Below, in pieces: positions 1-64,000 of a DNA stretch of 64,000 bases (within the stretch, counting starts at the first letter, position 1; the number at the start of each line of letters is the position of its first letter). The stretch spans positions 186,001 through 250,000 of the forward strand of contig NZ_QDDR01000006.1 in NCBI RefSeq assembly GCF_003075525.1. The letters run 5' to 3'. The notes beneath the pieces were generated by a model. The model was given only the letters and a program-made list of their open reading frames with translations, was not told the DNA's origin and searched no databases. The position numbers and the translations under genes are program-made. The stretch comes from Pararhodobacter aggregans (GTDB lineage: Bacteria > Pseudomonadota > Alphaproteobacteria > Rhodobacterales > Rhodobacteraceae).

Positions 1-76
1 ATTTGGTTAGTCCTGAGTCGCTGTGATTTCAGCGCGCGGGGACCTGTTGCGGGTCCGGTAGCGCAAGGGATGCGGC

Positions 77-1078
77 ATGAACAGGATACTCATCATCGGC
101 GGCTATGGCCATGTCGGCCAGAAGATCGCCCGGCGTCTGATCGCCGCGGGGAAGTCGGTGACGATTGCCGGACGGGATGCGGGCAAGGCCGCTGCGGCGG
201 CGGGGCGGCTTGGCTGCCAGGGGGGGACGCTCGATCTGTCGCGGCCCGACAGCTGGGAGGGGCCGCTGGCCGGGGCCGAGGTGGTGATCTGCTGCCTCGA
301 CACCGAGAGCGCCGATTTCGCGGGCGCGGTGCTGTCGCGCGGGCTCGCCTATCTCGACATTTCCGCCACCGATCGGGTGCTGCGGCGGATCGAGGCGCTG
401 GATGGTCTGGCACGGGACAAGGACGCGCTGGCGGTGCTGTCGGTCGGGCTGGCGCCGGGGCTCACCAACCTGCTGGTCCGCGAGGCGCGCGAGCGCTGCC
501 CCGAGGCGACGCGATTCCGCATCGGCGTGCTGCTGGGGCTGGGCGACAGCCATGGTCCGGCGGCGATCGACTGGACGCTGGCCAGCCTGGCGCCGCTGGG
601 GCGCGGGGATATCCAGCCGCTGCGCTTCGGGCGGGACCGGCGGGCGCAGCCGACGATCCCCTTCGATTTCGCCGATCAGCACAGCCTGATGCGCCGGGGA
701 TATCGCCGGGTGGAAACGCGGCTGGCGCTGGCCTCGCCGCTGATTTTTCCCTGGTCGCTGCGGCTGTTGGCCTGGATCGCGGGGCGCAAGGGGCTGCGCA
801 AGGCGCTGGCGGCGAGCATGCCCTTCCTGCGGATCGGCAGCGACCGGACGGCGCTGGTGGTGGAGGCGTTTGCGGCAGACGGTTCGGCCCCCGCCCTGCG
901 CCTGACGCTGGAGGGTCGGCAGGAGGCCGAGGTGACGGCGCTGGTCGCGGCCGAGGTGGCGCTCAGGCTGCCGGAACTGTCTGCGCGCGGCGTCCGGCAT
1001 CTGGACGAGCTGCTGCGCTATGACGACCTGCGCCAAGTGCTGGCCGGGCAGGGGATCGCGCGGGAGGCGCGCGGCTGA
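77..1078 (+). CDS. Saccharopine dehydrogenase-like NAD(P)-binding protein
   Basis: 333 aa. The N-terminus has a Rossmann nucleotide-binding loop (GGYGHVG, residues 8-14) followed by an alternating beta/alpha pattern and an acidic 'CCLDTES' stretch after strand 4. This matches the saccharopine dehydrogenase / short NAD(P)-dependent reductase superfamily. The C-terminal half has the extended substrate domain of that family. The ATG at 77 is preceded by a good ribosome site (caaggga). The substrate cannot be told from sequence: family members include lysine-pathway enzymes and many uncharacterised reductases. It is probably a soluble cytoplasmic oxidoreductase. The next gene is convergent, so this one looks monocistronic within the window. 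Confidence 0.8.
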   Translation: MNRILIIGGYGHVGQKIARRLIAAGKSVTIAGRDAGKAAAAAGRLGCQGGTLDLSRPDSWEGPLAGAEVVICCLDTESADFAGAVLSRGLAYLDISATDRVLRRIEALDGLARDKDALAVLSVGLAPGLTNLLVREARERCPEATRFRIGVLLGLGDSHGPAAIDWTLASLAPLGRGDIQPLRFGRDRRAQPTIPFDFADQHSLMRRGYRRVETRLALASPLIFPWSLRLLAWIAGRKGLRKALAASMPFLRIGSDRTALVVEAFAADGSAPALRLTLEGRQEAEVTALVAAEVALRLPELSARGVRHLDELLRYDDLRQVLAGQGIAREARG

Positions 1079-1105
1079 GGTCTGGCGGGGCCCCCCCAGG
1101 CCTCG

Positions 1106-1807
1106 TCACCCCGGGGCGGTCCGGTCTTCGTCGGCCAGCTGCGCCAGATATTGGCGCAGCAAGGTCACGCGCCTGGGCCGGAAGCTCTGGTCCGTGGGGG
1201 TGGCGCTCTGGATCCGGTCAGCCCTGAACATGCGGAAATCCGCACGCAGGCAGCACCAGGCGAGGACCGTCATGGTCCTGTCGCTGTGCACGATGGCCAG
1301 CGGCAGGATCCGGCGGTTGCTGAGCGCGCCGGTCAGGGCATGGTAGCGGATCTCAAGCGCCTCCTCCTTCCAGGAGGCCTGGCGGATCACGTCCAGCGGG
1401 CCGAGCGCGCCATAGCGCATTTCGGGCCGGTAGACTTGCGAGATGGCGTGGACCAGATGCCGCTCGCCGCTGTCGGGCAAGGAGGCCGCGACCTTGGCCA
1501 GCACGGATGCCGCCGCCGCTGCCAGCATCGGCTCGCCCATGTGCCGCACTTCGGCCATGCCGAGGGCGATGGCCTCGATCTCGTCGCGCGAAAAGCTCTG
1601 CGGGGGCAGGGCGAAATCCTCGGTCAGCCGGTAGCCATAGCCGCGCTCGCCCTCGATCCGCGCCCCCGCCGCCCTGAGGCTGTCGATGTCACGATAGAGC
1701 GAACGCAGCGAGACTCCGGTTTCCTCGGCCAGACGCCGGGCGGTGATCGGGGGCGCCATGCTGCGCATCGCCTGCAGGAGCCGCAAAAGCCTGTCTGTCC
1801 GTGCCAT
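1106..1807 (-). CDS. YafY-type HTH/WYL-domain transcriptional regulator
   Basis: 233 aa. Residues 1-60 form a DeoR/HTH_11-type winged helix (RLLRLLQAM ... ITARRLAEETGVSLRSLYRDI). The C-terminal 90 residues form a WYL-type ligand domain with the typical 'R.DFR.FR.DRI' signature (RADFRMFRADRI). WYL proteins are usually dimeric regulators that respond to small ligands or nucleic acids. The gene is divergent from the small membrane-protein gene starting at 1884; the 76-bp spacer is the natural place for its operator, and that neighbour is the likeliest target (inference). Confidence 0.85.
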   Translation of the reverse strand: MARTDRLLRLLQAMRSMAPPITARRLAEETGVSLRSLYRDIDSLRAAGARIEGERGYGYRLTEDFALPPQSFSRDEIEAIALGMAEVRHMGEPMLAAAAASVLAKVAASLPDSGERHLVHAISQVYRPEMRYGALGPLDVIRQASWKEEALEIRYHALTGALSNRRILPLAIVHSDRTMTVLAWCCLRADFRMFRADRIQSATPTDQSFRPRRVTLLRQYLAQLADEDRTAPG

Positions 1808-1883
1808 CGTCCAACTGCCGCAAACTGTCAGTTACCCCCGTCTAAAGCAGGATCCGTCGCACAGCACCGAAAAAGGAACGACC

Positions 1884-2309
1884 ATGCTGGCCCATCTTGC
1901 CGAAATCCGCTGGCTTCCCGTGATCGCGGGAACCCTTGTCTACGCCGTTCTCGGCGGGCTCTATTTCATGGTGCTGGTGCCGCGGCAGTACCTCTATGTC
2001 ACCGGGCGCGAGCATCTGCCGAAAGAGGAACAGCAGGTCGCGGGCGCGATCTTCATCCTCGGCCCGCTCCTGTGCTCGCTGGTCATGGTCATCGCCGACG
2101 CCTGGCTGATCGCCGCGCTTGGCGTCACCACCTTGGGCGAGGGGGCCGGGCTGGGGCTGGCGGTGGGTCTGGGCTTTCTGCTGCCCATGACCTTCACCAT
2201 CGCCATCAACCCGCTGTTTCCGCGGCCGATCCTCTACGGGCTGCTGAACGCGCCCTATTTCGTGGTGGCGAACCTGATCGCCTGCCTGGTCCTGGTCGCC
2301 ATCCCGTGA
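1884..2309 (+). CDS. DUF1761-like small integral membrane protein
   Basis: 141 aa with four hydrophobic segments (roughly residues 10-30, 55-75, 80-105 and 118-140). It resembles the DUF1761 family, four-helix membrane proteins of unknown function. I chose ATG 1884 over the longer in-frame reading from 1743 because it has an aaagga ribosome site and because the upstream extension lies inside the divergent regulator gene. It is transcribed away from the WYL regulator, which may control it. No catalytic motif is visible. Confidence 0.7.
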   Translation: MLAHLAEIRWLPVIAGTLVYAVLGGLYFMVLVPRQYLYVTGREHLPKEEQQVAGAIFILGPLLCSLVMVIADAWLIAALGVTTLGEGAGLGLAVGLGFLLPMTFTIAINPLFPRPILYGLLNAPYFVVANLIACLVLVAIP

Positions 2310-2333
2310 CGCCGGTCCGGGACCGGGCGCCGG

Positions 2334-3122
2334 CTATGCGTCGGGGCGGAACTTGTCCGGTATCGCGTCCGAGCCGTTCGACAGCCGCTGAAAGCGGTCG
2401 ATGGCCCGGATCAGGCGATAGCTGCGGGCGTTGTCCTGAAGGTCGGACAGCGCCAGCGTCTCCATCTCGGCGCGCAAGGCCAGCGGCGGGTGGCTGGCGA
2501 TCCTTTCGGCCAGCGCCAGGGCGCGGGGGCCCGCGTCGTCGCCATCCGTGACTTCGTTCACCAGAAAGCAGCGGCGCGCTTCCTCGGCGTCGAGGGGCTC
2601 GCCGGTCAGGGATAGCTGCATGGCGATGGCGCGCGGCAGCATCTGCAGGATGCCCGACATCGCCGCCGCCCCCGCCATGCCATAGGAGATCTCCGGCAGG
2701 CCGAATTGCGCGTGGCGCGAGGCGATGCGGATATCCGCCAGCCGACAGGCATAGATGAAGCCCTGGCCCAGGCACCAGCCGTTGATCGCCGCGACCACCG
2801 GCTTGTTGCGGCGCAGTTCCAGCACGTCGCGGTCCCAGCCGGGCTGGTCATCCTCGACCGATTCGTCGCGGCGCGCGCCCAGCGTGCGGCGCACTTCCTG
2901 CGGGGGCGTCAGCGTCGCGCGTTCGCGCTTGATGTCATCTCCGGCCGAGAAGGCCCGGACCCCCGCGCCCCTCAGCACCGCCACCCGCGCCGAATCATCG
3001 GCCTCGAAGGCGCGCAGCGCCCGGCAGAGGTCGCGGTGCAATTCCGGCGTCAGCAGGTTGAGCGGGCCGTTGTCCAGCACGATCTGCGTGACGCCGCCGG
3101 ACGAGGAGGTGAGGATGGGCAT
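2334..3122 (-). CDS. Enoyl-CoA hydratase/isomerase (crotonase) family protein
   Basis: 262 aa, the usual length for a crotonase. The CoA-binding/oxyanion region 'RAFSAGDDIKRE' and the second oxyanion segment 'AAINGWCLGQGFIYA' are present, followed by 'ADIRIASRHAQFGLPEISYG', with an acidic residue (E) where family members place one catalytic Glu. The reaction is probably hydration or isomerisation of an acyl-CoA. The gene lies downstream of the tetR gene on the same strand. A palindrome similar to the one in front of the ABC operon precedes it, so it probably belongs to the same regulon as the acyl-CoA ligase at 8056-9663. Confidence 0.85.
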   Translation of the reverse strand: MPILTSSSGGVTQIVLDNGPLNLLTPELHRDLCRALRAFEADDSARVAVLRGAGVRAFSAGDDIKRERATLTPPQEVRRTLGARRDESVEDDQPGWDRDVLELRRNKPVVAAINGWCLGQGFIYACRLADIRIASRHAQFGLPEISYGMAGAAAMSGILQMLPRAIAMQLSLTGEPLDAEEARRCFLVNEVTDGDDAGPRALALAERIASHPPLALRAEMETLALSDLQDNARSYRLIRAIDRFQRLSNGSDAIPDKFRPDA

Positions 3123-3171
3123 GGGCTGCGGGGTCCTACGTCTAAGGTTTCGCCGTGACTCTTTCTAAATT

Positions 3172-3188
3172 TTCGACACTATGTCAAT
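3172..3188. promoter_or_regulatory. Candidate TetR operator before the hydratase gene
   Basis: Reads ttcgac-actat-gtcaat: two 6-bp arms separated by 5 bp. The right arm is identical to, and the spacing the same as, the more perfect palindrome at 4014-4030. It overlaps the last codons of tetR and precedes the hydratase start by about 50 bp. Function is inferred from position and similarity only. Confidence 0.4.
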
Positions 3189-3924
3189 AATCTTGTTGCG
3201 ACCGAAGCTGCATCTCGGCCAGCAGGGATCGTTCCCAAATATCTGAAATAGCTGATGAAAAGTCTTCCGTGCGCGGAAGGGTGGCGTTGAGCCGCTCGCT
3301 GGCATAGGTGAAACGCTCGCGCGCAGCGGCCTCGGTCATGGCGATCAGCATCAGGGTCAGGGCCTCCATGTGTTCCTGACTGGCTCGCGACAGCTCCACC
3401 AGTCCGGTTGCCGACAGCCGTTTGGCGACCTGTCGGGCGAGGCGGGTGTTCATCTCGTGCCGCATGGCCGCGAACTCGGGCAGGTTCGGTGCCACGCTTT
3501 CGAGCGCGGCATAGAGATGGGCGTTGGTCTCGTGCATGCGGCAATAGCGCAGGTTCGCGTCGCGGATGACGGCCAGGACCGATTCGGCGCGGCGCGGTTG
3601 CCGGGACTCGCGCCATTTCATGCCGGAGAATTCGCGTAGCAATTGCACGAGGATATCACTTAAATCATTGAAGTATGTATAAAAAGTCGGGCGGGAGACA
3701 CCGGATGCCGCGGCGATGTCGCCGATCGCCGCCCCCGTCACGCCCCGTTCCTTCAGCAGCGCCGAGAGGGAGGCGAGCAGCTGAAACCGGGTTCTTTCGC
3801 GCTTTGGCAGCGCCTGCGAGCCGGCTTGTTCCAGAAGCCACGAGGAGAAATCCTCGCCCGTCGCGCCGCCGTCTCCGGCCGCTTCCGTGCTCGCCTTTGT
3901 CATCATGTCCCGCTGACCTGCCAT
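3184..3924 (-). CDS. TetR/AcrR family transcriptional regulator
   Basis: 246 aa. A TetR N-terminal helix-turn-helix lies at about residues 47-95 (GVTGAAIGDIAAASGVSRPTFYTYF), followed by a helical ligand/dimer domain without recognisable ligand residues. The N-terminal tail of about 40 residues is longer than usual; ATG at 3906 or 3903 would shorten it. The gene is divergent from the ABC-transporter/acyl-CoA ligase operon starting at 4088 and lies upstream of the hydratase. Two similar 17-bp palindromes flank it (3172-3188 and 4014-4030), which suggests that it represses itself, the operon and the hydratase in response to an acyl-CoA or substrate (inference). Confidence 0.85.
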   Translation of the reverse strand: MAGQRDMMTKASTEAAGDGGATGEDFSSWLLEQAGSQALPKRERTRFQLLASLSALLKERGVTGAAIGDIAAASGVSRPTFYTYFNDLSDILVQLLREFSGMKWRESRQPRRAESVLAVIRDANLRYCRMHETNAHLYAALESVAPNLPEFAAMRHEMNTRLARQVAKRLSATGLVELSRASQEHMEALTLMLIAMTEAAARERFTYASERLNATLPRTEDFSSAISDIWERSLLAEMQLRSQQDY

Positions 3925-4013
3925 GTCGTCACATCCTCAGACTGCCTTTCGCGTTCCGCCCCCTGACCGCGGCCCGGGGGTGGGAAATCGCGCTCTCCCC
4001 AAGCGAAAACATA

Positions 4014-4030
4014 ATTGACTAACTGTCAAT
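4014..4030. promoter_or_regulatory. Candidate TetR operator upstream of the ABC operon
   Basis: Perfect palindrome attgac-taact-gtcaat (6-bp arms, 5-bp spacer) in the divergent intergenic region between tetR (start 3924) and the transporter operon (start 4088). Size and place fit a TetR-family operator. A relaxed copy lies at 3172-3188. Confidence 0.5.
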
Positions 4031-4087
4031 ACCGGGTAAGCATTCCCAACGTAAACCACCCACCGACCCGCACAACAGGAGTTTGAG

Positions 4088-5152
4088 ATGACGACCTATC
4101 CCCGCTTCACCAGACGCGCCGCCCTGCGCGGCGGCATGGCAGCCGGCACCGCGCTTCTGATGGCGCCCTATGTGCGGCCCTCCTACGCGCAGGAGAACCG
4201 TCTGGTCTGCCGCGACGCCGGTGTCGGCACCACGTTCCAGGACATCTATGCCCGCCCGTTCTACGAGGCGACCGGGATCGAGGTGGTGGGGGTCGTCAGC
4301 CAGACCGAGCCCGTCGGCATGATCAAGCAGATGGTCGAGACGCAGACCTATACCTGGGACATGGCCAGCGGCATGAGCGATGCGGCCGCCTATCAGCTTG
4401 TCACCGACGGCGAGTATCTGGAGACGCTGGACCTGAGCGCGGTGCCGGTCTGGGCCAAGGTGCCCGATCAGTTCAAGACCGAGCATTTCGCGGCCTCGGC
4501 GGTCGTGGCCTCGTGCATGGCGCTGAACACCGAGGCGGCCTCGCGCCCCGGCTCCTGGGCGGATTTCTGGAATGTCGAGGCCTTCCCGGGCCGTCGGGCG
4601 CTGCGGGGCTTCCCGCTGGACACGATCGAATTCGCGCTGATCGCCGACGGGGTGGCGCCGCAGGATGTCTATCCCTGTGACCTGGACCGGGCCTTTGCCA
4701 GCCTCGACCGGATCAAGGACCATATCGACGTCTGGTGGGCGAACGGGGCGCAATCCGCGCAGCTGCTGCAGAACGGCGAGGTGGATTTCCTCAACACCTG
4801 GAACGGCCGCGCGCAGCCCCTGATCGACGGCGGCCTGCCCATCGCCATCAACTTCAATGAATCGCTCTGGGGCGGCAGCGGTTTCATCGTGCTCAAGGGC
4901 GGGCCGAAGGTCGATCTCTGCCGCCAGTTCATTGCCTTCTGCCTCGAGGCGCAGCAGCAGGGCGCCTATAGCAACGCCACCGGCTACGGTTTCACCAACC
5001 CCGATGCGCTGGCCTTCGTCAGCGAGGAGGTGGCGCCGAAACTGCCGACGCATCCCGACAATTCGACCAATTATGTCGCCGTCGACTACCGCTACTGGGC
5101 CGCGGCGCGTGCCGAGGCCGTCGACCGGATGAACGCCTGGCTTCTCGACTGA
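4088..5152 (+). CDS. ABC transporter substrate-binding protein (PotD-like, Tat signal)
   Basis: 354 aa. The N-terminus carries a twin-arginine signal (FTRRAALRGG, Arg 9-10, then a hydrophobic stretch and a probable cleavage after SYA). The rest resembles periplasmic binding proteins of the spermidine/putrescine class (family 1 extracellular solute-binding), with typical 'NEVDF' and 'NFNESLWGG' type segments. It is the first gene of a four-gene operon with the ATPase (20 bp downstream), a fused permease and an acyl-CoA ligase. The ligand is unknown. The co-transcribed CoA ligase suggests a carboxylic acid or carboxylated amine rather than a polyamine. Confidence 0.88.
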   Translation: MTTYPRFTRRAALRGGMAAGTALLMAPYVRPSYAQENRLVCRDAGVGTTFQDIYARPFYEATGIEVVGVVSQTEPVGMIKQMVETQTYTWDMASGMSDAAAYQLVTDGEYLETLDLSAVPVWAKVPDQFKTEHFAASAVVASCMALNTEAASRPGSWADFWNVEAFPGRRALRGFPLDTIEFALIADGVAPQDVYPCDLDRAFASLDRIKDHIDVWWANGAQSAQLLQNGEVDFLNTWNGRAQPLIDGGLPIAINFNESLWGGSGFIVLKGGPKVDLCRQFIAFCLEAQQQGAYSNATGYGFTNPDALAFVSEEVAPKLPTHPDNSTNYVAVDYRYWAAARAEAVDRMNAWLLD

Positions 5153-5172
5153 CGGGCAAGGGTACAAGCATC

Positions 5173-6270
5173 GTGACCAAAGAGCAGACAACGAAGCTGG
5201 AGATCCGTGGCATCACCAAGAGCTACGGCAAGACTCTGGCGCTCGGATCGACCGATCTGGTCGTCGAGAAGGGTGAGTTTCTCACCCTTCTCGGCCCCTC
5301 GGGATCGGGCAAGACCACCCTTCTGATGATGATCGCGGGCCTGACCGAGCCCAGCGGCGGGCGGATCCTGATTGATGGCGTCGATGTGACCGACCGCCCC
5401 AGCAGCGAGCGCAACATCGGCGTGGTGTTCCAGAATTACGCGCTGTTTCCGCATATGACCGTGGCCGAGAACGTGGCTTTCCCGCTGAAGATGCGCCGGC
5501 GCCCGGCCGACGAGATCGCCGCCGCGGTCAGGGACGCGCTGGCCATCGCCCAGCTGAACGAGCTGGCGGGCCGCTACACCGACGAATTGTCGGGCGGCCA
5601 GCAGCAGCGCGTGGCGCTGGCGCGGGCCATCGTCTTTCGTCCGGCGCTGGTGCTGATGGACGAGCCGCTGGGCGCGCTGGACAAGCGGCTGCGCGACGAT
5701 CTGAAGGAAGAGATCCGGCGCATGCACCGTCAGCTTGGCACGACCATCGTCTATGTCACGCATGACCAGGACGAGGCGATGATGCTGTCCGATCGCATCT
5801 GCCTGATGGACAAGGCGCAGGTGGTGCAGGTCGATCCGCCGTCCCGGCTCTACAACGCTCCGACATCGCGCTTTGCCGCGGATTTCCTGGGGGAATCCAA
5901 CCTGTTGCACGCGCAGGTGGTCAGCACCTCGACCGAGGGTCTTGTGCTGCGGCTGACGGGCGAGGGCGTCGCGATCAACGCCGCCCCGGCGCCGGGCCTG
6001 TCCGAAGGGGACGAGGTGCTGGCGATGATCCGGCCGGAACGGCTGCGTCTGGCAGGCGCTGGCGAGGCGGGGGCGATCCCGGCCGAGGTCACCGCGATGC
6101 TGGATCTGGGCGGCGTGCACCGGCTTCGCGCCTCGCTCGCGGGTGGCACGAAACTGCGCGTCACGCTTCTGGGTCAGCGGCAGGCCATGGCCGAGGCCGG
6201 GTCACGCATCGCGCTTGCGGTCGATGCGAGCGACGTGGTGGTGCTGGGCCCCGAGGCGGTGGCGTCATGA
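5173..6270 (+). CDS. ABC transporter ATP-binding protein (PotA-like)
   Basis: 365 aa. Walker A GPSGSGKTTLL (about residues 40-50), signature LSGGQQQRVALARA, Walker B LVLMDEPLGALD and a switch His in VTHDQDEA are all intact. The last 110 residues form a TOBE-like domain, as in PotA/MalK-type importer ATPases. GTG at 5173 is the start. The end overlaps the permease start by 4 bp, so translation is probably coupled. Confidence 0.92.
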   Translation: MTKEQTTKLEIRGITKSYGKTLALGSTDLVVEKGEFLTLLGPSGSGKTTLLMMIAGLTEPSGGRILIDGVDVTDRPSSERNIGVVFQNYALFPHMTVAENVAFPLKMRRRPADEIAAAVRDALAIAQLNELAGRYTDELSGGQQQRVALARAIVFRPALVLMDEPLGALDKRLRDDLKEEIRRMHRQLGTTIVYVTHDQDEAMMLSDRICLMDKAQVVQVDPPSRLYNAPTSRFAADFLGESNLLHAQVVSTSTEGLVLRLTGEGVAINAAPAPGLSEGDEVLAMIRPERLRLAGAGEAGAIPAEVTAMLDLGGVHRLRASLAGGTKLRVTLLGQRQAMAEAGSRIALAVDASDVVVLGPEAVAS

Positions 6271-8036
6271 GCGACCGGGCCCAACCCGCCCCGAAACCCC
6301 GCGCCTCCGGTGCCCGCCGTCCGGCGCTGCGCACTCTTGCGCTGGCCGCGCCCGTCATCCTTCTGCTGCTGCCGTTCTTCGTCTATCCCACCGTCTCGTT
6401 CCTGCTGCGTGCGTTCGACACGCCCGAGGGTCAGCCCTGGTACGCGAATTTCGAGCGGTTCTTCACCGCCTCGGCCTATGGGCGGGTGCTGGCCGAGACG
6501 CTCATCATCTCGGCCTGGGTGACGCTGGCCACGGTTCTGGTGGCCTATCCCGTCGCCTATGTGCTGGCCCGGGCCCCCAGACGCAGCAAGTCGTGGTGGG
6601 CGCTTTTCATCCTGCTGCCCTTCTGGTCCAGCTTTTTGGTGCGGACCTTCGCGCTGGTCCTGATCCTGGGGCGCAACGGGCCGCTCAATGATGCGGCCAT
6701 GGCCATCGGTCTGGTCGACAGCCCGATGAGCCTGCTGTTTTCCCGCGGCGCCGTGCTGGTCGGGATGACCAGCGTCATGACGCCCTTCGCGGTGCTGACC
6801 ATGATCGGCGTCTTCGAGCGGATCGACCGCGTCCTGACCCCCGCGGCCGAGACGCTGGGCGCGCGGCCCTCGCAGGCCTTCTTCCGCATCTACCTGCCGC
6901 TGTCGATGCCCGGCGTGACCGCCGCGGCGCTGCTGGTCTTCGTCACCTCGATCGGCTTCTTCATCACACCGGCGCTGCTGGGCTCGCGCTATGAGACGAT
7001 GATCGCCCAGCCCATCATCCAGCAGGTGCTGGATCTGGGGAACTGGTCATTCGCCGCGTCGATGTGCGTGATCCTCTTCGTCATCACCATCGCCGTCTTC
7101 GTGCTCTATGACCGGCTGGTCGGCATCTCGAGCCTGGTGCAGCAGGGCGGCGGTCAGCGCCGGCGCGGGGGCATCGGCGCGCGGCTGGCGACGCGGGTCT
7201 TTGACACCCTCGGCGACGGGTTCGCCGCCCTTGGCCGTCTGCTGCCGTTGCGGGGCGGCAAGGGCAGGGGCGGGGCGCGGGCGGTGGCCGGTTTCTCGGT
7301 CTTCGTGCTGCTGGTCCTCAACGTGCCGGTGCTGTTCCTGCTGCCGGTCTCGGTCACCGAAAGCGCCTTCGTGTCCTGGCCGCCCAGCGGCTTCACCCTG
7401 CAATGGTACGCCCAATTCTTCGACATGCCGATCTGGCTGCAGGGCACCACGCGCTCGTTCCTGGTGGCGTTCGGCACCTCGCTCCTGTGCTTCCTGATCG
7501 GCGTGCCCGCGGCCTTCGCCATGCTGCGCCTGTCGGGGCGCAAGGCGGCCGCGCTGATGGTGCTGATCGTCTCGCCCATGGTGCTGCCCAAGATCGTCAT
7601 CGCCGTGGGGCTCTTCTATCTTTACGCCCGGATCGGCCTTGTCGGGACCGAGATCGGCCTGGTGCTGGGGCATACCGTGGTGGCGCTGCCCTATTTCTTC
7701 ATCTCGCTGGTCGCGGTGCTGAAATCCTATAACTGGCGGCTCGACGATGCCGCGGCCTCGCTTGGCGCCTCGCCCTGGAAGGTGCGCCGCCATATCACCC
7801 TGCCGCTGATCTCGACCGGGCTGATCTCGTCGGCGATCTTCGCCTTCGTGGTCTCGCTTGATGAGCTGAACATCGCGCTCTTCACCTCGGGCGGGCTCGC
7901 CTCGACCCTGCCCAAGCTGATGTGGGAATCGGCGACTGTCGGCTTCACGCCGCTGCTGGCCGCGGTCTCGACCATGTTCCTGCTGTTCCTGACCGTTGTC
8001 GTGTTGAGCGGCCTCTATCTGGGCCGCCGCCGTTGA
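6267..8036 (+). CDS. Fused two-domain ABC transporter permease (PotB-PotC type)
   Basis: 589 aa, about twice a normal permease. It contains two binding-protein-dependent transport domains in tandem: the first in residues 20-280, the second in 345-585, each with six helices and its own EAA loop (AAETLGARPSQAFF and AAASLGASPWKVRR). A Gly/Arg-rich basic linker (about residues 290-335) joins them. One gene thus supplies both membrane halves that are usually encoded by separate potB and potC genes. It overlaps the ATPase gene and lies 19 bp before the ligase gene. Confidence 0.9.
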   Translation: MSDRAQPAPKPRASGARRPALRTLALAAPVILLLLPFFVYPTVSFLLRAFDTPEGQPWYANFERFFTASAYGRVLAETLIISAWVTLATVLVAYPVAYVLARAPRRSKSWWALFILLPFWSSFLVRTFALVLILGRNGPLNDAAMAIGLVDSPMSLLFSRGAVLVGMTSVMTPFAVLTMIGVFERIDRVLTPAAETLGARPSQAFFRIYLPLSMPGVTAAALLVFVTSIGFFITPALLGSRYETMIAQPIIQQVLDLGNWSFAASMCVILFVITIAVFVLYDRLVGISSLVQQGGGQRRRGGIGARLATRVFDTLGDGFAALGRLLPLRGGKGRGGARAVAGFSVFVLLVLNVPVLFLLPVSVTESAFVSWPPSGFTLQWYAQFFDMPIWLQGTTRSFLVAFGTSLLCFLIGVPAAFAMLRLSGRKAAALMVLIVSPMVLPKIVIAVGLFYLYARIGLVGTEIGLVLGHTVVALPYFFISLVAVLKSYNWRLDDAAASLGASPWKVRRHITLPLISTGLISSAIFAFVVSLDELNIALFTSGGLASTLPKLMWESATVGFTPLLAAVSTMFLLFLTVVVLSGLYLGRRR

Positions 8037-8055
8037 AATCCGAGGATGTGACCAA

Positions 8056-9663
8056 GTGACTGACCTGCCGACAGATCCCGTGCTGAAGACCGTTTCGGGC
8101 GCCAGCATCGCGCCGCCCTTCCCGAATATCGGCGCCTTCATCCACGATTGCGCCCGGCGCTTTGCCGATACCATCGTCATCGATTGCTTCGAGGATGACG
8201 AGCGCCTCACCTATCAGGCCTATGACCGGCTCTCGAACAGCGTGGCCAACGGGCTCGAGGCGCTGTCGGTGGGGCCGGGCGACAAGGTGGCGACGATGAT
8301 GGCCAACAGCATCGCCTATCCGGTGATCTGGGCCGGTCTGTCGAAGCTGGGGGCGGCCATCGTGCCGGTGCCGACCAGCTACACCGCCGCCGAGCTGGAC
8401 TACATCCTCGGCGATTCCGAGGCCGTGGCGCTGATCGTCGATGACGAATTCCTGCCGCTCTTCGAGGGGTTGCGGGCCGGGGGCAAATACGCCGATCTCC
8501 TTGTCATCCGTCGCGGCGGCGCGGGGCTGCCCGATGTGGCCGGCCTGATGGCCGGGGACGACAGCCCGCGGGATCTGTCGGGGATCGGGCCCGACGCCAT
8601 CAACGGGCTGCAATACACCTCGGGCAGCACGGGCAGTCCCAAGGGCTGCATCGTCACACAGGATTACTGGATGCTGCTGGGGCGCTCGCTGGGGGCCAAT
8701 ATCCGCAGCCCGATCCGCACGATCCTGTCGCCGCATTCGTTCAATTACATGAATGGCCGCAACCTGTTGCTGACCATCATGGAGCGCGGCGGCACCTTCT
8801 ATCTGGGGCGGCGGCCCAGCACCAGCAAGCTGCTGGGCTGGATCCGTGATCTGGGCATCCATTTCACCTTCTTCCCCTCGATCGCGCTGACCCAGCCGGA
8901 AAGCCCGGACGAGGCCGATACGCCGCTGATGGAGGTCTCGCTCAGCGCCTCGCCCCCCTCGGTGCACCGCGAATTCGCCCGGCGCTTTCCGGGCGTGAAG
9001 GCCTTCGAACTCTACGGCATGACCGAGGTCGGCGCGGTGCTGGCGGGCGATCCCGACGATCCGGCGTTCTTCGCCTCGGGTCGGCTCGGGGTCGAGATGC
9101 TGGGCCGGGCGGTGACGATCCGTGATCCCGAGGGCAACGAATGCCCGCCGGGCGTGGCGGGCGAACTCTGGGTTGCCGGTCCCGCGATGTTCAAGGGCTA
9201 TTACGGCCGACCCGAGGCCACAGCCGAGGTCTTCCGTGGCCCCTGGGCGCGGACCGGGGACAGCGTGCTGCGCGGCGAGGATGGCTACATCCGCTTCATC
9301 GGCCGCATCAAGGATATCGTCCGGCGCAGCAACGAGAACATTTCCGCCCTCGAGGTCGAGACGGTCGGACGCGAGGCTGCCTGCATCGCCGAATGCGCCG
9401 TGGTGCCCGAGCCCGATGCCGAGCGCGGCGAGGAGGTGAAGATCTTCATCCGCCTGGCCGAGGGCTGTCAGGCCGACCGCGCCCTGGTCGAGGCGCTCGA
9501 CGCCCATTTCCGCGCCCGCCTCGCGGCCTTCAAATGCCCCCGCTATTACGCCTTTGTCGAGGATTTCCCCCGCACCCCGTCGCAGAAGATCCGCAAGGGC
9601 ATCCTGCGCAGCGAGCCCCAGCCGACGATCTTCGCGCTGGATGCCAAGGGGCTGCGCGGCTAG
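8056..9663 (+). CDS. AMP-forming acyl-CoA synthetase / carboxylate-CoA ligase
   Basis: 535 aa member of the ANL adenylating superfamily. It has the P-loop-like A3 motif YTSGSTGSPKG (about residue 190), A5 YGMTEVG, A7-A8 RTGDSVLRGEDGY...GRIKDIV and a C-terminal catalytic Lys in SQKIRKG. The overall layout resembles crotonobetaine/carnitine-CoA ligases (CaiC) and related CoA ligases. GTG 8056 is the start. As last gene of the transporter operon it probably activates the imported carboxylate with ATP and CoA. The hydratase at 2334-3122 could act later. The substrate is not deducible. Confidence 0.87.
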   Translation: MTDLPTDPVLKTVSGASIAPPFPNIGAFIHDCARRFADTIVIDCFEDDERLTYQAYDRLSNSVANGLEALSVGPGDKVATMMANSIAYPVIWAGLSKLGAAIVPVPTSYTAAELDYILGDSEAVALIVDDEFLPLFEGLRAGGKYADLLVIRRGGAGLPDVAGLMAGDDSPRDLSGIGPDAINGLQYTSGSTGSPKGCIVTQDYWMLLGRSLGANIRSPIRTILSPHSFNYMNGRNLLLTIMERGGTFYLGRRPSTSKLLGWIRDLGIHFTFFPSIALTQPESPDEADTPLMEVSLSASPPSVHREFARRFPGVKAFELYGMTEVGAVLAGDPDDPAFFASGRLGVEMLGRAVTIRDPEGNECPPGVAGELWVAGPAMFKGYYGRPEATAEVFRGPWARTGDSVLRGEDGYIRFIGRIKDIVRRSNENISALEVETVGREAACIAECAVVPEPDAERGEEVKIFIRLAEGCQADRALVEALDAHFRARLAAFKCPRYYAFVEDFPRTPSQKIRKGILRSEPQPTIFALDAKGLRG

Positions 9664-10588
9664 CGGCGGAGGGGGGCCGGGTGGTCGCGGTGGCCGGGCC
9701 GGGCCTCAGAAAGGGCGCCTGACCAGCCTGCCTCGTCGGCTTCCGGCCTTGGCTGTGGACATTGGTCCGAGCGCCGCATGAGGGGTGGCCAGGGTCCGCC
9801 GGTCTTCGCGGGACCGGCAATCCGGCGGGGGCAGTCCCGACGCCTCGCCCCCCGCTTCCCGGCCTGCGCAGCATTGCTGACGCACCGAACCAGAACGGCG
9901 CCTTTGCGGGGGTATGCTCGTAACCATCCGACATGCCGAACGACTTTTGTCTGGCGGTGGCGGCAGCTACCTGCCGGCAACTGGCTCGGACATGACAGGA
10001 GATCCTGCGCTGTCGGGGCTGATCCCGGCGCCAAGGACCATGAAACCCGGGGGAAGGAGTGGGGAATCACCCGGCTCAGGGCCGCGCTGGTCAAGACGCA
10101 GACTGGACCCCGCCAGCGGCGCCAGCCGGTCGAGGGCGCGGTCGGCCTCGACCGGCCGATGCCAGCGTAGCCTTCGCAGGCAAACCCCTCCGCGGGGCAG
10201 TCGCGCGTCCGGGGGTTTCAGCCCGCCCAAATCCAAGGAAAGACCAACCTTATCAAGGGCATGAGGTGGCGCAGCCGCGCTCGGCTGACCCAAGGAACGC
10301 AGGCGCGAAAGCCACAGGCTGAGGGAGGTCTCGGAGACAGGGCCCCGGCAAGGTTACTGGCGTCGACCGACTCGACAGGGCGGATGGCATTCTGCGGGCA
10401 GCGCGGCACGGCACTTGCCGCGACGCCAGGATCAGCCACTTGGTGCGCGGGCGTCGCCTGCCAGCCGCGAGACGGGAGACGGCTTCCATTCGTGATGGCC
10501 GCGATCACCCTGCCGCGGGGCGCCCCCTTTCTGCGACGGGCTGCATCGGTTACGCAGGGTGCCTGGCTGCATGGCAGGATTTCGTCCG
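9664..10588. other. 925-bp intergenic stretch without a supported gene
   Basis: Several short overlapping open frames exist on both strands, but none has a good ribosome site, a family-like composition or frame dominance. They are rich in Arg/Pro/Gly/Ser, as expected from noncoding high-GC DNA. I see no tRNA, terminator with a T-run or inverted-repeat ends. It may be decayed sequence between the ligase operon and the SLC13 gene. Confidence 0.5.
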
Positions 10589-12457
10589 ATGACCACTCCG
10601 CAACTCCTGATCTTCGCCATTCTGGCCGCCACGATGGTGCTGTTTCTCTGGGGGCAGTTCCGCCATGACGTGGTCGCGCTTCTGGCGCTGATGGCTTGCG
10701 TGGTGACGGGGCTGGTGCCGAGCGCCGAGGCTTTCGCAGGGTTCGGCCATCCGGCTGTCATCACCGTGGCCTGTGTCCTGGTGCTCAGCAAAGGCCTGCA
10801 CAACACCGGCGCGGTGGATTGGGTGGCGCGCGCCGTCTTGCCACGCGATGCCGGGCGGGTGAGCAGCATGGTCGCGCTGATGGGGCTGGGCGCCCTGTTG
10901 TCGGGGTTCATGAACAACGTGGGGGCGATGGCGTTGCTGATGCCGGTCGCCGTGCGGCTTTCCGACCGGCTGGGCATGACGCCGGGACAGGTGCTGATGC
11001 CGCTGGCCTTCGGGACGATCCTTGGCGGGATGACGACGCTGATCGGCACGCCGCCCAACCTGATCGTCTCGGGCTTTCGCGCCGAGGCGGGTCTCGGTCC
11101 TTTCGCCATGTTCGATTTCGCCCCTGTCGGCGTGGCGGTGGCGCTGGTCGGGGTGGCGTTCGTGGCGCTGGTCGGCTGGCGCCTCGTGCCGGCCCGCAAG
11201 GCCGCCTCGAACGGCGACTTCGCCACCGGGGCCTATCTGACCGAAGTGCGGGTTCCCGCGGACAGCAAGGCGGTGGGGCTGACCCTGCGCGGCTTCGAGC
11301 GCGAGATCGAGGACAGCGAGGCGCAGATCGTCGGCCTCGTGCGCAACGAGGTGCGGATGACGGCGCCGCATGGCGGGCGACAGATCCGCGAGGGTGACAT
11401 TCTGGTGCTGGAAGCCAATGTCGAGACCCTGGCGAAGGCGCTGGCGGTGCTGGGGATCGAATTGGAAGGGCAGGGCTCCTCCAAGGACAAGGACAAGGAC
11501 AAGGACGGGAACGAGGAGCAGGCGGCGAAGCCAGCGGAAGACAGCACCGTCGCCGTCCCGGCGCAGGGTGCGGCGGAAGAGGACGACAGCAAGCGTGACG
11601 AAGACATCGTGCTGCGCGAACTGGCCGTGTTGCCCGGATCCAGCATCGTCGGGCGGTCGGCCAGCGATCTCCGGTTGCGCACCCGCTACGGCCTGAACCT
11701 GTTGGCCGTGTCGCGCGAAGGGCAACGGCCAAGGGCGCGGTTGCGCACCTTGAACCTGAAATCGGGCGACCTCCTGCTGATGCAGGGGCCTGCCGAGGTC
11801 ATGGCGGATTTCATCAACGACACCGGCTGCGTCCCGCTGGGCGAGCGCGAGTTGCGCATCCCCGACAAGCGCATGGCAATCATCGCGGGCGTTATCATGC
11901 TGGGATCCGTCGGCATCGTCACCGCCGGACTCCTGCCGGCGGCGGCGGCCTTCACGCTGGGCCTCATCGCCTCGATGATCTTGCGGACGGTTCCGCCCCG
12001 CCAGGTCTACAGCGTCATCGACTGGCCGGTGATCGTCCTGCTCGCGGCCCTGATCCCGGTCGCAGGCGCGATGCAGGCCACGGGGGCCGCCGATGTGCTG
12101 GCACGGTTCCTCGTGGGAACCATCGCTCAGGGCAACGCCATCGCCGCCTTGGTGGTGGTCCTGATCGTCACGATGTTCCTGTCGGACGTCATGAACAACG
12201 CCGCCACCGCCGCCGTTCTGTGCCCCATCGCCATCGGGATCGCGGCGACACTGGGCGTCAATCCGGACAGCTTCCTGATGGCGGTGGCGATCGGGTCATC
12301 CTGTGCCTTCCTGACCCCCATCGGGCACCAGAACAACACGCTGATCCTGGGCCCCGGTGGCTTCGGCTTCGGCGATTACTGGAAGCTCGGCCTGCCGCTC
12401 GAGGGGTTGGTCGTGGCGGTCAGCATCCCGCTGCTGCTGTTCGTCTGGCCATTGTAG
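10589..12457 (+). CDS. SLC13/DASS family anion permease with two TrkA-C (RCK_C) domains
   Basis: 622 aa. Two membrane halves each carry the Asn-Asn hairpin region typical of the divalent-anion/Na symporter superfamily (GFMNNVGAM, about residue 110, and SDVMNNAATAAV, about residue 535). Between them is a cytoplasmic insert with two TrkA-C domains (about 215-290 and 345-425). A low-complexity acidic/lysine linker encoded by four perfect aaggac hexamers (11483-11506) separates these domains. This is the usual architecture of bacterial SLC13 permeases implicated in sulfate, citrate or dicarboxylate transport. ATG 10589 is chosen; 10571 and 10559 are in-frame alternatives. It appears monocistronic. 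Confidence 0.88.
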   Translation: MTTPQLLIFAILAATMVLFLWGQFRHDVVALLALMACVVTGLVPSAEAFAGFGHPAVITVACVLVLSKGLHNTGAVDWVARAVLPRDAGRVSSMVALMGLGALLSGFMNNVGAMALLMPVAVRLSDRLGMTPGQVLMPLAFGTILGGMTTLIGTPPNLIVSGFRAEAGLGPFAMFDFAPVGVAVALVGVAFVALVGWRLVPARKAASNGDFATGAYLTEVRVPADSKAVGLTLRGFEREIEDSEAQIVGLVRNEVRMTAPHGGRQIREGDILVLEANVETLAKALAVLGIELEGQGSSKDKDKDKDGNEEQAAKPAEDSTVAVPAQGAAEEDDSKRDEDIVLRELAVLPGSSIVGRSASDLRLRTRYGLNLLAVSREGQRPRARLRTLNLKSGDLLLMQGPAEVMADFINDTGCVPLGERELRIPDKRMAIIAGVIMLGSVGIVTAGLLPAAAAFTLGLIASMILRTVPPRQVYSVIDWPVIVLLAALIPVAGAMQATGAADVLARFLVGTIAQGNAIAALVVVLIVTMFLSDVMNNAATAAVLCPIAIGIAATLGVNPDSFLMAVAIGSSCAFLTPIGHQNNTLILGPGGFGFGDYWKLGLPLEGLVVAVSIPLLLFVWPL

Positions 12458-12719
12458 GTGCCTATGCCCGCCGGGGTTTGCCATCCGTCGATATCCGGGT
12501 GCCGGCCAGTGGCACTCGGTCGGTCCGGGCGACGGACCTGGACTGCGATCCCTGAGCGGCAGGTGGTGCGGGCGGGGCGCGGTCCGTCGCGTCATGCCAG
12601 CACGACGGTGGAGGCAGAGCGATTCCGGCGACGGATCGCGCGACCAGGCCAAGTTGGCACAGTCTCAAGGCGTCAACTTTCTCCCGCAACCGCCTCTCCC
12701 GGAATTTTTGCCCCTGCCA

Positions 12720-12746
12720 TGTCACAAAGGCCTGGGCCGCGTCGTC
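12720..12746 (+). promoter_or_regulatory. Candidate ECF41-dependent promoter
   Basis: A TGTCACA box at 12720-12726 is followed, after 13 or 16 bp, by CGTCGTC (12740-12746). TGTCACA at -35 and CGTC at -10 is the published signature of ECF41 promoters. It stands 33 bp before the CMD gene whose downstream partner is an ECF41 sigma factor, so the pair is probably autoregulated. The rest of 12458-12778 shows no gene. Confidence 0.65.
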
Positions 12747-12778
12747 ATCTCGTTGTCAGATCACCAAGGAGATACCCG

Positions 12779-13252
12779 ATGACACCCCGGATGACCGACC
12801 ATTTCAAACGTATCGGCAGCGCCTTCAACGGCCTGGTCACCTTTGAGACCGAGCTGCGCAAGGGCCCGCTGGACCATGCGCTTTTGCACCTTATCAAGCT
12901 CCGGGCCAGCCAGATCAACGGCTGCGCCTTCTGCATCCAGATGCACGTCGCCGAGGCGCTGAAGGATGGCGAAAGCCATCTGCGGCTGCATATGGTGGCC
13001 GCCTGGCGCGACAGTTCGCTCTTCACCGTGCGCGAACGGGCGGCGCTGGCCTGGACCGAGGCCTTGACCACCGTCGCCGCCGCTCATCCGACCGACGCGG
13101 ATTGGGACGACGTCTCGGCCGTCTTCACTGCGGATGAACTGGCCTTCCTGACCTTTGCCATCGGCGGCATCAACCTGTGGAACCGCACGCAGATCGCCTT
13201 TGCTGTGGCGCATGGGCTGGACCTGCCTGCTGAACGCCCGCATGCGGCCTGA
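12779..13252 (+). CDS. Carboxymuconolactone decarboxylase/AhpD-like protein (ECF41 partner)
   Basis: 157 aa CMD-fold protein with the AhpD-type redox motif C49-A-F-C52 followed by His56 (CAFCIQMH), as in alkylhydroperoxidase-like members. ATG 12779 has a strong aaggag ribosome site. The sigma-factor gene begins 11 bp before this gene ends, giving a translationally coupled two-gene operon. CMD proteins are one of the three standard targets (CMD, oxidoreductase, epimerase) found next to ECF41 sigma factors. The protein may sense or detoxify an oxidant or organic peroxide; that part is inference. Confidence 0.88.
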   Translation: MTPRMTDHFKRIGSAFNGLVTFETELRKGPLDHALLHLIKLRASQINGCAFCIQMHVAEALKDGESHLRLHMVAAWRDSSLFTVRERAALAWTEALTTVAAAHPTDADWDDVSAVFTADELAFLTFAIGGINLWNRTQIAFAVAHGLDLPAERPHAA

Positions 13253-14099
13253 TCCGGTCGACCTCTTTCAGGCGCAGCGGCCGCGGCTGCTGCGCCTCGC
13301 CTACCGGATGCTGGGCAGTCATGCCGAGGCCGAGGATATGGTGCAGGAGGCTTGGCTGCGCTGGCAGAAGAGCGAACGTGACCGGATCGCGGAACCCGCT
13401 GCCTGGCTGACCCGTGTTGTTTCGCGGCTCTGCCTTGACCAGATGAAATCGGCCCGCGCCCGGCGCGAGACCTATCCGGGCACCTGGCTGCCCGAGCCGT
13501 TGATCGAGGAAGACGACGACGCGCTGCGCCCCGACAACCTGACCCTGTCGCTGATGGTGGCGCTGGAGCGGCTGTCGCCGCTGGAGCGGGCGGCGTTCCT
13601 CCTGCACGATGTCTTCGGCCAGCCCCTGGACGAGGTGGCGCAGACCATCGACCGGGCCCCGGCCGCCACCCGGCAACTCGCGGCACGGGCCCGGGCGCAT
13701 GTGCAGATCGACCGCCCGCGCTATCGGGTACCGCGCGACACCGGGGATGCCTTGGCCCGTGCCTTCTTCGAGGCCTGCCGGACCGGCGACGCGACGAGGC
13801 TCGGCGCGATGCTGGCGCAAGGCGCCACGCTGCATGCCGACGGCGGGGGCAAGGTGCAGTCTGTGCTGAATGTCATCGAGGGCGCGGCCGCCATCACGCG
13901 CATGTTCGCGGCATTGTCCCGCAAATTCGGCAGCGAAATGGAGCTGTTGGGCACCACGACAATCGACGGATTGCCCGGCTTCATCTGCCGCATCGCCGGA
14001 TCCCTGCAGACCACCGCGCTGGAAATCGAGGACGGCCGCATCACCCGCATCTACATCACCCGCAACCCCGACAAGTTGAGTGGGGTCGTGTTGCACTGA
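13242..14099 (+). CDS. ECF41-family sigma factor with SnoaL-like C-terminal domain
   Basis: 285 aa. Sigma region 2 (LLRLAYRMLGSHAEAEDMVQEAWLRW) and region 4 (LSPLERAAFLLHDVFGQPLDEVA) are followed by a C-terminal SnoaL-like domain of about 110 aa. All three diagnostic ECF41 motifs are visible: WLPEP (in the linker between sigma 2 and sigma 4), DGGGK and NPDKL near the end. In characterised ECF41 proteins the fused domain, not an anti-sigma factor, controls activity, and no anti-sigma gene is present here. I start at ATG 13242, where the homology begins; the open frame extends upstream inside the CMD gene. Confidence 0.93.
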   Translation: MRPDPVDLFQAQRPRLLRLAYRMLGSHAEAEDMVQEAWLRWQKSERDRIAEPAAWLTRVVSRLCLDQMKSARARRETYPGTWLPEPLIEEDDDALRPDNLTLSLMVALERLSPLERAAFLLHDVFGQPLDEVAQTIDRAPAATRQLAARARAHVQIDRPRYRVPRDTGDALARAFFEACRTGDATRLGAMLAQGATLHADGGGKVQSVLNVIEGAAAITRMFAALSRKFGSEMELLGTTTIDGLPGFICRIAGSLQTTALEIEDGRITRIYITRNPDKLSGVVLH

Positions 14100-14113
14100 G
14101 CCTGTCGGGTGTC

Positions 14114-14141
14114 TTCTCGCGGCGCCCCTGTGCGCCGAGAA
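14114..14141 (+). terminator. Hairpin after the ECF41 gene
   Basis: Inverted repeat ttctcg(c)ggcgc / gcgccgagaa 15 bp after the sigma-factor stop codon. No T-run follows, so it is at best a weak or Rho-assisted terminator. Confidence 0.35.
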
Positions 14142-14537
14142 ACGGCCCTGAGATCTGTGCTTCTGATGTTTCTCAGCCGATCGGACGCCGAAGCCCGCGA
14201 CGATACACTTGCGGAGCACGCCGTCGACAATCCGCGCCGACCGCGGCGCGGCCTTCGGATGACGTGCAGTCGAATGCCGCAGGGCGGCTTGGGGCGGGAA
14301 GCGGACGTTCGCTGCTGCAGGGCTGAATGGCCGCTTTGGAGCGCGACCTGCCCCCCCTGAAACGCGACGAATCTTTGCAACGCCCGCTCAGGTCGATAAC
14401 GTCCAACCTACGTAGGACCCGGGCCCGATATTCCGTTGACAGGTGCGTGGGGACGTCAAAATACCCAAGAAGAGATTGCTTTAGGATGATATTGTCAGGA
14501 CTTCATAGTGCCCGCTTCGGTGCGAAGGGATAGATCT
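14142..14537. other. Intergenic DNA without a supported gene, entry to the AT-richer islet
   Basis: No open frame with a credible start or composition. Base composition drops towards the right end, at the border with the small orphan genes that follow. It may be the eroded left edge of a former mobile element whose integrase remnant lies at 15730-16321. Confidence 0.45.
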
Positions 14538-14741
14538 ATGGCAAGCAGTTCTTATATATTGATTGTCCTCCTTTTATATCTCGCGTGCTTTTTAGTCGGA
14601 TTGAGTAGGCCGAACTTCAGGGAATCATTGATTAGATGGATGACGTTTCAGGATCCGCTTGGCGTTAGGTTCCATACCGAGAACTTGTGGTTCACTTTTG
14701 TTAGTGTCGTTGTTTTTCTTGTGTGTCTGATTCTTATTTGA
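14538..14741 (+). CDS. Small two-helix membrane protein, unknown
   Basis: 67 aa (from ATG 14538, with gaaggga 8-10 bp upstream). Hydrophobic helices cover residues 5-23 and 48-66, with a short polar loop between. The DNA is much AT-richer than the flanking chromosome and the codon choice differs, which suggests transfer. I do not recognise a family. Its size fits a small membrane effector or immunity protein, but nothing in the sequence proves this. Confidence 0.5.
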   Translation: MASSSYILIVLLLYLACFLVGLSRPNFRESLIRWMTFQDPLGVRFHTENLWFTFVSVVVFLVCLILI

Positions 14742-14766
14742 AACTCGGATCTAATAATTTCAGACA

Positions 14767-14928
14767 ATGTCTCATAGGCCATCTCTAGGGAACAGCAGCG
14801 TTGGCGGCCTGATCAGCAATATTGACATAGGCCCTGCCGCGTTCCCGTTTAGCGTGATACGCTATGAGGGGAGTCTGTATTCTGTCCAATCCTACGGTGC
14901 TACGTTTGGTTTAAACCCTCTTATTTAA
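14767..14928 (+). CDS. Possible 53-aa orphan protein
   Basis: An open frame of 53 codons directly after the small membrane protein gene, in the same AT-rich patch. It contains mixed hydrophobic/polar residues ending in a YGATFGLNPLI tail. There is no clear ribosome site and no recognised family. It could be the remnant of a longer gene; an in-frame stop lies 10 bp upstream of the start. Confidence 0.25.
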   Translation: MSHRPSLGNSSVGGLISNIDIGPAAFPFSVIRYEGSLYSVQSYGATFGLNPLI

Positions 14929-15204
14929 GTGTCGACACCTTGCGCTCACAACTTCAAGTCTCTGCGCATTGCTGCCAATACTTGCGGCCAGCGCTGTACG
15001 GGCCTGCGGATGACCGGTTCGAAGAAGCTGCGCCGTCGCGGTGCCGGCTTGGTGAATGTCCACAAAAGGCCGGGGGCGTCGATTCGGCCGCGCGGGTCTC
15101 AAGAAAGGCTCGCCGCGCCGCCGCATGACCGCTTCGAGCCCATATTGCACATTCGAAATCCCAACGATATTGATGATTCAGACGCTGATTGGAGCTGATG
15201 CGGT

Positions 15205-15585
15205 ATGACAAAAATTTGGGTAGGCTATTCTGAACGTCTGGGCTTCCGAGATTTGATCATTACGTACATCGATCCGTATTTTGGACCACTTGAAGAGGAA
15301 GATGACGAACCCGTCGGTCTGTTCGAGCTTGATTTTGGGGCTTCACCAAACGGTCCAGGCTCTTTTGAAGTCTATGAAAAGACGCCGGAAAACGAAAACC
15401 TGTTTGGTTTGGACCACGTCCTAGCCCGGTTCCCATTTGAGGAAGTACCCGTTGGCTTGCGCACCATCAACTGGAGTAGAGCAAAAACTGTGTTCTTCAT
15501 CATGAATGACAAAGAACCGAAACGAGCAACTGATGGAAGCGTTTCGATCACAGATGTTTTGAACGTCAAGTTCGAGTGGGAGTGA
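15205..15585 (+). CDS. Acidic orphan protein, possibly immunity-like
   Basis: 126 aa, acidic (runs such as PLEEEDDEP, residues 28-36), no membrane segment or signal. AT-rich codon use is unlike the chromosomal genes around it. Small acidic cytoplasmic proteins of this kind are common among immunity proteins of polymorphic toxin systems, but no toxin gene lies next to it and I cannot assign a family. It sits between a small membrane protein and a decayed integrase, so it is probably cargo of an old mobile element. Confidence 0.55.
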   Translation: MTKIWVGYSERLGFRDLIITYIDPYFGPLEEEDDEPVGLFELDFGASPNGPGSFEVYEKTPENENLFGLDHVLARFPFEEVPVGLRTINWSRAKTVFFIMNDKEPKRATDGSVSITDVLNVKFEWE

Positions 15586-15729
15586 CCGGTAGCTCCGCCC
15601 CGCATCAGCGACATTCGCTCCAGATTTTGCTGCGCAATGCCACGACCGGCCGCTTCGGAGAGGCTGCACCGCGACACGAGCGCGTGCTCCACCGGCGGCA
15701 ATGGGCCGACCGGTGCAAAAAGGGGCCGA

Positions 15730-16321
15730 TCATCGAGAGGACCACAGGTCGATGCCCTCGGACAGGGACAATGCATCTTCGATGTCGACGCTGAGCCAGC
15801 CTGCCGTGCTGTCCCTTTTCGCGAGACCCGGCAACAGCCGGACCGCGCGCAGGGTCCCGGTTTTCTTGTAGATCTGTGCGTTCGCTATCCATCGCGGGGA
15901 ATGGGTCCCCTTGGCGCTCGGTCTGAGGACCAGGGACATAACCCAGCCCCGGACGATCCGCGCATCCTGTGGCGCGGACAGGGGCGGGCTTCCATGGACC
16001 CGGCCGGGCCAGAGGAAGTCAAGACCGAAGATCTCGGGGTCGCCGATCCAGCGCCCCGGCAATAGCCGGGCGGTTTCGGTGACCGCGAACCGGACCGGCC
16101 TGCCGGTCCTTCTTTGGATGATCGAGGGCCGCTCCGTTTTCCGCTCGGCGGCGAAGGCTTCGCGGAGCCGGATCGCGACCGCACAACTTGCTGTCGATGG
16201 CCATGTTGAACAGCGCGAGGTGGCGCGCCTTGCAGGGCCTGTCGAGCCGGACCCTGATGGGCCAGACGCGCCGCCAGTCCTTCGCCTGGCTCGGCCGGGC
16301 GAATGCGGTAAGGCCTGCCAT
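15730..16321 (-). pseudogene. Decayed tyrosine recombinase/integrase
   Basis: On the minus strand two frames together give a recognisable phage-type integrase. 'RVRLDRPCKARHLALFNMAIDSK' character (first frame, about 16270-16175) continues after a frameshift near 16175 into 'QRRTGRPVRFAVTE ... LSAPQDARIVRGWV ... KGTHSPRW ... LRAVRLLPG' (second frame). In intact relatives these read HSMRR, LLGHTK and a catalytic Tyr near the end. Here they are HSPRW, LPGLAK and a Trp, so the box-II Arg, the GH histidine and the Tyr are lost. The product would be inactive. It marks an old integration event for the AT-rich islet at 14.5-15.6 kb. Confidence 0.75.
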
Positions 16322-16444
16322 TGCGCGGCCTCACCGCATTCCGTTGCGCAATGCTGCTGACCCGGGCGGGTCGGGCAGCAACTGCGACATGACAGGACAC
16401 CGAAGGCTGGTCTACCATCGGGCCAAACGGATCCCAGGCGCCTT

Positions 16445-17122
16445 ATGGATTTCATGAACCTCCTCCGCTCGGCGGAACTTCTCCTCTATGAGGTGGTGTC
16501 CTGGCTGGTGTTCTATCCGCTGACCCTGTGGCGCTGCATCAGGCGCCCGGCCGCCATGATCGCCTATGCCGAGCAGGAATTGACCCGCCCCCCCGAGGTG
16601 CAATTCGCCGAGGCGCTGAGCCCGCCGATCTTTCTGTTCCTGACCCTGGTCATGGCGCATATGATTCAAGGCGGGGTCTTCCATAACGAGGCCGTGTTCC
16701 AGGGGGTGCTGTCCGATCAGCGCAATCTGCTGATCCTGCGGGCCGTGGCCTTCAGCCTGTTCCCGCTGCTTCTGGGGATCCAGCATGTCCGGCTGTCGGG
16801 TCAGGTGCTCAGCCGTCAGACCTTGCGGCCCATGTTCTATGCGCAATGCTATGTCACCGTGCCCTTCGTGCTGGTGCTGGATCTGTCGCTCATGCTGGTC
16901 AGCGTGCCCTGGGCCGGATCCGGCATTGCGGCGCTTGCCCTGTTTCTGCTGGGGCTGGTCTGGTATGCGGTGGCACTCATGCGCGGCTTCATGATCCACC
17001 GCAATATCAGCGGGCGGCGTGCCATCGCGCAGACCGCCCTGGCCATGCTGCTGGGCACCCTCTGCTTCCTGGCCACGATGATGCTGTCTCTGCTCAGCGG
17101 GCCTGTTACGTTCGGGGACTGA
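16445..17122 (+). CDS. Multi-pass membrane protein of unknown function
   Basis: 225 aa with about five hydrophobic helices (near residues 55-75, 95-115, 130-155, 158-185 and 195-218) and a charged N-terminal third. The pattern and the conserved-looking 'RRPAAMIAYAEQEL' entry segment resemble Yip1/permease-like bacterial membrane proteins, but I cannot name a family. It is followed by a convergent CPBP protease gene. High-GC codon use fits the host chromosome. Confidence 0.65.
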   Translation: MDFMNLLRSAELLLYEVVSWLVFYPLTLWRCIRRPAAMIAYAEQELTRPPEVQFAEALSPPIFLFLTLVMAHMIQGGVFHNEAVFQGVLSDQRNLLILRAVAFSLFPLLLGIQHVRLSGQVLSRQTLRPMFYAQCYVTVPFVLVLDLSLMLVSVPWAGSGIAALALFLLGLVWYAVALMRGFMIHRNISGRRAIAQTALAMLLGTLCFLATMMLSLLSGPVTFGD

Positions 17123-17202
17123 CGCGGGTCCGGGTGTGACGGGCAACGGGCCCGTCGCATCGTCAGGCGGCAGGATGGCGGTGATCCGGGTCGTGCCGAC
17201 AA

Positions 17203-17937
17203 TCAGCCTTCGGGGGTGATCGGCGCATCGCCGAAGGCAAAGACAAGCAGGAAGCCTGACCAGTCATTCAGGATATGCGCCCCGGCTGAAACCCACAGAT
17301 TGCGCGTGGCGACATAGGCCAACGTCAGCATGATCCGGGCCGATCCGATTCCGATCAGTGCCTGCCCCCAATGCCAGTCATAGGTCGGCAGGTGCGCCGC
17401 CCCGAAGATCAGGGCCGAGAGGATCAGCGCAAGCGCGATGCCCGCGCGGCGGGACAGCCCCAGAACGGTGACCCAAAGCCACAGCACCGCAAGGAAGGGC
17501 AGGATCCCGAGCAGTTCCTCGCCGACCAGCTGCGGGATGGTGGGGAGCAGCCGGGCCACAAGCTCTGGCGCGGTCATCGCGCCCACGGAAAGGGACACCG
17601 GATTCTCGCTGAAGGAGATCACAGGCGACAGGATCAGCGCCATGGCCATGGACCCGGCGAAGGTCAGCAGGCCGAACAGCAGCATCAGCCCGATCTGGCG
17701 CAACCCGACGGGTCGGAACAAGGCCGTCCAATGCGCCCCGGAAACCAGTCGCAGCGCCAGCAGCGGAAGGCCAAGGAACACCAGCGCCGGGATCAGATTC
17801 AGCGGGAAGTCCGGCAGGGGCAGCAGGGTCAGCGCGGCGAAGCCCAAGGCAAGCGACGCCATCAGGATCAGCCATGCCCGCCCCGACAGAAGAACGGGAC
17901 GGCCCGCGTAATAGGGAAAGTCCGGCCTATCGGTCAT
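17203..17937 (-). CDS. CPBP (CAAX/Rce1-like) intramembrane metalloprotease
   Basis: 244 aa polytopic protein. It carries the ABI/CPBP signature: motif 1 Glu-Glu in LVGEELLG (about residue 140), motif 2 His in FGAAHLPTYDW (about 183) and motif 3 His/Asn in AGAHILND (about 225). These residues coordinate the metal in Rce1-type proteases. Bacterial members cleave membrane substrates or bacteriocin-like peptides; the substrate here is unknown. It is convergent with the preceding membrane protein gene. Confidence 0.85.
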   Translation of the reverse strand: MTDRPDFPYYAGRPVLLSGRAWLILMASLALGFAALTLLPLPDFPLNLIPALVFLGLPLLALRLVSGAHWTALFRPVGLRQIGLMLLFGLLTFAGSMAMALILSPVISFSENPVSLSVGAMTAPELVARLLPTIPQLVGEELLGILPFLAVLWLWVTVLGLSRRAGIALALILSALIFGAAHLPTYDWHWGQALIGIGSARIMLTLAYVATRNLWVSAGAHILNDWSGFLLVFAFGDAPITPEG

Positions 17938-18344
17938 CGCGGCTCTGCCTTGGTGTTGCGGGAAAGGCGGTAGCGGGGCAAAAATCCGCCCCCCGCCGGA
18001 TGCATCCGCCGAAGGGCAGCAATTCCGTCACCGTCTTGCTGATGTCGGTGCAGCAGATAGTCCTGTTCTTGCCGTTGTGGGTCAAGAGCATCTGGCGACC
18101 CGTCGCGCAGCGGCGCGGCGCTGGACACCGCGATAGACGCCGGGCGGACACCTCGCGAAGCGCCATGGCCTGGTTGCGGGCCCGGACATCCGCGGGGATG
18201 TCGTTGGGGCTGACCATCGTTCCGCTCAATTGGACGCATGTCGGGCGATCAGCCACAAGTCCGTTTGCATTGGAGTGGGTTGGGAAAGGGAGGGAGGGGG
18301 CGGAGAATTGTTCCCCCGCTGTTCCCCAGAAGTGAAAACGAGAA
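17938..18344. other. Intergenic DNA between the CPBP gene and the left element border
   Basis: A 109-codon minus-strand frame (17927-18256) overlaps the protease start. It has a composition like chance high-GC translation and I do not call it. No RNA gene or repeat is seen until the terminator at 18345. Confidence 0.4.
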
Positions 18345-18363
18345 AAGCCCCCAGCGGGGGCTT
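18345..18363 (-). terminator. Original tRNA-Asn terminator
   Basis: Perfect 8-bp stem aagccccc-agc-gggggctt. Read on the minus strand it is followed by ttttctcgtttt. It lies 31 bp beyond the CCA end of the displaced tRNA-Asn 3' fragment at 18394, so before integration it terminated the tRNA-Asn transcript. Confidence 0.75.
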
Positions 18364-18393
18364 GCTCGCAAATCGCTGAACAATCAGGAAGAT

Positions 18394-18443
18394 TTGGCTC
18401 CGGCGGTAGGGATCGAACCTACGACCAATTGATTAACAGTCAA
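18394..18443. repeat. attL core: tRNA-Asn 3' fragment
   Basis: 50 bp identical to 33032-33081. On the minus strand it comprises the anticodon-loop to CCA end of tRNA-Asn (GTT anticodon included) but lacks the 5' half, so it does not encode a functional tRNA. It is the chromosomal 3' end displaced by integration. Confidence 0.93.
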
Positions 18444-18510
18444 GTTTAGTGATTTATCGGGTTGGTGCAGGTTGCTACACGTTAGCATTAAAAACAAGTG
18501 GTTAAACCGA

Positions 18511-18592
18511 TTTTGCAACGCCAATCAATCGGTTTACACGCCATGGTGGTGCATGTTAGTGAATGAGGGCGTTGCAAAATGTTGCAAAACGG
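18511..18592. repeat. GTTGCAAAA motifs at the left end (candidate integrase arm sites)
   Basis: ttttgcaacgcc (inverted) at 18511-18522, then gcgttgcaaaa at 18569-18579 and gttgcaaaa at 18581-18589, spaced by about one helical turn. The same motif occurs as a perfect tandem pair at the right end (32965-32986) and again at 23138-23159. Position next to both att cores suggests arm-type integrase or AlpA binding sites. Confidence 0.5.
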
Positions 18593-18601
18593 AGCGCCCC
18601 G

Positions 18602-19768
18602 ATGACCCTGACAGTCGACTTCACCAAACCCGCTCGCCTGCTCAAAGCCGCCCCCGGCATGTATCGGCACATCGACACGAAGTTCGCGGGCCTCTACCTC
18701 AACGTCGGCAAGACCAAGAGCACTTGGTATGTGAAGCGTCGGGTCGATGGCACGACCAAGTCGATCAAGGTTGGTGACTTCCCGGCGCTGTCAGCACCCG
18801 AGGCCATGGCGAAGGGCGACACCAAGGCAGAGGTTGCGAGTAGCAATATCCAGACCGTGCGAGAGGGGTGGACCTTCTGGTGCGACACGTCGCAGGCGCA
18901 GGGCGGCATGTCGGACGATCACCGCGCCCGGATGACCCGTCAGCTTGAAATGCACGCGGGCGACATTCTGGACCGCAACGTGGCCGATGTAACATCGGCT
19001 GACGTGCAAGCCGTTCTCAACCGCCTGATGTCTGATGGCAAGAAGGCGACGGCGCGGGCCGTGCGCATCGGCATCGGCAATGCCTTCAACTTTGCCCCTG
19101 TGACGAACCCGGTCGGGCAGAAGAAAACGCGGGTCGCCAAGAGCGGCGAGACCGAGGCCCAATGGGCAATTGTCGCCCGCAAGCACGGTCTTGAAGCTGA
19201 CGATTGGTCAACGATCTGGGCGGCGATCATGACGCGGCGAGAGCAGAATATCATCGTTGGCACGGCGCTTGCCGTCATGTTCCTGACCGGCATCCGGTCC
19301 GAAAACGTGCGGTCGCTGTCGTGGGATCAGGTGGACTTGCAGAACAAGACGATCCACCTGACCAAGATGAAGAACAGGCTGGCGCGCACGCTGCCGGTGA
19401 TGGACACGGTGATCGACTTGCTCAAGGCGATCCGGCAGAACGGCAGCGAATGGGTGTTCCCGGCCAATTCTGCCACCGGCTACATCACGGACCCGCAGGG
19501 CACCTTTGCCGAAGTAGAGGGCGAGCGCGAGCGGGTGTTTCTGCCGCACGATGGACGGCGGCACTTCATGCAGGCGTCAGCCGAGGCGTTCTTGCCCGAC
19601 TATGTTGCTCACTTCCTGCGCGGCGACAAAAAGGCTGGGGCAGGCAGCGACATGCTCATGAAATACCTGAAACGGATGGGCAATCGCCGCGCCGTCGAGG
19701 ACATTGAGAAGGTCTATTTCGACCGGATCAAGGTAGTACCTGCTTTGAGCCTTGAACCTGAAAGTTGA
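18602..19768 (+). CDS. Tyrosine recombinase integrase of the element
   Basis: 388 aa (a start at 18563 would add 13 residues). The N-terminal arm/DUF4102-like region includes 'GLYLNVGKTKSTWYVKRR' and 'KVGDFPALSAPEAM', followed by a core-binding SAM-like domain (about 90-180) and the catalytic domain. It has the box-I Arg in TGIRSENVRSL and the box-II HxxR in HDGRRHFMQ. The probable nucleophile Tyr is near the C-terminus (MLMKYLKRM or EKVYFDRI); the usual second His is not obvious. It lies 158 bp inside attL, reading inward, and should catalyse integration into and excision from tRNA-Asn. Confidence 0.9.
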   Translation: MTLTVDFTKPARLLKAAPGMYRHIDTKFAGLYLNVGKTKSTWYVKRRVDGTTKSIKVGDFPALSAPEAMAKGDTKAEVASSNIQTVREGWTFWCDTSQAQGGMSDDHRARMTRQLEMHAGDILDRNVADVTSADVQAVLNRLMSDGKKATARAVRIGIGNAFNFAPVTNPVGQKKTRVAKSGETEAQWAIVARKHGLEADDWSTIWAAIMTRREQNIIVGTALAVMFLTGIRSENVRSLSWDQVDLQNKTIHLTKMKNRLARTLPVMDTVIDLLKAIRQNGSEWVFPANSATGYITDPQGTFAEVEGERERVFLPHDGRRHFMQASAEAFLPDYVAHFLRGDKKAGAGSDMLMKYLKRMGNRRAVEDIEKVYFDRIKVVPALSLEPES

Positions 19769-19945
19769 GTGCACTACGTTCTAGATGTGCCAACGCAACG
19801 TCGTGAGACCGTCGCGCCCATAGTGGGGGCACCAGCATATCTCGGGCAGCGCCGCGCTGGAAGCGGACCCGAGTGAGGACCCGCACCAGCGAATATCAAC
19901 GGAGGGTTTCCGACTGTCAGATTGGACAGACAAGGAACCGTTGAT

Positions 19946-20194
19946 ATGTCCACGCCCGAACTGCGCGCCCTTGAAGGGCGCATTGAAGAGTTGGAAGCCC
20001 GGCTCAAATTTCCCCGCATGATGAACCCGCGCGAGCTTTGCGACTTCCTCGGCATTTCCGAGGCGTTGCTTTACGAGTGGAAACGCAAAGGCGACGCGCC
20101 TCCGGCAATCCATTTCTCGGAACGCTCGGTGCGCTATGACCTCTACTCCGTCATGGAATGGGCGAAGCGCAAAGAAGTAGGGGGGCAGGCTTGA
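19946..20194 (+). CDS. AlpA-like small DNA-binding protein (excisionase/regulator)
   Basis: 82 aa. A short coiled-coil N-terminus (ELRALEGRIEELEARL) is followed by an AlpA/MerR-like helix-turn-helix: 'MNPRELCDFLGISEALLYEWKRKGDAPPAIHF' character, residues 25-57, and a 'VRYDLYSVMEWAKRK' wing. AlpA proteins act as excisionases or master activators in P4-like and PICI satellites. ATG 19946 has a caaggaacc ribosome site. The position between integrase and primase is standard for PICIs. Confidence 0.85.
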   Translation: MSTPELRALEGRIEELEARLKFPRMMNPRELCDFLGISEALLYEWKRKGDAPPAIHFSERSVRYDLYSVMEWAKRKEVGGQA

Positions 20195-20295
20195 GACCTG
20201 CCCCCGGATCAGTGCGTCGGGTCGAATTAGGATAACTCGCTTATAGGCGAGATCGACACAGCATTGAACCGGCAAGACAGGTCCATCCTGAAAAC

Positions 20296-22650
20296 ATGAT
20301 GGATCAGATTCATACCCTCCTGAACGAAGCGGGATACCGGCTTGTCCCGCTGAAAGAGAAGCAGAAGCGCCCGCGCGATAACAATTGGAATGAGAACGCC
20401 TATTCGCTCGATGGCCTCGGGCGGCAAGTGGGCCTCGTGATCGAAACCGGCATGGTCGATGTTGATCTCGACTGGCCGGAATTGCGGGCCTTTGCGACGG
20501 ATGGCAAGTACGACACGCTTGCATGGGGGCGGCAGGGCAAGGTCACGCATCTTGTCTATCGCGCCGAATTGCGTGAGCCGATCACGTTCAAGTTGCCCAA
20601 AGTGACGGGCGCGCCGCTTCTGCAAGGTGATCATGCCTATACCGTCTGTGAACTGCGCACCTCGGCGGCAGGCGAGGCCTATCAGGCGATGATCCCCGGC
20701 AGCACGCACCCCGATGGCGACGACCTCGAATGGTTTCACGAGGTGGTGCCGCAAGAGGTTGCGGCAGACGCCATCGTGCAGACCTGGGGGGCCTATTCGG
20801 CGCTGGCCGTCTTGACGCGGTTCTATCCCGGTCATGGGATGCGCGACGACTTCGCGCTGGCGCTGACGGGCTGCATGGTTCGGGCTGGCTGGGCGGAGCA
20901 GCAGATCAAGAATTTCATGACCTATCTCTGCCGCGCCGCTGGCGATGAAGAAGTGCAAATGCGCTCTGAAAAGGCGCAGCGCACCTTGAAACGGCTTGAA
21001 GCTGGCCGGAAGGTCGCGGGAATTCCGAAAGCTGCGGAACTCATGGGAATCCCCATCAAATGGATGCAGGAGATTGCGGTCTGGCTGGGATGGAAGAAGC
21101 GCAATCCCAAGGGTCAGGGCAGTGCCGTCTTTTTGTCGGCGCAGGTGGCCGAGGTGTCAAAGCAGGCATGGGATGCGCTGGCCGAGTATCAGGTTGAAGG
21201 CGATCCCGGCGTCTATTCTTACGGCGAGGCAATGGCGCGCGTCGATGATGGCCGGATGCAGCTTCTCGACTCGTCAGGCCTGAAATTCGAGTTGAACCGC
21301 TGCACGACATGGCTGGTCAAGGAAAACGACAAGTGGAAGCCCGTTTCGGCTCCGGCAAGCGTGGTGGAGGACATGCTGTGCGCGCGTCGCCGCGACGTGA
21401 CCGTGCCAACGCTGAAACAGGTGTCCATCGTGCCGACATTCACCAGCGACGGGCGCTTGCTCAATGAAAATGGCTTCGACGAGGCATCGGGCATTTTCCT
21501 TGACCTCAAGGTTTCGGTGGAGGTGCCGAGCAAGCCGACTGCTGCCGAGGTGCGGGCGGCGCTTCGTCGCCTGTGGCTGCCGATCTCACAGTTCCCGTTC
21601 GAGGACAAGTCAGACAGGGTTCATGCCCTCGCCATGATCCTTGAACCCTACATGCGCGACATGTTCGGGCCGACGCCGCTCTACTTCATCAACAAGCCTG
21701 CGGCTGGCACGGGGGCTTCGCTGTTTGTCGAGACCTCGCTGTATCCCACGCTTGGCACTTGGCCGGAGGCGCAGACGCCGCCGCGCTCTGGCGAAGAAAT
21801 GAAGAAGACCCTGACCGCTTGTTTTGCCGATGGTCTGCGGTGCATCTATTTCGACAACGCCAACGTGCTGAACTCGCCGGAATTCGCCTCAGCGATCACG
21901 GCGGAAATCTACGCCGCGCGTATCCTTGGCGTGTCGAAGATGTTGCGGGTGCCGGTTCGGGTGCAGTGGGTTGGCTCAGGCAACAACACCGAGTTGTCAG
22001 GCGAGCTTTACCGCCGCACAGTGGACATTCGGATGGATGCCAAGATGGCAAACCCCGAGGATCGCGACATCGCGCAATTCCGCATCAAGGACTTGAAGCG
22101 GTGGGTTGTCGATCATCACGCAGACCAGGTGCGCGCGGCGCTGACGCTCATTCAGTATTGGGTCAACGCCGGGATGCCTGAGGGCAAAGGATCGAAGGCT
22201 TCTTTCGAGGCTTGGGCCGCGAAAATGTCAGGGCTGTTCGAGTGCATCAACGTGCGCGGGTTTCTGGCTACGCCGGTGGATCGGAGGCCTGATGACCCCG
22301 AGGAAGAGCAAATCCGCGAATTGGTTCTTGCGATGCACCGCGCCAAGAAGCGCAAGATCAACCCGAGCGAACCCGGCATTGACTGGACCAAGCCTGTAAA
22401 GGCATCGACGGTGCTTGATCTCGTGACGGCGCAGCATGTGAATATCGACTTCGGCTGGAAAGACCCGGCGCGGGCGATGGGCGACTTGCTGAGGCGGTTT
22501 CAGGGGCGCATCTTCGAGTTTGAGACCGAGGGCGGGCGCACGGCGCGGCTGGCGCTGTCGAAGTCCTCATATCAGGGCACGACGCGCTGGACGGTTGATG
22601 CCGAGGTCGTCGAAGAGATCAAAGAGAAAACGGCTCAGCCTGCGTTCTGA
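20296..22650 (+). CDS. Replication protein: Prim-Pol primase fused to D5/SF3-like ATPase
   Basis: 784 aa. The N-terminal AEP/Prim-Pol domain (about 10-160) has the acidic pair in MVDVDLDW, His in GKVTHLVYR and the 'PGSTHPDGD' segment. The C-terminal AAA+/helicase-like domain (about 420-640) has a P-loop-like INKPAAGTGASLF that lacks the usual GKT/S lysine, a Walker-B-like CIYFDN, a sensor GSGNN and an arginine-rich LYRRTVDIR. It probably initiates replication of the excised element. The repeats right after the gene (22715-22953) may be its origin. Start is ATG 20296 or the adjacent 20299. Confidence 0.87.
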   Translation: MMDQIHTLLNEAGYRLVPLKEKQKRPRDNNWNENAYSLDGLGRQVGLVIETGMVDVDLDWPELRAFATDGKYDTLAWGRQGKVTHLVYRAELREPITFKLPKVTGAPLLQGDHAYTVCELRTSAAGEAYQAMIPGSTHPDGDDLEWFHEVVPQEVAADAIVQTWGAYSALAVLTRFYPGHGMRDDFALALTGCMVRAGWAEQQIKNFMTYLCRAAGDEEVQMRSEKAQRTLKRLEAGRKVAGIPKAAELMGIPIKWMQEIAVWLGWKKRNPKGQGSAVFLSAQVAEVSKQAWDALAEYQVEGDPGVYSYGEAMARVDDGRMQLLDSSGLKFELNRCTTWLVKENDKWKPVSAPASVVEDMLCARRRDVTVPTLKQVSIVPTFTSDGRLLNENGFDEASGIFLDLKVSVEVPSKPTAAEVRAALRRLWLPISQFPFEDKSDRVHALAMILEPYMRDMFGPTPLYFINKPAAGTGASLFVETSLYPTLGTWPEAQTPPRSGEEMKKTLTACFADGLRCIYFDNANVLNSPEFASAITAEIYAARILGVSKMLRVPVRVQWVGSGNNTELSGELYRRTVDIRMDAKMANPEDRDIAQFRIKDLKRWVVDHHADQVRAALTLIQYWVNAGMPEGKGSKASFEAWAAKMSGLFECINVRGFLATPVDRRPDDPEEEQIRELVLAMHRAKKRKINPSEPGIDWTKPVKASTVLDLVTAQHVNIDFGWKDPARAMGDLLRRFQGRIFEFETEGGRTARLALSKSSYQGTTRWTVDAEVVEEIKEKTAQPAF

Positions 22651-22714
22651 TTGGCGGTGCCTGTGATGGCGATGCGGGCGGAGTTTTCGGACATCGCCCG
22701 TTTTCGTTGGGTGG

Positions 22715-22797
22715 TGACCACAGATGGCACAGGCATGGCACAGGCAAAAATGTCTTTGGTAGCAAATGGTTGTTGCCATGTGTGGCATGTGTGGTCA
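22715..22797. repeat. Inverted-repeat unit 1 (candidate origin iterons)
   Basis: Left arm tgaccacagatggcacag (22715-22732) plus gcatggcaca. Right arm 22774-22797 ends in gtgtggcatgtgtggtca, the imperfect reverse complement. Total 83 bp; the middle 40 bp is not symmetric. Confidence 0.6.
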
Positions 22798-22870
22798 GTT
22801 CTCGCCGTGCTTATACTGTGTAGCAGGGTGGTGCCGGTGATCAGATCGCTTCGCGCGATGTATGAAAAAG

Positions 22871-22953
22871 TGACCACAGATGGCACAGATGGTCACGAGG
22901 CATTGTTTTTGCAGCGTTTTTCTGCTGTGGCATGGTTGTGGCATCTGTGGTCA
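22871..22953. repeat. Inverted-repeat unit 2 (candidate origin iterons)
   Basis: Same left arm tgaccacagatggcacag (22871-22888) and right arm ending gtggcatctgtggtca (to 22953). Length (83 bp) and arm layout equal unit 1, exactly 156 bp downstream. The centre is unrelated to that of unit 1. Confidence 0.6.
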
Positions 22954-23615
22954 GTGTGCGCTTGCCGCATCCTGCGGGTCGATCCTGCGGGCCTATCTGC
23001 TCCCGAGTTCTCCACCTTCTTCGTATTGGCCGGGAGCGATAAGATTGGTGGCAAATTCCACCAATTGATCAATGATCAAGTAGGCTATCGCCGCCAACCA
23101 CTTGCGCTCTAAGCAAAATACAGAAGTTTTTGGCGGTCGTTGCAACGACTTTTGCAACGGCTAACTGCCCGGCGCAAAACCGTCTGCGCATGTGCGCACA
23201 AAGACCTCGAATGAGTCTACGCATCTGTGCATATTTGGCGCGATCCCGCAAAACCCTGCGCGCTGCTGCGATACGCGGTTGGTTGGTGCCACAGGACACG
23301 GCCAGCAACCCCACAAAGCGCGTCCGCTAGGCGGCAAGCATGGCTGTGCCCCTGTCGCCGTGGTCAACCAACATGAACCCGCCTCACGCCCCAAGCCACG
23401 CGGTGCGTTTAAACATGGCCGATGCGAATGGCCTTGGCGGCACGGGCTGAAAGCGACGAATTGAGGTAGTGCCGCCGCTCCACCTGAAACCGGGCAACAC
23501 CTCCCGTTGGTCGGTTGATACGACATGTCCACGGGTCGGCTGGCGAAGACAGCGCGCCTTGGGGAGGCCCGTCGTTGTCCTTCGCCCCCAAGGCGCGACC
23601 AACACAGGAGACCCC

Positions 23616-23876
23616 ATGCACATCATCATCCAAGACCACGGCGACCGCTGCGCCATCGTGGCGACGAGCGTTTCGTCCAACACCCTCTTTCCCTTGACCA
23701 TCACCGCCGCCGCCCTGCGCGACGGCCTGCGTGCCATCCTCGCCTCCCCGGCGACCAAGGAACTGGCCTGCGGACCGGCCTCCCTCGTGCGCACCGCCGA
23801 AGGCATCGACGTGACGACCAGCGCCGGGCGTTTCGTCATCCCCTATCCCCACGCCTTCCCGCTGGTGCTGGCATGA
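23616..23876 (+). CDS. Small hypothetical protein, first of overlapping set
   Basis: 86 aa from ATG 23616 with an aggag ribosome site. The sequence opens with MHIIIQDHGDRCAIV and has alternating beta-like segments, then 'SLVRTAEGIDVTTSAGRFV'. I do not recognise a family. Its stop codon overlaps the next start (ATGA), the beginning of a tightly coupled run of small genes. Confidence 0.6.
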   Translation: MHIIIQDHGDRCAIVATSVSSNTLFPLTITAAALRDGLRAILASPATKELACGPASLVRTAEGIDVTTSAGRFVIPYPHAFPLVLA

Positions 23877-24058
23877 GGAAGCCCAAGCCAGCCCCCAAGC
23901 CCGACGACCGCCTCGTCACCCTGCGCGCCCAAGGTCTCGACGTGGCAGGCATCGGCGACCGCGACGGCACGCCCCTGATCCAGTGGCAGCGCCCGCCGAC
24001 CGAAGCCGAACGTGCGCAAGCCAACCTGATCCTGCCGGGGGCTTTGCACGATGCCTGA
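23873..24058 (+). CDS. Small hypothetical protein with W-Q...TEAERA motif
   Basis: 61 aa; ATG overlaps the previous stop by 4 bp. A basic Pro/Lys start (KPKPAPKPDD) leads into 'IQWQRPPTEAERAQANLIL'. That C-terminal half is clearly related to the protein at 24254-24484 (FCRWQKTTTEAERADAERFI), so the two are probably paralogues. Function unknown. Confidence 0.55.
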   Translation: MRKPKPAPKPDDRLVTLRAQGLDVAGIGDRDGTPLIQWQRPPTEAERAQANLILPGALHDA

Positions 24059-24254
24059 CGCAACGCTCTTGGAGGTGCGCCGCGCCGGTGCAGCCGTCAC
24101 CTTCTTCTGGGATGGCCAACCCACCGGCTACCAGCGCAAGGTGGCCGAAGAAGCCAACCCCTCGAACGGCCTGCGCATCGGCCATTCGTGGCCGGGTGAT
24201 CGTGACGACGGGGCACCCGGTGCCTATCGCGTGACGGGAGGTCGCCGTTTCTGA
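24051..24254 (+). CDS. Small hypothetical protein
   Basis: 67 aa, overlapping its neighbours at both ends (8 bp and 1 bp). The sequence includes AGAAVTFFWDGQPTGYQRKV and ends basic (VTGGRRF). No recognised domain. The tight overlap on both sides supports translation as part of the small-gene operon. Confidence 0.5.
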   Translation: MPDATLLEVRRAGAAVTFFWDGQPTGYQRKVAEEANPSNGLRIGHSWPGDRDDGAPGAYRVTGGRRF

Positions 24255-24484
24255 TGGCTTGGCGCTCCCTTGATCTCACGGCCAACCTGCTCCGCGAACG
24301 CGGCCTTGATGTTGTCGCGGTCTGGTCCACTGAACCCGATCTGACTTCACCAAGTCGGATCGTGTTCTGCCGCTGGCAGAAAACGACGACCGAAGCCGAG
24401 CGTGCGGACGCCGAACGGTTCATCTTTGCGCCGACCATTCGTCACCTCGACATCTGGGAACGGCCCGAGGGGTGCCCTTGGTGA
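24254..24484 (+). CDS. Small hypothetical protein, paralogue of 23873-24058
   Basis: 76 aa. 'GLDVVAVWSTEPDLT' is followed by 'FCRWQKTTTEAERADAERFI', which shares the W-Q-x3-TEAERA-x-A core with the protein at 23873-24058. It starts on the last base of the preceding stop codon and overlaps the next gene. Unknown function; the duplication hints at a small DNA- or protein-binding module of the element. Confidence 0.55.
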   Translation: MAWRSLDLTANLLRERGLDVVAVWSTEPDLTSPSRIVFCRWQKTTTEAERADAERFIFAPTIRHLDIWERPEGCPW

Positions 24485-25059
24485 CGCCGGAACAGGCCCT
24501 CTACCTCGCCGTGATGCGTCTCGCCGTTTCCGACCTCATCGGTGGCACGCGGGATGAACCGGGGAGGGCCGATCTGATCCGCAAAGACGCGATTGCCTTC
24601 TTCACGGACAGCATTGGCCCGTGGGCCGATATGCGCGCCGAAGTCTGCGAGGCAATCGACCGTGACCCGGACGAGGTGCGCGCAGCAATCATCGAAACCC
24701 TTGAGGGTGGTGATCTGCCCAATCTCGGCCATGTGCGCGGCCAGCAAATTGAGAAATCCCGCGCCCTCTGGCGTGCGCAGAAGTCTCAGAACGCGCTGAT
24801 TGAGGCCCATCGGGCGAAGCACGAGGCGAAACTGAAATCGCTCGCCAAACCTGCGCCTGTCGTTGCAAGCAAACCGACCCGCCTGCCGCGCATCGTCAGG
24901 GCATTGCCGAAACCTGCGCCGCCCCCTCAAGCCAAGCCGATGCCACCCGCCCCAAAGTCCTCGCGCGTCAAGGAGACCCGGCGTGCGGACAAGCCTTGGA
25001 AATGCCCCCCGCGCTCGCCCGAGGATGACTTCTGGTATGGCATCGCGCCTTCGGCCTGA
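24481..25059 (+). CDS. Hypothetical protein with Pro/Lys-rich tail
   Basis: 192 aa from GTG 24481, which has a gagggg ribosome site 8 bp upstream; an earlier GTG at 24472 is possible. The N-terminal helical domain (about 1-110, acidic, 'EQALYLAVMRLAVSDLIGG') is followed by a long Pro/Lys/Ala-rich disordered tail (KPAPVVASKPTRLP ... PKPAPPPQAKPMPPAPK) and a short aromatic end. No family recognised. It is the last gene before the terminator at 25172. Confidence 0.6.
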   Translation: MTPEQALYLAVMRLAVSDLIGGTRDEPGRADLIRKDAIAFFTDSIGPWADMRAEVCEAIDRDPDEVRAAIIETLEGGDLPNLGHVRGQQIEKSRALWRAQKSQNALIEAHRAKHEAKLKSLAKPAPVVASKPTRLPRIVRALPKPAPPPQAKPMPPAPKSSRVKETRRADKPWKCPPRSPEDDFWYGIAPSA

Positions 25060-25171
25060 CGCTACCTTTTTCCGGGCCAGCATCACCTTCTTCTTCGGTC
25101 GAAATGCCACCTTGGGTTGCATATCGTCATGACGTGCGCAGGAGCGCCGTTTCCTATCTGTCCAAAATCAG

Positions 25172-25205
25172 ACGGGCGCGGTGGTTCCTCCGCGCCCGTT
25201 TTTTG
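25172..25205 (+). terminator. Strong intrinsic terminator
   Basis: 10-bp perfect stem acgggcgcgg / ccgcgcccgt with an 8-bp loop followed by six T. It ends the small-gene operon and separates it from the packaging module starting at 25227. Confidence 0.9.
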
Positions 25206-25226
25206 GCATCGGATAGGAGATAGGAC

Positions 25227-25874
25227 ATGCCCGACGACACCACCGCAGCCATTCAGGCGCTGCTGCAACAGGTCACGGTGCTGACCGAGACCGTGCAGAC
25301 GCAGCAGAAACATCTGGACGCGCTCAAGACCCACATTCTCGACGAGAAGAAGGACGCGCTGCGCGAAAAGGACACGGCCCTTTCCTCCGTGGACAAGATC
25401 CTCGCCCAGCTTGAAACCCAGCAGCGCGAAAAGGCCCTGAAACTGGCTGGCTTCGAGCGTGATGCCGCGGGCAATCTGGTGCTTGGCGGTGGCCGGACGG
25501 AACGCGGCGTGTTCCTGACCCGCGAGGAAGCCCGTGACCCTGTGAAATACCGCGAGGCGAAGGCCAAAGCCGAGGCTGAGGGCTTGCCGCTCCGCGTGTC
25601 GGATACCGCCGAAGACCCGACCCGGCGGAACACGGGTCAGCCGGACATCATGAAATCCACGGTCTTCACCTTCGACGACGACTTCACGAAGACCCGTTTC
25701 ATTCGTGCCGACATGCAGACCGGGGCGGGCATCGTGCAGCGTCGCCTTGCGGCTGAGCGCGAGGGCTTCACGATCCGCACTTTTCGGACCCTTGAAGACC
25801 TTCCTGAGCACGCGGCACGCAAGTTCTCTTTGATGGAGAAGGCAGCGAACGCTGGGGGCGACGATGCAAATTGA
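25227..25874 (+). CDS. Hypothetical coiled-coil protein upstream of terminase
   Basis: 215 aa. Residues 5-75 are strongly helical/coiled-coil (TVLTETVQTQQKHLDALK ... LAQLETQQREKALKLAGF). The rest is mixed, with 'TVFTFDDDFTKTRFIRADMQ'. ATG 25227 has a taggagata ribosome site right after the terminator, so a new transcript probably starts in this gap. Phages often carry small accessory genes here, before terS. I cannot assign a function. Confidence 0.6.
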   Translation: MPDDTTAAIQALLQQVTVLTETVQTQQKHLDALKTHILDEKKDALREKDTALSSVDKILAQLETQQREKALKLAGFERDAAGNLVLGGGRTERGVFLTREEARDPVKYREAKAKAEAEGLPLRVSDTAEDPTRRNTGQPDIMKSTVFTFDDDFTKTRFIRADMQTGAGIVQRRLAAEREGFTIRTFRTLEDLPEHAARKFSLMEKAANAGGDDAN

Positions 25875-26154
25875 AGCCGCAGCAGCCCTTCATGCCTCTG
25901 TCGCGAAGGTGCGCGGCATCCCCCTGACGGATGTGTGGGTCGATCCTGACTTCCTGATGATCCTCGTGAACGGCAATCCGTCGAAACCGACGAACCGCGA
26001 ACTGTGCCTGAAAGCAGGCGTCCGCGCGATCCTTGGCTTTGACGCGGACGAAACCCTGCTCGCGGGCGAGGACGGCGAAACGGTGTTCGAGACGGTCGCA
26101 ACCACCCTTTACCTGACCGACGTGTTGCGAGGTGGATATGCAGCAGCGGTCTGA
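25864..26154 (+). CDS. Hypothetical protein in packaging module
   Basis: 96 aa, starting 11 bp before the end of the coiled-coil gene and overlapping the TerS-like gene by 17 bp. Compact alpha/beta sequence (VRGIPLTDVWVDPDFLMILV ...) without cysteines clustered in metal motifs. No family recognised; gene coupling puts it in the packaging operon. Confidence 0.55.
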   Translation: MQIEAAAALHASVAKVRGIPLTDVWVDPDFLMILVNGNPSKPTNRELCLKAGVRAILGFDADETLLAGEDGETVFETVATTLYLTDVLRGGYAAAV

Positions 26155-26740
26155 ATCCACGGGCAAGGGCGGGCGCAAGAACACGATCCTGATGCACCCC
26201 GAACGCCAGACGATCATCAAGCAGATCATCTTGGGCGAGCAGGGTCTGGCTGGCGGCATGTCAAAGGTGCAGGTCGCGAAGCGTCTCGGGATGCACCCTG
26301 ATTCCATCGTGCGCTTCCGCAAGGAGCATATCACGGAGGAAATGGTGCGCGCTGTCATGGCCGATGTGCGGCTGTCGAAGATCGAAGGCGACACGGCGGT
26401 TCTCAATGAGGGCCGCATGGACGTTGCCCGCACCTACGAGTCCTTGGCGCGGCGAGTAGAAAAGCTGCTGACGAAGGCTGAGGAAAACGACGACGACGGG
26501 TTCTCGCTCTCAGCCGCCGAAGGTCTGCGCCGCATTTTGCGCGACATTGCCACAATGCACGGAAAAATGGCGACGGCGCTCACCGTCGAAGTCAAGCTCT
26601 CGGAAAGCCCCGAATGGTGCACGTTGAAGCGTATCATTCAGGAGGTGTGCGAGGAAGTGCCAGCCGCCCGCGAGCCGTTCCTGCGCAAGATGCGCCGCGA
26701 GGCGCTGTCCATCACGCGCGAGGGTGGCGATGCCTTTTGA
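26138..26740 (+). CDS. Putative small terminase subunit (TerS-like)
   Basis: 200 aa. After a basic N-terminal tail (GKGGRKNTILMHPERQ) comes a helix-turn-helix (GMSKVQVAKRLGMHPDSIVRFRKEHI), then a helical central region (YESLARRVEKLLTKAEEN ... AEGLRRILRDIATMHGKM) suitable for ring oligomerisation. This is the TerS layout. It lies immediately before the TerL ATPase gene and overlaps it by 11 bp. ATG 26138 has a gaggt ribosome site. The assignment rests on architecture and position, not on a diagnostic motif. Confidence 0.6.
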   Translation: MQQRSESTGKGGRKNTILMHPERQTIIKQIILGEQGLAGGMSKVQVAKRLGMHPDSIVRFRKEHITEEMVRAVMADVRLSKIEGDTAVLNEGRMDVARTYESLARRVEKLLTKAEENDDDGFSLSAAEGLRRILRDIATMHGKMATALTVEVKLSESPEWCTLKRIIQEVCEEVPAAREPFLRKMRREALSITREGGDAF

Positions 26741-27521
26741 CGCGCTCCTGCCGTGGTTTGAAGACCTCGAACGGCAACTCGATCCAGCCGCTCGCCTCGC
26801 GCACTGGATCGGCCATGAACCTGACCCGTGGCAAGTCGAGATGTTCTCGACAAAGGCATCTGAGGTTGCGTGTAGGGTGAGCCGGCAAGCCGGAAAGACT
26901 TCCGTTCTCGCCGCGCGTGCCGTCGAGGAACTGCACGTCCCCGAGTCCTTAACGATCTGCATTGCGCCCGCCGAACGTCAGGCGAAGATCATCGCCCGCG
27001 AGATCGGTCGCCAGCTTCGCCGCACGGACCTTGTGATCACGCGGTCAACACTGACGGAACTCGAAATGTCGAACGGCGCGCGGGTCGTCGCGCTGCCCTC
27101 CACGTCCGACACCATTCGCGGCTTTCCATCCGTGTCGCTTTTGATCATAGACGAGTGCGCGTTCTTGAAGGGCGACGACGACGAGGAAACGCGAGGCGAG
27201 ACGTTGATTTCGGGTGTTTTGCCGATGTTGACGACGCAGGGGCAGGTCTTTTTCAGCAGCACGCCCGCAGGCAAGCAGAACTACTTTGCGAAGCTGTTCC
27301 TCGACGCAAAACCCGATGATGGTATTCACCGTATCGTTGTGAGGGGAACGGCCATTCCGCGACTGGCCGAAAAGGTCGAGCGGATGCGCCGCACGCTCTC
27401 TGCGACGAAGTTTCGCCAAGAAATCGAAGTCGAAATGCTGGCCGATGGCGCAAGCTACTTCGACCTCTCAATCATCGAACAAGCCACAAGCACGGAGAGC
27501 GCCATATGTCCTCGCCTATAG
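26730..27521 (+). CDS. Large terminase, ATPase half
   Basis: 263 aa, equal to the N-terminal motor domain of a phage large terminase. The adenine-binding Q is in DPWQVEMF, Walker A is SRQAGKTS (about residue 52), Walker B SLLIIDECAFL (about 137) and the coupling motif FFSSTPAGK (about 172). The sequence ends with 'YFDLSIIEQATS', the usual boundary before the nuclease domain. ATG 26730 follows an aggg site. The missing nuclease is encoded by the next, overlapping gene. It should drive DNA packaging, presumably into a helper phage procapsid. Confidence 0.88.
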   Translation: MPFDALLPWFEDLERQLDPAARLAHWIGHEPDPWQVEMFSTKASEVACRVSRQAGKTSVLAARAVEELHVPESLTICIAPAERQAKIIAREIGRQLRRTDLVITRSTLTELEMSNGARVVALPSTSDTIRGFPSVSLLIIDECAFLKGDDDEETRGETLISGVLPMLTTQGQVFFSSTPAGKQNYFAKLFLDAKPDDGIHRIVVRGTAIPRLAEKVERMRRTLSATKFRQEIEVEMLADGASYFDLSIIEQATSTESAICPRL

Positions 27522-28222
27522 ACCTCGTTTTCATGCCCGATGGGCGCGTCCTGAATGATACCAACCATGACCCTGCTATCCCGCGCGTGACGGGTTTTCA
27601 GAACTATTGGGTTGCCGCTGACCTCGGGCAAGCGCACGACTTTTCTGCTGTCTGTGTGATCAAGGATCAAGCCTTGCCCACCGTGGACGCGGGGCGCGTG
27701 ATCGTCGGCCCGCGCGAACGGACGGTCGTGTTCGCTGACCGCTTCCGTGGGGTCAGCTATGTTGACGTGGTGGACCATCTGATCCGCCTCAAGAACGCAC
27801 CTCCCTTCGGGGGCAAGTCGAACCTCGTGATTGACGGCACGTCCATCGGACGCGTCGTGTCGGACATGCTGCACGAGCAGAACGTGCCGCACTTCGCCAT
27901 CCAAATGACGGGCGGGCAGGAGTGGTCGAAGAAAGGCCGCTACGTCAACGCGGGCAAAACGGCCATGGTTGAGACCCTTGCCGTGATGTTCGCCGCAGGC
28001 GAGATCAAGTTTGCCCACGACTGCCCGCTGCGCGCCGAGATCGAGGCCGATCTCGCCTCCTTCACGACGCAGACAACGGCGGCTGGCAATCAGATCATCA
28101 CGCAGGGGCGCACAGGCTCTGGCCATGGTGATCTCGGGATTGCGCTGATTGTGGGCGGGTTCGCATCGCAGCATCTCAAGCCGCAGCGCATGGAAGTTGC
28201 GCACCTGAGCGGGTATTATTGA
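27506..28222 (+). CDS. Large terminase, nuclease half (RNase H-like)
   Basis: 238 aa in a different frame from the ATPase half, overlapping it by 16 bp and with its own ggag ribosome site before ATG 27506. Terminase-nuclease acidic motifs are visible: AADLGQAHDFSA (about residue 38), LVIDGTSIG (about 105) and a late Asp in GHGDLGIALIVGGFA. It supplies the head-full or cos cutting activity that is normally fused to the motor. The break falls exactly at the domain boundary, and both halves keep their motifs, so this looks like a functional split rather than a decayed frame. Confidence 0.83.
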   Translation: MSSPIDLVFMPDGRVLNDTNHDPAIPRVTGFQNYWVAADLGQAHDFSAVCVIKDQALPTVDAGRVIVGPRERTVVFADRFRGVSYVDVVDHLIRLKNAPPFGGKSNLVIDGTSIGRVVSDMLHEQNVPHFAIQMTGGQEWSKKGRYVNAGKTAMVETLAVMFAAGEIKFAHDCPLRAEIEADLASFTTQTTAAGNQIITQGRTGSGHGDLGIALIVGGFASQHLKPQRMEVAHLSGYY

Positions 28223-28350
28223 CAGAGCCGCAGCGAAGGCGGGGTAGCAGGCGCGTCTTGCGGTTGCGCCCTATCAGGGTAGGGCACAAGCCGCGACCGC
28301 CTTCTCTGACGCGCTATTGCGGAAGTTGTGCCGACTACCCAAAAGGAATT

Positions 28351-28866
28351 TCACTCCTCGGCAAGCCAGAGTTGCTTGCCCTTCTTATAGAGCCGGATCA
28401 CCGTCTCCGCGAGCGCATCGCGGTCGCCTACCATGCGTTCTTCGATGTAGCGTTTGGCCGCAGCCGCAGGCCCAGTGACATCTGGCCACGCTTTTCCATC
28501 TATCCACTCCTGCATCGCGAGATAGACGACGATAGGCGAGTGCTCGGGCCATGCCTTGCCGTCGATCCCAAGCGCCGATGAAGCGTCCTCGCGGCTCAGC
28601 GCGCCCTTTGGGCCAAGGTTCGATGCGATGTGATTGGCGACGCCTTTAAGGTAGCCGATGATCCAGTCGGGCAGCGGTTCCTTGGCGGACCCGTGATCTG
28701 CGATGTACTTCCACGCGCTCATAGCGAGGTGCCGCCGAAAACGTTCCGGCGGAACGCCGCCCGTCATGTCGTCCAATGACAACGGCCTTTCTGCCGCTCC
28801 GTACTTGGCCAGTTCGTCGAGCCACTCGGGCGGCAAGTTGGCAGGTTCGCGCCCCTCCTGTCCCAT
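28351..28866 (-). CDS. Hypothetical accessory protein, opposite strand
   Basis: 171 aa from ATG 28866, preceded by a perfect aggagg site 9 bp away; the open frame extends further upstream without support. Helical, with W-rich start (NLPPEWLDELAKYG), 'MSAWKYIADHG', 'LPDWIIGYLKGVANHIASN' and a repeated 'DGKAWP' pair (residues about 105 and 125). No family recognised. It is convergent with the terminase operon and divergent from 28959, a typical place for an accessory cargo gene. Confidence 0.6.
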   Translation of the reverse strand: MGQEGREPANLPPEWLDELAKYGAAERPLSLDDMTGGVPPERFRRHLAMSAWKYIADHGSAKEPLPDWIIGYLKGVANHIASNLGPKGALSREDASSALGIDGKAWPEHSPIVVYLAMQEWIDGKAWPDVTGPAAAAKRYIEERMVGDRDALAETVIRLYKKGKQLWLAEE

Positions 28867-28958
28867 ATCCGTCGACCTCCTCGTCATGGCAGTTTTTCTG
28901 CAAGCCACGGTCGTTCGGAACGTGGTGACAGATTGGCAGAATGAAAAGGAGTTATGCC

Positions 28959-29285
28959 ATGAATACAAGCATTCAGAAGAAACTGACCGAACTCGCCCGT
29001 GAGTTTGACCTCCGCGAAATCCGTATTCAGACCGAAGACCGGCGCGAGATGTTCCTCCGGTTCGAGGGAGGTTGCTGCATGGCTTGCTGGAACAGCACGA
29101 TGCCCGAGGACACTAAAGCCGAGATGGAAATGAAGTGGGTGAAGTCGATCATCGACCACCGGGTCGATGAAGGCTGGCTGCTCGGATACCATCATGAGTA
29201 CGGCGACGGCTTTGTCTATCGCTACTGCGCTGGCCTCTACGAAGAACGCCGCCAGCAGGGTTGCGAAGGTCGGGAGATAGCGTGA
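28959..29285 (+). CDS. Hypothetical protein of accessory cluster
   Basis: 108 aa, ATG 28959 with aaaaggag ribosome site (the longer frame from 28941 is unlikely). Charged N-terminal helix, then a pair of cysteines (GGCCMACWN) and an aromatic-rich C-terminal half (GYHHEYGDGFVYRYCAGLY). No known domain. First of three tandem small genes with touching ends. Confidence 0.55.
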   Translation: MNTSIQKKLTELAREFDLREIRIQTEDRREMFLRFEGGCCMACWNSTMPEDTKAEMEMKWVKSIIDHRVDEGWLLGYHHEYGDGFVYRYCAGLYEERRQQGCEGREIA

Positions 29286-29491
29286 TGAACCTTTCTGGCA
29301 TCCTTGACGAGCACGACATTCGTATTCTTCGCGCTGTTGAAGAAGCGGGTGGTTTCAGCAAAGTGACGTTCACAACCACAGGTTCCGACCACAAGGTCGA
29401 ACTGACTTGGGCTGGCGTCGAACGCGACTATGAACCCATTTGGAAAGTGCGCGCGCATTTGCCTTCGGAAATCGAAAGGGACGGGGCATGA
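29285..29491 (+). CDS. Small hypothetical protein of accessory cluster
   Basis: 68 aa, starting on the last base of the preceding stop. Contains 'ILDEHDIRILRAVEEAGGFSKVTFTTTG' and an aromatic 'LTWAGVERDYEPIWKV' segment. Overlaps the next gene by 4 bp. Unknown function. Confidence 0.5.
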   Translation: MNLSGILDEHDIRILRAVEEAGGFSKVTFTTTGSDHKVELTWAGVERDYEPIWKVRAHLPSEIERDGA

Positions 29492-29796
29492 ACTACCTCA
29501 CCTTGGAATCGCTGCTGGACGACAACCTCAAGCCGATCCTCGAAAAGCACCTTGAAGGACGCAGCTGCCGCTTGTCGGCGAGCGGTGGCTTCCTCATTGA
29601 CGACGACTATGCGGCACCTTGTCTGTTCGACTCGCTTCGCGGAACGGCTGTTTTCAAGCGTATGCGCGAAAAGGCTCTGGACGATGCGCGGGAAATCCTG
29701 CGGGGCTTGGGCGACACCCTGCCCGCAGGCGCAACGGTCAGGCTCTACGGCATGGAGTTTGACCGTGTTGACGGGAACTGGATGAACCGGGTTTGA
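29488..29796 (+). CDS. Small hypothetical protein of accessory cluster
   Basis: 102 aa, ATG overlapping the previous stop. Acidic/helical (SLLDDNLKPILEKHLEG ... KRMREKALDDAREILRGLG), ending 'VRLYGMEFDRVDGNWMNRV'. No recognised domain. A GC hairpin follows directly. Confidence 0.5.
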   Translation: MNYLTLESLLDDNLKPILEKHLEGRSCRLSASGGFLIDDDYAAPCLFDSLRGTAVFKRMREKALDDAREILRGLGDTLPAGATVRLYGMEFDRVDGNWMNRV

Positions 29797-29807
29797 AGAA
29801 GTTGTGT

Positions 29808-29869
29808 GGGCGGCCAGTTGGCCGCCCCCCATTCATGGGAGTCCTGAACCCCGCGCGTTTGACGCGGGG
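29808..29869 (+). terminator. Two GC hairpins between accessory cluster and RM module
   Basis: gggcggcc-agtt-ggccgccc at 29808-29827 and ccccgcg-cgtttga-cgcgggg at 29849-29869. Neither has a T-run, so termination is uncertain. The second hairpin lies 33 bp before the nuclease start and could affect its expression. Confidence 0.4.
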
Positions 29870-29902
29870 CAGATTGCCTGATCGACTTGATCGGAGTACC
29901 AG

Positions 29903-31204
29903 TTGTGTAGCGAGTTCAACACGGCTGACGAAATGAAGAATTTTCCACATCAGTTTGCAGACATCGAACGCCTGACAGAAGCACTCAGGACTGCTCAGGC
30001 TACTATTTCGTCTGGAAAAGACTTTGGACGTGATGATGTATTCGGGCCAGAACTCGCGAGGAGCGGCGTCTACACATTTCGCGCAGGAGACGACCTTGAA
30101 GCAAATCTGAAGGCCGAGGCTCTCAAGCCGAGGGCCAGCAGGGGAACTGAAACTGCTGCGCGCGAAATGCGGCGCTTTCTTGTCCTTTCTGGATTCTTGG
30201 AATTTGACGACGCGTCAGGCACGTTCGGTGTTACTCCGCGCGGAGTTGAGCTACTATCAGCGAAGATACCCGCCGTGGTCAAAGCACTTTGGCGGGACGC
30301 CATGCTGGCGTTGTTGCTGGAAGATGCCGATGGTAATAAAAGCCATCCGTATCGGATTCTGCTACGCTTAGTGGCAGATAATCCTGGAATTGATACGTTT
30401 AAGCTAATGCTCGCTTTTGAATGTAAAGACGATTCGGAGAACGAATATAGGCGCATTTTAGCGTTACTCGGACACGATTTTTACGATATGATCTCAGCGC
30501 TTGGAGTCGGAGAGTCAAAAGCTCGAAACGCGGTGAAAATTCTCCCAAGCATTGCCGATCAGGTTGGGGATATTCATCGGGACTCTGGAAAAAGTTATCC
30601 CTTGGCGACAGTAGAGATCGCAGAGGATGGCATAGATACCGCTAAAAACTCAGCTAAGAAAAAATCGGCCCCTTCTTCGGGAAAAAAGGTCACAAAAAGA
30701 GTGTCGGCTGGAAGCATTGCTTCCAGTCCAGACTTTTCAAACGGGGACGGTGCGAGCAACACTTTTGACCTCTCAGGCGCAATCGAGTTGCGTAAGCGGC
30801 GGACCAAGCAGCACCAGTCAGTGGTAAGGGCATTGGCAAGCGCACTTGAAGTCAACGCGTTTGATTTGTTTGAGGACCCATTTGACTGTCTTGCCACGAA
30901 GGCGGGAAAGATCATCTTGTTTGAAATAAAAACGCTTGACGGAAGCCCGTCAGACGAACGCCGACAAGGTGAAAAGGCGCTTGGTCAGGTTATGGGCTAC
31001 CGTCATTTTGATCTGCCAGCGGAAGTCGGGGACAAGTCAGTTAATCTCAGCATTGTATTCTCTCAGAAGCCGAGCGAAGCCATGCTGCAGTTCCTGAACA
31101 AAAGCGGTGTTATCCCTGTTTGGCTCGGCGCCGATGCAGAGTTCATCGCTTATGACGGTGCTGGAAACATGCGCGGATTAGTCGAGTTGCTGAACGGCCT
31201 TTGA
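29903..31204 (+). CDS. Putative type II restriction endonuclease (PD-(D/E)XK)
   Basis: 433 aa, AT-richer than the rest of the element. N-terminal half: winged-helix-like segments (FLVLSGFLEFDDASGTFGVTPRG) suited to DNA recognition. The Lys/Ser-rich linker (about 240-275) is followed by a C-terminal nuclease domain with FEDPFDCLATKAGKIILFEIKTLDG (about 325-350), matching the D...E-x-K catalytic pattern, and a helical 'GQVMGYRHF'. Separate recognition and cleavage domains and two adjacent methyltransferases resemble type IIS systems such as FokI (inference). Start TTG 29903 has a ggag site; ATG 29933 is the alternative. It is convergent with the methyltransferase operon. Confidence 0.72.
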   Translation: MCSEFNTADEMKNFPHQFADIERLTEALRTAQATISSGKDFGRDDVFGPELARSGVYTFRAGDDLEANLKAEALKPRASRGTETAAREMRRFLVLSGFLEFDDASGTFGVTPRGVELLSAKIPAVVKALWRDAMLALLLEDADGNKSHPYRILLRLVADNPGIDTFKLMLAFECKDDSENEYRRILALLGHDFYDMISALGVGESKARNAVKILPSIADQVGDIHRDSGKSYPLATVEIAEDGIDTAKNSAKKKSAPSSGKKVTKRVSAGSIASSPDFSNGDGASNTFDLSGAIELRKRRTKQHQSVVRALASALEVNAFDLFEDPFDCLATKAGKIILFEIKTLDGSPSDERRQGEKALGQVMGYRHFDLPAEVGDKSVNLSIVFSQKPSEAMLQFLNKSGVIPVWLGADAEFIAYDGAGNMRGLVELLNGL

Positions 31205-31975
31205 GTCAGTCTCTTCCCATCCTTCAGCCCTTAGCCTGCCCTCTGCGATTTCGCAGTAGCGTTCGTTCAGTTCGATGCCAGTGAACGTTCTTCCAGCGCG
31301 GAAGGCTGCTACGCATTCTGACCCTGAACCTGCAAAGGGGATCAATACATTTCCATTCGGGGGGCAAAAGTGTTCTACAAGTCTCTCACTAATTGCGAGC
31401 GGCTTTTGCGTAGGATGCCCAACCTTCTCGTCTTTGAACCTTCTTCCTGCTAACGTGGGAATGTTCCACACGTCGCCGGCTAGACGGCCATCTGGGTTCG
31501 GTTTCCAAACCTTGCCATTCTTGTTAACGTTGTATTTTAGGCGGTCTGCACTCTTGTATGGCTCTCGGATTTCCTTGAAAAAATGTTTCTCTGACATGGA
31601 AAACCAAAGTAGCGGCTCATATGTCGCCCTGATGTTTCTGTTCCCGCAAAAGCCGTTTTCATAGTGCCAGATTATTTGACGCCGGTACTGCATGCCAAGA
31701 TCGTAGAGCTGGACCTGATTATAGCAGATGTAGTGGCTAATCCCATATAGAAGTATACTGCCATCATCCTTGAGGATGCGCTTACACTCCGAAAGCCAGG
31801 ACCAGCACCACTCCTTCCACTCAGCAATACTCTTCCAACTGTCTGGCTTTCCAAAGTCTTTGTCGATCCCATAGGGCGGGTCGGCAATGACAAGGTCTGC
31901 TGACCTACTCGGTATCGTCCTGAGTAGTTCGATCACGTCCCCATGAATGATACGGCTATTGGTTTTCTCAGTCAT
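31178..31975 (-). CDS. DNA methyltransferase (amino-MTase, DPPY; beta-type order)
   Basis: 265 aa. The catalytic motif IV DPPYGID comes near the N-terminus (about residue 33) and the SAM-binding motif I FAGSGSECVAAFRAG...GIELNE near the C-terminus, the order of beta-class N6-adenine/N4-cytosine methyltransferases. AT-rich coding sequence. The start overlaps the end of the upstream methyltransferase by 8 bp; the C-terminal codons overlap those of the convergent nuclease gene by 27 bp. It probably protects one strand of an asymmetric site against the nuclease at 29903. Confidence 0.88.
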   Translation of the reverse strand: MTEKTNSRIIHGDVIELLRTIPSRSADLVIADPPYGIDKDFGKPDSWKSIAEWKEWCWSWLSECKRILKDDGSILLYGISHYICYNQVQLYDLGMQYRRQIIWHYENGFCGNRNIRATYEPLLWFSMSEKHFFKEIREPYKSADRLKYNVNKNGKVWKPNPDGRLAGDVWNIPTLAGRRFKDEKVGHPTQKPLAISERLVEHFCPPNGNVLIPFAGSGSECVAAFRAGRTFTGIELNERYCEIAEGRLRAEGWEETDSKAVQQLD

Positions 31976-32846
31976 CGTGTCGCTGAAGAATCATTGCGTA
32001 TTGATGGTGGATGTTGGGAACAAACGCAAAAGGATAACCGTAGGGGAAAACCCTTTTAAACTTCTGGTAAATGATTGTCACGCCTTTCAGCGTGTAAGGC
32101 CCAAGCTCTTCAATCCTGCGCGACAGGTCAGAGTGGAACAAATAGTAGCGGTCCTTATTTCGAAAGTCCCCGACTATAACAACCGCATACTTCTTTGGTT
32201 TTAGCGCCCTAGAGAGGTCAAAGAAGAGTTGACCTATCTCACTCAGAAAATCGTCGTAGTCCTCGATGTGGGCCAAGTCAGCTTCTGTTTCCCCATAGTT
32301 GTGGGAAAGTCCGTTTTGCAGGCGCTCTTGCTTGGCTTTGTGATCAATCTTGTTAAGGATGCCCCAATAGGGCGGGCTAGTGACAATGAAATCCACTGAC
32401 TTTTCAGGAATCTCTCTTGCCAAAGACCGCGCATCTCCTAGCATGATATCATGTCTAGTCGCCGCCAAAAGCTCTGAAGAGACTTCCGTCTGAAGCCGCT
32501 TCTTTGTGAGGTCAAAAAAGGTTGGGTTCAGTTCAAAGCCTGTCGAGTTTCGCCCGACGCTGGCTGCGGCCTTCGATGTTGAGCCGACACCGCTAAACGG
32601 GTCGAGAACGGTTTCTCCGCGCTTTGTAAAGAACTCGATGAAACGTGCCACATCTTGATAGGAGAACGGTGCAGGGTGCTGGCGCTCTATTTGTGCTTCC
32701 TTAGACCCTTTCCCAAGGCCTTTTTGAACCATCACGGATACGGTTCTGGTGATCCATTCACTGGCTGTGAGATCGTTCAGTTTGTTGCGAGGATCAATCT
32801 GCCCCGCCAACTGGCTGACATCGAGATCGCCGGGTTCTGCGTTCAT
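31968..32846 (-). CDS. DNA methyltransferase (amino-MTase, TSPPYW)
   Basis: 292 aa from ATG 32846, chosen for its gggaggg site; the frame extends to 32984. Motif I VLDPFSGVGSTSKAA (about residue 70) precedes motif IV VTSPPYWG (about 140), the opposite order from its operon partner. SPPY-type motif IV is common among N4-cytosine and some N6-adenine enzymes. First gene of the two-methyltransferase operon. Two different methyltransferases beside one nuclease suggest a non-palindromic target. Confidence 0.88.
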   Translation of the reverse strand: MNAEPGDLDVSQLAGQIDPRNKLNDLTASEWITRTVSVMVQKGLGKGSKEAQIERQHPAPFSYQDVARFIEFFTKRGETVLDPFSGVGSTSKAAASVGRNSTGFELNPTFFDLTKKRLQTEVSSELLAATRHDIMLGDARSLAREIPEKSVDFIVTSPPYWGILNKIDHKAKQERLQNGLSHNYGETEADLAHIEDYDDFLSEIGQLFFDLSRALKPKKYAVVIVGDFRNKDRYYLFHSDLSRRIEELGPYTLKGVTIIYQKFKRVFPYGYPFAFVPNIHHQYAMILQRHDD

Positions 32847-32964
32847 CGCGTGCCCTCCCTGTTTCGTTTTGTTGTCCATTGCTACAGTCTCGTTCGATTG
32901 TTCGCAACGGAAGTTGCCGGGTTCATGCGGTCCGCTCATCGCGGGGGACGGGAAATCTGCCCAT

Positions 32965-32986
32965 GCGTTGCAAAAGCGTTGCAAAA
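32965..32986. repeat. Tandem gcgttgcaaaa pair at right end (candidate arm sites)
   Basis: Two perfect 11-bp copies in tandem, 45 bp inside the attR core. The same motif, with similar spacing, lies beside attL (18569-18589) and in the region after the primase gene (23138-23159). Confidence 0.55.
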
Positions 32987-32993
32987 ACGAAGA

Positions 32994-33013
32994 AGGCGTC
33001 CTATCGGACGCCT
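32994..33013 (-). terminator. Element-borne terminator for reconstituted tRNA-Asn
   Basis: 8-bp stem aggcgtcc-tatc-ggacgcct; on the minus strand it is followed by tcttcgttttt. It lies 19 bp beyond the tRNA CCA end. It replaces the original terminator (18345-18363) that was separated from the gene by integration. Confidence 0.75.
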
Positions 33014-33031
33014 CGTATCGTCTTGATTTTA

Positions 33032-33081
33032 TTGGCTCCGGCGGTAGGGATCGAACCTACGACCAATTGATTAACAGTCAA
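33032..33081. repeat. attR core within intact tRNA-Asn
   Basis: 50 bp identical to 18394-18443, covering the 3' portion of the tRNA including anticodon loop and encoded CCA. Defines the right border of the element. Confidence 0.93.
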
Positions 33082-33107
33082 CTGCTCTACCGCTGAGCTA
33101 CGCCGGA
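33033..33107 (-). tRNA. tRNA-Asn (anticodon GTT)
   Basis: 75-nt gene on the minus strand. It has a TCCGGCG acceptor 5' strand paired with CGCCGGA, D-arm GTAGCTCAGCGGTAGAGC, anticodon loop CTGTTAA (GTT), T-arm GGTTCGATCC and an encoded GCCA end. The 5' half is chromosomal and the 3' half was restored by the element, so the tRNA remains functional after integration. Confidence 0.96.
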
Positions 33108-33200
33108 ACATGGGGGCCGTATAGCAAGGCCCCAGAGCGGCGTCCAGAGGCTGGGTGCGTTTTTTTCGACGAAAATGACACCGCCCCGCCAATCCGCCAT

Positions 33201-34103
33201 TTACGCCATGAAAACAGGGGTTTCCGGGCCGGGAAGGCCGTCGAAGCGCAGCAATCCGCGGGCGTCGAGGTCGATGAGATGGGCCAGCACGTTGCGGGCT
33301 GCGGCGGGCAGGAGGGCGGGGGCGACGTCGTGGTAGACGGCCTCGGTGATCGCGGCGAGCGAGGCGGCTCCGGCCGCGACCGCCGCCCGGATCGCCTGCT
33401 CGCGCCCCAGCCGATGCGCGCGCAGGGCCTGGACGCGGGCCTGCCCCTCGGCCACCGGCGCGCCATGGCCGGGGTAGTAACGCAGGGGTCCCAGCGCCTC
33501 GACCCGGTCGAGGCTGGCCATGAAATCGGTGAGGTCGCCGTCGGGCGGCGAGACCAGACTCGGCGCCCAGCCCATCACATGGTCGCCGGAAAACAGCGCC
33601 TCGCCCCAGCGGAAACAAAGGTGATTGCCGAAATGGCCCGGCGTGTGCAGGGCGTCGAGGGGGCGGCCGCCCGCCTCGATCCGCGCGCCGTCGGGCAGGA
33701 GGATGTCGGGGGCGAAACCCTCGTCGACGCCTTCGCCGCCGCCGACCCCGCCCGCCAGCGCCGCCATCCGGGCCGAGCGCCCGGCCTCGGCCCCGCCGAA
33801 ACCGAGCACCGGCGCGCCGGTCGCCTCGGCCAGCGGGCGGGCCAGCGGCGAATGGTCCTTGTGGGCATGGGTGACCAGGATCTGCGCGATTCGCTCGCCG
33901 GGGGCGAGGGCGGCAAGGATCGCGCGCAGGTGGCGGGGATCGGCCGGGCCGGGATCGATCACGCTGACCGCGCCGTCGCCCAGCAGATAGGTATTGGTCC
34001 CGCGCTCGGTCATCGGCGAGGCATTGGGCGCCAGCACCAGACGCAGGCCGGGTTCCAGGGTCAGGGCCTGGCCGGGCAGGGGGGCGAAATCGGGATCGGA
34101 CAA
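33201..34103 (-). CDS. Metallo-beta-lactamase-fold hydrolase (LACTB2/glyoxalase II-like)
   Basis: 300 aa. The metal motif THAHKDHS (about residue 80) has the HxHxDH pattern. LHTPGHFGNHLCF supplies the third His, and FSGDHVMGW and the late YPGHGAPV complete the site. The C-terminal helical extension resembles the winged-helix tail of LACTB2-type hydrolases. The only plausible start near the homology boundary is TTG 34103; the open frame itself continues far upstream in the high-GC shadow. Substrate unknown (thioester or nucleic-acid hydrolases occur in the family). It is divergent from the histidine kinase gene. Confidence 0.85.
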   Translation of the reverse strand: MSDPDFAPLPGQALTLEPGLRLVLAPNASPMTERGTNTYLLGDGAVSVIDPGPADPRHLRAILAALAPGERIAQILVTHAHKDHSPLARPLAEATGAPVLGFGGAEAGRSARMAALAGGVGGGEGVDEGFAPDILLPDGARIEAGGRPLDALHTPGHFGNHLCFRWGEALFSGDHVMGWAPSLVSPPDGDLTDFMASLDRVEALGPLRYYPGHGAPVAEGQARVQALRAHRLGREQAIRAAVAAGAASLAAITEAVYHDVAPALLPAAARNVLAHLIDLDARGLLRFDGLPGPETPVFMA

Positions 34104-34172
34104 GAGGGGGCCTCGCAGGGATGGGAACGGCGGCCGCTGGCCAAGGGCCTCGGCCGGGCCTAGAGTATCGCC

Positions 34173-35510
34173 ATGCTCGGCCGCCTGCTCAAACCGATTT
34201 TTCCGCGCGGCCTCTATTGGCGGGCCGCGCTGATCGTTTTCGTGCCGGTGACGACGATCCTGCTGGTCGTTTCGCTGGCCTTCATCCAGCGCCATTACGA
34301 CGGGGTGACCCGGCAGATGACCGGCAATTTCGTGCTGGTCGCCCATCACCTGCTGGCCGAGGCCGATGCCGCGCCCGATGCGGCGGCGGCCGAACAGGCG
34401 GTGGAGCGGCTGGCGCGGGCCTTCGGGCTGGAGGCGGCGATCGTGCCCGAGGCGCCGCCCAGCGCCCGCGCCGAGGACCTGCCGTTCTACGACCTCTCGG
34501 GCCGGTTGGCGGTGCGGGAACTGGCCCGCGGCCTGCCCGAGATGGAATCGGTCGCTCTCTATGACGGGGGGGTGACGCTCTGGTTGTCGGGGCGGCACGG
34601 ACATCTGGAACTGGCGTTCCAGCTGAGCCGGATCTCGGCCCGCAACCCGCATCAGATGCTGGTCCTGACGCTGGTGATCGGCGTGGTCATGGGCATGATC
34701 TCGTTCATCTATCTGAAGAACCAGATGCGGCCGATGCTGCGCCTCGCGCATGTGGCCGAGGCCTTCGGCCATGGCCAGACACTGCCCTACCGGGTGGCCG
34801 GCGCGACCGAGGTACGGGCCGCCGGCAAGGCCTTCCTGGAGATGCGGGCGCGGATCGAACGGCATATCGAGCAGCGGACGCTGATGCTGTCGGGGGTCAG
34901 CCATGACCTGCGCACGCCGCTGACCCGGATGCGGCTGGCCCTGTCGATGCTGGAGGACGAGCCCGAGGCCAAGGCGCTGCTGGCCGATGTGGCCGAGATG
35001 GAGGCGCTGATCGACCGCTTCCTGGAATTCGCCCGGACCGAGGCGGTGGAAACCGAGGTCGAATGCGACCTCGGCGCGCTGGTGGCCCGCCGCGCGGCCG
35101 AGGCGGCGCGGGGCGGGCGGCCGGTGAGCTTCGTGGGCGAGGGGGCCGGGCCGGTGCTGACGCTGCGCCCGCAGATGATGGCGCGCGCCATCGACAACCT
35201 GATCGGCAACGCGCTGCGCTATGGCGAGAAGGCGCTGCTCTGGATCGAGGAGGGGTCGGAGACGGTCACGGTCTGCGTCGCCGATGACGGGCAGGGGATC
35301 GCGCCCGAGCATCGGGAACCGGCGATGCGGCCGTTTGTCCGGCTGGATCTGGCCCGCGGCGCCTCACGCGGGAGCGGCGCCGGGCTGGGCCTGGCGATCG
35401 TCGCCGATGCGATGCGCAGCCACGGCGGACGGCTGGAGCTGGGTGAGAGCACGAGCCCGGGCTATGGCGGGCTGCTCGCCCGGCTGGTGCTGCAGCGCGG
35501 TGGCCGGTAG
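34173..35510 (+). CDS. EnvZ-like sensor histidine kinase
   Basis: 445 aa membrane kinase: TM1 about 16-36, a short periplasmic domain, TM2 about 165-187, then HAMP. The HisKA domain has LSGVSHDLRTPLTR (phospho-acceptor His, about 249) and the HATPase has DNLIGNALRYG, DDGQGI and GAGLGLAI. Highly similar in layout to EnvZ/osmolarity-type sensors. No response regulator gene is found next to it, so its partner lies elsewhere or the kinase is an orphan. Confidence 0.9.
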   Translation: MLGRLLKPIFPRGLYWRAALIVFVPVTTILLVVSLAFIQRHYDGVTRQMTGNFVLVAHHLLAEADAAPDAAAAEQAVERLARAFGLEAAIVPEAPPSARAEDLPFYDLSGRLAVRELARGLPEMESVALYDGGVTLWLSGRHGHLELAFQLSRISARNPHQMLVLTLVIGVVMGMISFIYLKNQMRPMLRLAHVAEAFGHGQTLPYRVAGATEVRAAGKAFLEMRARIERHIEQRTLMLSGVSHDLRTPLTRMRLALSMLEDEPEAKALLADVAEMEALIDRFLEFARTEAVETEVECDLGALVARRAAEAARGGRPVSFVGEGAGPVLTLRPQMMARAIDNLIGNALRYGEKALLWIEEGSETVTVCVADDGQGIAPEHREPAMRPFVRLDLARGASRGSGAGLGLAIVADAMRSHGGRLELGESTSPGYGGLLARLVLQRGGR

Positions 35511-35567
35511 CCGGAAGCGGGTTGTGCCGTTGCGCGGCGGCGGGGGGCCAGCCCCCCGCGCCCCCCG

Positions 35568-35680
35568 CTCAAGGGGGTTTTCCACCCCCTTGAGAAACCC
35601 CCGAGGATATTTCTAGAACAAAGATGAAGATTAAGAGGGCGTTAAGCCGCCTTCTTTGTTCCCTAAATATCCTCGGGGGT
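35568..35680. repeat. Dispersed intergenic repeat A1 (hairpin plus ggatattt inverted repeat)
   Basis: A terminator-like stem ctcaaggggg / cccccttgag (35568-35594) is followed by a large inverted repeat. Its 16-bp arms, acccccgaggatattt and aaatatcctcgggggt (35597-35612, 35665-35680), have an inner pair gaacaaag/ctttgttc. The same architecture recurs at 45067-45176. Probably a Rhodobacteraceae-type intergenic element acting as transcription stop for the kinase and lldD. The rest of 35511-35877 shows no gene. Confidence 0.7.
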
Positions 35681-35877
35681 GAGGGCCGCCCGGACGAGGC
35701 GCCAGTGGCGCGTCGTCAGGCCCGAACGCCCGGAGCGGAAGCGGAGGGCCGGACCAGGCCGTCAGGCCAAGAGGGGGGCAGAAGGCCCCCCTCCCTTCGG
35801 CGCGGCGGCACGCCGCGCCGCTGGTCGCCTGAGGCGCCCGCGGCAGCGGGTAACGAGGGCGAAACCTCTTGGTTTGC

Positions 35878-37047
35878 TCAAATCACGGCGGTCGGATCGG
35901 CGAAGCCTTGCGGCAGGATCAGGTTGTGGCGGCCCAGCGCCTTCACGTCGCGTTCGCCGCAGAGCGCCATGGTCTTGTCGAGTTCGGTGTGCAGGATCTC
36001 CAGCGCCTTGCTCACGCCGTCCTGCCCCATCGCTCCCAGCCCGTAGATGAAGGCGCGGCCGATCATCGTGCCTTTTGCCCCCAGCGCCAGCGCCTTCAGC
36101 ACGTCCTGGCCAGTGCGGATCCCGCTGTCGAGATGCACTTCCGTGTCGCCCTGCAGCGCGTCGAGGATCGAGGGCAGCATGCGGATCGAGGACACCGCGC
36201 CGTCGAGTTGCCGTCCGCCGTGGTTCGACACCGTGATCGCATCGGCGCCGATCTTGGCCGCCATCACCGCATCCTCGGGGTCGTTGATTCCCTTGAGGAT
36301 CAGCTTGCCGCCCCACAGGTCGCGCAGTTTCTCGATCTTGCCCCAGTCGAGCTGCGGGTCGAATTGCTCGGCCGTCCAGGCGCCGAGCGAGGCGGGGTCG
36401 CCCACGCCCTGGGCATGGCCGACGATATTGCCGAAGAAGCGCCGCTTGGTCCCGAGCATTCCCATTCCCCAGCGCCATTTGGTCGCCAGGTTCACCATCG
36501 TCGGCAGGGTCAGTTTCGGCGGCGCCGAGAGGCCGTTCTTCAGATCCTTGTGCCGTTGGCCCAGCAGTTGCAGGTCCAGCGTCAGCACCAGCGCCGAGCA
36601 GCCCGCGTCCTTGGCGCGTTGCAGGATGCGGCGGACGAAATCCTCGTCCTTCATCACATAGAGCTGGAACCAGAAGGGTTTGGTCGTGTGCGCGGCCACA
36701 TCCTCGATCGAGCAGATCGACATGGTCGACAGGGTGAAGGGGACCCCGAAAGCCTCGGCCGCCTTGGCCGCCAGGATCTCGCCATCCGCATGCTGCATGC
36801 CGGTCAGCCCCACGGGCGCCAGCGCCACCGGCATCGCTACCTTCTGCCCGATCATCGTGCTCTCGGTCGTGCGGTTCGACATGTCCACCGCGACCCGCTG
36901 GCGCAGGTGGATCTTCTGGAAGTCCGATTTGTTCTCACGGAAGGTCTGTTCGGTCCAGCTGCCGGATTCGCAATAATCGTAGAACATCTTCGGGGCGCGG
37001 CGTCGGTAGATCTGGTGCAGGTCCTCGATGGTGGTGATGGCGCTCAT
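35878..37047 (-). CDS. lldD: FMN-dependent L-lactate dehydrogenase (alpha-hydroxyacid oxidase family)
   Basis: 389 aa, the normal LldD length. Family landmarks: N-terminal 'IYRRRAPKMFYDYCESGSWTE', FMN-contacting 'APVGLTGMQHADGE', 'FQLYVMKDEDF', catalytic His in VSNHGGRQLDG (about residue 280) and 'DSGIRTGQDVLKALALGA'. It oxidises L-lactate to pyruvate, passing electrons to the respiratory chain at the inner membrane surface. A related 2-hydroxyacid (mandelate, glycolate) cannot be excluded. Monocistronic; divergent from argC. Confidence 0.9.
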   Translation of the reverse strand: MSAITTIEDLHQIYRRRAPKMFYDYCESGSWTEQTFRENKSDFQKIHLRQRVAVDMSNRTTESTMIGQKVAMPVALAPVGLTGMQHADGEILAAKAAEAFGVPFTLSTMSICSIEDVAAHTTKPFWFQLYVMKDEDFVRRILQRAKDAGCSALVLTLDLQLLGQRHKDLKNGLSAPPKLTLPTMVNLATKWRWGMGMLGTKRRFFGNIVGHAQGVGDPASLGAWTAEQFDPQLDWGKIEKLRDLWGGKLILKGINDPEDAVMAAKIGADAITVSNHGGRQLDGAVSSIRMLPSILDALQGDTEVHLDSGIRTGQDVLKALALGAKGTMIGRAFIYGLGAMGQDGVSKALEILHTELDKTMALCGERDVKALGRHNLILPQGFADPTAVI

Positions 37048-37181
37048 GGTTCCCCCTCGGATTGGTCAAGTTTTCTTACCGTTGTTACAGGCGGCTCGCA
37101 AGGCTGGGGGCGGCGCTGCGCGATGCTTGCCCCGTTGCCCAGTTTGCCCTATCTCACAGTGCCTGAACAAAGGAATCCGCC

Positions 37182-38099
37182 ATGGCGCACAAGGTCTTCA
37201 TCGATGGGGAAGTCGGCACCACGGGGCTGCAGATCCGCGAACGGCTGCAGAATCGGGACGACATCACGCTGGTGCAGGTTGCGGCCGAACGACGCAAGGA
37301 CGCGGGCGCCCGGCGCGAGGCGCTGGCCGAGGCCGATGTGGCGATCCTCTGCCTGCCCGACGAGGCGGCCAAGGAAGCCGCGGCGCTGGCCGAGCCCTAT
37401 GGCACGCGGCTGATCGACGCCTCGACCGCGCATCGCGTGGCGCCCGACTGGGTCTTCGGCTTCCCCGAGATGGCCGAGGGCCAGCGGGCGCTGGTCGCGG
37501 GGGCCACGCGGGTTTCGAACCCCGGCTGCTGGTCGACCTGCGCCATCGCCCTGATCCGGCCCCTGGTTCAGGCGGGGCTGATCGACCCGGCCGCGCCGCC
37601 CTCGATCTCGGGCGTCTCGGGCTATACCGGCGGCGGCAAGGCGATGATCGCCGAATACGAGTCGGGCGAGGTCCAGGGCTCGTTCCTCTATGCCGCGGCG
37701 CAGGGCCACAAGCACCTGCCCGAGATCATGGCGCATGGGCTTCTGTCCCGCGTGCCGGTCTTCGTGCCCTCGGTCGGGCAATACGCGCAGGGGATGGCGG
37801 TGGCGGTGCATCTGCCGGGTCTGGGCGCGGCGGGGATGAAGGCGGCCGAGGACGCCCTGCGCGCGGCCTATGCCGGGGCGCGGTTCGTGGCGGTGGTCGA
37901 GGCCTCGGTCGATGAGCCGCGGGTCTGGCCCGAACGTCTGAACGGCACCAACCGGCTGGAGCTGTCGGTGCATGGCAACCCGAAGACCGGCGAGGCGGTG
38001 CTGGTCGCGGTGCTCGACAACCTCGGCAAGGGGGCCTCGGGCGCGGCGGTGCAGAACCTGAACCTGATGCTGGGCGTCGATGAGGGCGCGGGGCTCTGA
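37182..38099 (+). CDS. argC: N-acetyl-gamma-glutamyl-phosphate reductase (class 2)
   Basis: 305 aa, the short class-2 type common in alphaproteobacteria. Rossmann start VFIDGEVGTTGLQI, catalytic Cys in SNPGCWSTCA (about residue 115), 'SGVSGYTGGGKAMI' and late 'HKHLPEI' are present. It reduces N-acetylglutamyl phosphate to the semialdehyde in arginine biosynthesis. ATG 37182 directly follows a cctgaacaaagga ribosome site. A terminator and REP-like palindromes follow. Confidence 0.93.
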   Translation: MAHKVFIDGEVGTTGLQIRERLQNRDDITLVQVAAERRKDAGARREALAEADVAILCLPDEAAKEAAALAEPYGTRLIDASTAHRVAPDWVFGFPEMAEGQRALVAGATRVSNPGCWSTCAIALIRPLVQAGLIDPAAPPSISGVSGYTGGGKAMIAEYESGEVQGSFLYAAAQGHKHLPEIMAHGLLSRVPVFVPSVGQYAQGMAVAVHLPGLGAAGMKAAEDALRAAYAGARFVAVVEASVDEPRVWPERLNGTNRLELSVHGNPKTGEAVLVAVLDNLGKGASGAAVQNLNLMLGVDEGAGL

Positions 38100-38110
38100 G
38101 GGATCGCCGG

Positions 38111-38195
38111 GTGGGATGAAATCCCACCTTACGTGGGGCGGTGCGTGCAAGCACGCACCCTACAGCGGCCCGTAGGGTGTGTGCTTGCACGCACC
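38111..38195. repeat. REP-like palindrome cluster 1
   Basis: Three palindromes after argC: gtgggatgaaatcccac (38111-38127), ggtgcgtgcaagcacgcacc (38140-38159) and the variant ggtgtgtgcttgcacgcacc (38176-38195). The same palindromes recur at 47935-48152 and 60038-60170. Confidence 0.7.
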
Positions 38196-38212
38196 CCCTG
38201 ACTGCAAAGAAA

Positions 38213-38236
38213 CCGGGCCCCCTTGCGGGAGCCCGG
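38213..38236. terminator. Bidirectional terminator between argC and the PhoX-family gene
   Basis: ccgggccccc-ttgc-gggagcccgg stem with a run of T on the plus side (ctttttcttg) and tttcttt on the minus side. It serves the convergent argC and PhoX-family genes. Confidence 0.75.
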
Positions 38237-38259
38237 CTTTTTCTTGCTCTGGCGGCGGC

Positions 38260-40146
38260 TTAGCCGACCAGCCCGCCATCCTCGCGGGTCACCGCCACGA
38301 TGGCCGAGCGCGGCAGGCCCGAACCGTCCGGCCAGCTGCCGCCCGGGTGCTGGATGCCGACGAACATGGTGCGGCGGTCGGTCGACCAGCAGAGGCCCGT
38401 CACCTCGGAGCCCTTCGGCCCGGTGAGGAAGCGCGCGATCTCGCCCGAGACCGGATCGCCCGCCAGCATCTGGTTGTTGCCCTGACCGGCGAAATCGCCC
38501 TCGTTCGAATCCTCGCCATCGGTCTGGATCCACAGGAGCCCGGTCGAATCGAAGGCCATGCCGTCCGGCGCGTTGAACATGTTGCCGGCGGTCACGTTGG
38601 CCGAGCCGGCATAGGCGTCCGAATGCACCGCCGGGTTGCCGGCCATGACATAGAGGTCCCAGTCGAAGCTGGCGGCGGCATGGTCGTCGTCATGCGGGAA
38701 CCAGCGGACGATCTGACCGTACTGGTTCTCGGCGCGCGGGTTCGGGCCGCCGACCGGGGTCTCGTCGCCGCCCGCATTGGGGCGGGTGCCGCGGCGGGTG
38801 TTGTTGGTCAGGCAGCAATAGGCCTCGACCGCGTAGGGATTGACCGAGATCCACTCGGGGCGGTCCATGGTGGTGGCGCCGACCCGCGACCCGGCGCTGC
38901 GCGAGAAGATCAGGATCTCGGCCATGTCCATCCCGGTCGATTCGGGCGTCAGGTCCAGCCATTCGCCGGTGCCGTCATCGTTGAACTTCGCGACCGACAG
39001 CTGGCCGTCGTCCAGCAGCCCCTCGGTCGAGCCGCCGGGGGTGTAGATCCCGTTCGAGACGAAGCGGTAGAGGAATTCGCCCCGCTCGTCGTCGCCCATA
39101 TAGACCACGACGCGGCCGTCGCGGGCCAGCACGACTTCGGCGTTCTCATGCTTGAAGCGGCCGAGGCCGGTGTGCTTGACCGGGGTCGATTGCGGGTCGG
39201 TCGGGTCGATCTCGACCACCCAGCCGTGGCGGTGCGGCTCGTTGGGGTTGGCGGCGACGTCGAAGCGCGCGTCCCATTTGTGGTAATCGTAGCCCCAGCC
39301 TTCGGCGCTGATGCCGTAGCGGGTATAGCCCACGGCCAGCAGCTCGTCCGTCGGCAGCTCGCCATTGGCGCCGAAATAGCCGTTGAAGTTCTCTTCGCAG
39401 GTCAGATAGGTGCCCCAGGGCGTCTTGCCCGAGCCGCAATTGTTCAGCGTGCCCAGCGGGTTGAGGCCTTCGGGATCGGCCGAGGTCTGCACCAGCGCAT
39501 GGCCCGCGGCCGGACCGGCCAGAACCATCGGCGTGTTGTGATGGATGCGGCGGTTGAAGGGGCTGTCCTTGACCACCGACCAGCCGTTCTCGTCCTCGGC
39601 GATCTCCATCACCGTGACGCCCTGCAGGTTCTGCAGCTTCAGCACGTCATCGGCATTGGCCGGAACGCCGTCCTGCGCGGCGGGCAGGTTGATGTCGTTG
39701 TTGGTGTATTCGTGGTTCACCGCGATCAGCTCGTGGCCGCGGAAGGGGAAGCTTTCCATCCCGTCGGTGTTCTCGCCGAAGATGCGGTCCGACGCGGCGG
39801 CCGGGCCGCCTTCGGCCAGGTCATAACCCTCGGCGTCGGTGAAGAGCGCATCGCCCCAGCGGGCCAGCACCCGGGCGCGGTAGCCCTGCGGCACGTGGAT
39901 CTGTTCGTCGGTCTGCGCGTCGATCGGCGTGAAGGGGAAGCGCGAGGTGGTCGAGGCCAGCGCCGCGCGCGGGCTGAGCACGCCAAGCCCCATCGCCGCC
40001 GCGCCCGAGCCCAGCGCCACGACACCGCCGAGGAAGCCCCGGCGGCTCAGCGCGCGCTCGACCACGCGGTCGAACTCGGTCTCGGCGGGACGCGGGAAGT
40101 TGGCTTCATCCCATTCGTCGGCGGAAAGGCGGGTTTTGTCGGTCAT
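38260..40146 (-). CDS. PhoX-family (DUF839) Tat-exported phosphatase-like protein
   Basis: 628 aa from ATG 40146 (aaggtag site). The N-terminus holds a twin-arginine signal (LSRRGFLGGVVALG, about residues 33-46) after a cytoplasmic leader, as in PhoX alkaline phosphatases. The mature part has the DUF839 beta-propeller features: ELIAVNHEYTNND, GTYLTCEENFNGYFG, KHTGLGRFKHENAEV, VVYMGDDERGEFLYRFVS and a C-terminal MFVGIQHPGG. PhoX enzymes are calcium/iron phosphatases used for phosphate scavenging; substrate specificity is not certain. Monocistronic. Confidence 0.88.
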   Translation of the reverse strand: MTDKTRLSADEWDEANFPRPAETEFDRVVERALSRRGFLGGVVALGSGAAAMGLGVLSPRAALASTTSRFPFTPIDAQTDEQIHVPQGYRARVLARWGDALFTDAEGYDLAEGGPAAASDRIFGENTDGMESFPFRGHELIAVNHEYTNNDINLPAAQDGVPANADDVLKLQNLQGVTVMEIAEDENGWSVVKDSPFNRRIHHNTPMVLAGPAAGHALVQTSADPEGLNPLGTLNNCGSGKTPWGTYLTCEENFNGYFGANGELPTDELLAVGYTRYGISAEGWGYDYHKWDARFDVAANPNEPHRHGWVVEIDPTDPQSTPVKHTGLGRFKHENAEVVLARDGRVVVYMGDDERGEFLYRFVSNGIYTPGGSTEGLLDDGQLSVAKFNDDGTGEWLDLTPESTGMDMAEILIFSRSAGSRVGATTMDRPEWISVNPYAVEAYCCLTNNTRRGTRPNAGGDETPVGGPNPRAENQYGQIVRWFPHDDDHAAASFDWDLYVMAGNPAVHSDAYAGSANVTAGNMFNAPDGMAFDSTGLLWIQTDGEDSNEGDFAGQGNNQMLAGDPVSGEIARFLTGPKGSEVTGLCWSTDRRTMFVGIQHPGGSWPDGSGLPRSAIVAVTREDGGLVG

Positions 40147-40273
40147 CGGGCTACCTTGAGTCCTTGGGTTGCGAGTCAATGCTCGCGCGGACCATGGCGG
40201 CGGGATGAAACGGGCAGGCGACAGGCCGGTGACGGTTTGGTGACGCGGCGGAGGCCGGGGGGAGGGCATGGAA

Positions 40274-40299
40274 AAGCGGCGGGGTTGGCCCCGCCGCTT
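40274..40299 (-). terminator. Terminator downstream of cold-shock gene region
   Basis: 11-bp stem aagcggcgggg-ttgg-ccccgccgctt, followed by tttt on the minus strand. It ends minus-strand transcription from the cold-shock gene and its overlapping ORF. Confidence 0.7.
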
Positions 40300-40372
40300 C
40301 TCCCTCCGGACCGACCCTTGCCGATGCGCGAAGCACCGGGGCGGGCGGCGGAAACTCTGGATCGTTCAGGCG

Positions 40373-40672
40373 CTAATCGTCGTCCCCGGGGGGCGGAAGG
40401 CCTGCGTCGCGGGCCAGACGGGCCGCTTTCAGCGAGGCGCTGCGCTCGACGCGCTTGCGCGCATCGGCCGAGACGATCTCGCGCGCTGCGGCAGCCGTCT
40501 TGTCGTGCGGCGCCAGAACCGGCTGGCTGAGCCCACGCAGAAAGTCGGCCGAGACCCGGGATGCTGGCACCCCGGATCCGGTCTTTCCCGTCGCGCCGGG
40601 GCCCTTTCCGGGCGTCCCCGCGCGGCGCGATTTAGGCAAGAGCGAGATCGCGGGCCGACTCGCGGCCGTCAC
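40373..40672 (-). CDS. Possible small basic protein downstream of the cold-shock gene
   Basis: 99 aa as drawn, overlapping the cold-shock gene end by 41 bp. A shorter version beginning at an internal GTG before '[14 protein letters not shown]' is also possible. The C-terminal part ([28 protein letters not shown]) is a plausible charged helix with real-protein composition, and the terminator lies beyond it. No family recognised; could be noncoding. Confidence 0.4.
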
Positions 40673-40838
40673 GGCTGGTCTCGATCTCGAAGGTCACTTT
40701 CTGACCGTCGGCGAGCTGGGTCAGACCCGCGCGCTCGACCGCCGAGATGTGGACGAACACGTCCTTCGACCCGGTTTCCGGCTGAATGAAACCGAAACCT
40801 TTGGTGGCGTTGAACCATTTCACGGTGCCTTTGGCCAT
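40632..40838 (-). CDS. Cold-shock protein (CspA family)
   Basis: 68 aa single cold-shock domain. RNP-1 KGFGFIQP and RNP-2 VFVHIS are intact, within the standard start [18 protein letters not shown]. It binds single-stranded RNA/DNA as an RNA chaperone. A good ribosome site (gaaggagt) precedes ATG 40838. The 255-bp gap up to trpA is long enough for a structured 5' leader, as is common for csp mRNAs. Confidence 0.96.
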
Positions 40839-41093
40839 CGTGAGACTCCTTCAATTGGATTGCTGCCCACGACATGCGGCAGCCCGGCTTGGTCAGTACG
40901 AATAGCAGACTGAAGCCGGTGAAGGAGACAGGGTGCGGGTCGGCGTAACTAGCCCCCCGACAATACAGCATTTCGCCCAGAAAGCAAGCGCGCGATCCCC
41001 GGCCCGGCAAAACGTGACCCCGGGCGGCGCCGAAAACGGCGTCTGCCCGGCCCTTTTGTCCCTGCAGCGGACCCTGTCGAAACGGCCCCGGGG

Positions 41094-41885
41094 TCAGCCC
41101 CGGTGCGCCCCTGCGGCGAGCGAGGCAACGAAGGACAGGATCTCGGCCACGGGCTTGCCCTCGCCGATTTCCTTGACGATGGCCGAGCCGACGACGCAGC
41201 CATCGGCGACGCTGGCGATGGCCTGGGCCTGTTCGGGCGTGGTGATGCCGAAGCCGACGATGACCGGCAGGTCCGTCGCCGCCTTGATCCGCGCCACCTC
41301 AGGGCCGACATCGCCCGCCTGTGCCGCCGCCGCCCCGGTGATCCCGGTGATCGAGACGTAATAGACGAAGCCCGAAGTGTTCTGCAGCACCTTGGGCAGG
41401 CGCTTGCCATCGGTGGTGGGCGTCGCAAGGCGGATGAAGTTCATCCCCGCCGCCTGCGCCGGCAGGCAGAGCTCGCTGTCTTCCTCGGGCGGCAGGTCGA
41501 CGACGATCAGCCCGTCGATCCCGGCCTCGACCGCCTCGGTCAGGAAGCGCTCGACGCCCCGGGCATAGATCGGGTTGTAATAGCCCATCAGCACGATGGG
41601 GGTGGTGTTGTCGGCCGACCGGAAGGCGCGGACCATGGCCAGCACCTTGTCCATGGTCATCCCGCCGTCGAGCGCCCGTTGACCGGCGCGCTGGATGGTC
41701 GGCCCGTCCGCCATCGGATCGGTGAAGGGCATGCCCAGCTCGATGACATCGACGCCCGCGCCCGGCAGGCCCTGCATCACCGCCAGCGAGGTCGCCTCGT
41801 CGGGGTCACCCCCCATCATATAGGCCACGAAAGCCTTTTTCCCCTCGGCCTTGAGACGGGCGAAAGTGTCGTCGATCCTGGTCAT
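41094..41885 (-). CDS. trpA: Tryptophan synthase alpha subunit
   Basis: 263 aa. Catalytic Glu and Asp lie in [20 protein letters not shown] (about 50-65). The phosphate-binding and loop segments [26 protein letters not shown] and [10 protein letters not shown], and the C-terminal [13 protein letters not shown], are all present. It cleaves indole-3-glycerol phosphate to indole for the beta subunit. trpB is not in the window on the adjacent side. Confidence 0.97.
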
Positions 41886-41944
41886 GGGGCCCCCCGTGAA
41901 TTGCGAGACAGGCCTCGCACGGAGCCGAGGGGGAAATCAAGGCC

Positions 41945-42352
41945 TCAGCGCAGGCCCGCGCTCTCCTTCATCACGATCCAATGGGTGCCGAAGCGGTCGC
42001 GCAGCATCCCGAACCCTTCGGAGAAGAAACTCGGCCCAAATGCATGGATCACATCGCCGCCCTGCAACAGCGCGTCATACCGCGCGCGGGCGTCCTCGAC
42101 GCTGGGCAGGGTGGCGGTGATGGTCACCGCCTTCTGCGGATCGCCCTCGACCCCCTCCGGGAAGTCCGAGGCCATCAGGGTGCCGCCCGCGATATCGAGC
42201 TGGGCATGGATGATGCGGGTGCTGTCGAACCCGGCGCCGGGGACTTCGTTGTAGCGCATCGCCTTGGCGGGCGGGGCGCCGAACACCTCGGCATAGTAGG
42301 CCAGCGCCTCGGCGCAGGTGCCCTGGAAATGGATATAGGGATGTAGGGGCAT
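41945..42352 (-). CDS. VOC-superfamily protein (PhnB/glyoxalase-like)
   Basis: 135 aa from ATG 42352. Typical PhnB/YjdN-like start '[24 protein letters not shown]' and end '[16 protein letters not shown]', with an internal 'MASDFPEG' block. The vicinal-oxygen-chelate fold is clear; metal ligands are not obvious, so catalysis is uncertain. The gene is transcribed convergently toward trpA's upstream side and divergently from glsA. Confidence 0.85.
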
Positions 42353-42448
42353 GGGTTCCTCCGGCTTTTCGGCCAGCCTGCGGCGGGGCAGGGCAGCTGG
42401 CAAGGGAAACCCGTGGCCAGCGGCCTGCCACTGGCGTATCACCGCCCG

Positions 42449-43387
42449 ATGACCGAGCTTGACCTGCCGATGATCGTTACCGAAATCGCCGCCGAACTGG
42501 CGGCCGAGACCGAGCGCGGCCAGGTCGCCGATTACATCCCCGAACTGGCCCGCGTGAACCCCGGCCAGTTCGGCCTGGCGCTGGCCCTGCCCGACGGACG
42601 GGTGATCGCCGCGGGCGATACCGAGGTGCCGTTCTCGATCCAGAGCGTGTCCAAGGTCTTTACCCTGGCGCTGGCGCTGGGGCGGCATGGCGACCGGGTG
42701 TGGGAGCGGGTCGGGCGCGAGCCCTCGGGCGATCCCTTCAACTCGATCGTCCAGCTGGAATACGAGAAGGGGCGCCCCCGCAACCCCTTCATCAACGCCG
42801 GCGCCATCGCCGTGACCGATGCGCTGCTCTCGTCCTATGCCCCGCGCGAGGCTCTGGGCGAGATCCTGCGCTTCCTGCAATATCTGGCGGGCGACGACGA
42901 TATCGCCATCGACCCGGCGGTGGCGCGCTCCGAACAGGAGACCGGCTTTCGCAACGTGGCACTGGCCAATTTCATGCGCGGCTACGGCGTTCTCAGCGGC
43001 GAGCCGGCCAAGGTGCTGGGCGTCTATTTCCACCATTGCGCCATCGCCATGTCGGTGCGGCAACTGGCCCGGGCCGGGCGATTCCTGGCCTTCGACGGGC
43101 GGCTCTCGCCCCATGGGCCGCGCGCCGTCTCCTCGCGCATGGCGCGGCAGATCAACGCCCTGATGCTGACCTGCGGGCATTACGACGGCTCGGGCGAATT
43201 CGCCTTCCGCGTGGGTCTGCCGGGGAAAAGCGGGGTGGGCGGCGGGATTCTGGCCGTGGCGCCGGGGCAGGCCTCGATCGGCTGCTGGTCGCCGGGGCTG
43301 AACGCGGTCGGCAATTCGCTGCTGGCCTCGCGCGCGCTGGAGCGGCTGGCCGAGCGCACCGGCTGGTCGGTCTTCACCGCGCGTTGA
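42449..43387 (+). CDS. glsA: Glutaminase
   Basis: 312 aa from ATG 42449. Serine-dependent beta-lactamase-like fold with catalytic Ser-x-x-Lys in [10 protein letters not shown] (about residue 60), '[15 protein letters not shown]', 'NFMRGYGVL' and 'GVGGGILAV'. Converts glutamine to glutamate and ammonia. The upstream frame from 42413 is not supported by the family start. Confidence 0.94.
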
Positions 43388-43426
43388 CCCCTTGCACGCC
43401 GCCGCGCGACGGGGCATCAGGGGCGC

Positions 43427-43837
43427 ATGGACTGGGTCAAGATCATCCACATTCTCTGCGTCATGGGCTGGATGACCTCCATCTTCGCCGTGCCGCGCGC
43501 GCTGATCTACTGGAAGCGGGCCGCGGCCGAGGGGGCACCCGGCCAGATCGGCGAGCTGACCTTCCGGCTGTACCGCTTTTCCTCGGGTCTGGGCGTCATC
43601 GCCGCGCTGACCGGGCTGTGGCTGGCCTGGTCGGTCTGGAGCTTCGCGCCCTGGACGCATCTGAAGATCACCCTCGTCCTGCTGCTGGCCCTGCATTACG
43701 TCTGGACCGGCCGGATGCTGGCCCGCGCGCGCCGTGGCGAATTCCGCGAAAGCGACCGCTTCCTGCGCATCTTCAACGAGGTCAGCGTGATCGGCGTGAT
43801 CGCCATCCTCTGGGTCGTGGTGGTGAAACCCTTCTGA
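43427..43837 (+). CDS. CopD/HemJ-like four-helix membrane protein
   Basis: 136 aa, four transmembrane helices. The start '[27 protein letters not shown]' places His8 as in HemJ/CopD-type haem-binding membrane proteins, and '[11 protein letters not shown]...[16 protein letters not shown]' has a second His pair. HemJ proteins oxidise protoporphyrinogen IX; whether this is the main HemJ or a paralogue is undecided. Just downstream of glsA and 60 bp before ychF. Confidence 0.7.
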
Positions 43838-43897
43838 GGCTTGCCCGCCGGGCGCCTTCGCCCTAGAAGCGGCGCGAATGTGGCGCCGGAGGGAATG

Positions 43898-44995
43898 ATG
43901 GGCTTCAAGATGGGCATCGTGGGTCTGCCGAATGTCGGCAAGTCGACCCTCTTCAACGCGCTGACCAGGACGGCGGCGGCGCAGGCCGCGAACTTCCCCT
44001 TCTGCACCATCGAGCCCAATGTGGGCGAGGTGGCGGTGCCGGACGCGCGGCTCGACACGCTGGCGGCGATTGCGGGCTCGAAGCAGATCATTCCCACGCG
44101 GATGACCTTCGTCGATATCGCGGGGCTGGTGCGCGGCGCGTCCAAGGGCGAGGGGCTGGGCAACCAGTTCCTGGCCAATATCCGCGAATGCGACGCCATC
44201 GCCCATGTGCTGCGCTGCTTTGAAGACGGCGACATCACCCATGTCGAGGGGCGCATCGACCCGGTGGCCGATGCCGAGACCATCGAAACCGAGCTGATGC
44301 TGGCCGATCTGGAGAGCATCGAGCGGCGCCGGGCGAACCTGGCGCGCAAGCTCAAGGGCAACGACAAGGAAGCGGCCGATCAGGACCGCCTGCTGGCCGT
44401 GGCGCAGAAGGCGCTGGAAGACGGCAAGCCTGCGCGCTCGGTCACCGTGTCCGAGGACGACCAGAAAGCCTGGCGGATGCTGCAATTGCTGACCTCGAAG
44501 CCGGTGCTTTATGTCTGCAACGTCGAGGAAAGCTCGGCCGCGTCGGGCAACGCCCAGACCGCGCGGGTCGAGGCGATGGCCAAAGGGCAGGGCGCGGGCG
44601 TGGTGGTGATCTCGGCCCGGATCGAGGAAGAGATCAGCCAGCTCGACGCCGAAGAGGCCGAGATGTTCCTCTCGGAGATGGGGCTGGAGGAGGCGGGCCT
44701 CGACCGGCTGATCCGCGCGGGCTACGACCTCTTGGGCCTGCAGACCTATTTCACCGTCGGCCCCAAGGAGGCGCGCGCCTGGACCATCCACAAGGGGACG
44801 CTGGCACCGGCTGCGGCTGGGGTGATCCACGGCGATTTCGAGAAGGGCTTCATCCGCGCCGAAACCATCGCCTATGCCGATTATGTGGCGGGCAAGGGCG
44901 AGAGCGGGGCCAAGGAAGCCGGCAAGTTCCGCGTCGAAGGCAAGACCTATGAGGTCAAGGACGGCGACGTCCTGCATTTCCTGTTCAACGCCTGA
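43898..44995 (+). CDS. ychF: Redox-regulated ATPase YchF (Obg family)
   Basis: 365 aa from ATG 43898 (43895 also possible). P-loop [12 protein letters not shown]3 [14 protein letters not shown], base-specificity NVEE in place of NKxD (ATP preference), then a coiled-coil insert and a C-terminal TGS-like domain ending '[13 protein letters not shown]'. It binds ribosomes and is linked to stress responses in other bacteria. Very conserved housekeeping gene. Confidence 0.97.
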
Positions 44996-45066
44996 CGGGA
45001 GCGGTTTCGCCCTCGGTTCCCTCGGGCGACCGGAACCGGGGGGCTGCCGCCCCCCGGACCCCCCGC

Positions 45067-45176
45067 TTCAAGGGGAGCACGCTCCCCTTGAAAATCCCCG
45101 TGGATATTTGAGGAACGAAGAGGGGATTAGCGTTTCGTTAACCCGCATCTTTGTTCTGCAAATATCCCACGGGGGT
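45067..45176. repeat. Dispersed intergenic repeat A2
   Basis: A hairpin tcaaggggagc / gctccccttga (45067-45090) is followed by the ccccgtggatattt ... aaatatcccacgggg inverted repeat (45096-45176). Inner gaacgaag/ctttgttc and central gttaa match the copy at 35568-35680. The region 44996-45223 has no gene. Confidence 0.7.
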
Positions 45177-45223
45177 CCGGGGGTGTGAAACCCCCGGGGC
45201 CGCCACGGGCGCCGGGCGCCGGA

Positions 45224-45802
45224 TCAGGCGCCCATCGCCTCGCGCCAGTGCTTGCGGCAGAGGGAGACGTAGGTCTCGTTGCCGCCGATCTGGACCTGGG
45301 CGCCTTCCCTGATGGCGCGGCCTTCGGAATCCTGGCGGATCACCATCGTCGCTTTGCGGCCGCAATGGCAGATGGTCCGGACTTCGCGCATCTCGTCGGC
45401 GAGCGCCAGCAGGGCGGCGGAGCCGGGGAAGAGCTGGCCCTGGAAATCGACCCTCAGCCCGTAACACATCACCGGCACGCCCAGGTCGTCGACGACCCGG
45501 GCCAGGTCCCAGACCTGTGCTTTCGACAGGAACTGCGCCTCGTCGATGAAGATGCAGGCGCAGGGGCCGGTCTGCAGGCGGGTCGCGATCTTGGCGAAGA
45601 GGTCCTCGCCCGGCTCGAACGTGTCGGCGGGCGAGGCGATGCCGATCCTTGAGCCGATCTTGCCCTCGCCCGCCCGGTTGTCGAAGCGGGCGGTGACGAG
45701 ATAGGGCTCCATCCCCCGCTCGCGGTAGTTATGGGCGGCCTGCAAGAGGATCGTCGACTTGCCGGCGTTCATGGTCGAATAGTGGAAATAGAGCTTGGCC
45801 AT
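45224..45802 (-). CDS. tdk: Thymidine kinase
   Basis: 192 aa. P-loop STMNAGKSTILLQ (residues 9-21), Walker-B-like CIFIDEAQFL and zinc ligands (CHCGRKA and a late LCRKHW) match bacterial type-II thymidine kinases. Phosphorylates thymidine in nucleotide salvage. ATG 45802 is at the family start. Confidence 0.96.
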   Translation of the reverse strand: MAKLYFHYSTMNAGKSTILLQAAHNYRERGMEPYLVTARFDNRAGEGKIGSRIGIASPADTFEPGEDLFAKIATRLQTGPCACIFIDEAQFLSKAQVWDLARVVDDLGVPVMCYGLRVDFQGQLFPGSAALLALADEMREVRTICHCGRKATMVIRQDSEGRAIREGAQVQIGGNETYVSLCRKHWREAMGA

Positions 45803-46067
45803 GGCCGGGTGATAGCGCGGGTCGGGCGGGGTGGGAACCCGATTCTTGCGGCTGCTGCCCCGCTGTCTTACGCGTGGGACTTGGCTTCCAGTTCAGCGAT
45901 TTCAAGGGCTTGATGGCAGGCGTTCGGGAAATCGCAGGAAAGGCCCCCGTGCAGCGCCTTCCAGCCACCCGGCCCGGCGCCTGTCCTTGCGGGCGGGCGC
46001 GGCGTGTTGGCCCTTGCGGGAGGCCTGCGGTTCTGTCTTTGCTGGGGGCCTGTACAGGAGCCCCCTC

Positions 46068-46697
46068 ATGGATCTGCATCTCTGGTTTGCCTTTGTCGCC
46101 GCTTCAATAGTCCTTCTGCTCATCCCGGGGCCGACGGTTCTGCTGATCCTGAGCTACGCCCTGAGCCAGGGACGGCGGGTGGCACTGGCCACGGTTGCCG
46201 GGGTCACGCTGGGGGATTTTCTGGCGATGAGCGCCTCGCTGATGGGGCTGGGGGCGCTGGTCCTGGCCTCGGCCACGCTGTTCACGGTGCTGAAATGGGT
46301 GGGCGCGGTCTATCTGGTCTATCTGGGCGTGCAGCTCTGGCGCAGCGCGGGTCGCGGTGCGGCGCTGGGCGCTCTGGACGAGACCGCCGCCTTGCCCGCC
46401 CGCGCGGTCTTCGGCCATGCGGCGCTGGTCACGGCGCTGAACCCGAAAAGCATCGCCTTCTTCGTGGCCTTCGTGCCGCAATTCGTCGATCCGGCGGCGC
46501 CGCTGCTGCCGCAATTCGCCATCCTGATCGCCACCTTCGTGGGGCTCGCCGGGCTCAACACCCTGGCCTATGCGCTGCTGGCCGACCGCATGCGGGCCAA
46601 GATCGGGCGGCCCGGGGTCATCGCCGGGTTGTCGCGGGCGGGGGGTGTGGCGCTGGTCGGCATGGGCGTGATGACGGCGGCGCTGCGCCGGGCCTGA
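46068..46697 (+). CDS. LysE/RhtB family exporter
   Basis: 209 aa with about six helices. LysE signature 'LIPGPTVLLILSYALSQGRR' in helix 1, 'KWVGAVYLVYLGVQLWRS' and 'TALNPKSIAFFVAFVPQFVD' are typical of amino-acid/homoserine-lactone exporters. ATG 46068 has a caggag site. The 265 bp upstream (45803-46067) contain nothing recognisable. Confidence 0.92.
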   Translation: MDLHLWFAFVAASIVLLLIPGPTVLLILSYALSQGRRVALATVAGVTLGDFLAMSASLMGLGALVLASATLFTVLKWVGAVYLVYLGVQLWRSAGRGAALGALDETAALPARAVFGHAALVTALNPKSIAFFVAFVPQFVDPAAPLLPQFAILIATFVGLAGLNTLAYALLADRMRAKIGRPGVIAGLSRAGGVALVGMGVMTAALRRA

Positions 46698-46760
46698 GGC
46701 GCTTGCCCGGTCGCGCGGGGTTTGGCAGGCTGGGGCTTTCTTTGCCCCCAGAGGTCTTTC

Positions 46761-47921
46761 ATGCGCCGGTTTTCCCTCGTTCTGGCCCTGAGCCTGATAT
46801 TGCCCCACGCGGCCCGCGCCGAGGATACCCCCTCGGGCATCTTCGGTCGTCCGGATGTGGCGTCCGATACGGCGGCGTTTCGCGCCATGTTGCACCGGAT
46901 CCCGGCGCTGATGGTCAGCCCCGGCGTGACCGGGGCCGAGATCGGCTTCGGCGATCTGGCCGCGGCAAGGGGCCTGCCCGGGCCGGTGCCACGTGGCAGA
47001 TTGCCGGCCGAGACACTCAGCGCGGCGCGGGCCATGCCGCCCGGCTCGCTGGTCGAGGCGCTGGGCTTTCCCGCCGGTGAGTGGCGGGCCCGGGTGGGCT
47101 TTGCCCCGGCCGATATCGAGCAGGTGATCCTTTACGGGGCGCCGCCCCTGCTGGGCGGGGTCTACCGGCTGGCGCCGGGGATCGCGGCCGGGGTGCCCGC
47201 GGCGCTGGAGGCGCAGGGCTATGCCCCCGCCACCGAGAGCGGGGTCGCGGCGCTGGCGGTCGGCGCCGACGGGCGGATGGATCTGGCGGCGCGCGCCCCG
47301 GCCGATCCGTTCCGCGGTCCGCTCGGCCGGTCATCACGGGTGCAGGTCGAGGGGGATCTGCTGCGCCACGGCAGCACCTGGCCGATGCTCGGCGCCTTGC
47401 AGGGGGCCGGGGCGGCCTCGGCGCGCGATGAGCCGTTGATGGCGGCGATGGTCGGCATGCTGGAGGGGCTGGATCGCGGGGTCTTGCTCAGGGCCTATCT
47501 GGTGCCCGATGCCATGGCGCTGTCGACGGGCGACCCGGTGGCGGCGGTGACCGGGGGCGGGGCGGGCGGCTCGGTCCTGGTCTGGCATTCGCTTCTGCTG
47601 GCGGATTTCTCGACCGGGGCCGAGGCGACGGCGGCGCTGGTCCTGAGCCTGAACTGGCCCGAGAGCGAGGCGCTGGAGGGTCTGGTCCAGCCGGTGGAGC
47701 GGCTCTGGCAGGAGGGGGTGACGCGCAGCGGCGCGAGTTTCGCCTCGATGCTGGGCGAGGATGTCGAGGTCGAGGCGCGGCGGGGCCCCGGCGGGATGGT
47801 GCTGTTGCGGCTGGTGGTGACAGGGCCGGTTGCGCAGAGCGTGGCGGGGCTGGCGGTGAACCGCGGGTTCGACGCGATCTATCGGGCGGTGATGATGCGG
47901 GAGTTGGTGTTCCTGCCGTGA
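46761..47921 (+). CDS. Exported hypothetical protein
   Basis: 386 aa from ATG 46761 (gaggt site). Sec signal peptide MRRFSLVLALSLILPHAARA, then an Ala/Gly-rich mature domain without recognised motifs. Helix/strand segments such as 'IEQVILYGAPPLLGGVY' and 'AALVLSLNWPES' suggest a folded periplasmic protein. No neighbour gives a clue. Confidence 0.7.
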   Translation: MRRFSLVLALSLILPHAARAEDTPSGIFGRPDVASDTAAFRAMLHRIPALMVSPGVTGAEIGFGDLAAARGLPGPVPRGRLPAETLSAARAMPPGSLVEALGFPAGEWRARVGFAPADIEQVILYGAPPLLGGVYRLAPGIAAGVPAALEAQGYAPATESGVAALAVGADGRMDLAARAPADPFRGPLGRSSRVQVEGDLLRHGSTWPMLGALQGAGAASARDEPLMAAMVGMLEGLDRGVLLRAYLVPDAMALSTGDPVAAVTGGGAGGSVLVWHSLLLADFSTGAEATAALVLSLNWPESEALEGLVQPVERLWQEGVTRSGASFASMLGEDVEVEARRGPGGMVLLRLVVTGPVAQSVAGLAVNRGFDAIYRAVMMRELVFLP

Positions 47922-47934
47922 GGATCGGGCGCGG

Positions 47935-48152
47935 GGCGGGATGAAATCCCACCCCACGGGGGGCGGTCGCGGTGCGTGCGAGCACGCACCCTACGAAGGG
48001 GGGATGGAGGCCTCACCATGGGCGGGCATGGTCCCCTCGGGCGCGCGTGGGGTGGGATGCGATCCCGCCCAACGGGGGGCGTTGGTAGTCGCGGTGCGTG
48101 CGAGCAGCCTACGGGCGCGACGGGTGGGGTAGGGTGTGTGCTTGCACGCACC
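47935..48152. repeat. REP-like palindrome cluster 2
   Basis: gcgggatgaaatcccac (from about 47936), ggtgcgtgcgagcacgcacc (47971-47990), ggtgggatgcgatcccgcc (48051-48069) and ggtgtgtgcttgcacgcacc (48133-48152), between an exported-protein gene and xerD. Same families as the clusters at 38111 and 60038. Confidence 0.7.
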
Positions 48153-48178
48153 GTGACCGTACCCATCCCCCCGGTCCG

Positions 48179-49114
48179 TTACTCCTTGGCCAGCGGGTGG
48201 TGGTCCATGACCAGCTGGCGCAGGCGTTCGTCCAGGACATGGGTGTAGATCTCGGTCGTGCCGAGGTCGGCATGGCCCAGCAGCGTCTGGATCACCCGGA
48301 GGTCGGCGCCGCCCGCCAGCAAATGCGTGGCGAAGGCGTGGCGCAGCACATGCGGGCTGACGCGGGCGGGGTCGAGCCCGGCCTTGAGCGCGATCTCCTT
48401 GACCAGCCCGTGAAAGCGGATGCGGCTGAGATGGCCCTCGGCCCCCTTGGCCGGGAACAGGAAGCGCGAGGGCGGCTGGCCGCGTTTGCGGGCCGCAGCC
48501 TCGGCCCGGTCGCGGTGGTCGAGCCAGATGGCGGTCGCGGTGCGGGCGGGATCGGACAGCGGCACCAGCCGGTCCTTGCCGCCCTTGCCGCGGACCATGA
48601 CCATCTCGGGCGCGCCGCGCAGCGCGGCATCGGGCAGGCTGACCAGTTCGCTGACCCGCAGGCCGGTGGCGTAGAGCAGTTCGAACAGGCAGGCGTTGCG
48701 GGCCCGGGTCGCGGTATCGGCGCCATGATCGCGGGCGGTGTCCAGAAGGCGGGTGACCTCGGCCTCGCTCAGGGTGCCGGGCAGGCGCTGGCTGCGGCCG
48801 GGGCCGTCGATGCGCAGGGTCGGATTGTCGGCGCGCCAGCCCTCGTCATAGGCGAAGCGGTAGAATTGCTTGAGGGCGGACAGCCGCCGGGCGCGGGTGG
48901 CGCGCGACAGGCCTTCGGCGTCCAGCGCGACGAGATAGGCCTCGACCCGGTCGCGGTCGGCCTCGGACAGGGCGCTGGACTGGCTGGCGAACCAGTCGCT
49001 GGCGTGCATCAGGTCCCGGCCATAGGCCAGCAGCGTGTTGCGCGCGGCGCCGTTCTCGGCGGCGATGGCCTCGAGAAAGGTCGAGATCGCGCGCGGGTCG
49101 GGCGGGCAGGCCAT
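48179..49114 (-). CDS. xerD: Site-specific tyrosine recombinase XerD
   Basis: 311 aa. N-terminal SAM-like core-binding domain, then catalytic residues Arg in ATGLRVSELVSLP, Lys in the VRGKGGKDRLVPL hairpin, HVLRHAFATHLLAGG, LLGHADLGTTEIYTHV (His and Tyr nucleophile). It resolves chromosome dimers at dif with XerC. Its ATG overlaps the stop of the upstream exported protein gene (ATGA). Confidence 0.96.
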   Translation of the reverse strand: MACPPDPRAISTFLEAIAAENGAARNTLLAYGRDLMHASDWFASQSSALSEADRDRVEAYLVALDAEGLSRATRARRLSALKQFYRFAYDEGWRADNPTLRIDGPGRSQRLPGTLSEAEVTRLLDTARDHGADTATRARNACLFELLYATGLRVSELVSLPDAALRGAPEMVMVRGKGGKDRLVPLSDPARTATAIWLDHRDRAEAAARKRGQPPSRFLFPAKGAEGHLSRIRFHGLVKEIALKAGLDPARVSPHVLRHAFATHLLAGGADLRVIQTLLGHADLGTTEIYTHVLDERLRQLVMDHHPLAKE

Positions 49115-50715
49115 CAGCCGTTCCGTTCGAGGAGCAGGCTTTCCAGCGCCGTGCGCCGGGCGATATCCTCGAGCCCAAGGGCACGCAGGGCGCTCAGGCC
49201 CTCGGCCAGCAGACGCGGGTCGCCGGGGCCGCCCAGCGCGTTGAGGATGCGCAGGATTTCCTCGCCCAGACGGCCCTGGGCCAGACGCTCGGCCATCTCG
49301 GGCGGCAGCGGCGGTTCGGCGCCGAAAGCAAGCGCCACGGCGCCCGCGAGTTCGCCGGGCAGCGCGCCGCGGCTCTCGGCCGGGTCGAGGCCGCGGGCGA
49401 TGGCGGCGAGGAAGCGGCTGGCCGGATCGGCCGTCGCCGTGTCGAGGCCCAGCGCCACGGTTTCGTAATCGGGGGACAGCAGACCGATGCGGAAGGCCAG
49501 CGCCTGCGCCTCGCCGGTCAGGGTCAGCTGGCTGAGCGGCTGGGCAAAGAGCGCGGCCATCGCCACCTCCAGCTCGCCCGCCTGCACCAGCGGCCAGGCG
49601 GCCAGCAGGGCGGGGCCCGCGGCCTCGGCGTCGCCGTCGCGCAGCGCGGTGTCGAGGCGCTGGATGGCGCTGACCCGCTCCCAGATCCCGCCCGACGCCG
49701 CCGCGCGGCGCTCGGTATAAAGCCCCAGCAGCCGGTTGGGCGAGAGGGCGCCGACCCGGGTCAGCCGCTCGGCCGCCTCGATCTGGCTGCGCCAGCCCTG
49801 CAATCCGCGCAGATCGGCATGGGCATAGGCCACCGGCATCCCCAGCGAGGGCTGGGCATCGCCCACCGCCTCGCGCAGGCGCCAGGTCAGGGGATCGGGT
49901 GTGCCGGAGGGCGGTGGTAGCAGCGTGGGCGAGCCTTCGAGCGTTTCCTCGTCATGCAGGAATTGCGTGAGTAGCTCGGCCAGATAGGGGGCCATGCGAT
50001 GCTCGGCCAGGGTCGCGTCGAGCCGGGCCACCGCCCCCTCCCAATCGCCGGCGCGGGCCAGACAGAAGATCAGCGCCGCGTCATCCTCGATCGGCGGCTC
50101 GTTGCCGGTGATCGTGGTGCAGGCGCGGTCCTCGTCGCCCAGAAGCAGCGCGATGTCGAAGCGCCGGAGCCGCAGCACCGGGACCGGCGAATCGAGCGTG
50201 TCGAGCAGCGCCGCCGCCTGATCGAGGGCGCCGAATTCGACCAGCTTGTCGATCCGGGCCAGCAGGAAATCGGGCGCCGCGGCCGGGGTCGTGTCGGGCA
50301 GGGGGGCGTTGAACTCGGCCAGGAGCAGCCGGTGCGACAGGTCCCTCAGCGCCGGCAGCATGTCGGCCGGCAGGTCGTTGATCTGCCCCGCCAGCGTGCG
50401 GGCGGGCGTCGGCCCCCAGAGCGTGGCGGGCAGCCCCACGCGCGCGGCGGGGAAAAGGCCCACGGCCTCGGGCCTGAGCGCGTCGAGCGCGCGGACCGAG
50501 ATCGCCACATCCCGCGCGGTCAGCGGCGGCGTCACCGGATAGGCCCCGGGCTCGCCCGCGTTCTGGCCGCGGCGCAGCCAGTCGATGGCGGAAAGCGGCG
50601 TCACCTCCTGCGCGGCGAGCGGCGTGGCCACCATCAGGGCCAGTGCCAGCCACGGCCCGGTTCCCCCGGCCGTCCGGCGGGGTGATTCGGGTCTGGAAAG
50701 GGGACGCCTGTGCAT
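49114..50715 (-). CDS. Exported helical-repeat hypothetical protein
   Basis: 533 aa. The N-terminal signal (about residues 20-36, PWLALALMVATPLAAQ) is followed by an all-helical, Ala/Leu-rich protein with TPR-like repeats ('ALDQAAALLDTLDSP', 'GDWEGAVARLDATLAEH', 'GELEVAMAALFAQP'). No catalytic motif. Translationally coupled to xerD by a 1-bp overlap. Probably a periplasmic or envelope scaffold conserved in the family; function unknown. Confidence 0.75.
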   Translation of the reverse strand: MHRRPLSRPESPRRTAGGTGPWLALALMVATPLAAQEVTPLSAIDWLRRGQNAGEPGAYPVTPPLTARDVAISVRALDALRPEAVGLFPAARVGLPATLWGPTPARTLAGQINDLPADMLPALRDLSHRLLLAEFNAPLPDTTPAAAPDFLLARIDKLVEFGALDQAAALLDTLDSPVPVLRLRRFDIALLLGDEDRACTTITGNEPPIEDDAALIFCLARAGDWEGAVARLDATLAEHRMAPYLAELLTQFLHDEETLEGSPTLLPPPSGTPDPLTWRLREAVGDAQPSLGMPVAYAHADLRGLQGWRSQIEAAERLTRVGALSPNRLLGLYTERRAAASGGIWERVSAIQRLDTALRDGDAEAAGPALLAAWPLVQAGELEVAMAALFAQPLSQLTLTGEAQALAFRIGLLSPDYETVALGLDTATADPASRFLAAIARGLDPAESRGALPGELAGAVALAFGAEPPLPPEMAERLAQGRLGEEILRILNALGGPGDPRLLAEGLSALRALGLEDIARRTALESLLLERNG

Positions 50716-50721
50716 GATGGC

Positions 50722-50886
50722 TCAGCCCAGCCGCAGATCGACGGGCAGGCTGCGCGGTTCCGGCGGGTGGCTCAGGTCACCGAAATAGGCGAAGGCGACA
50801 AAGCCGATACCGCCGACCAGCACCAGAACCACCACCAGGCGGAACAGGTAACCAAAAAATCCAGGGCCGTCGTCGTATCGGGGCAT
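50722..50886 (-). CDS. 54-aa single-helix membrane protein
   Basis: Short gene with clean coding character. The start MPRYDDGPGFFGYLF is followed by a transmembrane helix (residues 16-36), then a Pro-rich tail ending SLPVDLRLG. It ends 7 bp before the start of the exported helical protein gene on the same strand, so the two are probably co-transcribed. Divergent from aroK. Unknown function. Confidence 0.75.
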   Translation of the reverse strand: MPRYDDGPGFFGYLFRLVVVLVLVGGIGFVAFAYFGDLSHPPEPRSLPVDLRLG

Positions 50887-51052
50887 GGGGGCTCGGTCCT
50901 CGTCTCTTTGTTTCGTCGGTCGCGCTGACGTGCTGCGACCGTTCGCGGTGATTTATAACTGGAACTCGGCGCGAGTTCACGCCATTCAGGGGCGCGCAGC
51001 GAAAAATCGCCAGCTTGTGATCCGCCTGGGGGAGGGCGGCAGGGAATTGCCG

Positions 51053-51616
51053 ATGAAGCCGAGGTTGAAGAAGACCGTCGTGATGGTCGGCATGATGGGC
51101 GCCGGCAAATCCGCTGTCGGCAAGGAGCTGGCGGCGGTGCTGGGCGTGCCCTTCCTCGATTCCGATGCCGAGATCGAGCGCGCGGCCAATGCCACCATCG
51201 CCGAGATCTTCGCCCGCGACGGCGAGGCCTTCTTTCGCGACAAGGAGGCGCAGGTCATCGCCCGTCTGCTGGATGGCGAGCCCTGCGTGCTGTCGGTCGG
51301 GGGCGGCGCGTTCCTGCGCGCCGAGACGCGGCGGCGGGTCAGCGCGTTCGGGGTCTCGGTCTGGCTGAAGGCCGATCTCGACACGCTCTGGGCCCGGGTG
51401 CGGCGCAAGGACACGCGGCCGCTGCTGAAGACCGCAAATCCCTACCGGACGCTGGCCGAGCTGATGGCGGCGCGCGAACCCGCCTATGCCGAGGCCGATC
51501 TGATCGTGGCGACGACCGCCGATTATGCCATTGAAACAACGGCCGAAAAGGTGGTCGAGGCGTTGGCCTTGCGCCCCGATGTCCTGTCGGTCCCAGAGCT
51601 GCCGGGAAAGCCATGA
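51053..51616 (+). CDS. aroK: Shikimate kinase
   Basis: 187 aa from ATG 51053 (agggaa site). P-loop GMMGAGKSAVG, shikimate-binding Asp in FLDSDAEIE, GGGAF and the LID Arg in RKDTRPLL are present. Phosphorylates shikimate in the aromatic amino-acid pathway. Overlaps aroB by 4 bp. Confidence 0.96.
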   Translation: MKPRLKKTVVMVGMMGAGKSAVGKELAAVLGVPFLDSDAEIERAANATIAEIFARDGEAFFRDKEAQVIARLLDGEPCVLSVGGGAFLRAETRRRVSAFGVSVWLKADLDTLWARVRRKDTRPLLKTANPYRTLAELMAAREPAYAEADLIVATTADYAIETTAEKVVEALALRPDVLSVPELPGKP

Positions 51617-52725
51617 GCAAGATTGACGACGTGCGGGTGAACCTGGGCGAACGGTCCTACACGGTGCGGGTGGGGCGTGGCCTGATCGACCGCGCCGGGG
51701 CCGAGATCGCGCCCTTGCTGCGCCGTCCCCGGGTCGCCGTGGTGAGCGAAGAGACGGTCGCCGCCGCACAACTCGCGCGGTTCCGCGCCGGGCTGGAGGG
51801 GGGCGGCGTTGCCATGGAGGCGCTGATCCTGCCGCCGGGCGAGGCGACCAAGAGCTGGCGCCATCTGGAGCAGGTGGTCGAATGGCTGATCGCCCAGAAG
51901 GTCGAGCGCGGCGACATGGTGGTGGCGCTGGGCGGCGGGGTGATCGGCGATCTGGTGGGCTTTGCGGCTTCTGTGCTGCGCCGGGGCGTGCGCTTCGTGC
52001 AGGTGCCGACCTCGCTTCTGGCGCAGGTCGACAGTTCGGTCGGCGGCAAGACGGGGATCAACTCGCCGCTCGGCAAGAACCTGGTGGGGGCGTTCCACCA
52101 GCCCTCGCTGGTCTTGTGCGACATCGACGCGCTGGACACGCTGCCGGGGAGGGATTTCCTGGCGGGCTATGGCGAGGTGGTGAAATACGGGCTGCTGGGG
52201 GATGCGGCGTTCTTCGACTGGCTCGACGCGAATGCGCCGGCCATGGCGGCGGGCGACAAGGACCTGCGGCAGGAGGCGGTGCGCCATGCGGTGCGCATGA
52301 AGGCCGATCTGGTCGAGCGCGACGAGACCGAGCAGGGGGACCGGGCGCTTCTGAACCTGGGCCATACCTTCGGCCATGCGCTGGAGGCGGCGACGGGCTA
52401 TTCCGACCGGCTGCTGCATGGGGAAGGGGTGGCGATCGGCTGTCTGCTGGCCTTCGACCTGTCGGCCCGGCTGGGGCTTTGCGCGCAGGAAGCGCCCGAG
52501 CGGGTGGCCGAGCATCTGGCGCGGATGGGGATGAAGCGGCGGTTCGCGGATATTCCGGGCGATCTGCCGGGGCGCGACGGGCTGATCGCGCTGATGGCGC
52601 AGGACAAGAAGGTGCAGGACGGGGCGATGCGCTTCATCCTGGCCCGCGGCATCGGCGAGGCTTTCGTGACCGGCGAGGTGCCGCGCGCGGCGCTGGAGCG
52701 GCTTCTGGACGAGGCTTTGGCCTGA
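51613..52725 (+). CDS. aroB: 3-dehydroquinate synthase
   Basis: 370 aa. NAD and metal motifs: GEATKSWRHLE, ALGGGVIGDLVGFAAS, PTSLLAQVDSSVGGKTGIN, GYGEVVKYG and LNLGHTFGHALE (zinc His residues). Second step of the shikimate pathway. Coupled to aroK; followed by a 28-bp palindrome. Confidence 0.97.
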   Translation: MSKIDDVRVNLGERSYTVRVGRGLIDRAGAEIAPLLRRPRVAVVSEETVAAAQLARFRAGLEGGGVAMEALILPPGEATKSWRHLEQVVEWLIAQKVERGDMVVALGGGVIGDLVGFAASVLRRGVRFVQVPTSLLAQVDSSVGGKTGINSPLGKNLVGAFHQPSLVLCDIDALDTLPGRDFLAGYGEVVKYGLLGDAAFFDWLDANAPAMAAGDKDLRQEAVRHAVRMKADLVERDETEQGDRALLNLGHTFGHALEAATGYSDRLLHGEGVAIGCLLAFDLSARLGLCAQEAPERVAEHLARMGMKRRFADIPGDLPGRDGLIALMAQDKKVQDGAMRFILARGIGEAFVTGEVPRAALERLLDEALA

Positions 52726-52732
52726 GGGCGGG

Positions 52733-52760
52733 GTAGGATGGGCAATATTGCCCATCCTAC
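52733..52760. repeat. 28-bp perfect palindrome B1
   Basis: Perfect self-complementary sequence with half-site gtaggatgggcaat, 8 bp after aroB. An identical copy is at 56111-56138 after preA. REP-like; may act as a transcription stop or mRNA-protecting hairpin. Confidence 0.75.
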
Positions 52761-52901
52761 GCCAGCGGCGGATGCGGCGCCCGATGCCCAAGGATTGGGC
52801 ACTCGCCGCCCGCCCGTCGTTTTTCAAAATTTTACCCGTTGATAAAATTTCGAACCGTGGCAAGCTGGGGGCCTTCGCACAGCCAACCCGGGAGGTAGCC
52901 C

Positions 52902-54224
52902 GTGACGAATTCCCCGCAGACCGACGGCATTGTGGCCGGGCGTCTGGACGATGCGACGCTCGCCGCGCATTTCGACGATCTCTATCCGATTCTGGACGAT
53001 CACGAGGCCCGCGTGGCCGCCGACCGCTGTTACTTCTGCCATGACGCGCCCTGCATCACGGCCTGCCCGACGGCGATCGACATTCCGCTCTTCATCCGGC
53101 AGATCCAGACCGGCCAGCCGGACGGCGCCGCGCGCACCATCCTGTCGCAGAACATCCTCGGCGCCATGTGCGCCCGGGTCTGTCCGACCGAAACGCTCTG
53201 CGAGGGGGCCTGCGTCAGGAACGAGGCCGAGGGCAACCCGGTCGAGATCGGGCGCCTGCAACGCTATGCCACCGACGGGTTGCTGCTGGCCAACGAGCAC
53301 CCCTTCGCCCGTGCGCCCGAAACCGGCAAGACCGTGGCCGTGATCGGCGCCGGTCCCGCCGGGCTGTCCGCCGCGCATCGGCTGGCGATGCTGGGTCATG
53401 CGGTGACGCTCTATGACACGCGGACCAAGGCCGGGGGTCTCAACGAATACGGCATCGCCGCCTACAAGGCCGCCAATGGCATCGCCCAGGCCGAGGTCGA
53501 CTGGCTGCTGCGGATCGGCGGTATCACGGTGAAGACCGGCCAGGCACTGGGCGCGGGGCTGACGCTCGACGGGCTCAAGGCGACGCATGACGCGGTGTTC
53601 CTGGGGATCGGCCTGGCAGGGGTCAACGCGCTGAACGTCCCGGGCGAGGATCTGCCGGCTGTGCAGGATGCGGTCGATTTCATCGAGACCCTGCGCCAGA
53701 CCGGGGACAAGGCTTCGCTGCCCATCGGCCGCCATGTGGTGGTGATCGGCGGCGGCATGACGGCGGTCGATGCCGCCGTGCAATCGCGCCTGTTGGGGGC
53801 CGAGCATGTCTCCATCGTCTATCGCCGCGACCGGGGCGCCATGTCGGCCTCGGATTACGAACTCGACCATGCGGCGACCGAGGGGGTGAGCATCCTCACC
53901 AACGCCATGCCGGTCGCGATCAGTGCCGCGGGCGTGACCTTCGCCTATACTCGCAGCGGCCCGAACGGGCTGGAAAAGACCGGCGAAACCTTCACCCTGA
54001 AGGCCGATCAGGTGTTCAAGGCCATCGGCCAGACGCTGAAGGGCCAGCCAGACGCACTGAAGACCCAGGGCGGCAAGATCGTCATCGACGCCGCCGGGCG
54101 CACCTCGGTCACCGGGGTCTGGGCCGGGGGCGATTGCGCGACGGGGGGCGAGGATCTGACCGTCACCGCCGTGGCGCAGGGGCGCGATGCGGCGCTGGAT
54201 ATCCACCGGGCGCTTTGCCCATGA
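52902..54224 (+). CDS. preT: NAD-dependent dihydropyrimidine dehydrogenase subunit PreT
   Basis: 440 aa from GTG 52902 (gggaggtagc site). N-terminal Fe-S cluster cysteines (CYFCHDAPCITACPT, CARVCPTETLCEGAC) are followed by FAD-binding GAGPAGLSAAHRLA and NAD-binding GGGMTAVDAAVQS, as in the small subunit of glutamate synthase and PreT. With PreA it forms the enzyme reducing or oxidising uracil/thymine. The GFA-family gene between preT and preA is unusual but coupled (4-bp overlap). Confidence 0.93.
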   Translation: MTNSPQTDGIVAGRLDDATLAAHFDDLYPILDDHEARVAADRCYFCHDAPCITACPTAIDIPLFIRQIQTGQPDGAARTILSQNILGAMCARVCPTETLCEGACVRNEAEGNPVEIGRLQRYATDGLLLANEHPFARAPETGKTVAVIGAGPAGLSAAHRLAMLGHAVTLYDTRTKAGGLNEYGIAAYKAANGIAQAEVDWLLRIGGITVKTGQALGAGLTLDGLKATHDAVFLGIGLAGVNALNVPGEDLPAVQDAVDFIETLRQTGDKASLPIGRHVVVIGGGMTAVDAAVQSRLLGAEHVSIVYRRDRGAMSASDYELDHAATEGVSILTNAMPVAISAAGVTFAYTRSGPNGLEKTGETFTLKADQVFKAIGQTLKGQPDALKTQGGKIVIDAAGRTSVTGVWAGGDCATGGEDLTVTAVAQGRDAALDIHRALCP

Positions 54225-54703
54225 GCGGGCCGGTCTTTCGCCCCTATGTCCTGCCCGCCGAAGGGGGCTGCCGCTGCGGCGCGCTGCGGTTTCGGGTGAC
54301 GGCGCAGCCCATCGCCACCGCCGCCTGCCATTGCCGGGGCTGTCAGCGCATGTCGGGCAGCGCCTTTTCCACCACGCTCATGGTCCCGGTCGAGGGGTTC
54401 GAGGTTGTGGCGGGCGAGCCGGTCCTCGGCGGCATGAAGAACCCGGCGCTGCAGCACAGCCATTGCCCCGAATGCCTGAGCTGGGTCTTCACCCGGATCG
54501 AGGGCGCGCCCTTCCTCAATGTGCGGGCGGTGATGCTGGACGATCCCTCGCGCTTCGTGCCCTTCGTCGAGACCTGCACCGCCGAGCGTCTGCCCTGGGC
54601 CGAGACCCCGGCGCCCCACAAATACGAGAGTTTCCCGCCGAACGAGGCCTTTGGCCCGCTGCTGGCGGAATACGCAACGCTGATCGCGTCACAGGAGAGC
54701 TGA
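54221..54703 (+). CDS. GFA-domain (glutathione-dependent formaldehyde-activating-like) protein
   Basis: 160 aa. Zinc-binding cysteines in EGGCRCGALRF, TAACHCRGCQRMSG and HSHCPEC define the GFA/CENP-V fold. Function of most GFA proteins is unknown; few act on formaldehyde-glutathione adducts. ATG overlaps the preT stop, and preA starts 1 bp after its end, so it is embedded in the pyrimidine-degradation operon. Confidence 0.9.
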   Translation: MSGPVFRPYVLPAEGGCRCGALRFRVTAQPIATAACHCRGCQRMSGSAFSTTLMVPVEGFEVVAGEPVLGGMKNPALQHSHCPECLSWVFTRIEGAPFLNVRAVMLDDPSRFVPFVETCTAERLPWAETPAPHKYESFPPNEAFGPLLAEYATLIASQES

Positions 54704-54704
54704 G

Positions 54705-56009
54705 ATGGCCAACCTGACTTCGACTTTCGTCGGCATCAAATCGCCGAACCCGTTCTGGCTGGCCTCGGCGCCGCCGACCGACAAGGAATACAACGTCCGC
54801 CGCGCCTTCGAGGCCGGCTGGGGCGGGGTGGTGTGGAAGACCCTGGGCGAGGCGGGGCCCCCGGTGGTCAACGTGAACGGGCCCCGCTATGGCGCGATCT
54901 GGGGCGCCGACCGGCGGCTTCTGGGGCTGAACAACATCGAACTGATTACCGACCGCCCGCTCGAGGTGAACCTGCGCGAGATGAAGGCGGTGAAGCGCGA
55001 CTACCCCGACCGGGCGCTGATCGCCTCGCTGATGGTGCCCTGCGTCGAGGAGGCGTGGAAGACGATCCTGCCCCTCGTGGAGGAGACCGGCGCCGACGGG
55101 ATCGAGCTGAACTGCGGCTGCCCGCATGGCATGTCCGAGCGCGGGATGGGCGCGGCGGTGGGCCAGAACCCCGATCTGATCGAGCAGATCACCCGCTGGT
55201 GCAAGCAATACACCCGGATGCCGGTGATCGTGAAGCTCACGCCCAACATCACCGATGTCCGCCTGCCGGCGCGCGCGGCGCTGAGGGGCGGGGCCGATGC
55301 GGTGAGCCTGATCAACACGATCAATTCGATCACCTCGGTGGATCTCGATGATTTCGCGCCCGAACCCTCGATCGACGGCAAGGGCACGCATGGCGGCTAT
55401 TGCGGCCCGGCGGTCAAGCCCATCGCGCTGAACATGGTGGCCGAGATTGCCCGCGACGCCGAGACCCGCGGCCTGCCGATCAGCGGCATCGGCGGGGTGA
55501 CCACCTGGCGCGACGCGGCGGAATTCCTGTCGCTCGGCGCGGGGAATGTGCAGGTCTGCACGGCGGCGATGACCTATGGCTTCGGGATCATCAAGGAGAT
55601 GACGGCGGGCCTGTCCCTGTGGATGGACCGCAAGGGTCTGTCCTCGGTCGAGGCGGTGGTGGGCCGGGCGGTGCCGAATGTGACCGACTGGCAGTACCTG
55701 AACCTGAACTATGTGACCAAGGCGAAGATCGACCAGGACAAGTGCATTTCCTGCGGGCGCTGCTATGCGGCCTGCGAGGATACCTCGCATCAGGCGATCT
55801 GGATGAAACCGGGGCGGGTGTTCGAGGTGAACGACGCGGAATGCGTGGCCTGCAACCTCTGCGTCAATGTCTGCCCGGTCGAGGATTGCATCACCATGGA
55901 GAAAGTGGCGCCGGGGGCTTTGGACGAGCGGACCGGCAAGGTCGTCCCGGCCGAGCACGGTGACTGGACGGCGCATCCGAACAATCCGATGGCAAGAGCG
56001 GCGGAATAG
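54705..56009 (+). CDS. preA: NAD-dependent dihydropyrimidine dehydrogenase subunit PreA
   Basis: 434 aa. N-terminal dihydroorotate-dehydrogenase-like barrel: FMN-binding 'GIKSPNPFWLASAPPTDK', catalytic-loop 'LNCGCPHGMSERGMGAAVGQ' with Cys, and 'NTINSITSVD'. C-terminal ferredoxin domain with two clusters CISCGRCYAAC and CVACNLCVNVC...C. Partner of PreT in pyrimidine degradation. Confidence 0.95.
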   Translation: MANLTSTFVGIKSPNPFWLASAPPTDKEYNVRRAFEAGWGGVVWKTLGEAGPPVVNVNGPRYGAIWGADRRLLGLNNIELITDRPLEVNLREMKAVKRDYPDRALIASLMVPCVEEAWKTILPLVEETGADGIELNCGCPHGMSERGMGAAVGQNPDLIEQITRWCKQYTRMPVIVKLTPNITDVRLPARAALRGGADAVSLINTINSITSVDLDDFAPEPSIDGKGTHGGYCGPAVKPIALNMVAEIARDAETRGLPISGIGGVTTWRDAAEFLSLGAGNVQVCTAAMTYGFGIIKEMTAGLSLWMDRKGLSSVEAVVGRAVPNVTDWQYLNLNYVTKAKIDQDKCISCGRCYAACEDTSHQAIWMKPGRVFEVNDAECVACNLCVNVCPVEDCITMEKVAPGALDERTGKVVPAEHGDWTAHPNNPMARAAE

Positions 56010-56110
56010 GACGCGCGGCGGCATAAACCGGGTGGCCCTTGGGGGGCCGCTCCCACCTGCGACCGGCGCGTTCCCTCCCGACGCGCCGGTCCTTTTGTGC
56101 GGGGCCTCGG

Positions 56111-56138
56111 GTAGGATGGGCAATATTGCCCATCCTAC
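56111..56138. repeat. 28-bp perfect palindrome B2
   Basis: Identical to the palindrome at 52733-52760, here in the gap between the end of preA and a small convergent gene. Confidence 0.75.
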
Positions 56139-56155
56139 GGGGGGTGCCCGCCCGG

Positions 56156-56563
56156 TCAGACCTTCCGGTCGAGGAGATGCACCGGCTCGGCCTCGGTTCC
56201 GGTGGGGCGGATCGCGGGATCCGGGACTGGCGGCGCTTCGGCCGGCTCGCTGTCGGTCGTGGCCTCGGCCGGGGCGGGATCGTCGCTTTCGGGACCGGGC
56301 AGCGGTGGATGTTCGGCCAGCCGGGTGCGGATGTCCTGCAACACATTGATCTCGAACGAGGGGGGCGGGCCGACGGGGCGTTCACGCTCGGCCGGGTTGC
56401 GCGGCAGTTCCGGGCGGGGGGCCACATCGACGGGCTTCACCGCGCGGGCGCTTTCCACCTTGGCGACGGGGGCGGCGGTGCGGGGCACGGCGCTGAGCAG
56501 GGTGGTCAGAGCGTCACGCGCGAAGGACCCGGGAGGGGCGACGGGAGACAGGACGCTGGTCAT
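56156..56563 (-). CDS. Pro/Ala-rich hypothetical protein
   Basis: 135 aa, largely disordered, Pro/Ala/Glu-rich, with one ordered-looking segment 'PSFEINVLQDIRTRLAEH' in the middle. ATG 56563 has no strong ribosome site but coding composition is good. Unknown function; convergent with preA. Confidence 0.55.
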   Translation of the reverse strand: MTSVLSPVAPPGSFARDALTTLLSAVPRTAAPVAKVESARAVKPVDVAPRPELPRNPAERERPVGPPPSFEINVLQDIRTRLAEHPPLPGPESDDPAPAEATTDSEPAEAPPVPDPAIRPTGTEAEPVHLLDRKV

Positions 56564-56739
56564 GATGAACCTCTGGATATACCTCTGGCGGAAGAGAACC
56601 TCGAGTCTGGTTGCCCCTCAAGCCTAGGCATGGCGGCGTTAATTCCCGCTTAACCCCTCAAATTGTCAGGAAAAATCTCTCGGTCCGGAAAGGATTTCCT
56701 CACCCTTCCCGGTCTTGGCCCGCTCCCCTGAATGCAGAC

Positions 56740-56764
56740 GGCGCGGCCCCCAGGGGACCGCGCC
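56740..56764 (-). terminator. GC hairpin downstream of eno
   Basis: ggcgcgg / ccgcgcc stem with an 11-bp GC-rich loop, 24 bp beyond the eno stop codon. It lacks a T-run, so termination may be Rho-assisted. Confidence 0.45.
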
Positions 56765-56787
56765 GCCACTGCAAACCGCTTGGGGTC

Positions 56788-58095
<1,308 letters not shown>

Positions 58096-58158
58096 CTATA
58101 CGGCAGGGCCGGGGACGTTGAAAGGGCGCCGTCCGGCCGTTACCGCTGCCGTTACCGC

Positions 58159-59058
58159 TCAGGGTAAGGTCGGGGTCTCGGCGGTCGGCACCGGACGGCG
58201 GCCGAGCTGTATCTCGCGCACCAGGGTGTAGAGCCCGGCAACCACGATCACCACCGACCCGGTCAGGGTCCAGATATCGGGGCGCTCGCCGAACAGGACC
58301 ACGCCAAGGCCCATGGAAAAGACCAGCCGCGCATAGCGGAAGGGCGTGGTGGTGGCGATATTGCCGGTCCGGGTCGAGAGGACCAGCATGACATAGGCGG
58401 TCATGCCGACCACCACGTTGAGCGTGAGCAGCGCCGCATCACCCGCCGAGGGCACCACGAGGCTTTCGCCCCGCATCGCCAACAGCAAGAGCCCGCCGGG
58501 GATGACCGCGGCAAAGCCCCAGGCCGAGACCTGCAGCGACGAGATCCCGGAATCGAGGCGCTTGGTGGCAAGGTCACGGGTCGAGAGGAAGAAGACCGCG
58601 GCGAGGGGCACGAGGGCGGCGGCGTCAAACCCCGTGGTCCCCGGGCGCAGGATCAGCATGACGCCGAAAAACCCCACCAGAATCGCCGTCCAGCGCCGCC
58701 AGCCGGCTTTCTCGCCCAGAAACAGCGCAGCGCCCAGCGTGACCGCCAGCGGCATCGCCTGCAGGATCGAGGACATGACCGACAGCGGCACCAGCGCCAC
58801 GGAGAGCAGGATGGTGATGACCGCCCCCGTCTCGCAGGCGTTGCGCAGCAGGGCCGCCCCCTTCAGCGCCCGGCGGTCAAAGAGCGGCTCGCCCTTGCGC
58901 CAGAGCGCCACCGAAAAGGCCAGCGCCCCGCCGATGCCGAGCCAGAGCGCCACCATGCCCGGCGGGATGCGGGTCACGAGATCCTTCATGATCGCGTCCT
59001 GCATGGCGAAACCGGCCATGGCGGCGACCATCAGCAGCGGGCCGCGAAGGGTGGACAT
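58159..59058 (-). CDS. EamA/DMT-family transporter
   Basis: 299 aa from ATG 59058, chosen for its aggag site; the frame extends to 59103. Ten hydrophobic segments and two EamA repeats (roughly 5-140 and 145-285). Probably a metabolite or amino-acid exporter; substrate unknown. Divergent from another EamA gene at 59143, with 84 bp between the starts. Confidence 0.9.
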   Translation of the reverse strand: MSTLRGPLLMVAAMAGFAMQDAIMKDLVTRIPPGMVALWLGIGGALAFSVALWRKGEPLFDRRALKGAALLRNACETGAVITILLSVALVPLSVMSSILQAMPLAVTLGAALFLGEKAGWRRWTAILVGFFGVMLILRPGTTGFDAAALVPLAAVFFLSTRDLATKRLDSGISSLQVSAWGFAAVIPGGLLLLAMRGESLVVPSAGDAALLTLNVVVGMTAYVMLVLSTRTGNIATTTPFRYARLVFSMGLGVVLFGERPDIWTLTGSVVIVVAGLYTLVREIQLGRRPVPTAETPTLP

Positions 59059-59142
59059 GGCGTTCTCCTGCCGGGGCTTGGGGGGCTTGACCCCATCGGG
59101 CACGGGGGCTTACCTGTGCGCCCTTAACCTGTGCAGGAAATC

Positions 59143-60024
59143 ATGACAATCCCCACTCGCCGACCGCTCGATACGCAGGGCTTCTGGCTCATGCTGGGGC
59201 TCGCCCTGTTGTTTGGCGCCAACAACCTGCTGATCAAGCTGGGAAACGAGGGGTTGCAGCCAGCGTTTTTCGCCGGGGTGCGGTCGATCGTGGCGCTGGT
59301 GTTCCTGGTGCTCTGGATGCGGCTCAGGGGGCTGTCGCCGCGGCTGGAGCTTTGGGGCGTGGGGGTGCTGGCGGGGCTCCTGTTCTCGGGCGAGTTCCTG
59401 TTCCTGTTCCTGGCGCTGGATCATACCAGCGTGGTGCGGGCCTCGTCCCTGTTCTATGCCATGCCGATCTGGCTGGCGCTGGCCGCGCATTTCCTGTTCC
59501 CGGGCGAGCGGCTGACCCCGAAACGGGCGCTCGGCTTCGTGCTGGGGTTCTCGGGCGTGGTGCTGACCGTGGCCGGGCGCGGCGGCGCGGGCGAGGGCGG
59601 GATCCTGGGCGATCTGGCGGCCATCGTCGCGGGCATGTGCTGGGCGGGCGTGGTGGTCGTGTCGCGCAAGACGCGGTTCGGCACGGCTTCGGCCGAGGCG
59701 CAGATCTTCTGGCAGGTGCTGGTCTCGGCGGTGCTGTTGACGGCGACAGCGCCGCTTTTCGGGCTGCCGCTGGTGCGGGACTTCGACCTGACGCAGGCGG
59801 TGATGCTGGTGGTGCAGGCGGTGGGCGTGGTCTGCCTGGGCTTCGTCACCTGGTTCTGGCTGATCGGGAAATATTATGCCTCGACGGTGGCGAGTTTCAG
59901 CTTCCTGACCCCGGTGCTGAGCGCGCTTCTGGGCTGGCTGGTGCTGGGCGAGGCGGTGACCTGGGTCACGCCGGTGGCGCTGGTGCTGCTGGTGGCGGGG
60001 CTGGTGCTGATAAACCGGCGGTGA
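59143..60024 (+). CDS. EamA/DMT-family transporter
   Basis: 293 aa from ATG 59143 (aggaaatc site). Ten helices in two EamA repeats; 'LALDHTSVVRASSLFYAMPIW' and 'STVASFSFLTPVLSALLGWLVLGE' are typical loop/helix signatures. Low direct similarity to its divergent neighbour, so not a recent duplication. Confidence 0.9.
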   Translation: MTIPTRRPLDTQGFWLMLGLALLFGANNLLIKLGNEGLQPAFFAGVRSIVALVFLVLWMRLRGLSPRLELWGVGVLAGLLFSGEFLFLFLALDHTSVVRASSLFYAMPIWLALAAHFLFPGERLTPKRALGFVLGFSGVVLTVAGRGGAGEGGILGDLAAIVAGMCWAGVVVVSRKTRFGTASAEAQIFWQVLVSAVLLTATAPLFGLPLVRDFDLTQAVMLVVQAVGVVCLGFVTWFWLIGKYYASTVASFSFLTPVLSALLGWLVLGEAVTWVTPVALVLLVAGLVLINRR

Positions 60025-60037
60025 GGTCGGGCCGGGT

Positions 60038-60170
60038 GGTGCGTGCAAGCACGCACCCTACGGGGGATGGTCGCCGGGCTGGGCGTTGGTGGGATGAAAT
60101 CCCACCCTACGGGCGCCTGACCGGCGCCGATCTCGCGAACCGCCTCGTAGGGTGCGTGCTTGCACGCACC
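60038..60170. repeat. REP-like palindrome cluster 3
   Basis: ggtgcgtgcaagcacgcacc (60038-60057), ggtgggatgaaatcccacc (60088-60106) and ggtgcgtgcttgcacgcacc (60151-60170), filling the gap between convergent genes. Confidence 0.75.
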
Positions 60171-60177
60171 GCCCGCC

Positions 60178-61104
60178 TCAGAGCCGTCCCAACCGCTCGG
60201 TCAACAGCGCATAGAACCCGTCCGCGTCGCAGGAGCCGACGAAGAAGGCATTCTTCGGCCGGTCGGTGACGCCCCACCAATCGGCCACGGTCATGCCCAG
60301 CGTCAGGGGCGATTGCGTCTCGATCTCGACATTGATCTGGCGGCCCGAGAACAGCTCGGGCCGGATCAGCCAGGCGATGGTGCAGGGGTCGTGCAGCGGC
60401 GCGCCGTCCGAGCCGTATTTCTCCCGGTCGAAGCGCTCGAAGAAATCGGTCCAGGCGGCGACCACCTCGCCCACCGGGCCCAGCGCGCGCAGCGCCTCGA
60501 TCCGGGGCCGCGTGGTCAGCACCTTGTGCGTCACGTCGAGCGGCATCACCGTCAGCCGGACGCCCGAGGCGAAAACGATGGCCGCGGCCTCGGGGTCGAC
60601 GAAGATGTTGAACTCGGCCGCGGGGGTGATGTTGCCCACTTCGAAATAGGCGCCGCCCATGATGACGATCTCGTCGATCCGGGCGGCGATGTCGGGGGCC
60701 TTGCGCAGGGCGGCGGCGATATTGGTCAGCGGGCCGATGGCCACCAGCGTGATCCCGTCCCGGGCGCGCGCCGTCTCGATGATGAAATCGACCGCGTGGC
60801 CCTCTTGCAGGGGCATCACCTGCTCGGGCAGGTCGGCGCCGTCGAGGCCGGTCTTGCCATGCACATGTTCGGCCGTGACCAGCGGGCGCGCCAGCGGCCG
60901 GTCGCAGCCCGCAAAGACCTTCACCCCGCTCCGCCCGGCCAGTTCGCAGACCACCCGCGCGTTGCGCTGGGTGCGCGAGAGCGGCACGTTGCCCGCGACG
61001 CAGGTCAGGCCCAGCACCTCCAGCTCCGGCGAGGCCAGAGCCAGCAGGATCGCCACGGCGTCGTCCTGTCCGGGGTCGGTGTCGATGATGATCTTGCGGG
61101 GCAT
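60178..61104 (-). CDS. Nucleoside hydrolase (inosine-uridine preferring type)
   Basis: 308 aa from ATG 61104. Calcium-binding motif IDTDPGQDDAVA at residues 7-18, 'TCVAGNVPL', 'GKTGLDGADLP', 'AIGPLTNIAAAL', 'MGGAY' and 'AEFNIFVDPEAA' define the family. Hydrolyses ribonucleosides to base and ribose for salvage; base preference cannot be read with certainty. Confidence 0.94.
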   Translation of the reverse strand: MPRKIIIDTDPGQDDAVAILLALASPELEVLGLTCVAGNVPLSRTQRNARVVCELAGRSGVKVFAGCDRPLARPLVTAEHVHGKTGLDGADLPEQVMPLQEGHAVDFIIETARARDGITLVAIGPLTNIAAALRKAPDIAARIDEIVIMGGAYFEVGNITPAAEFNIFVDPEAAAIVFASGVRLTVMPLDVTHKVLTTRPRIEALRALGPVGEVVAAWTDFFERFDREKYGSDGAPLHDPCTIAWLIRPELFSGRQINVEIETQSPLTLGMTVADWWGVTDRPKNAFFVGSCDADGFYALLTERLGRL

Positions 61105-61336
61105 GGGTTGGGTCCGGTGGTGGCGAGTGAGGGAAGGAAATGGGCACGCGGCGGTTGCACAAAATGCCCCCGCCGCGAAGGAAGCCCCTTTCTTAACCAA
61201 ATGGTCAGGTCTTGTCGAGGACCGGGCCCCGGCTGCTACCGTCGAGCCTCGACCCCGGCGCCGGGCGGATTATCTTGCCGTAAATTGGCCCTCTTTGACT
61301 GGTAAACAGGGGGCAGGACAGGCTAGGAACACCCCG

Positions 61337-61867
61337 ATGAGTTTTGCACGCGCGGAGCGGATGAGCGACCCGACCGAGCCCCCCAGTTTCGTCCCCGGCC
61401 CGGGTACCGAACGCGACTTCCGCGATGCGTTGGGCGCATTCGCGACCGGCGTGACGGTGATAACCGCGCAATCGGCGATCGGCCCCTTGGGGATCACCGC
61501 GAATTCCTTCGCCTCGCTGTCGATGGCGCCGCCGCTGGTGCTGTGGTCTCCGGGCCGTTTCTCGCGCCGCTTCGACGCTTTCGTCGAGGCCGGGCATTTC
61601 GCCATCCATGTGCTGGGGGCCGAGCAATTCGAGCTGGGCCGCCATTTCGCCCGGCAGGGGCATGATTTCGACCTGCCGGGCGTGGCGGTCAACGCGCAGG
61701 GCGTGCCGGTGCTGCCGGGTTGCCTGGCGGTGTTCGAATGCGCGAGGGAAGCGGTGCATGACGGCGGCGATCACGCCATCGTCGTCGGCCGCGTGCTGGC
61801 GGCGCGGCACCGGCGCGGCGTGCCGCTGGTTTTCCATCGTGGCAATTACGGCGGTTTCGGCGCCTGA
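61337..61867 (+). CDS. Flavin reductase family protein
   Basis: 176 aa. FMN-binding split-barrel of the DIM6/NTAB flavin reductases: 'FATGVTVITAQSAIGPLGITANSFASLSMAPPLVLW' region (about 35-70), 'FAIHVLGAEQ' and C-terminal 'GVPLVFHRGNYGGF'. Supplies reduced flavin to a monooxygenase or acts as a reductase. ATG 61337 has aggaac; ATG 61361 is an alternative. Followed by the asparagine-synthetase-like gene after 97 bp. Confidence 0.9.
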   Translation: MSFARAERMSDPTEPPSFVPGPGTERDFRDALGAFATGVTVITAQSAIGPLGITANSFASLSMAPPLVLWSPGRFSRRFDAFVEAGHFAIHVLGAEQFELGRHFARQGHDFDLPGVAVNAQGVPVLPGCLAVFECAREAVHDGGDHAIVVGRVLAARHRRGVPLVFHRGNYGGFGA

Positions 61868-61964
61868 GGCCGCTTGCCCGGAGGCGGCGCGGGGCCTAGC
61901 CTTGCACGGCACCCGGGCGGCGCGAGGGGCGCTCCAGATCCGGGATCGGGCAGTGAAAGACAGT

Positions 61965-63596
61965 ATGACACGTGACGCTTCTGTGCCCGGCTCGACGCTG
62001 GTCGAGTCGAACCCCTGGATCGATGCCGGGGCGGCGGCGCCCTATCTGTTCCTGGACCACCAGCGCGGCGAGACGCGGGTTGCGGGCACGTCCTCGGCGC
62101 TGGTCGGGCACCGGATGCGGGTGCCGGGCGATGCGCGGCCTCGGGGGCTTTGGGGCGAATGGACCTGGGATGGCGACCGGCTGACGGCGCGGGTCGATCC
62201 TTTGGGGTATTTCACGCTTTTCGTCTATCAGAAGGGCGGGCAGGTCGGCGTCTCGCCCTCGATCTTCCAGTTGCTCGCGGCGGGCGCGGATGCCGAGGTC
62301 GATCCTGTGGCGCTGGCCGTTTTCCACCGCGTCGGCTTTTTTGTCGGCGGCGACACGCCCTTCAAGCATATCAAGGTCTTGCCCCCCGACGGGCGGCTGG
62401 ACTGGCAGGCCGGTCGCGGCGCCATCAGCGGCGGCCCGGCGGCGCCGAAGTCGCTGGAGGTGAGCCGCGAACAGGCGGTCGAGGGGTTCATCGAACTGCC
62501 CCGCGCCGTCATCCGCCGCTTCCTGCAGGATTGGGACGGGCCCATCGCGCTGCCCCTCTCGGGCGGGCGGGATTCGCGGCATATCCTGCTGGAAATGGCG
62601 CATCAGGGCCGGCTGCCCGACACCTGCGTCACCTTCCATCACGGCGGGCGGGTGCTGAATGCCGAGGTTCAGGCGGCCCGCGCGGTGGCCGAGCGGGTCG
62701 GCGTCAGGCATTCGATCCTGGGCCATCCGCGCTACCGGATGCGCGACGCCGTGCGGGCGCTCTTGATGACCCAGCTTTGTGCCGACGAACACGCGCAGAT
62801 GATGCCGATGCACGATTTCCTCAGCGGGTCGGATTACGCCGCCGTGGACGGGATCGGCGGCGATATCCTGACCAATCCTGACGACTGGGCGGCAGGGTTC
62901 ATGGAGCGCGCCCGGCGCGGCGATTACGAGGGCATCGCCCGCGGCATGGCCGAGGGCCACGGCGGCGTCATCAGCCGCGAAGGGCATCGCGGCGGGGCCG
63001 GTTCCTGGCTCTCGCCCGATCTGGACGACGCGGCCATCGCCCGCATCGCCGAGGAGGTCCGCGCCTATGACGCAGCGCCCGACCCCTATCAGGCCTTTTG
63101 GTTCTACCACCGCACGCGGCGCGAGATTTCCTTCGTCTCGACGGCGGTGATGGGCGGGGCGGCGATGGTCTTCTGCCCCTATCTGGACCCCGATTTCGTC
63201 GAATTCGGCCTGTCGCTGCCCTGGTCGGTGACCTGCGACCAGAAGCTGCACGACGACGCCATCTTCCGCGCTTATCCAGCGTTCAAGGACATTCCCTTCG
63301 CCTCGGGCTTCCGCAATCAGCCTCTGCCGCGGCTGCGGGTGCACCGGCTGACCAACACGCTGGATTCGCTGAGGATCGCGGCACTGGCCGGGCAGGGCGG
63401 GGCGCTGGCCGGCATGCAGGCGGCGCTGGCGCGGACGCCCTTGAAACGGGCGCCCTCGGATGTGTTGCGGATGCACCGCGACATGGTGAGCGGCATGGAT
63501 GCGGCCGAGGCGCGGCGGCTGATGGCGCTGGAAGCGCGGCTCCGGCAGGCGGCGCCCAAGGGCAAGGATGTGGTGAGCGAGATCCATGGCGGGTGA
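61965..63596 (+). CDS. Asparagine-synthetase-like ATP-dependent amide/lactam-forming enzyme
   Basis: 543 aa from ATG 61965 (GTG 61953 also possible). The second half carries the PPi-loop of asparagine synthase, LPLSGGRDSRHILLEM (about residue 200), then 'DGIGGDILTNPDDW' and 'FCPYLDPDFVEFGLSLPW'. The N-terminal part resembles the glutaminase barrel (PLGYFTLFVYQKGGQVGVSPSIF) but begins MTRDAS with no Cys at position 2, so ammonia release from glutamine is not expected. Similar Cys-less homologues form lactams, lasso-peptide rings or modified sugars. The acceptor is unknown. Overlaps the next gene by 11 bp. Confidence 0.8.
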   Translation: MTRDASVPGSTLVESNPWIDAGAAAPYLFLDHQRGETRVAGTSSALVGHRMRVPGDARPRGLWGEWTWDGDRLTARVDPLGYFTLFVYQKGGQVGVSPSIFQLLAAGADAEVDPVALAVFHRVGFFVGGDTPFKHIKVLPPDGRLDWQAGRGAISGGPAAPKSLEVSREQAVEGFIELPRAVIRRFLQDWDGPIALPLSGGRDSRHILLEMAHQGRLPDTCVTFHHGGRVLNAEVQAARAVAERVGVRHSILGHPRYRMRDAVRALLMTQLCADEHAQMMPMHDFLSGSDYAAVDGIGGDILTNPDDWAAGFMERARRGDYEGIARGMAEGHGGVISREGHRGGAGSWLSPDLDDAAIARIAEEVRAYDAAPDPYQAFWFYHRTRREISFVSTAVMGGAAMVFCPYLDPDFVEFGLSLPWSVTCDQKLHDDAIFRAYPAFKDIPFASGFRNQPLPRLRVHRLTNTLDSLRIAALAGQGGALAGMQAALARTPLKRAPSDVLRMHRDMVSGMDAAEARRLMALEARLRQAAPKGKDVVSEIHGG

Positions 63597-64000
63597 GGTA
63601 TTGGCGAACCGGCTGCGGCTCTATGCGCGGCGGCGGCGGGCAGAAAAGGCGCGGGCCGCGGCGATGGCCTCGGGCTTTTCCGGGCGCGCGGGCGAGCGGC
63701 TGTTGCTGGTCACCCAGCCCGAGCGGATCCCGCAATCGCAGGTCTATCCCTTCCACCATTACGCGGGCGACCTGAAACGCCTCTATGGCGCCGAGGTGCG
63801 CGAGGCCGATACCTGGGCCATTCTGCGCGGTGAGAAGCCGGTGGCGAGCGGGGCGACGGTCGTGGCCTTCCAGACGCCCTTCGACATCGCCGATGACGAT
63901 CTGCACAGGCTGGTGGGCCTTTTGCGCGCGCAGAACCCCGGGGCGCGGATCGTCTGCCTCGACTGGTTCGCGCCGACCGATCTGCGCAACGCAGCGCGGA
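63586..64000 (+). CDS. Partial gene, unknown (possibly glycosyltransferase-like), cut by window end
   Basis: At least 138 codons from ATG 63586, open to the last base of the window. Basic N-terminus (RLRLYARRRRAEKARAAA), then an alpha/beta start 'ERLLLVTQPERIPQSQVYPF', 'TVVAFQTPFDIADDDLHRL' and 'RIVCLDWFAPTDLRN'. The Rossmann-like pattern could be a polysaccharide-type transferase, but the visible part has no diagnostic motif. Coupled to the asparagine-synthetase-like gene, so both likely serve one pathway. Confidence 0.65.
   Translation, partial: MAGEVLANRLRLYARRRRAEKARAAAMASGFSGRAGERLLLVTQPERIPQSQVYPFHHYAGDLKRLYGAEVREADTWAILRGEKPVASGATVVAFQTPFDIADDDLHRLVGLLRAQNPGARIVCLDWFAPTDLRNAAR

What the first reader, a model, noticed from the sequence alone, without database searches (positions are those of the whole stretch)
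18394..33081. Candidate alphaproteobacterial phage satellite integrated in tRNA-Asn
Seen: perfect 50-bp att duplication, integrase, AlpA-like protein, Prim-Pol/ATPase replicase with downstream repeats, TerS-like protein and both TerL activities, all in intact open frames, plus a restriction-modification cargo. There are no portal, capsid, tail, lysis or relaxase genes. Known: PICI satellites have int-alpA-primase-TerS and borrow helper virions. Inferred: this is a PICI-like or new satellite family, unusual in carrying its own complete (split) terminase without any head gene.
Basis: partly seen in the sequence, partly recalled or inferred. Interest (0 to 1): 0.88.

Follow-up and report, generated by a model that had tools for sequence, protein, structure and literature searches.

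The report
Satellite carrying its own two-piece terminase
A 14.6-kb mobile DNA island in a Rhodobacteraceae bacterium belongs to a recurring, apparently undescribed family that carries a phage DNA-packaging motor, split into two genes, but no shell to pack into, so it probably loads its DNA into the shells of other phages.

Summary
A 14,638-bp element sits 3' of an intact tRNA-Asn, between perfect 50-bp repeats. It encodes integrase, AlpA, a Prim-Pol replicase with an iteron-like origin, a TerS-like protein, and the TerL ATPase and nuclease as two genes. Scans of its 20 genes gave no credible portal, capsid, tail or lysis match. A same-genus genome shows the empty site. It is not a lone prophage remnant: the TerL nuclease half leads to 30 loci in public genomes and hits in 26 of 295 Rhodobacteraceae genomes (own included, some fragments). 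Most complete loci share the order int-alpA-rep-small genes-orf6-terS-terLN-terLC-cargo-tRNA; 20 measured elements span 13.1-15.9 kb. Both TerL halves keep their catalytic residues, show purifying selection and form one clade apart from sampled phage TerLs. A sister group adds a phage portal, with no capsid seen. Similar islands occur in other Pseudomonadota, and split-TerL plasmids in Salinibacter and Streptomyces. Best reading: a new helper-dependent satellite family that brings its own packaging motor and takes the head from a helper. Helper dependence, excision and packaging are inferred; no virion evidence was found. Library searches found no description, but key satellite papers were not held.

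The parts
18394..18443 (.). att repeat distal to the tRNA (displaced host 3' end of tRNA-Asn)
   Evidence: exact 50-bp repeat; empty site in G296
18511..18589 (.). putative integrase arm sites: three GTTGCAAAA (18511 -, 18571 +, 18581 +)
   Evidence: all 6 copies in the 64-kb window lie inside the element; 0.17 expected; role inferred
18602..19768 (+). tyrosine integrase
   Evidence: PF00589 1.7e-12, phrog_1 7.1e-32
19946..20194 (+). AlpA-like regulator/excisionase
   Evidence: PF05930 and PF12728 2.2e-07
20296..22650 (+). Prim-Pol replicase with a C-terminal half like phage primase/polymerase
   Evidence: PF09250 2.9e-06; phrog_10537 6.1e-76, phrog_19930 8.8e-21; 32-33% id to roseophage proteins over 58-64% of its length
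22715..22953 (.). putative origin: four 17-bp iterons in two inverted pairs (22715+, 22781-, 22871+, 22937-)
   Evidence: 4 found, 0.08 expected; role inferred
23616..23876 (+). orf1, small protein of unknown function (29 of 43 loci)
23873..24058 (+). orf2, small protein (2 of 43 loci, window included)
24051..24254 (+). orf3, small protein (2 of 43 loci, window included)
24254..24484 (+). orf4, small protein (9 of 43 loci)
24481..25059 (+). orf5, conserved (35 of 43 loci); a homologue looks winged-helix
   Evidence: weak regulator hits for L066:6473-7111
25227..25874 (+). orf6, conserved coiled-coil protein; candidate capsid/portal adaptor or scaffold
   Evidence: 36 of 43 loci; model with helix 3-73 plus small alpha/beta parts, pTM 0.35; no fold match E<=0.001
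25864..26154 (+). orf7, small protein before terS; this version found only here among 43 loci
26138..26740 (+). TerS-like protein
   Evidence: 39 of 43 loci; HTH plus helical hairpin model, pLDDT 77, pTM 0.47; no fold match E<=0.001. I searched with 26141-26740, without the start codon
26730..27521 (+). TerL ATPase half (terLN)
   Evidence: Terminase_6N 3e-11; profile hits solved TerL 4zni 7.1e-20 and T4 gp17; RxxGK, E142 of Walker B, and TP of STP conserved
27506..28222 (+). TerL nuclease half (terLC)
   Evidence: Terminase_6C 4.1e-05; profile hits solved TerL nuclease 5tge 6e-10; D39, D110, D209 conserved
28351..28968 (-). cargo ORF of unknown function
   Evidence: no usable hit
28956..29796 (+). 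three small cargo ORFs (28956-29285, 29285-29491, 29488-29796)
   Evidence: no usable hit
29903..31204 (+). cargo ORF, possible restriction endonuclease by position beside two methyltransferases
   Evidence: no match in four libraries; D...ExK-like stretch seen by eye only
31178..31975 (-). DNA methyltransferase
   Evidence: N6_N4_Mtase 2.7e-49; PADLOC type II MTase 1.4e-53
31968..32984 (-). DNA methyltransferase
   Evidence: N6_N4_Mtase 6.8e-23; PADLOC 8.1e-33
32967..32986 (+). two more GTTGCAAAA putative arm sites at the tRNA end
33032..33081 (.). att repeat inside tRNA-Asn
33033..33107 (-). tRNA-Asn(gtt), integration target, intact

Best explanation
A helper-dependent phage satellite of a new family. 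Shown: an integrative element of fixed architecture that recurs in many genomes, with conserved TerS-like, TerL-ATPase and TerL-nuclease genes and, in the window, no recognisable head, tail or lysis genes. Inferred: on helper infection or induction, AlpA and integrase excise it, using the arm sites beside both att ends. The Prim-Pol replicase fires the iteron origin and makes concatemers. TerS picks the satellite's packaging site, and the two TerL polypeptides assemble as one motor on the portal of helper proheads and fill them with satellite DNA. The sister group does the same with its own portal. orf6 is my candidate for the adaptor or scaffold that ties the motor to the helper head. The helper supplies capsid, tail and lysis. 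The slot after terLC carries interchangeable cargo, often restriction or other defence genes.
For: Exact att at tRNA-Asn and an empty site in a same-genus genome. TerLC relatives in 26 of 295 family genomes and at 30 loci. In 43 loci found through terLC, terLN is kept in 41 and terS in 39 (gene maps). att repeats give 13,061-15,926 bp in 20 elements, mean 14,331, CV 4.5%. Catalytic residues conserved in both halves, solved TerL matches. dN/dS 0.08-0.10 for terLN and 0.07-0.14 for terLC, three comparisons each. Satellite TerLs of both groups form one clade, 96/93, apart from the nearest phage TerLs. Portal in 10 of 12 second-group loci. No HK97-type capsid inside the element in the 10 of 26 host records where it could be placed. 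Six of ten chosen cargo proteins of relatives match defence models.
Against: No excised circle, induction or packaged DNA was testable. Four IMG/VR scans with this family's proteins found nothing; a fifth found one contig, whose name I read as isolate-derived. No helper identified. The loci were found through terLC, so its own conservation is built in. The anticorrelation of left and right lengths (r -0.75, permutation p 0.00035) is a contrast between replicase groups and vanishes within them (r 0.21, n 13; r -0.36, n 7). TerS and orf6 roles rest on position and weak models. att repeats were missing in 7 of 25 tRNA-bearing loci and in most second-group loci. Only selected genes of the relatives were scanned for head genes, and 16 of 26 capsid searches could not be placed.
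Confidence: 0.72

Rival explanations
1. Remnant or deletion derivative of a prophage that kept its terminase after losing head and tail genes.
For: Phage-like genes and tRNA integration; fragmentary terL copies occur in some genomes.
Against: The same compact architecture recurs in many genera with att repeats, a narrow size range and purifying selection. In 295 family genomes, terLN hits with E<=7e-82 lie in open frames of 253-340 aa (one of 502), while frames of 435-654 aa, read as single-gene TerLs, score only 6e-22 to 3e-12 (cut-off 1e-10): no close prophage parent was seen in that sample.
Confidence: 0.08
2. The two terminase proteins are weapons, not a motor: decoys that bind helper portals or DNA and block helper packaging, while the element's own DNA is packaged by the helper's terminase.
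For: Satellites are known to interfere with helper packaging (passages of PMC10690885); methyltransferases here and defence genes in relatives.
Against: The ATPase motifs and all three nuclease acids are conserved, which a decoy would not need; terS stays next to terL; the sister group adds a portal.
Confidence: 0.1
3. A resident defence island or integrative element moved by another route (conjugation, gene transfer agent, passive transduction), the terminase being a domesticated leftover.
For: Defence-type cargo; the host genome holds three HK97-type capsid loci and 23 of 26 related hosts or records hold at least one, some of which could be gene transfer agents.
Against: No relaxase among the 20 genes scanned with Pfam; terLN kept in 41 and terS in 39 of 43 loci; own replicase and iterons.
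Confidence: 0.07

Closest known systems
PICI, Gram-negative type
   Same: Size near 15 kb, int-alpA pair, replicase, no capsid, tail or lysis genes (PICI traits partly recalled).
   Different: Carries a complete TerL as two genes. In the passage read (PMC10690885) PICIs use the helper's terminase, some with their own TerS or an Rpp redirector.
cf-PICI (capsid-forming PICI)
   Same: Own TerS and TerL; the sister group also has a portal.
   Different: No capsid, protease, head-tail connector or HNH gene recognised in the window element, all part of cf-PICIs as described in the passages read (PMC10690885; PMC13230959).
P4-like satellites and AH14b
   Same: Integrase, AlpA-like, primase, headless.
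   Different: AH14b's authors could identify no terminase gene in it (passage, PMC4936722); P4 uses the P2 terminase (passage).
PICMI
   Same: Small marine satellite without capsid-remodelling genes.
   Different: Its authors found no terS, sid or ppi homologue (passage, PMC10803314); here a full terminase.
Salinibacter ruber pSR14/pSR11 and Streptomyces virginiae 16.3-kb plasmids
   Same: Primase, a TerS-sized ORF upstream, split TerL with overlapping genes, no annotated portal or capsid, 11-16 kb.
   Different: Circular plasmids, the Salinibacter ones with parA. Only 10 genes of pSR14 were scanned; one is tape-measure-like. Annotated as terminase family or hypothetical.

Membership tests
PICI | Integrated at an att site by its own integrase | tested here: met
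   att, integrase gene and empty site seen; activity not tested
PICI | AlpA-type regulator beside int and own replication module (features recalled) | tested here: met
PICI | No capsid, tail or lysis genes | tested here: met
   20 genes scanned
PICI | Packaging through the helper's TerL, with or without own TerS or Rpp | tested here: not met
   encodes both TerL parts; activity not tested
PICI | Induced and mobilised by a helper phage | not testable with these tools
   needs culture work
cf-PICI | Own capsid, portal, protease and connectors | tested here: not met
   none recognised in the window element; portal only in the sister group
cf-PICI | Own TerS and TerL | tested here: met
   TerS by position and predicted fold only
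P4-like satellite | Sid/Psu/delta-type genes and no terminase (recalled) | tested here: not met
   no such hit among the 20 genes and a terminase is present
PICMI | Minimal gene set without packaging genes | tested here: not met
   terS-terLN-terLC present
VEIME / tycheposon | Element DNA recovered from virions / typical recombinase set (recalled) | not tested
   papers not held; no virion data for this family

The most novel reading that the evidence does not exclude
A previously unrecognised, multi-phylum class of 'motor-bearing' satellites: chromosomal islands and small plasmids of about 10-16 kb that carry a complete terminase permanently split into ATPase and nuclease polypeptides, sometimes with a portal, and hijack foreign proheads by swapping the packaging motor rather than the capsid or the DNA signal.
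Probability: 0.5. Interest if true: 0.88.

Novelty: new variant of a known kind. Interest (0 to 1): 0.76.

Why it matters
Satellites in the papers I could read redirect the helper's terminase, shrink its capsid, or build their own head. This family appears to bring the motor alone, or motor plus portal, which would be a further way to steal a virion. It would test directly whether a terminase can drive a foreign portal and prohead. It also offers a natural two-polypeptide TerL, useful for asking why ATPase and nuclease are normally fused. The elements carry exchangeable cargo, often defence genes, in an abundant marine group of bacteria, and the one annotated record of the family that I examined lists its terminase genes as hypothetical.

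Tried and rejected
Programmed frameshift joining the two TerL frames: rejected. Overlaps range from 1 to 49 nt, the frame offset is not the same in all elements, and 18 of 23 junctions have a Shine-Dalgarno-like motif upstream of the terLC start that I chose (4 of the 23 starts are TTG). The invariant first residue in the alignment is partly built in by my choice of starts. Within the window's group the offset is always the same, so there the argument rests on the Shine-Dalgarno motif and the variable overlap. Random frameshift mutation: rejected, because the split is shared by the family and both halves are constrained.

A size-compensation argument for packaging: kept only as weak, because it fails within replicase groups. 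The first TerL tree put phage R5C inside the window group on a branch of length 3.94; I left out four long rows (R5C, phiFa, L099, L063) and rebuilt. In both trees L097, a split TerL from another alphaproteobacterial family, fell with phages MMP17 and Riverbug, outside the main clade, so the split may have arisen more than once.

orf6 and TerS folds: no match at E<=0.001. The own-genome search for portal family phrog_145 was inconclusive, since nothing rang in the controls either. IMG/VR scans with this family's proteins: four empty, one with a single contig; a sixth, with the pSR14 protein, gave 10 loci, nine of them at 24-25% identity.
Full report
THE ELEMENT. The window lies in contig C6 of a 5.08-Mb genome, 186001-250000. 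Two exact 50-bp copies, 18394-18443 and 33032-33081, are 14,638 bp apart. The right copy is the 3' part of an intact tRNA-Asn on the minus strand. Joining the flanks in silico and aligning them to the same-genus genome G296 gives one alignment across the junction (84% identity, 207 columns) with an intact tRNA-Asn, that is an empty site. In G300 the match stops near the end of the repeat, and a different 5.8-kb insertion with a 29-bp repeat occupies the same tRNA.

GENES. Pfam, PHROGs, NCBIfam and PADLOC scans identify integrase, AlpA, Prim-Pol replicase, the two TerL halves and two DNA methyltransferases. The 20 genes were all scanned with Pfam and PHROGs; none gave a credible portal, capsid, tail or lysis match. 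The replicase is followed within 65-303 bp by four 17-bp iterons in two inverted pairs. All six GTTGCAAAA motifs of the 64-kb window are inside the element, three by the left att, two by the right and one near the origin; I read those at the ends as integrase arm sites.

THE SPLIT TERMINASE. Used as profiles, the ATPase half matches solved TerL ATPases (4zni, 7.1e-20; T4 gp17, 3.2e-19) and the nuclease half solved TerL nucleases (5tge, 6e-10). In the ATPase half R52, G55, K56 (Walker A, RxxGKS/T) are kept in at least 90% of 24 rows, and E142 (Walker B), T178 and P179 (STP) in all. In the nuclease half D110 and D209 are kept in all 26 rows and D39 in at least 90%. The roles of these motifs are recalled. 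dN/dS is about 0.1 for both halves, although dS is near or above 1. The genes overlap by 16 nt here and by 1-49 nt elsewhere, with a Shine-Dalgarno-like motif in 18 of 23 junctions. I read them as two polypeptides, not a frameshift.

RELATIVES. terLC finds 26 of 295 Rhodobacteraceae-family genomes, our own included and some as fragments, and 30 loci in genome contigs. In 43 loci (window, L033-L062, L063-L074), contigs cut at the ends included, family profiles found int in 30, alpA in 31, orf5 in 35, orf6 in 36, terS in 39, terLN in 41 and terLC in 43, the last by construction. The portal was found in 10, all among the 12 loci L063-L074 and none among the other 31. The replicase varies: the window's type occurs in 2 loci, window included, two other types in 9 and 11. 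Of 25 loci with a tRNA, 17 show an att repeat of 29-53 bp, 7 show none and one 19-bp repeat was set aside. Eight further loci added two new measured elements, L104 and L105; two were duplicates and four showed no repeat. The left repeat of L104 starts at the edge of the stretch. The 20 elements average 14,331 bp, sd 644. Targets are tRNA-Asn, -Thr, -Ala and -Lys. Cargo differs between relatives; of ten proteins I chose for PADLOC, six matched restriction-modification, PD-Lambda-2 or PDC-S28 models. Gene maps come from a simple caller of my own, and L033, L053, L056 and L062 are broken or rearranged.

SISTER GROUP WITH A PORTAL. Most of L063-L073 have terLC about 27-36% identical to the window's. 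Three of their portals were scanned and match phrog_145 at 3.5e-57 to 3.7e-101. The one used as query is 43% identical to that of Dinoroseobacter phage R5C, whose TerL is a single 501-aa gene. In portal-bearing elements orf6 is mostly short (about 120-135 aa), while portal-less ones have an extra C-terminal part; L066 has a portal and a partial extension. This hints that orf6 interacts with the portal, but is only a correlation. One named member is on plasmid pSC52_1, CP049029.1, annotated as hypothetical proteins and DUF4055. L139 measures 15.2 kb between 34-bp repeats; in this group att repeats were otherwise rarely found.

NO HEAD GENES FOUND. Besides the window's 20 genes, only selected proteins of relatives were scanned with PHROGs. 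A search for HK97-type capsids (PF05065) in 26 host genomes or records (27 asked, L034 not held) gave matches in 23. In the 10 where contig numbers can be compared with the element's place (G035, G003, G140, G077, G246, G156, G229, G251, G010, pSC52_1), none lies in the element; in 3 of these there is no match at all. The other 16 could not be placed. The host genome of the window has three such loci, all far from the element. They are candidate helpers or gene transfer agents.

NOT A LONE PROPHAGE REMNANT. In 295 family genomes the terLN profile gives 19 hits in 18 genomes at E 7e-82 or better, in open frames of 253-340 aa (one of 502). Below that come fragments, and frames of 435-654 aa at 6e-22 to 3e-12 (cut-off 1e-10). 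In the tree the window group (100/99, 15 rows) and the sister group join at 96/93 (23 rows), apart from the nearest phage TerLs MMP17 and Riverbug, after four long rows were dropped. tblastn of terLC against 50,697 phage records found nothing for the window protein or one sister-group protein.

WIDER OCCURRENCE. A class-level search found 6 of 385 genomes including our own; L096, from another family, has the window-type order. A phylum-level search with phrog_27743 found 12 of 398, own included. I fetched six of these. L139 is a portal-bearing element; L134-L138 show terS-, terLN-, terLC- and int-like genes beside a tRNA, with a large ORF upstream. That ORF was confirmed as primase in the three tested (L136-L138), the integrase by PHROGs in L138, and L136 has a 51-bp att repeat at 10.4 kb; four of the six gave no repeat. 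Salinibacter ruber plasmids of 11.2, 14.9 and 31.6 kb and a Streptomyces virginiae plasmid of 16.3 kb also have split TerL.

LITERATURE. Ten searches of the open library listed nothing I could recognise as a description of satellites with a terminase but no capsid. I read passages of PMC10690885, PMC10803314, PMC11389934, PMC10187409, PMC13230959, PMC4936722 and PMC6060240, and the abstract of PMC12324425; all other papers I saw as listings only. PMC6060240 notes terminases on small Salinibacter plasmids, naming pSR31; the passages seen do not mention satellites. The VEIME, SatelliteFinder and tycheposon papers were not held, so novelty is relative to what could be searched.

VERDICT. The element is a member of a real, conserved family of mobile elements with a two-piece terminase and no recognised capsid. 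Interest is high because the packaging strategy differs from the satellite types I could compare.

Noticed in passing
NZ_CP030359.1 (L115), NC_014026.1 (L118), NZ_CP030370.1 (L116), NZ_CP108092.1 (L117): Small circular non-mobilizable plasmids of Salinibacter ruber and Streptomyces virginiae carry adjacent TerL-ATPase and TerL-nuclease genes; possible episomal satellites.
   Followed up: partly
L134-L138: Islands in other Pseudomonadota genomes with terS-, terLN-, terLC- and int-like genes beside tRNA-Phe, -Asn, -Val, -Ser or -Glu, and an anti-repressor-like gene in L138.
   Followed up: partly
L088 (G300): A different 5.8-kb insertion in the same tRNA-Asn of a same-genus genome, with a 29-bp repeat.
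   Followed up: no
L059 and L053: A second int-alpA set 3' of the element in L059, and int-alpA directly before a shortened terLN in L053, suggesting tandem or recombined elements.
   Followed up: no
L033 (Rhodobacter capsulatus DSM 1710): terLN and terLC 96-99% identical to the window's but without the left half of the element; a decayed or rearranged copy.
   Followed up: no
G000:C1:266434, C1:122201, C6:46591: Three HK97-type capsid loci in the host genome, the first near a TerL with a 494-aa open frame at C1:262632; candidate helpers or a gene transfer agent.
   Followed up: no
L098 (G662): A lone TerL-nuclease-like gene of about 210 aa in an 8-Mb genome near tRNA-Pro, without a recognised ATPase half.
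   Followed up: no
L119: The only IMG/VR contig found with the window-type terLN (86% identical), with int, alpA and replicase downstream on the other strand.
   Followed up: partly
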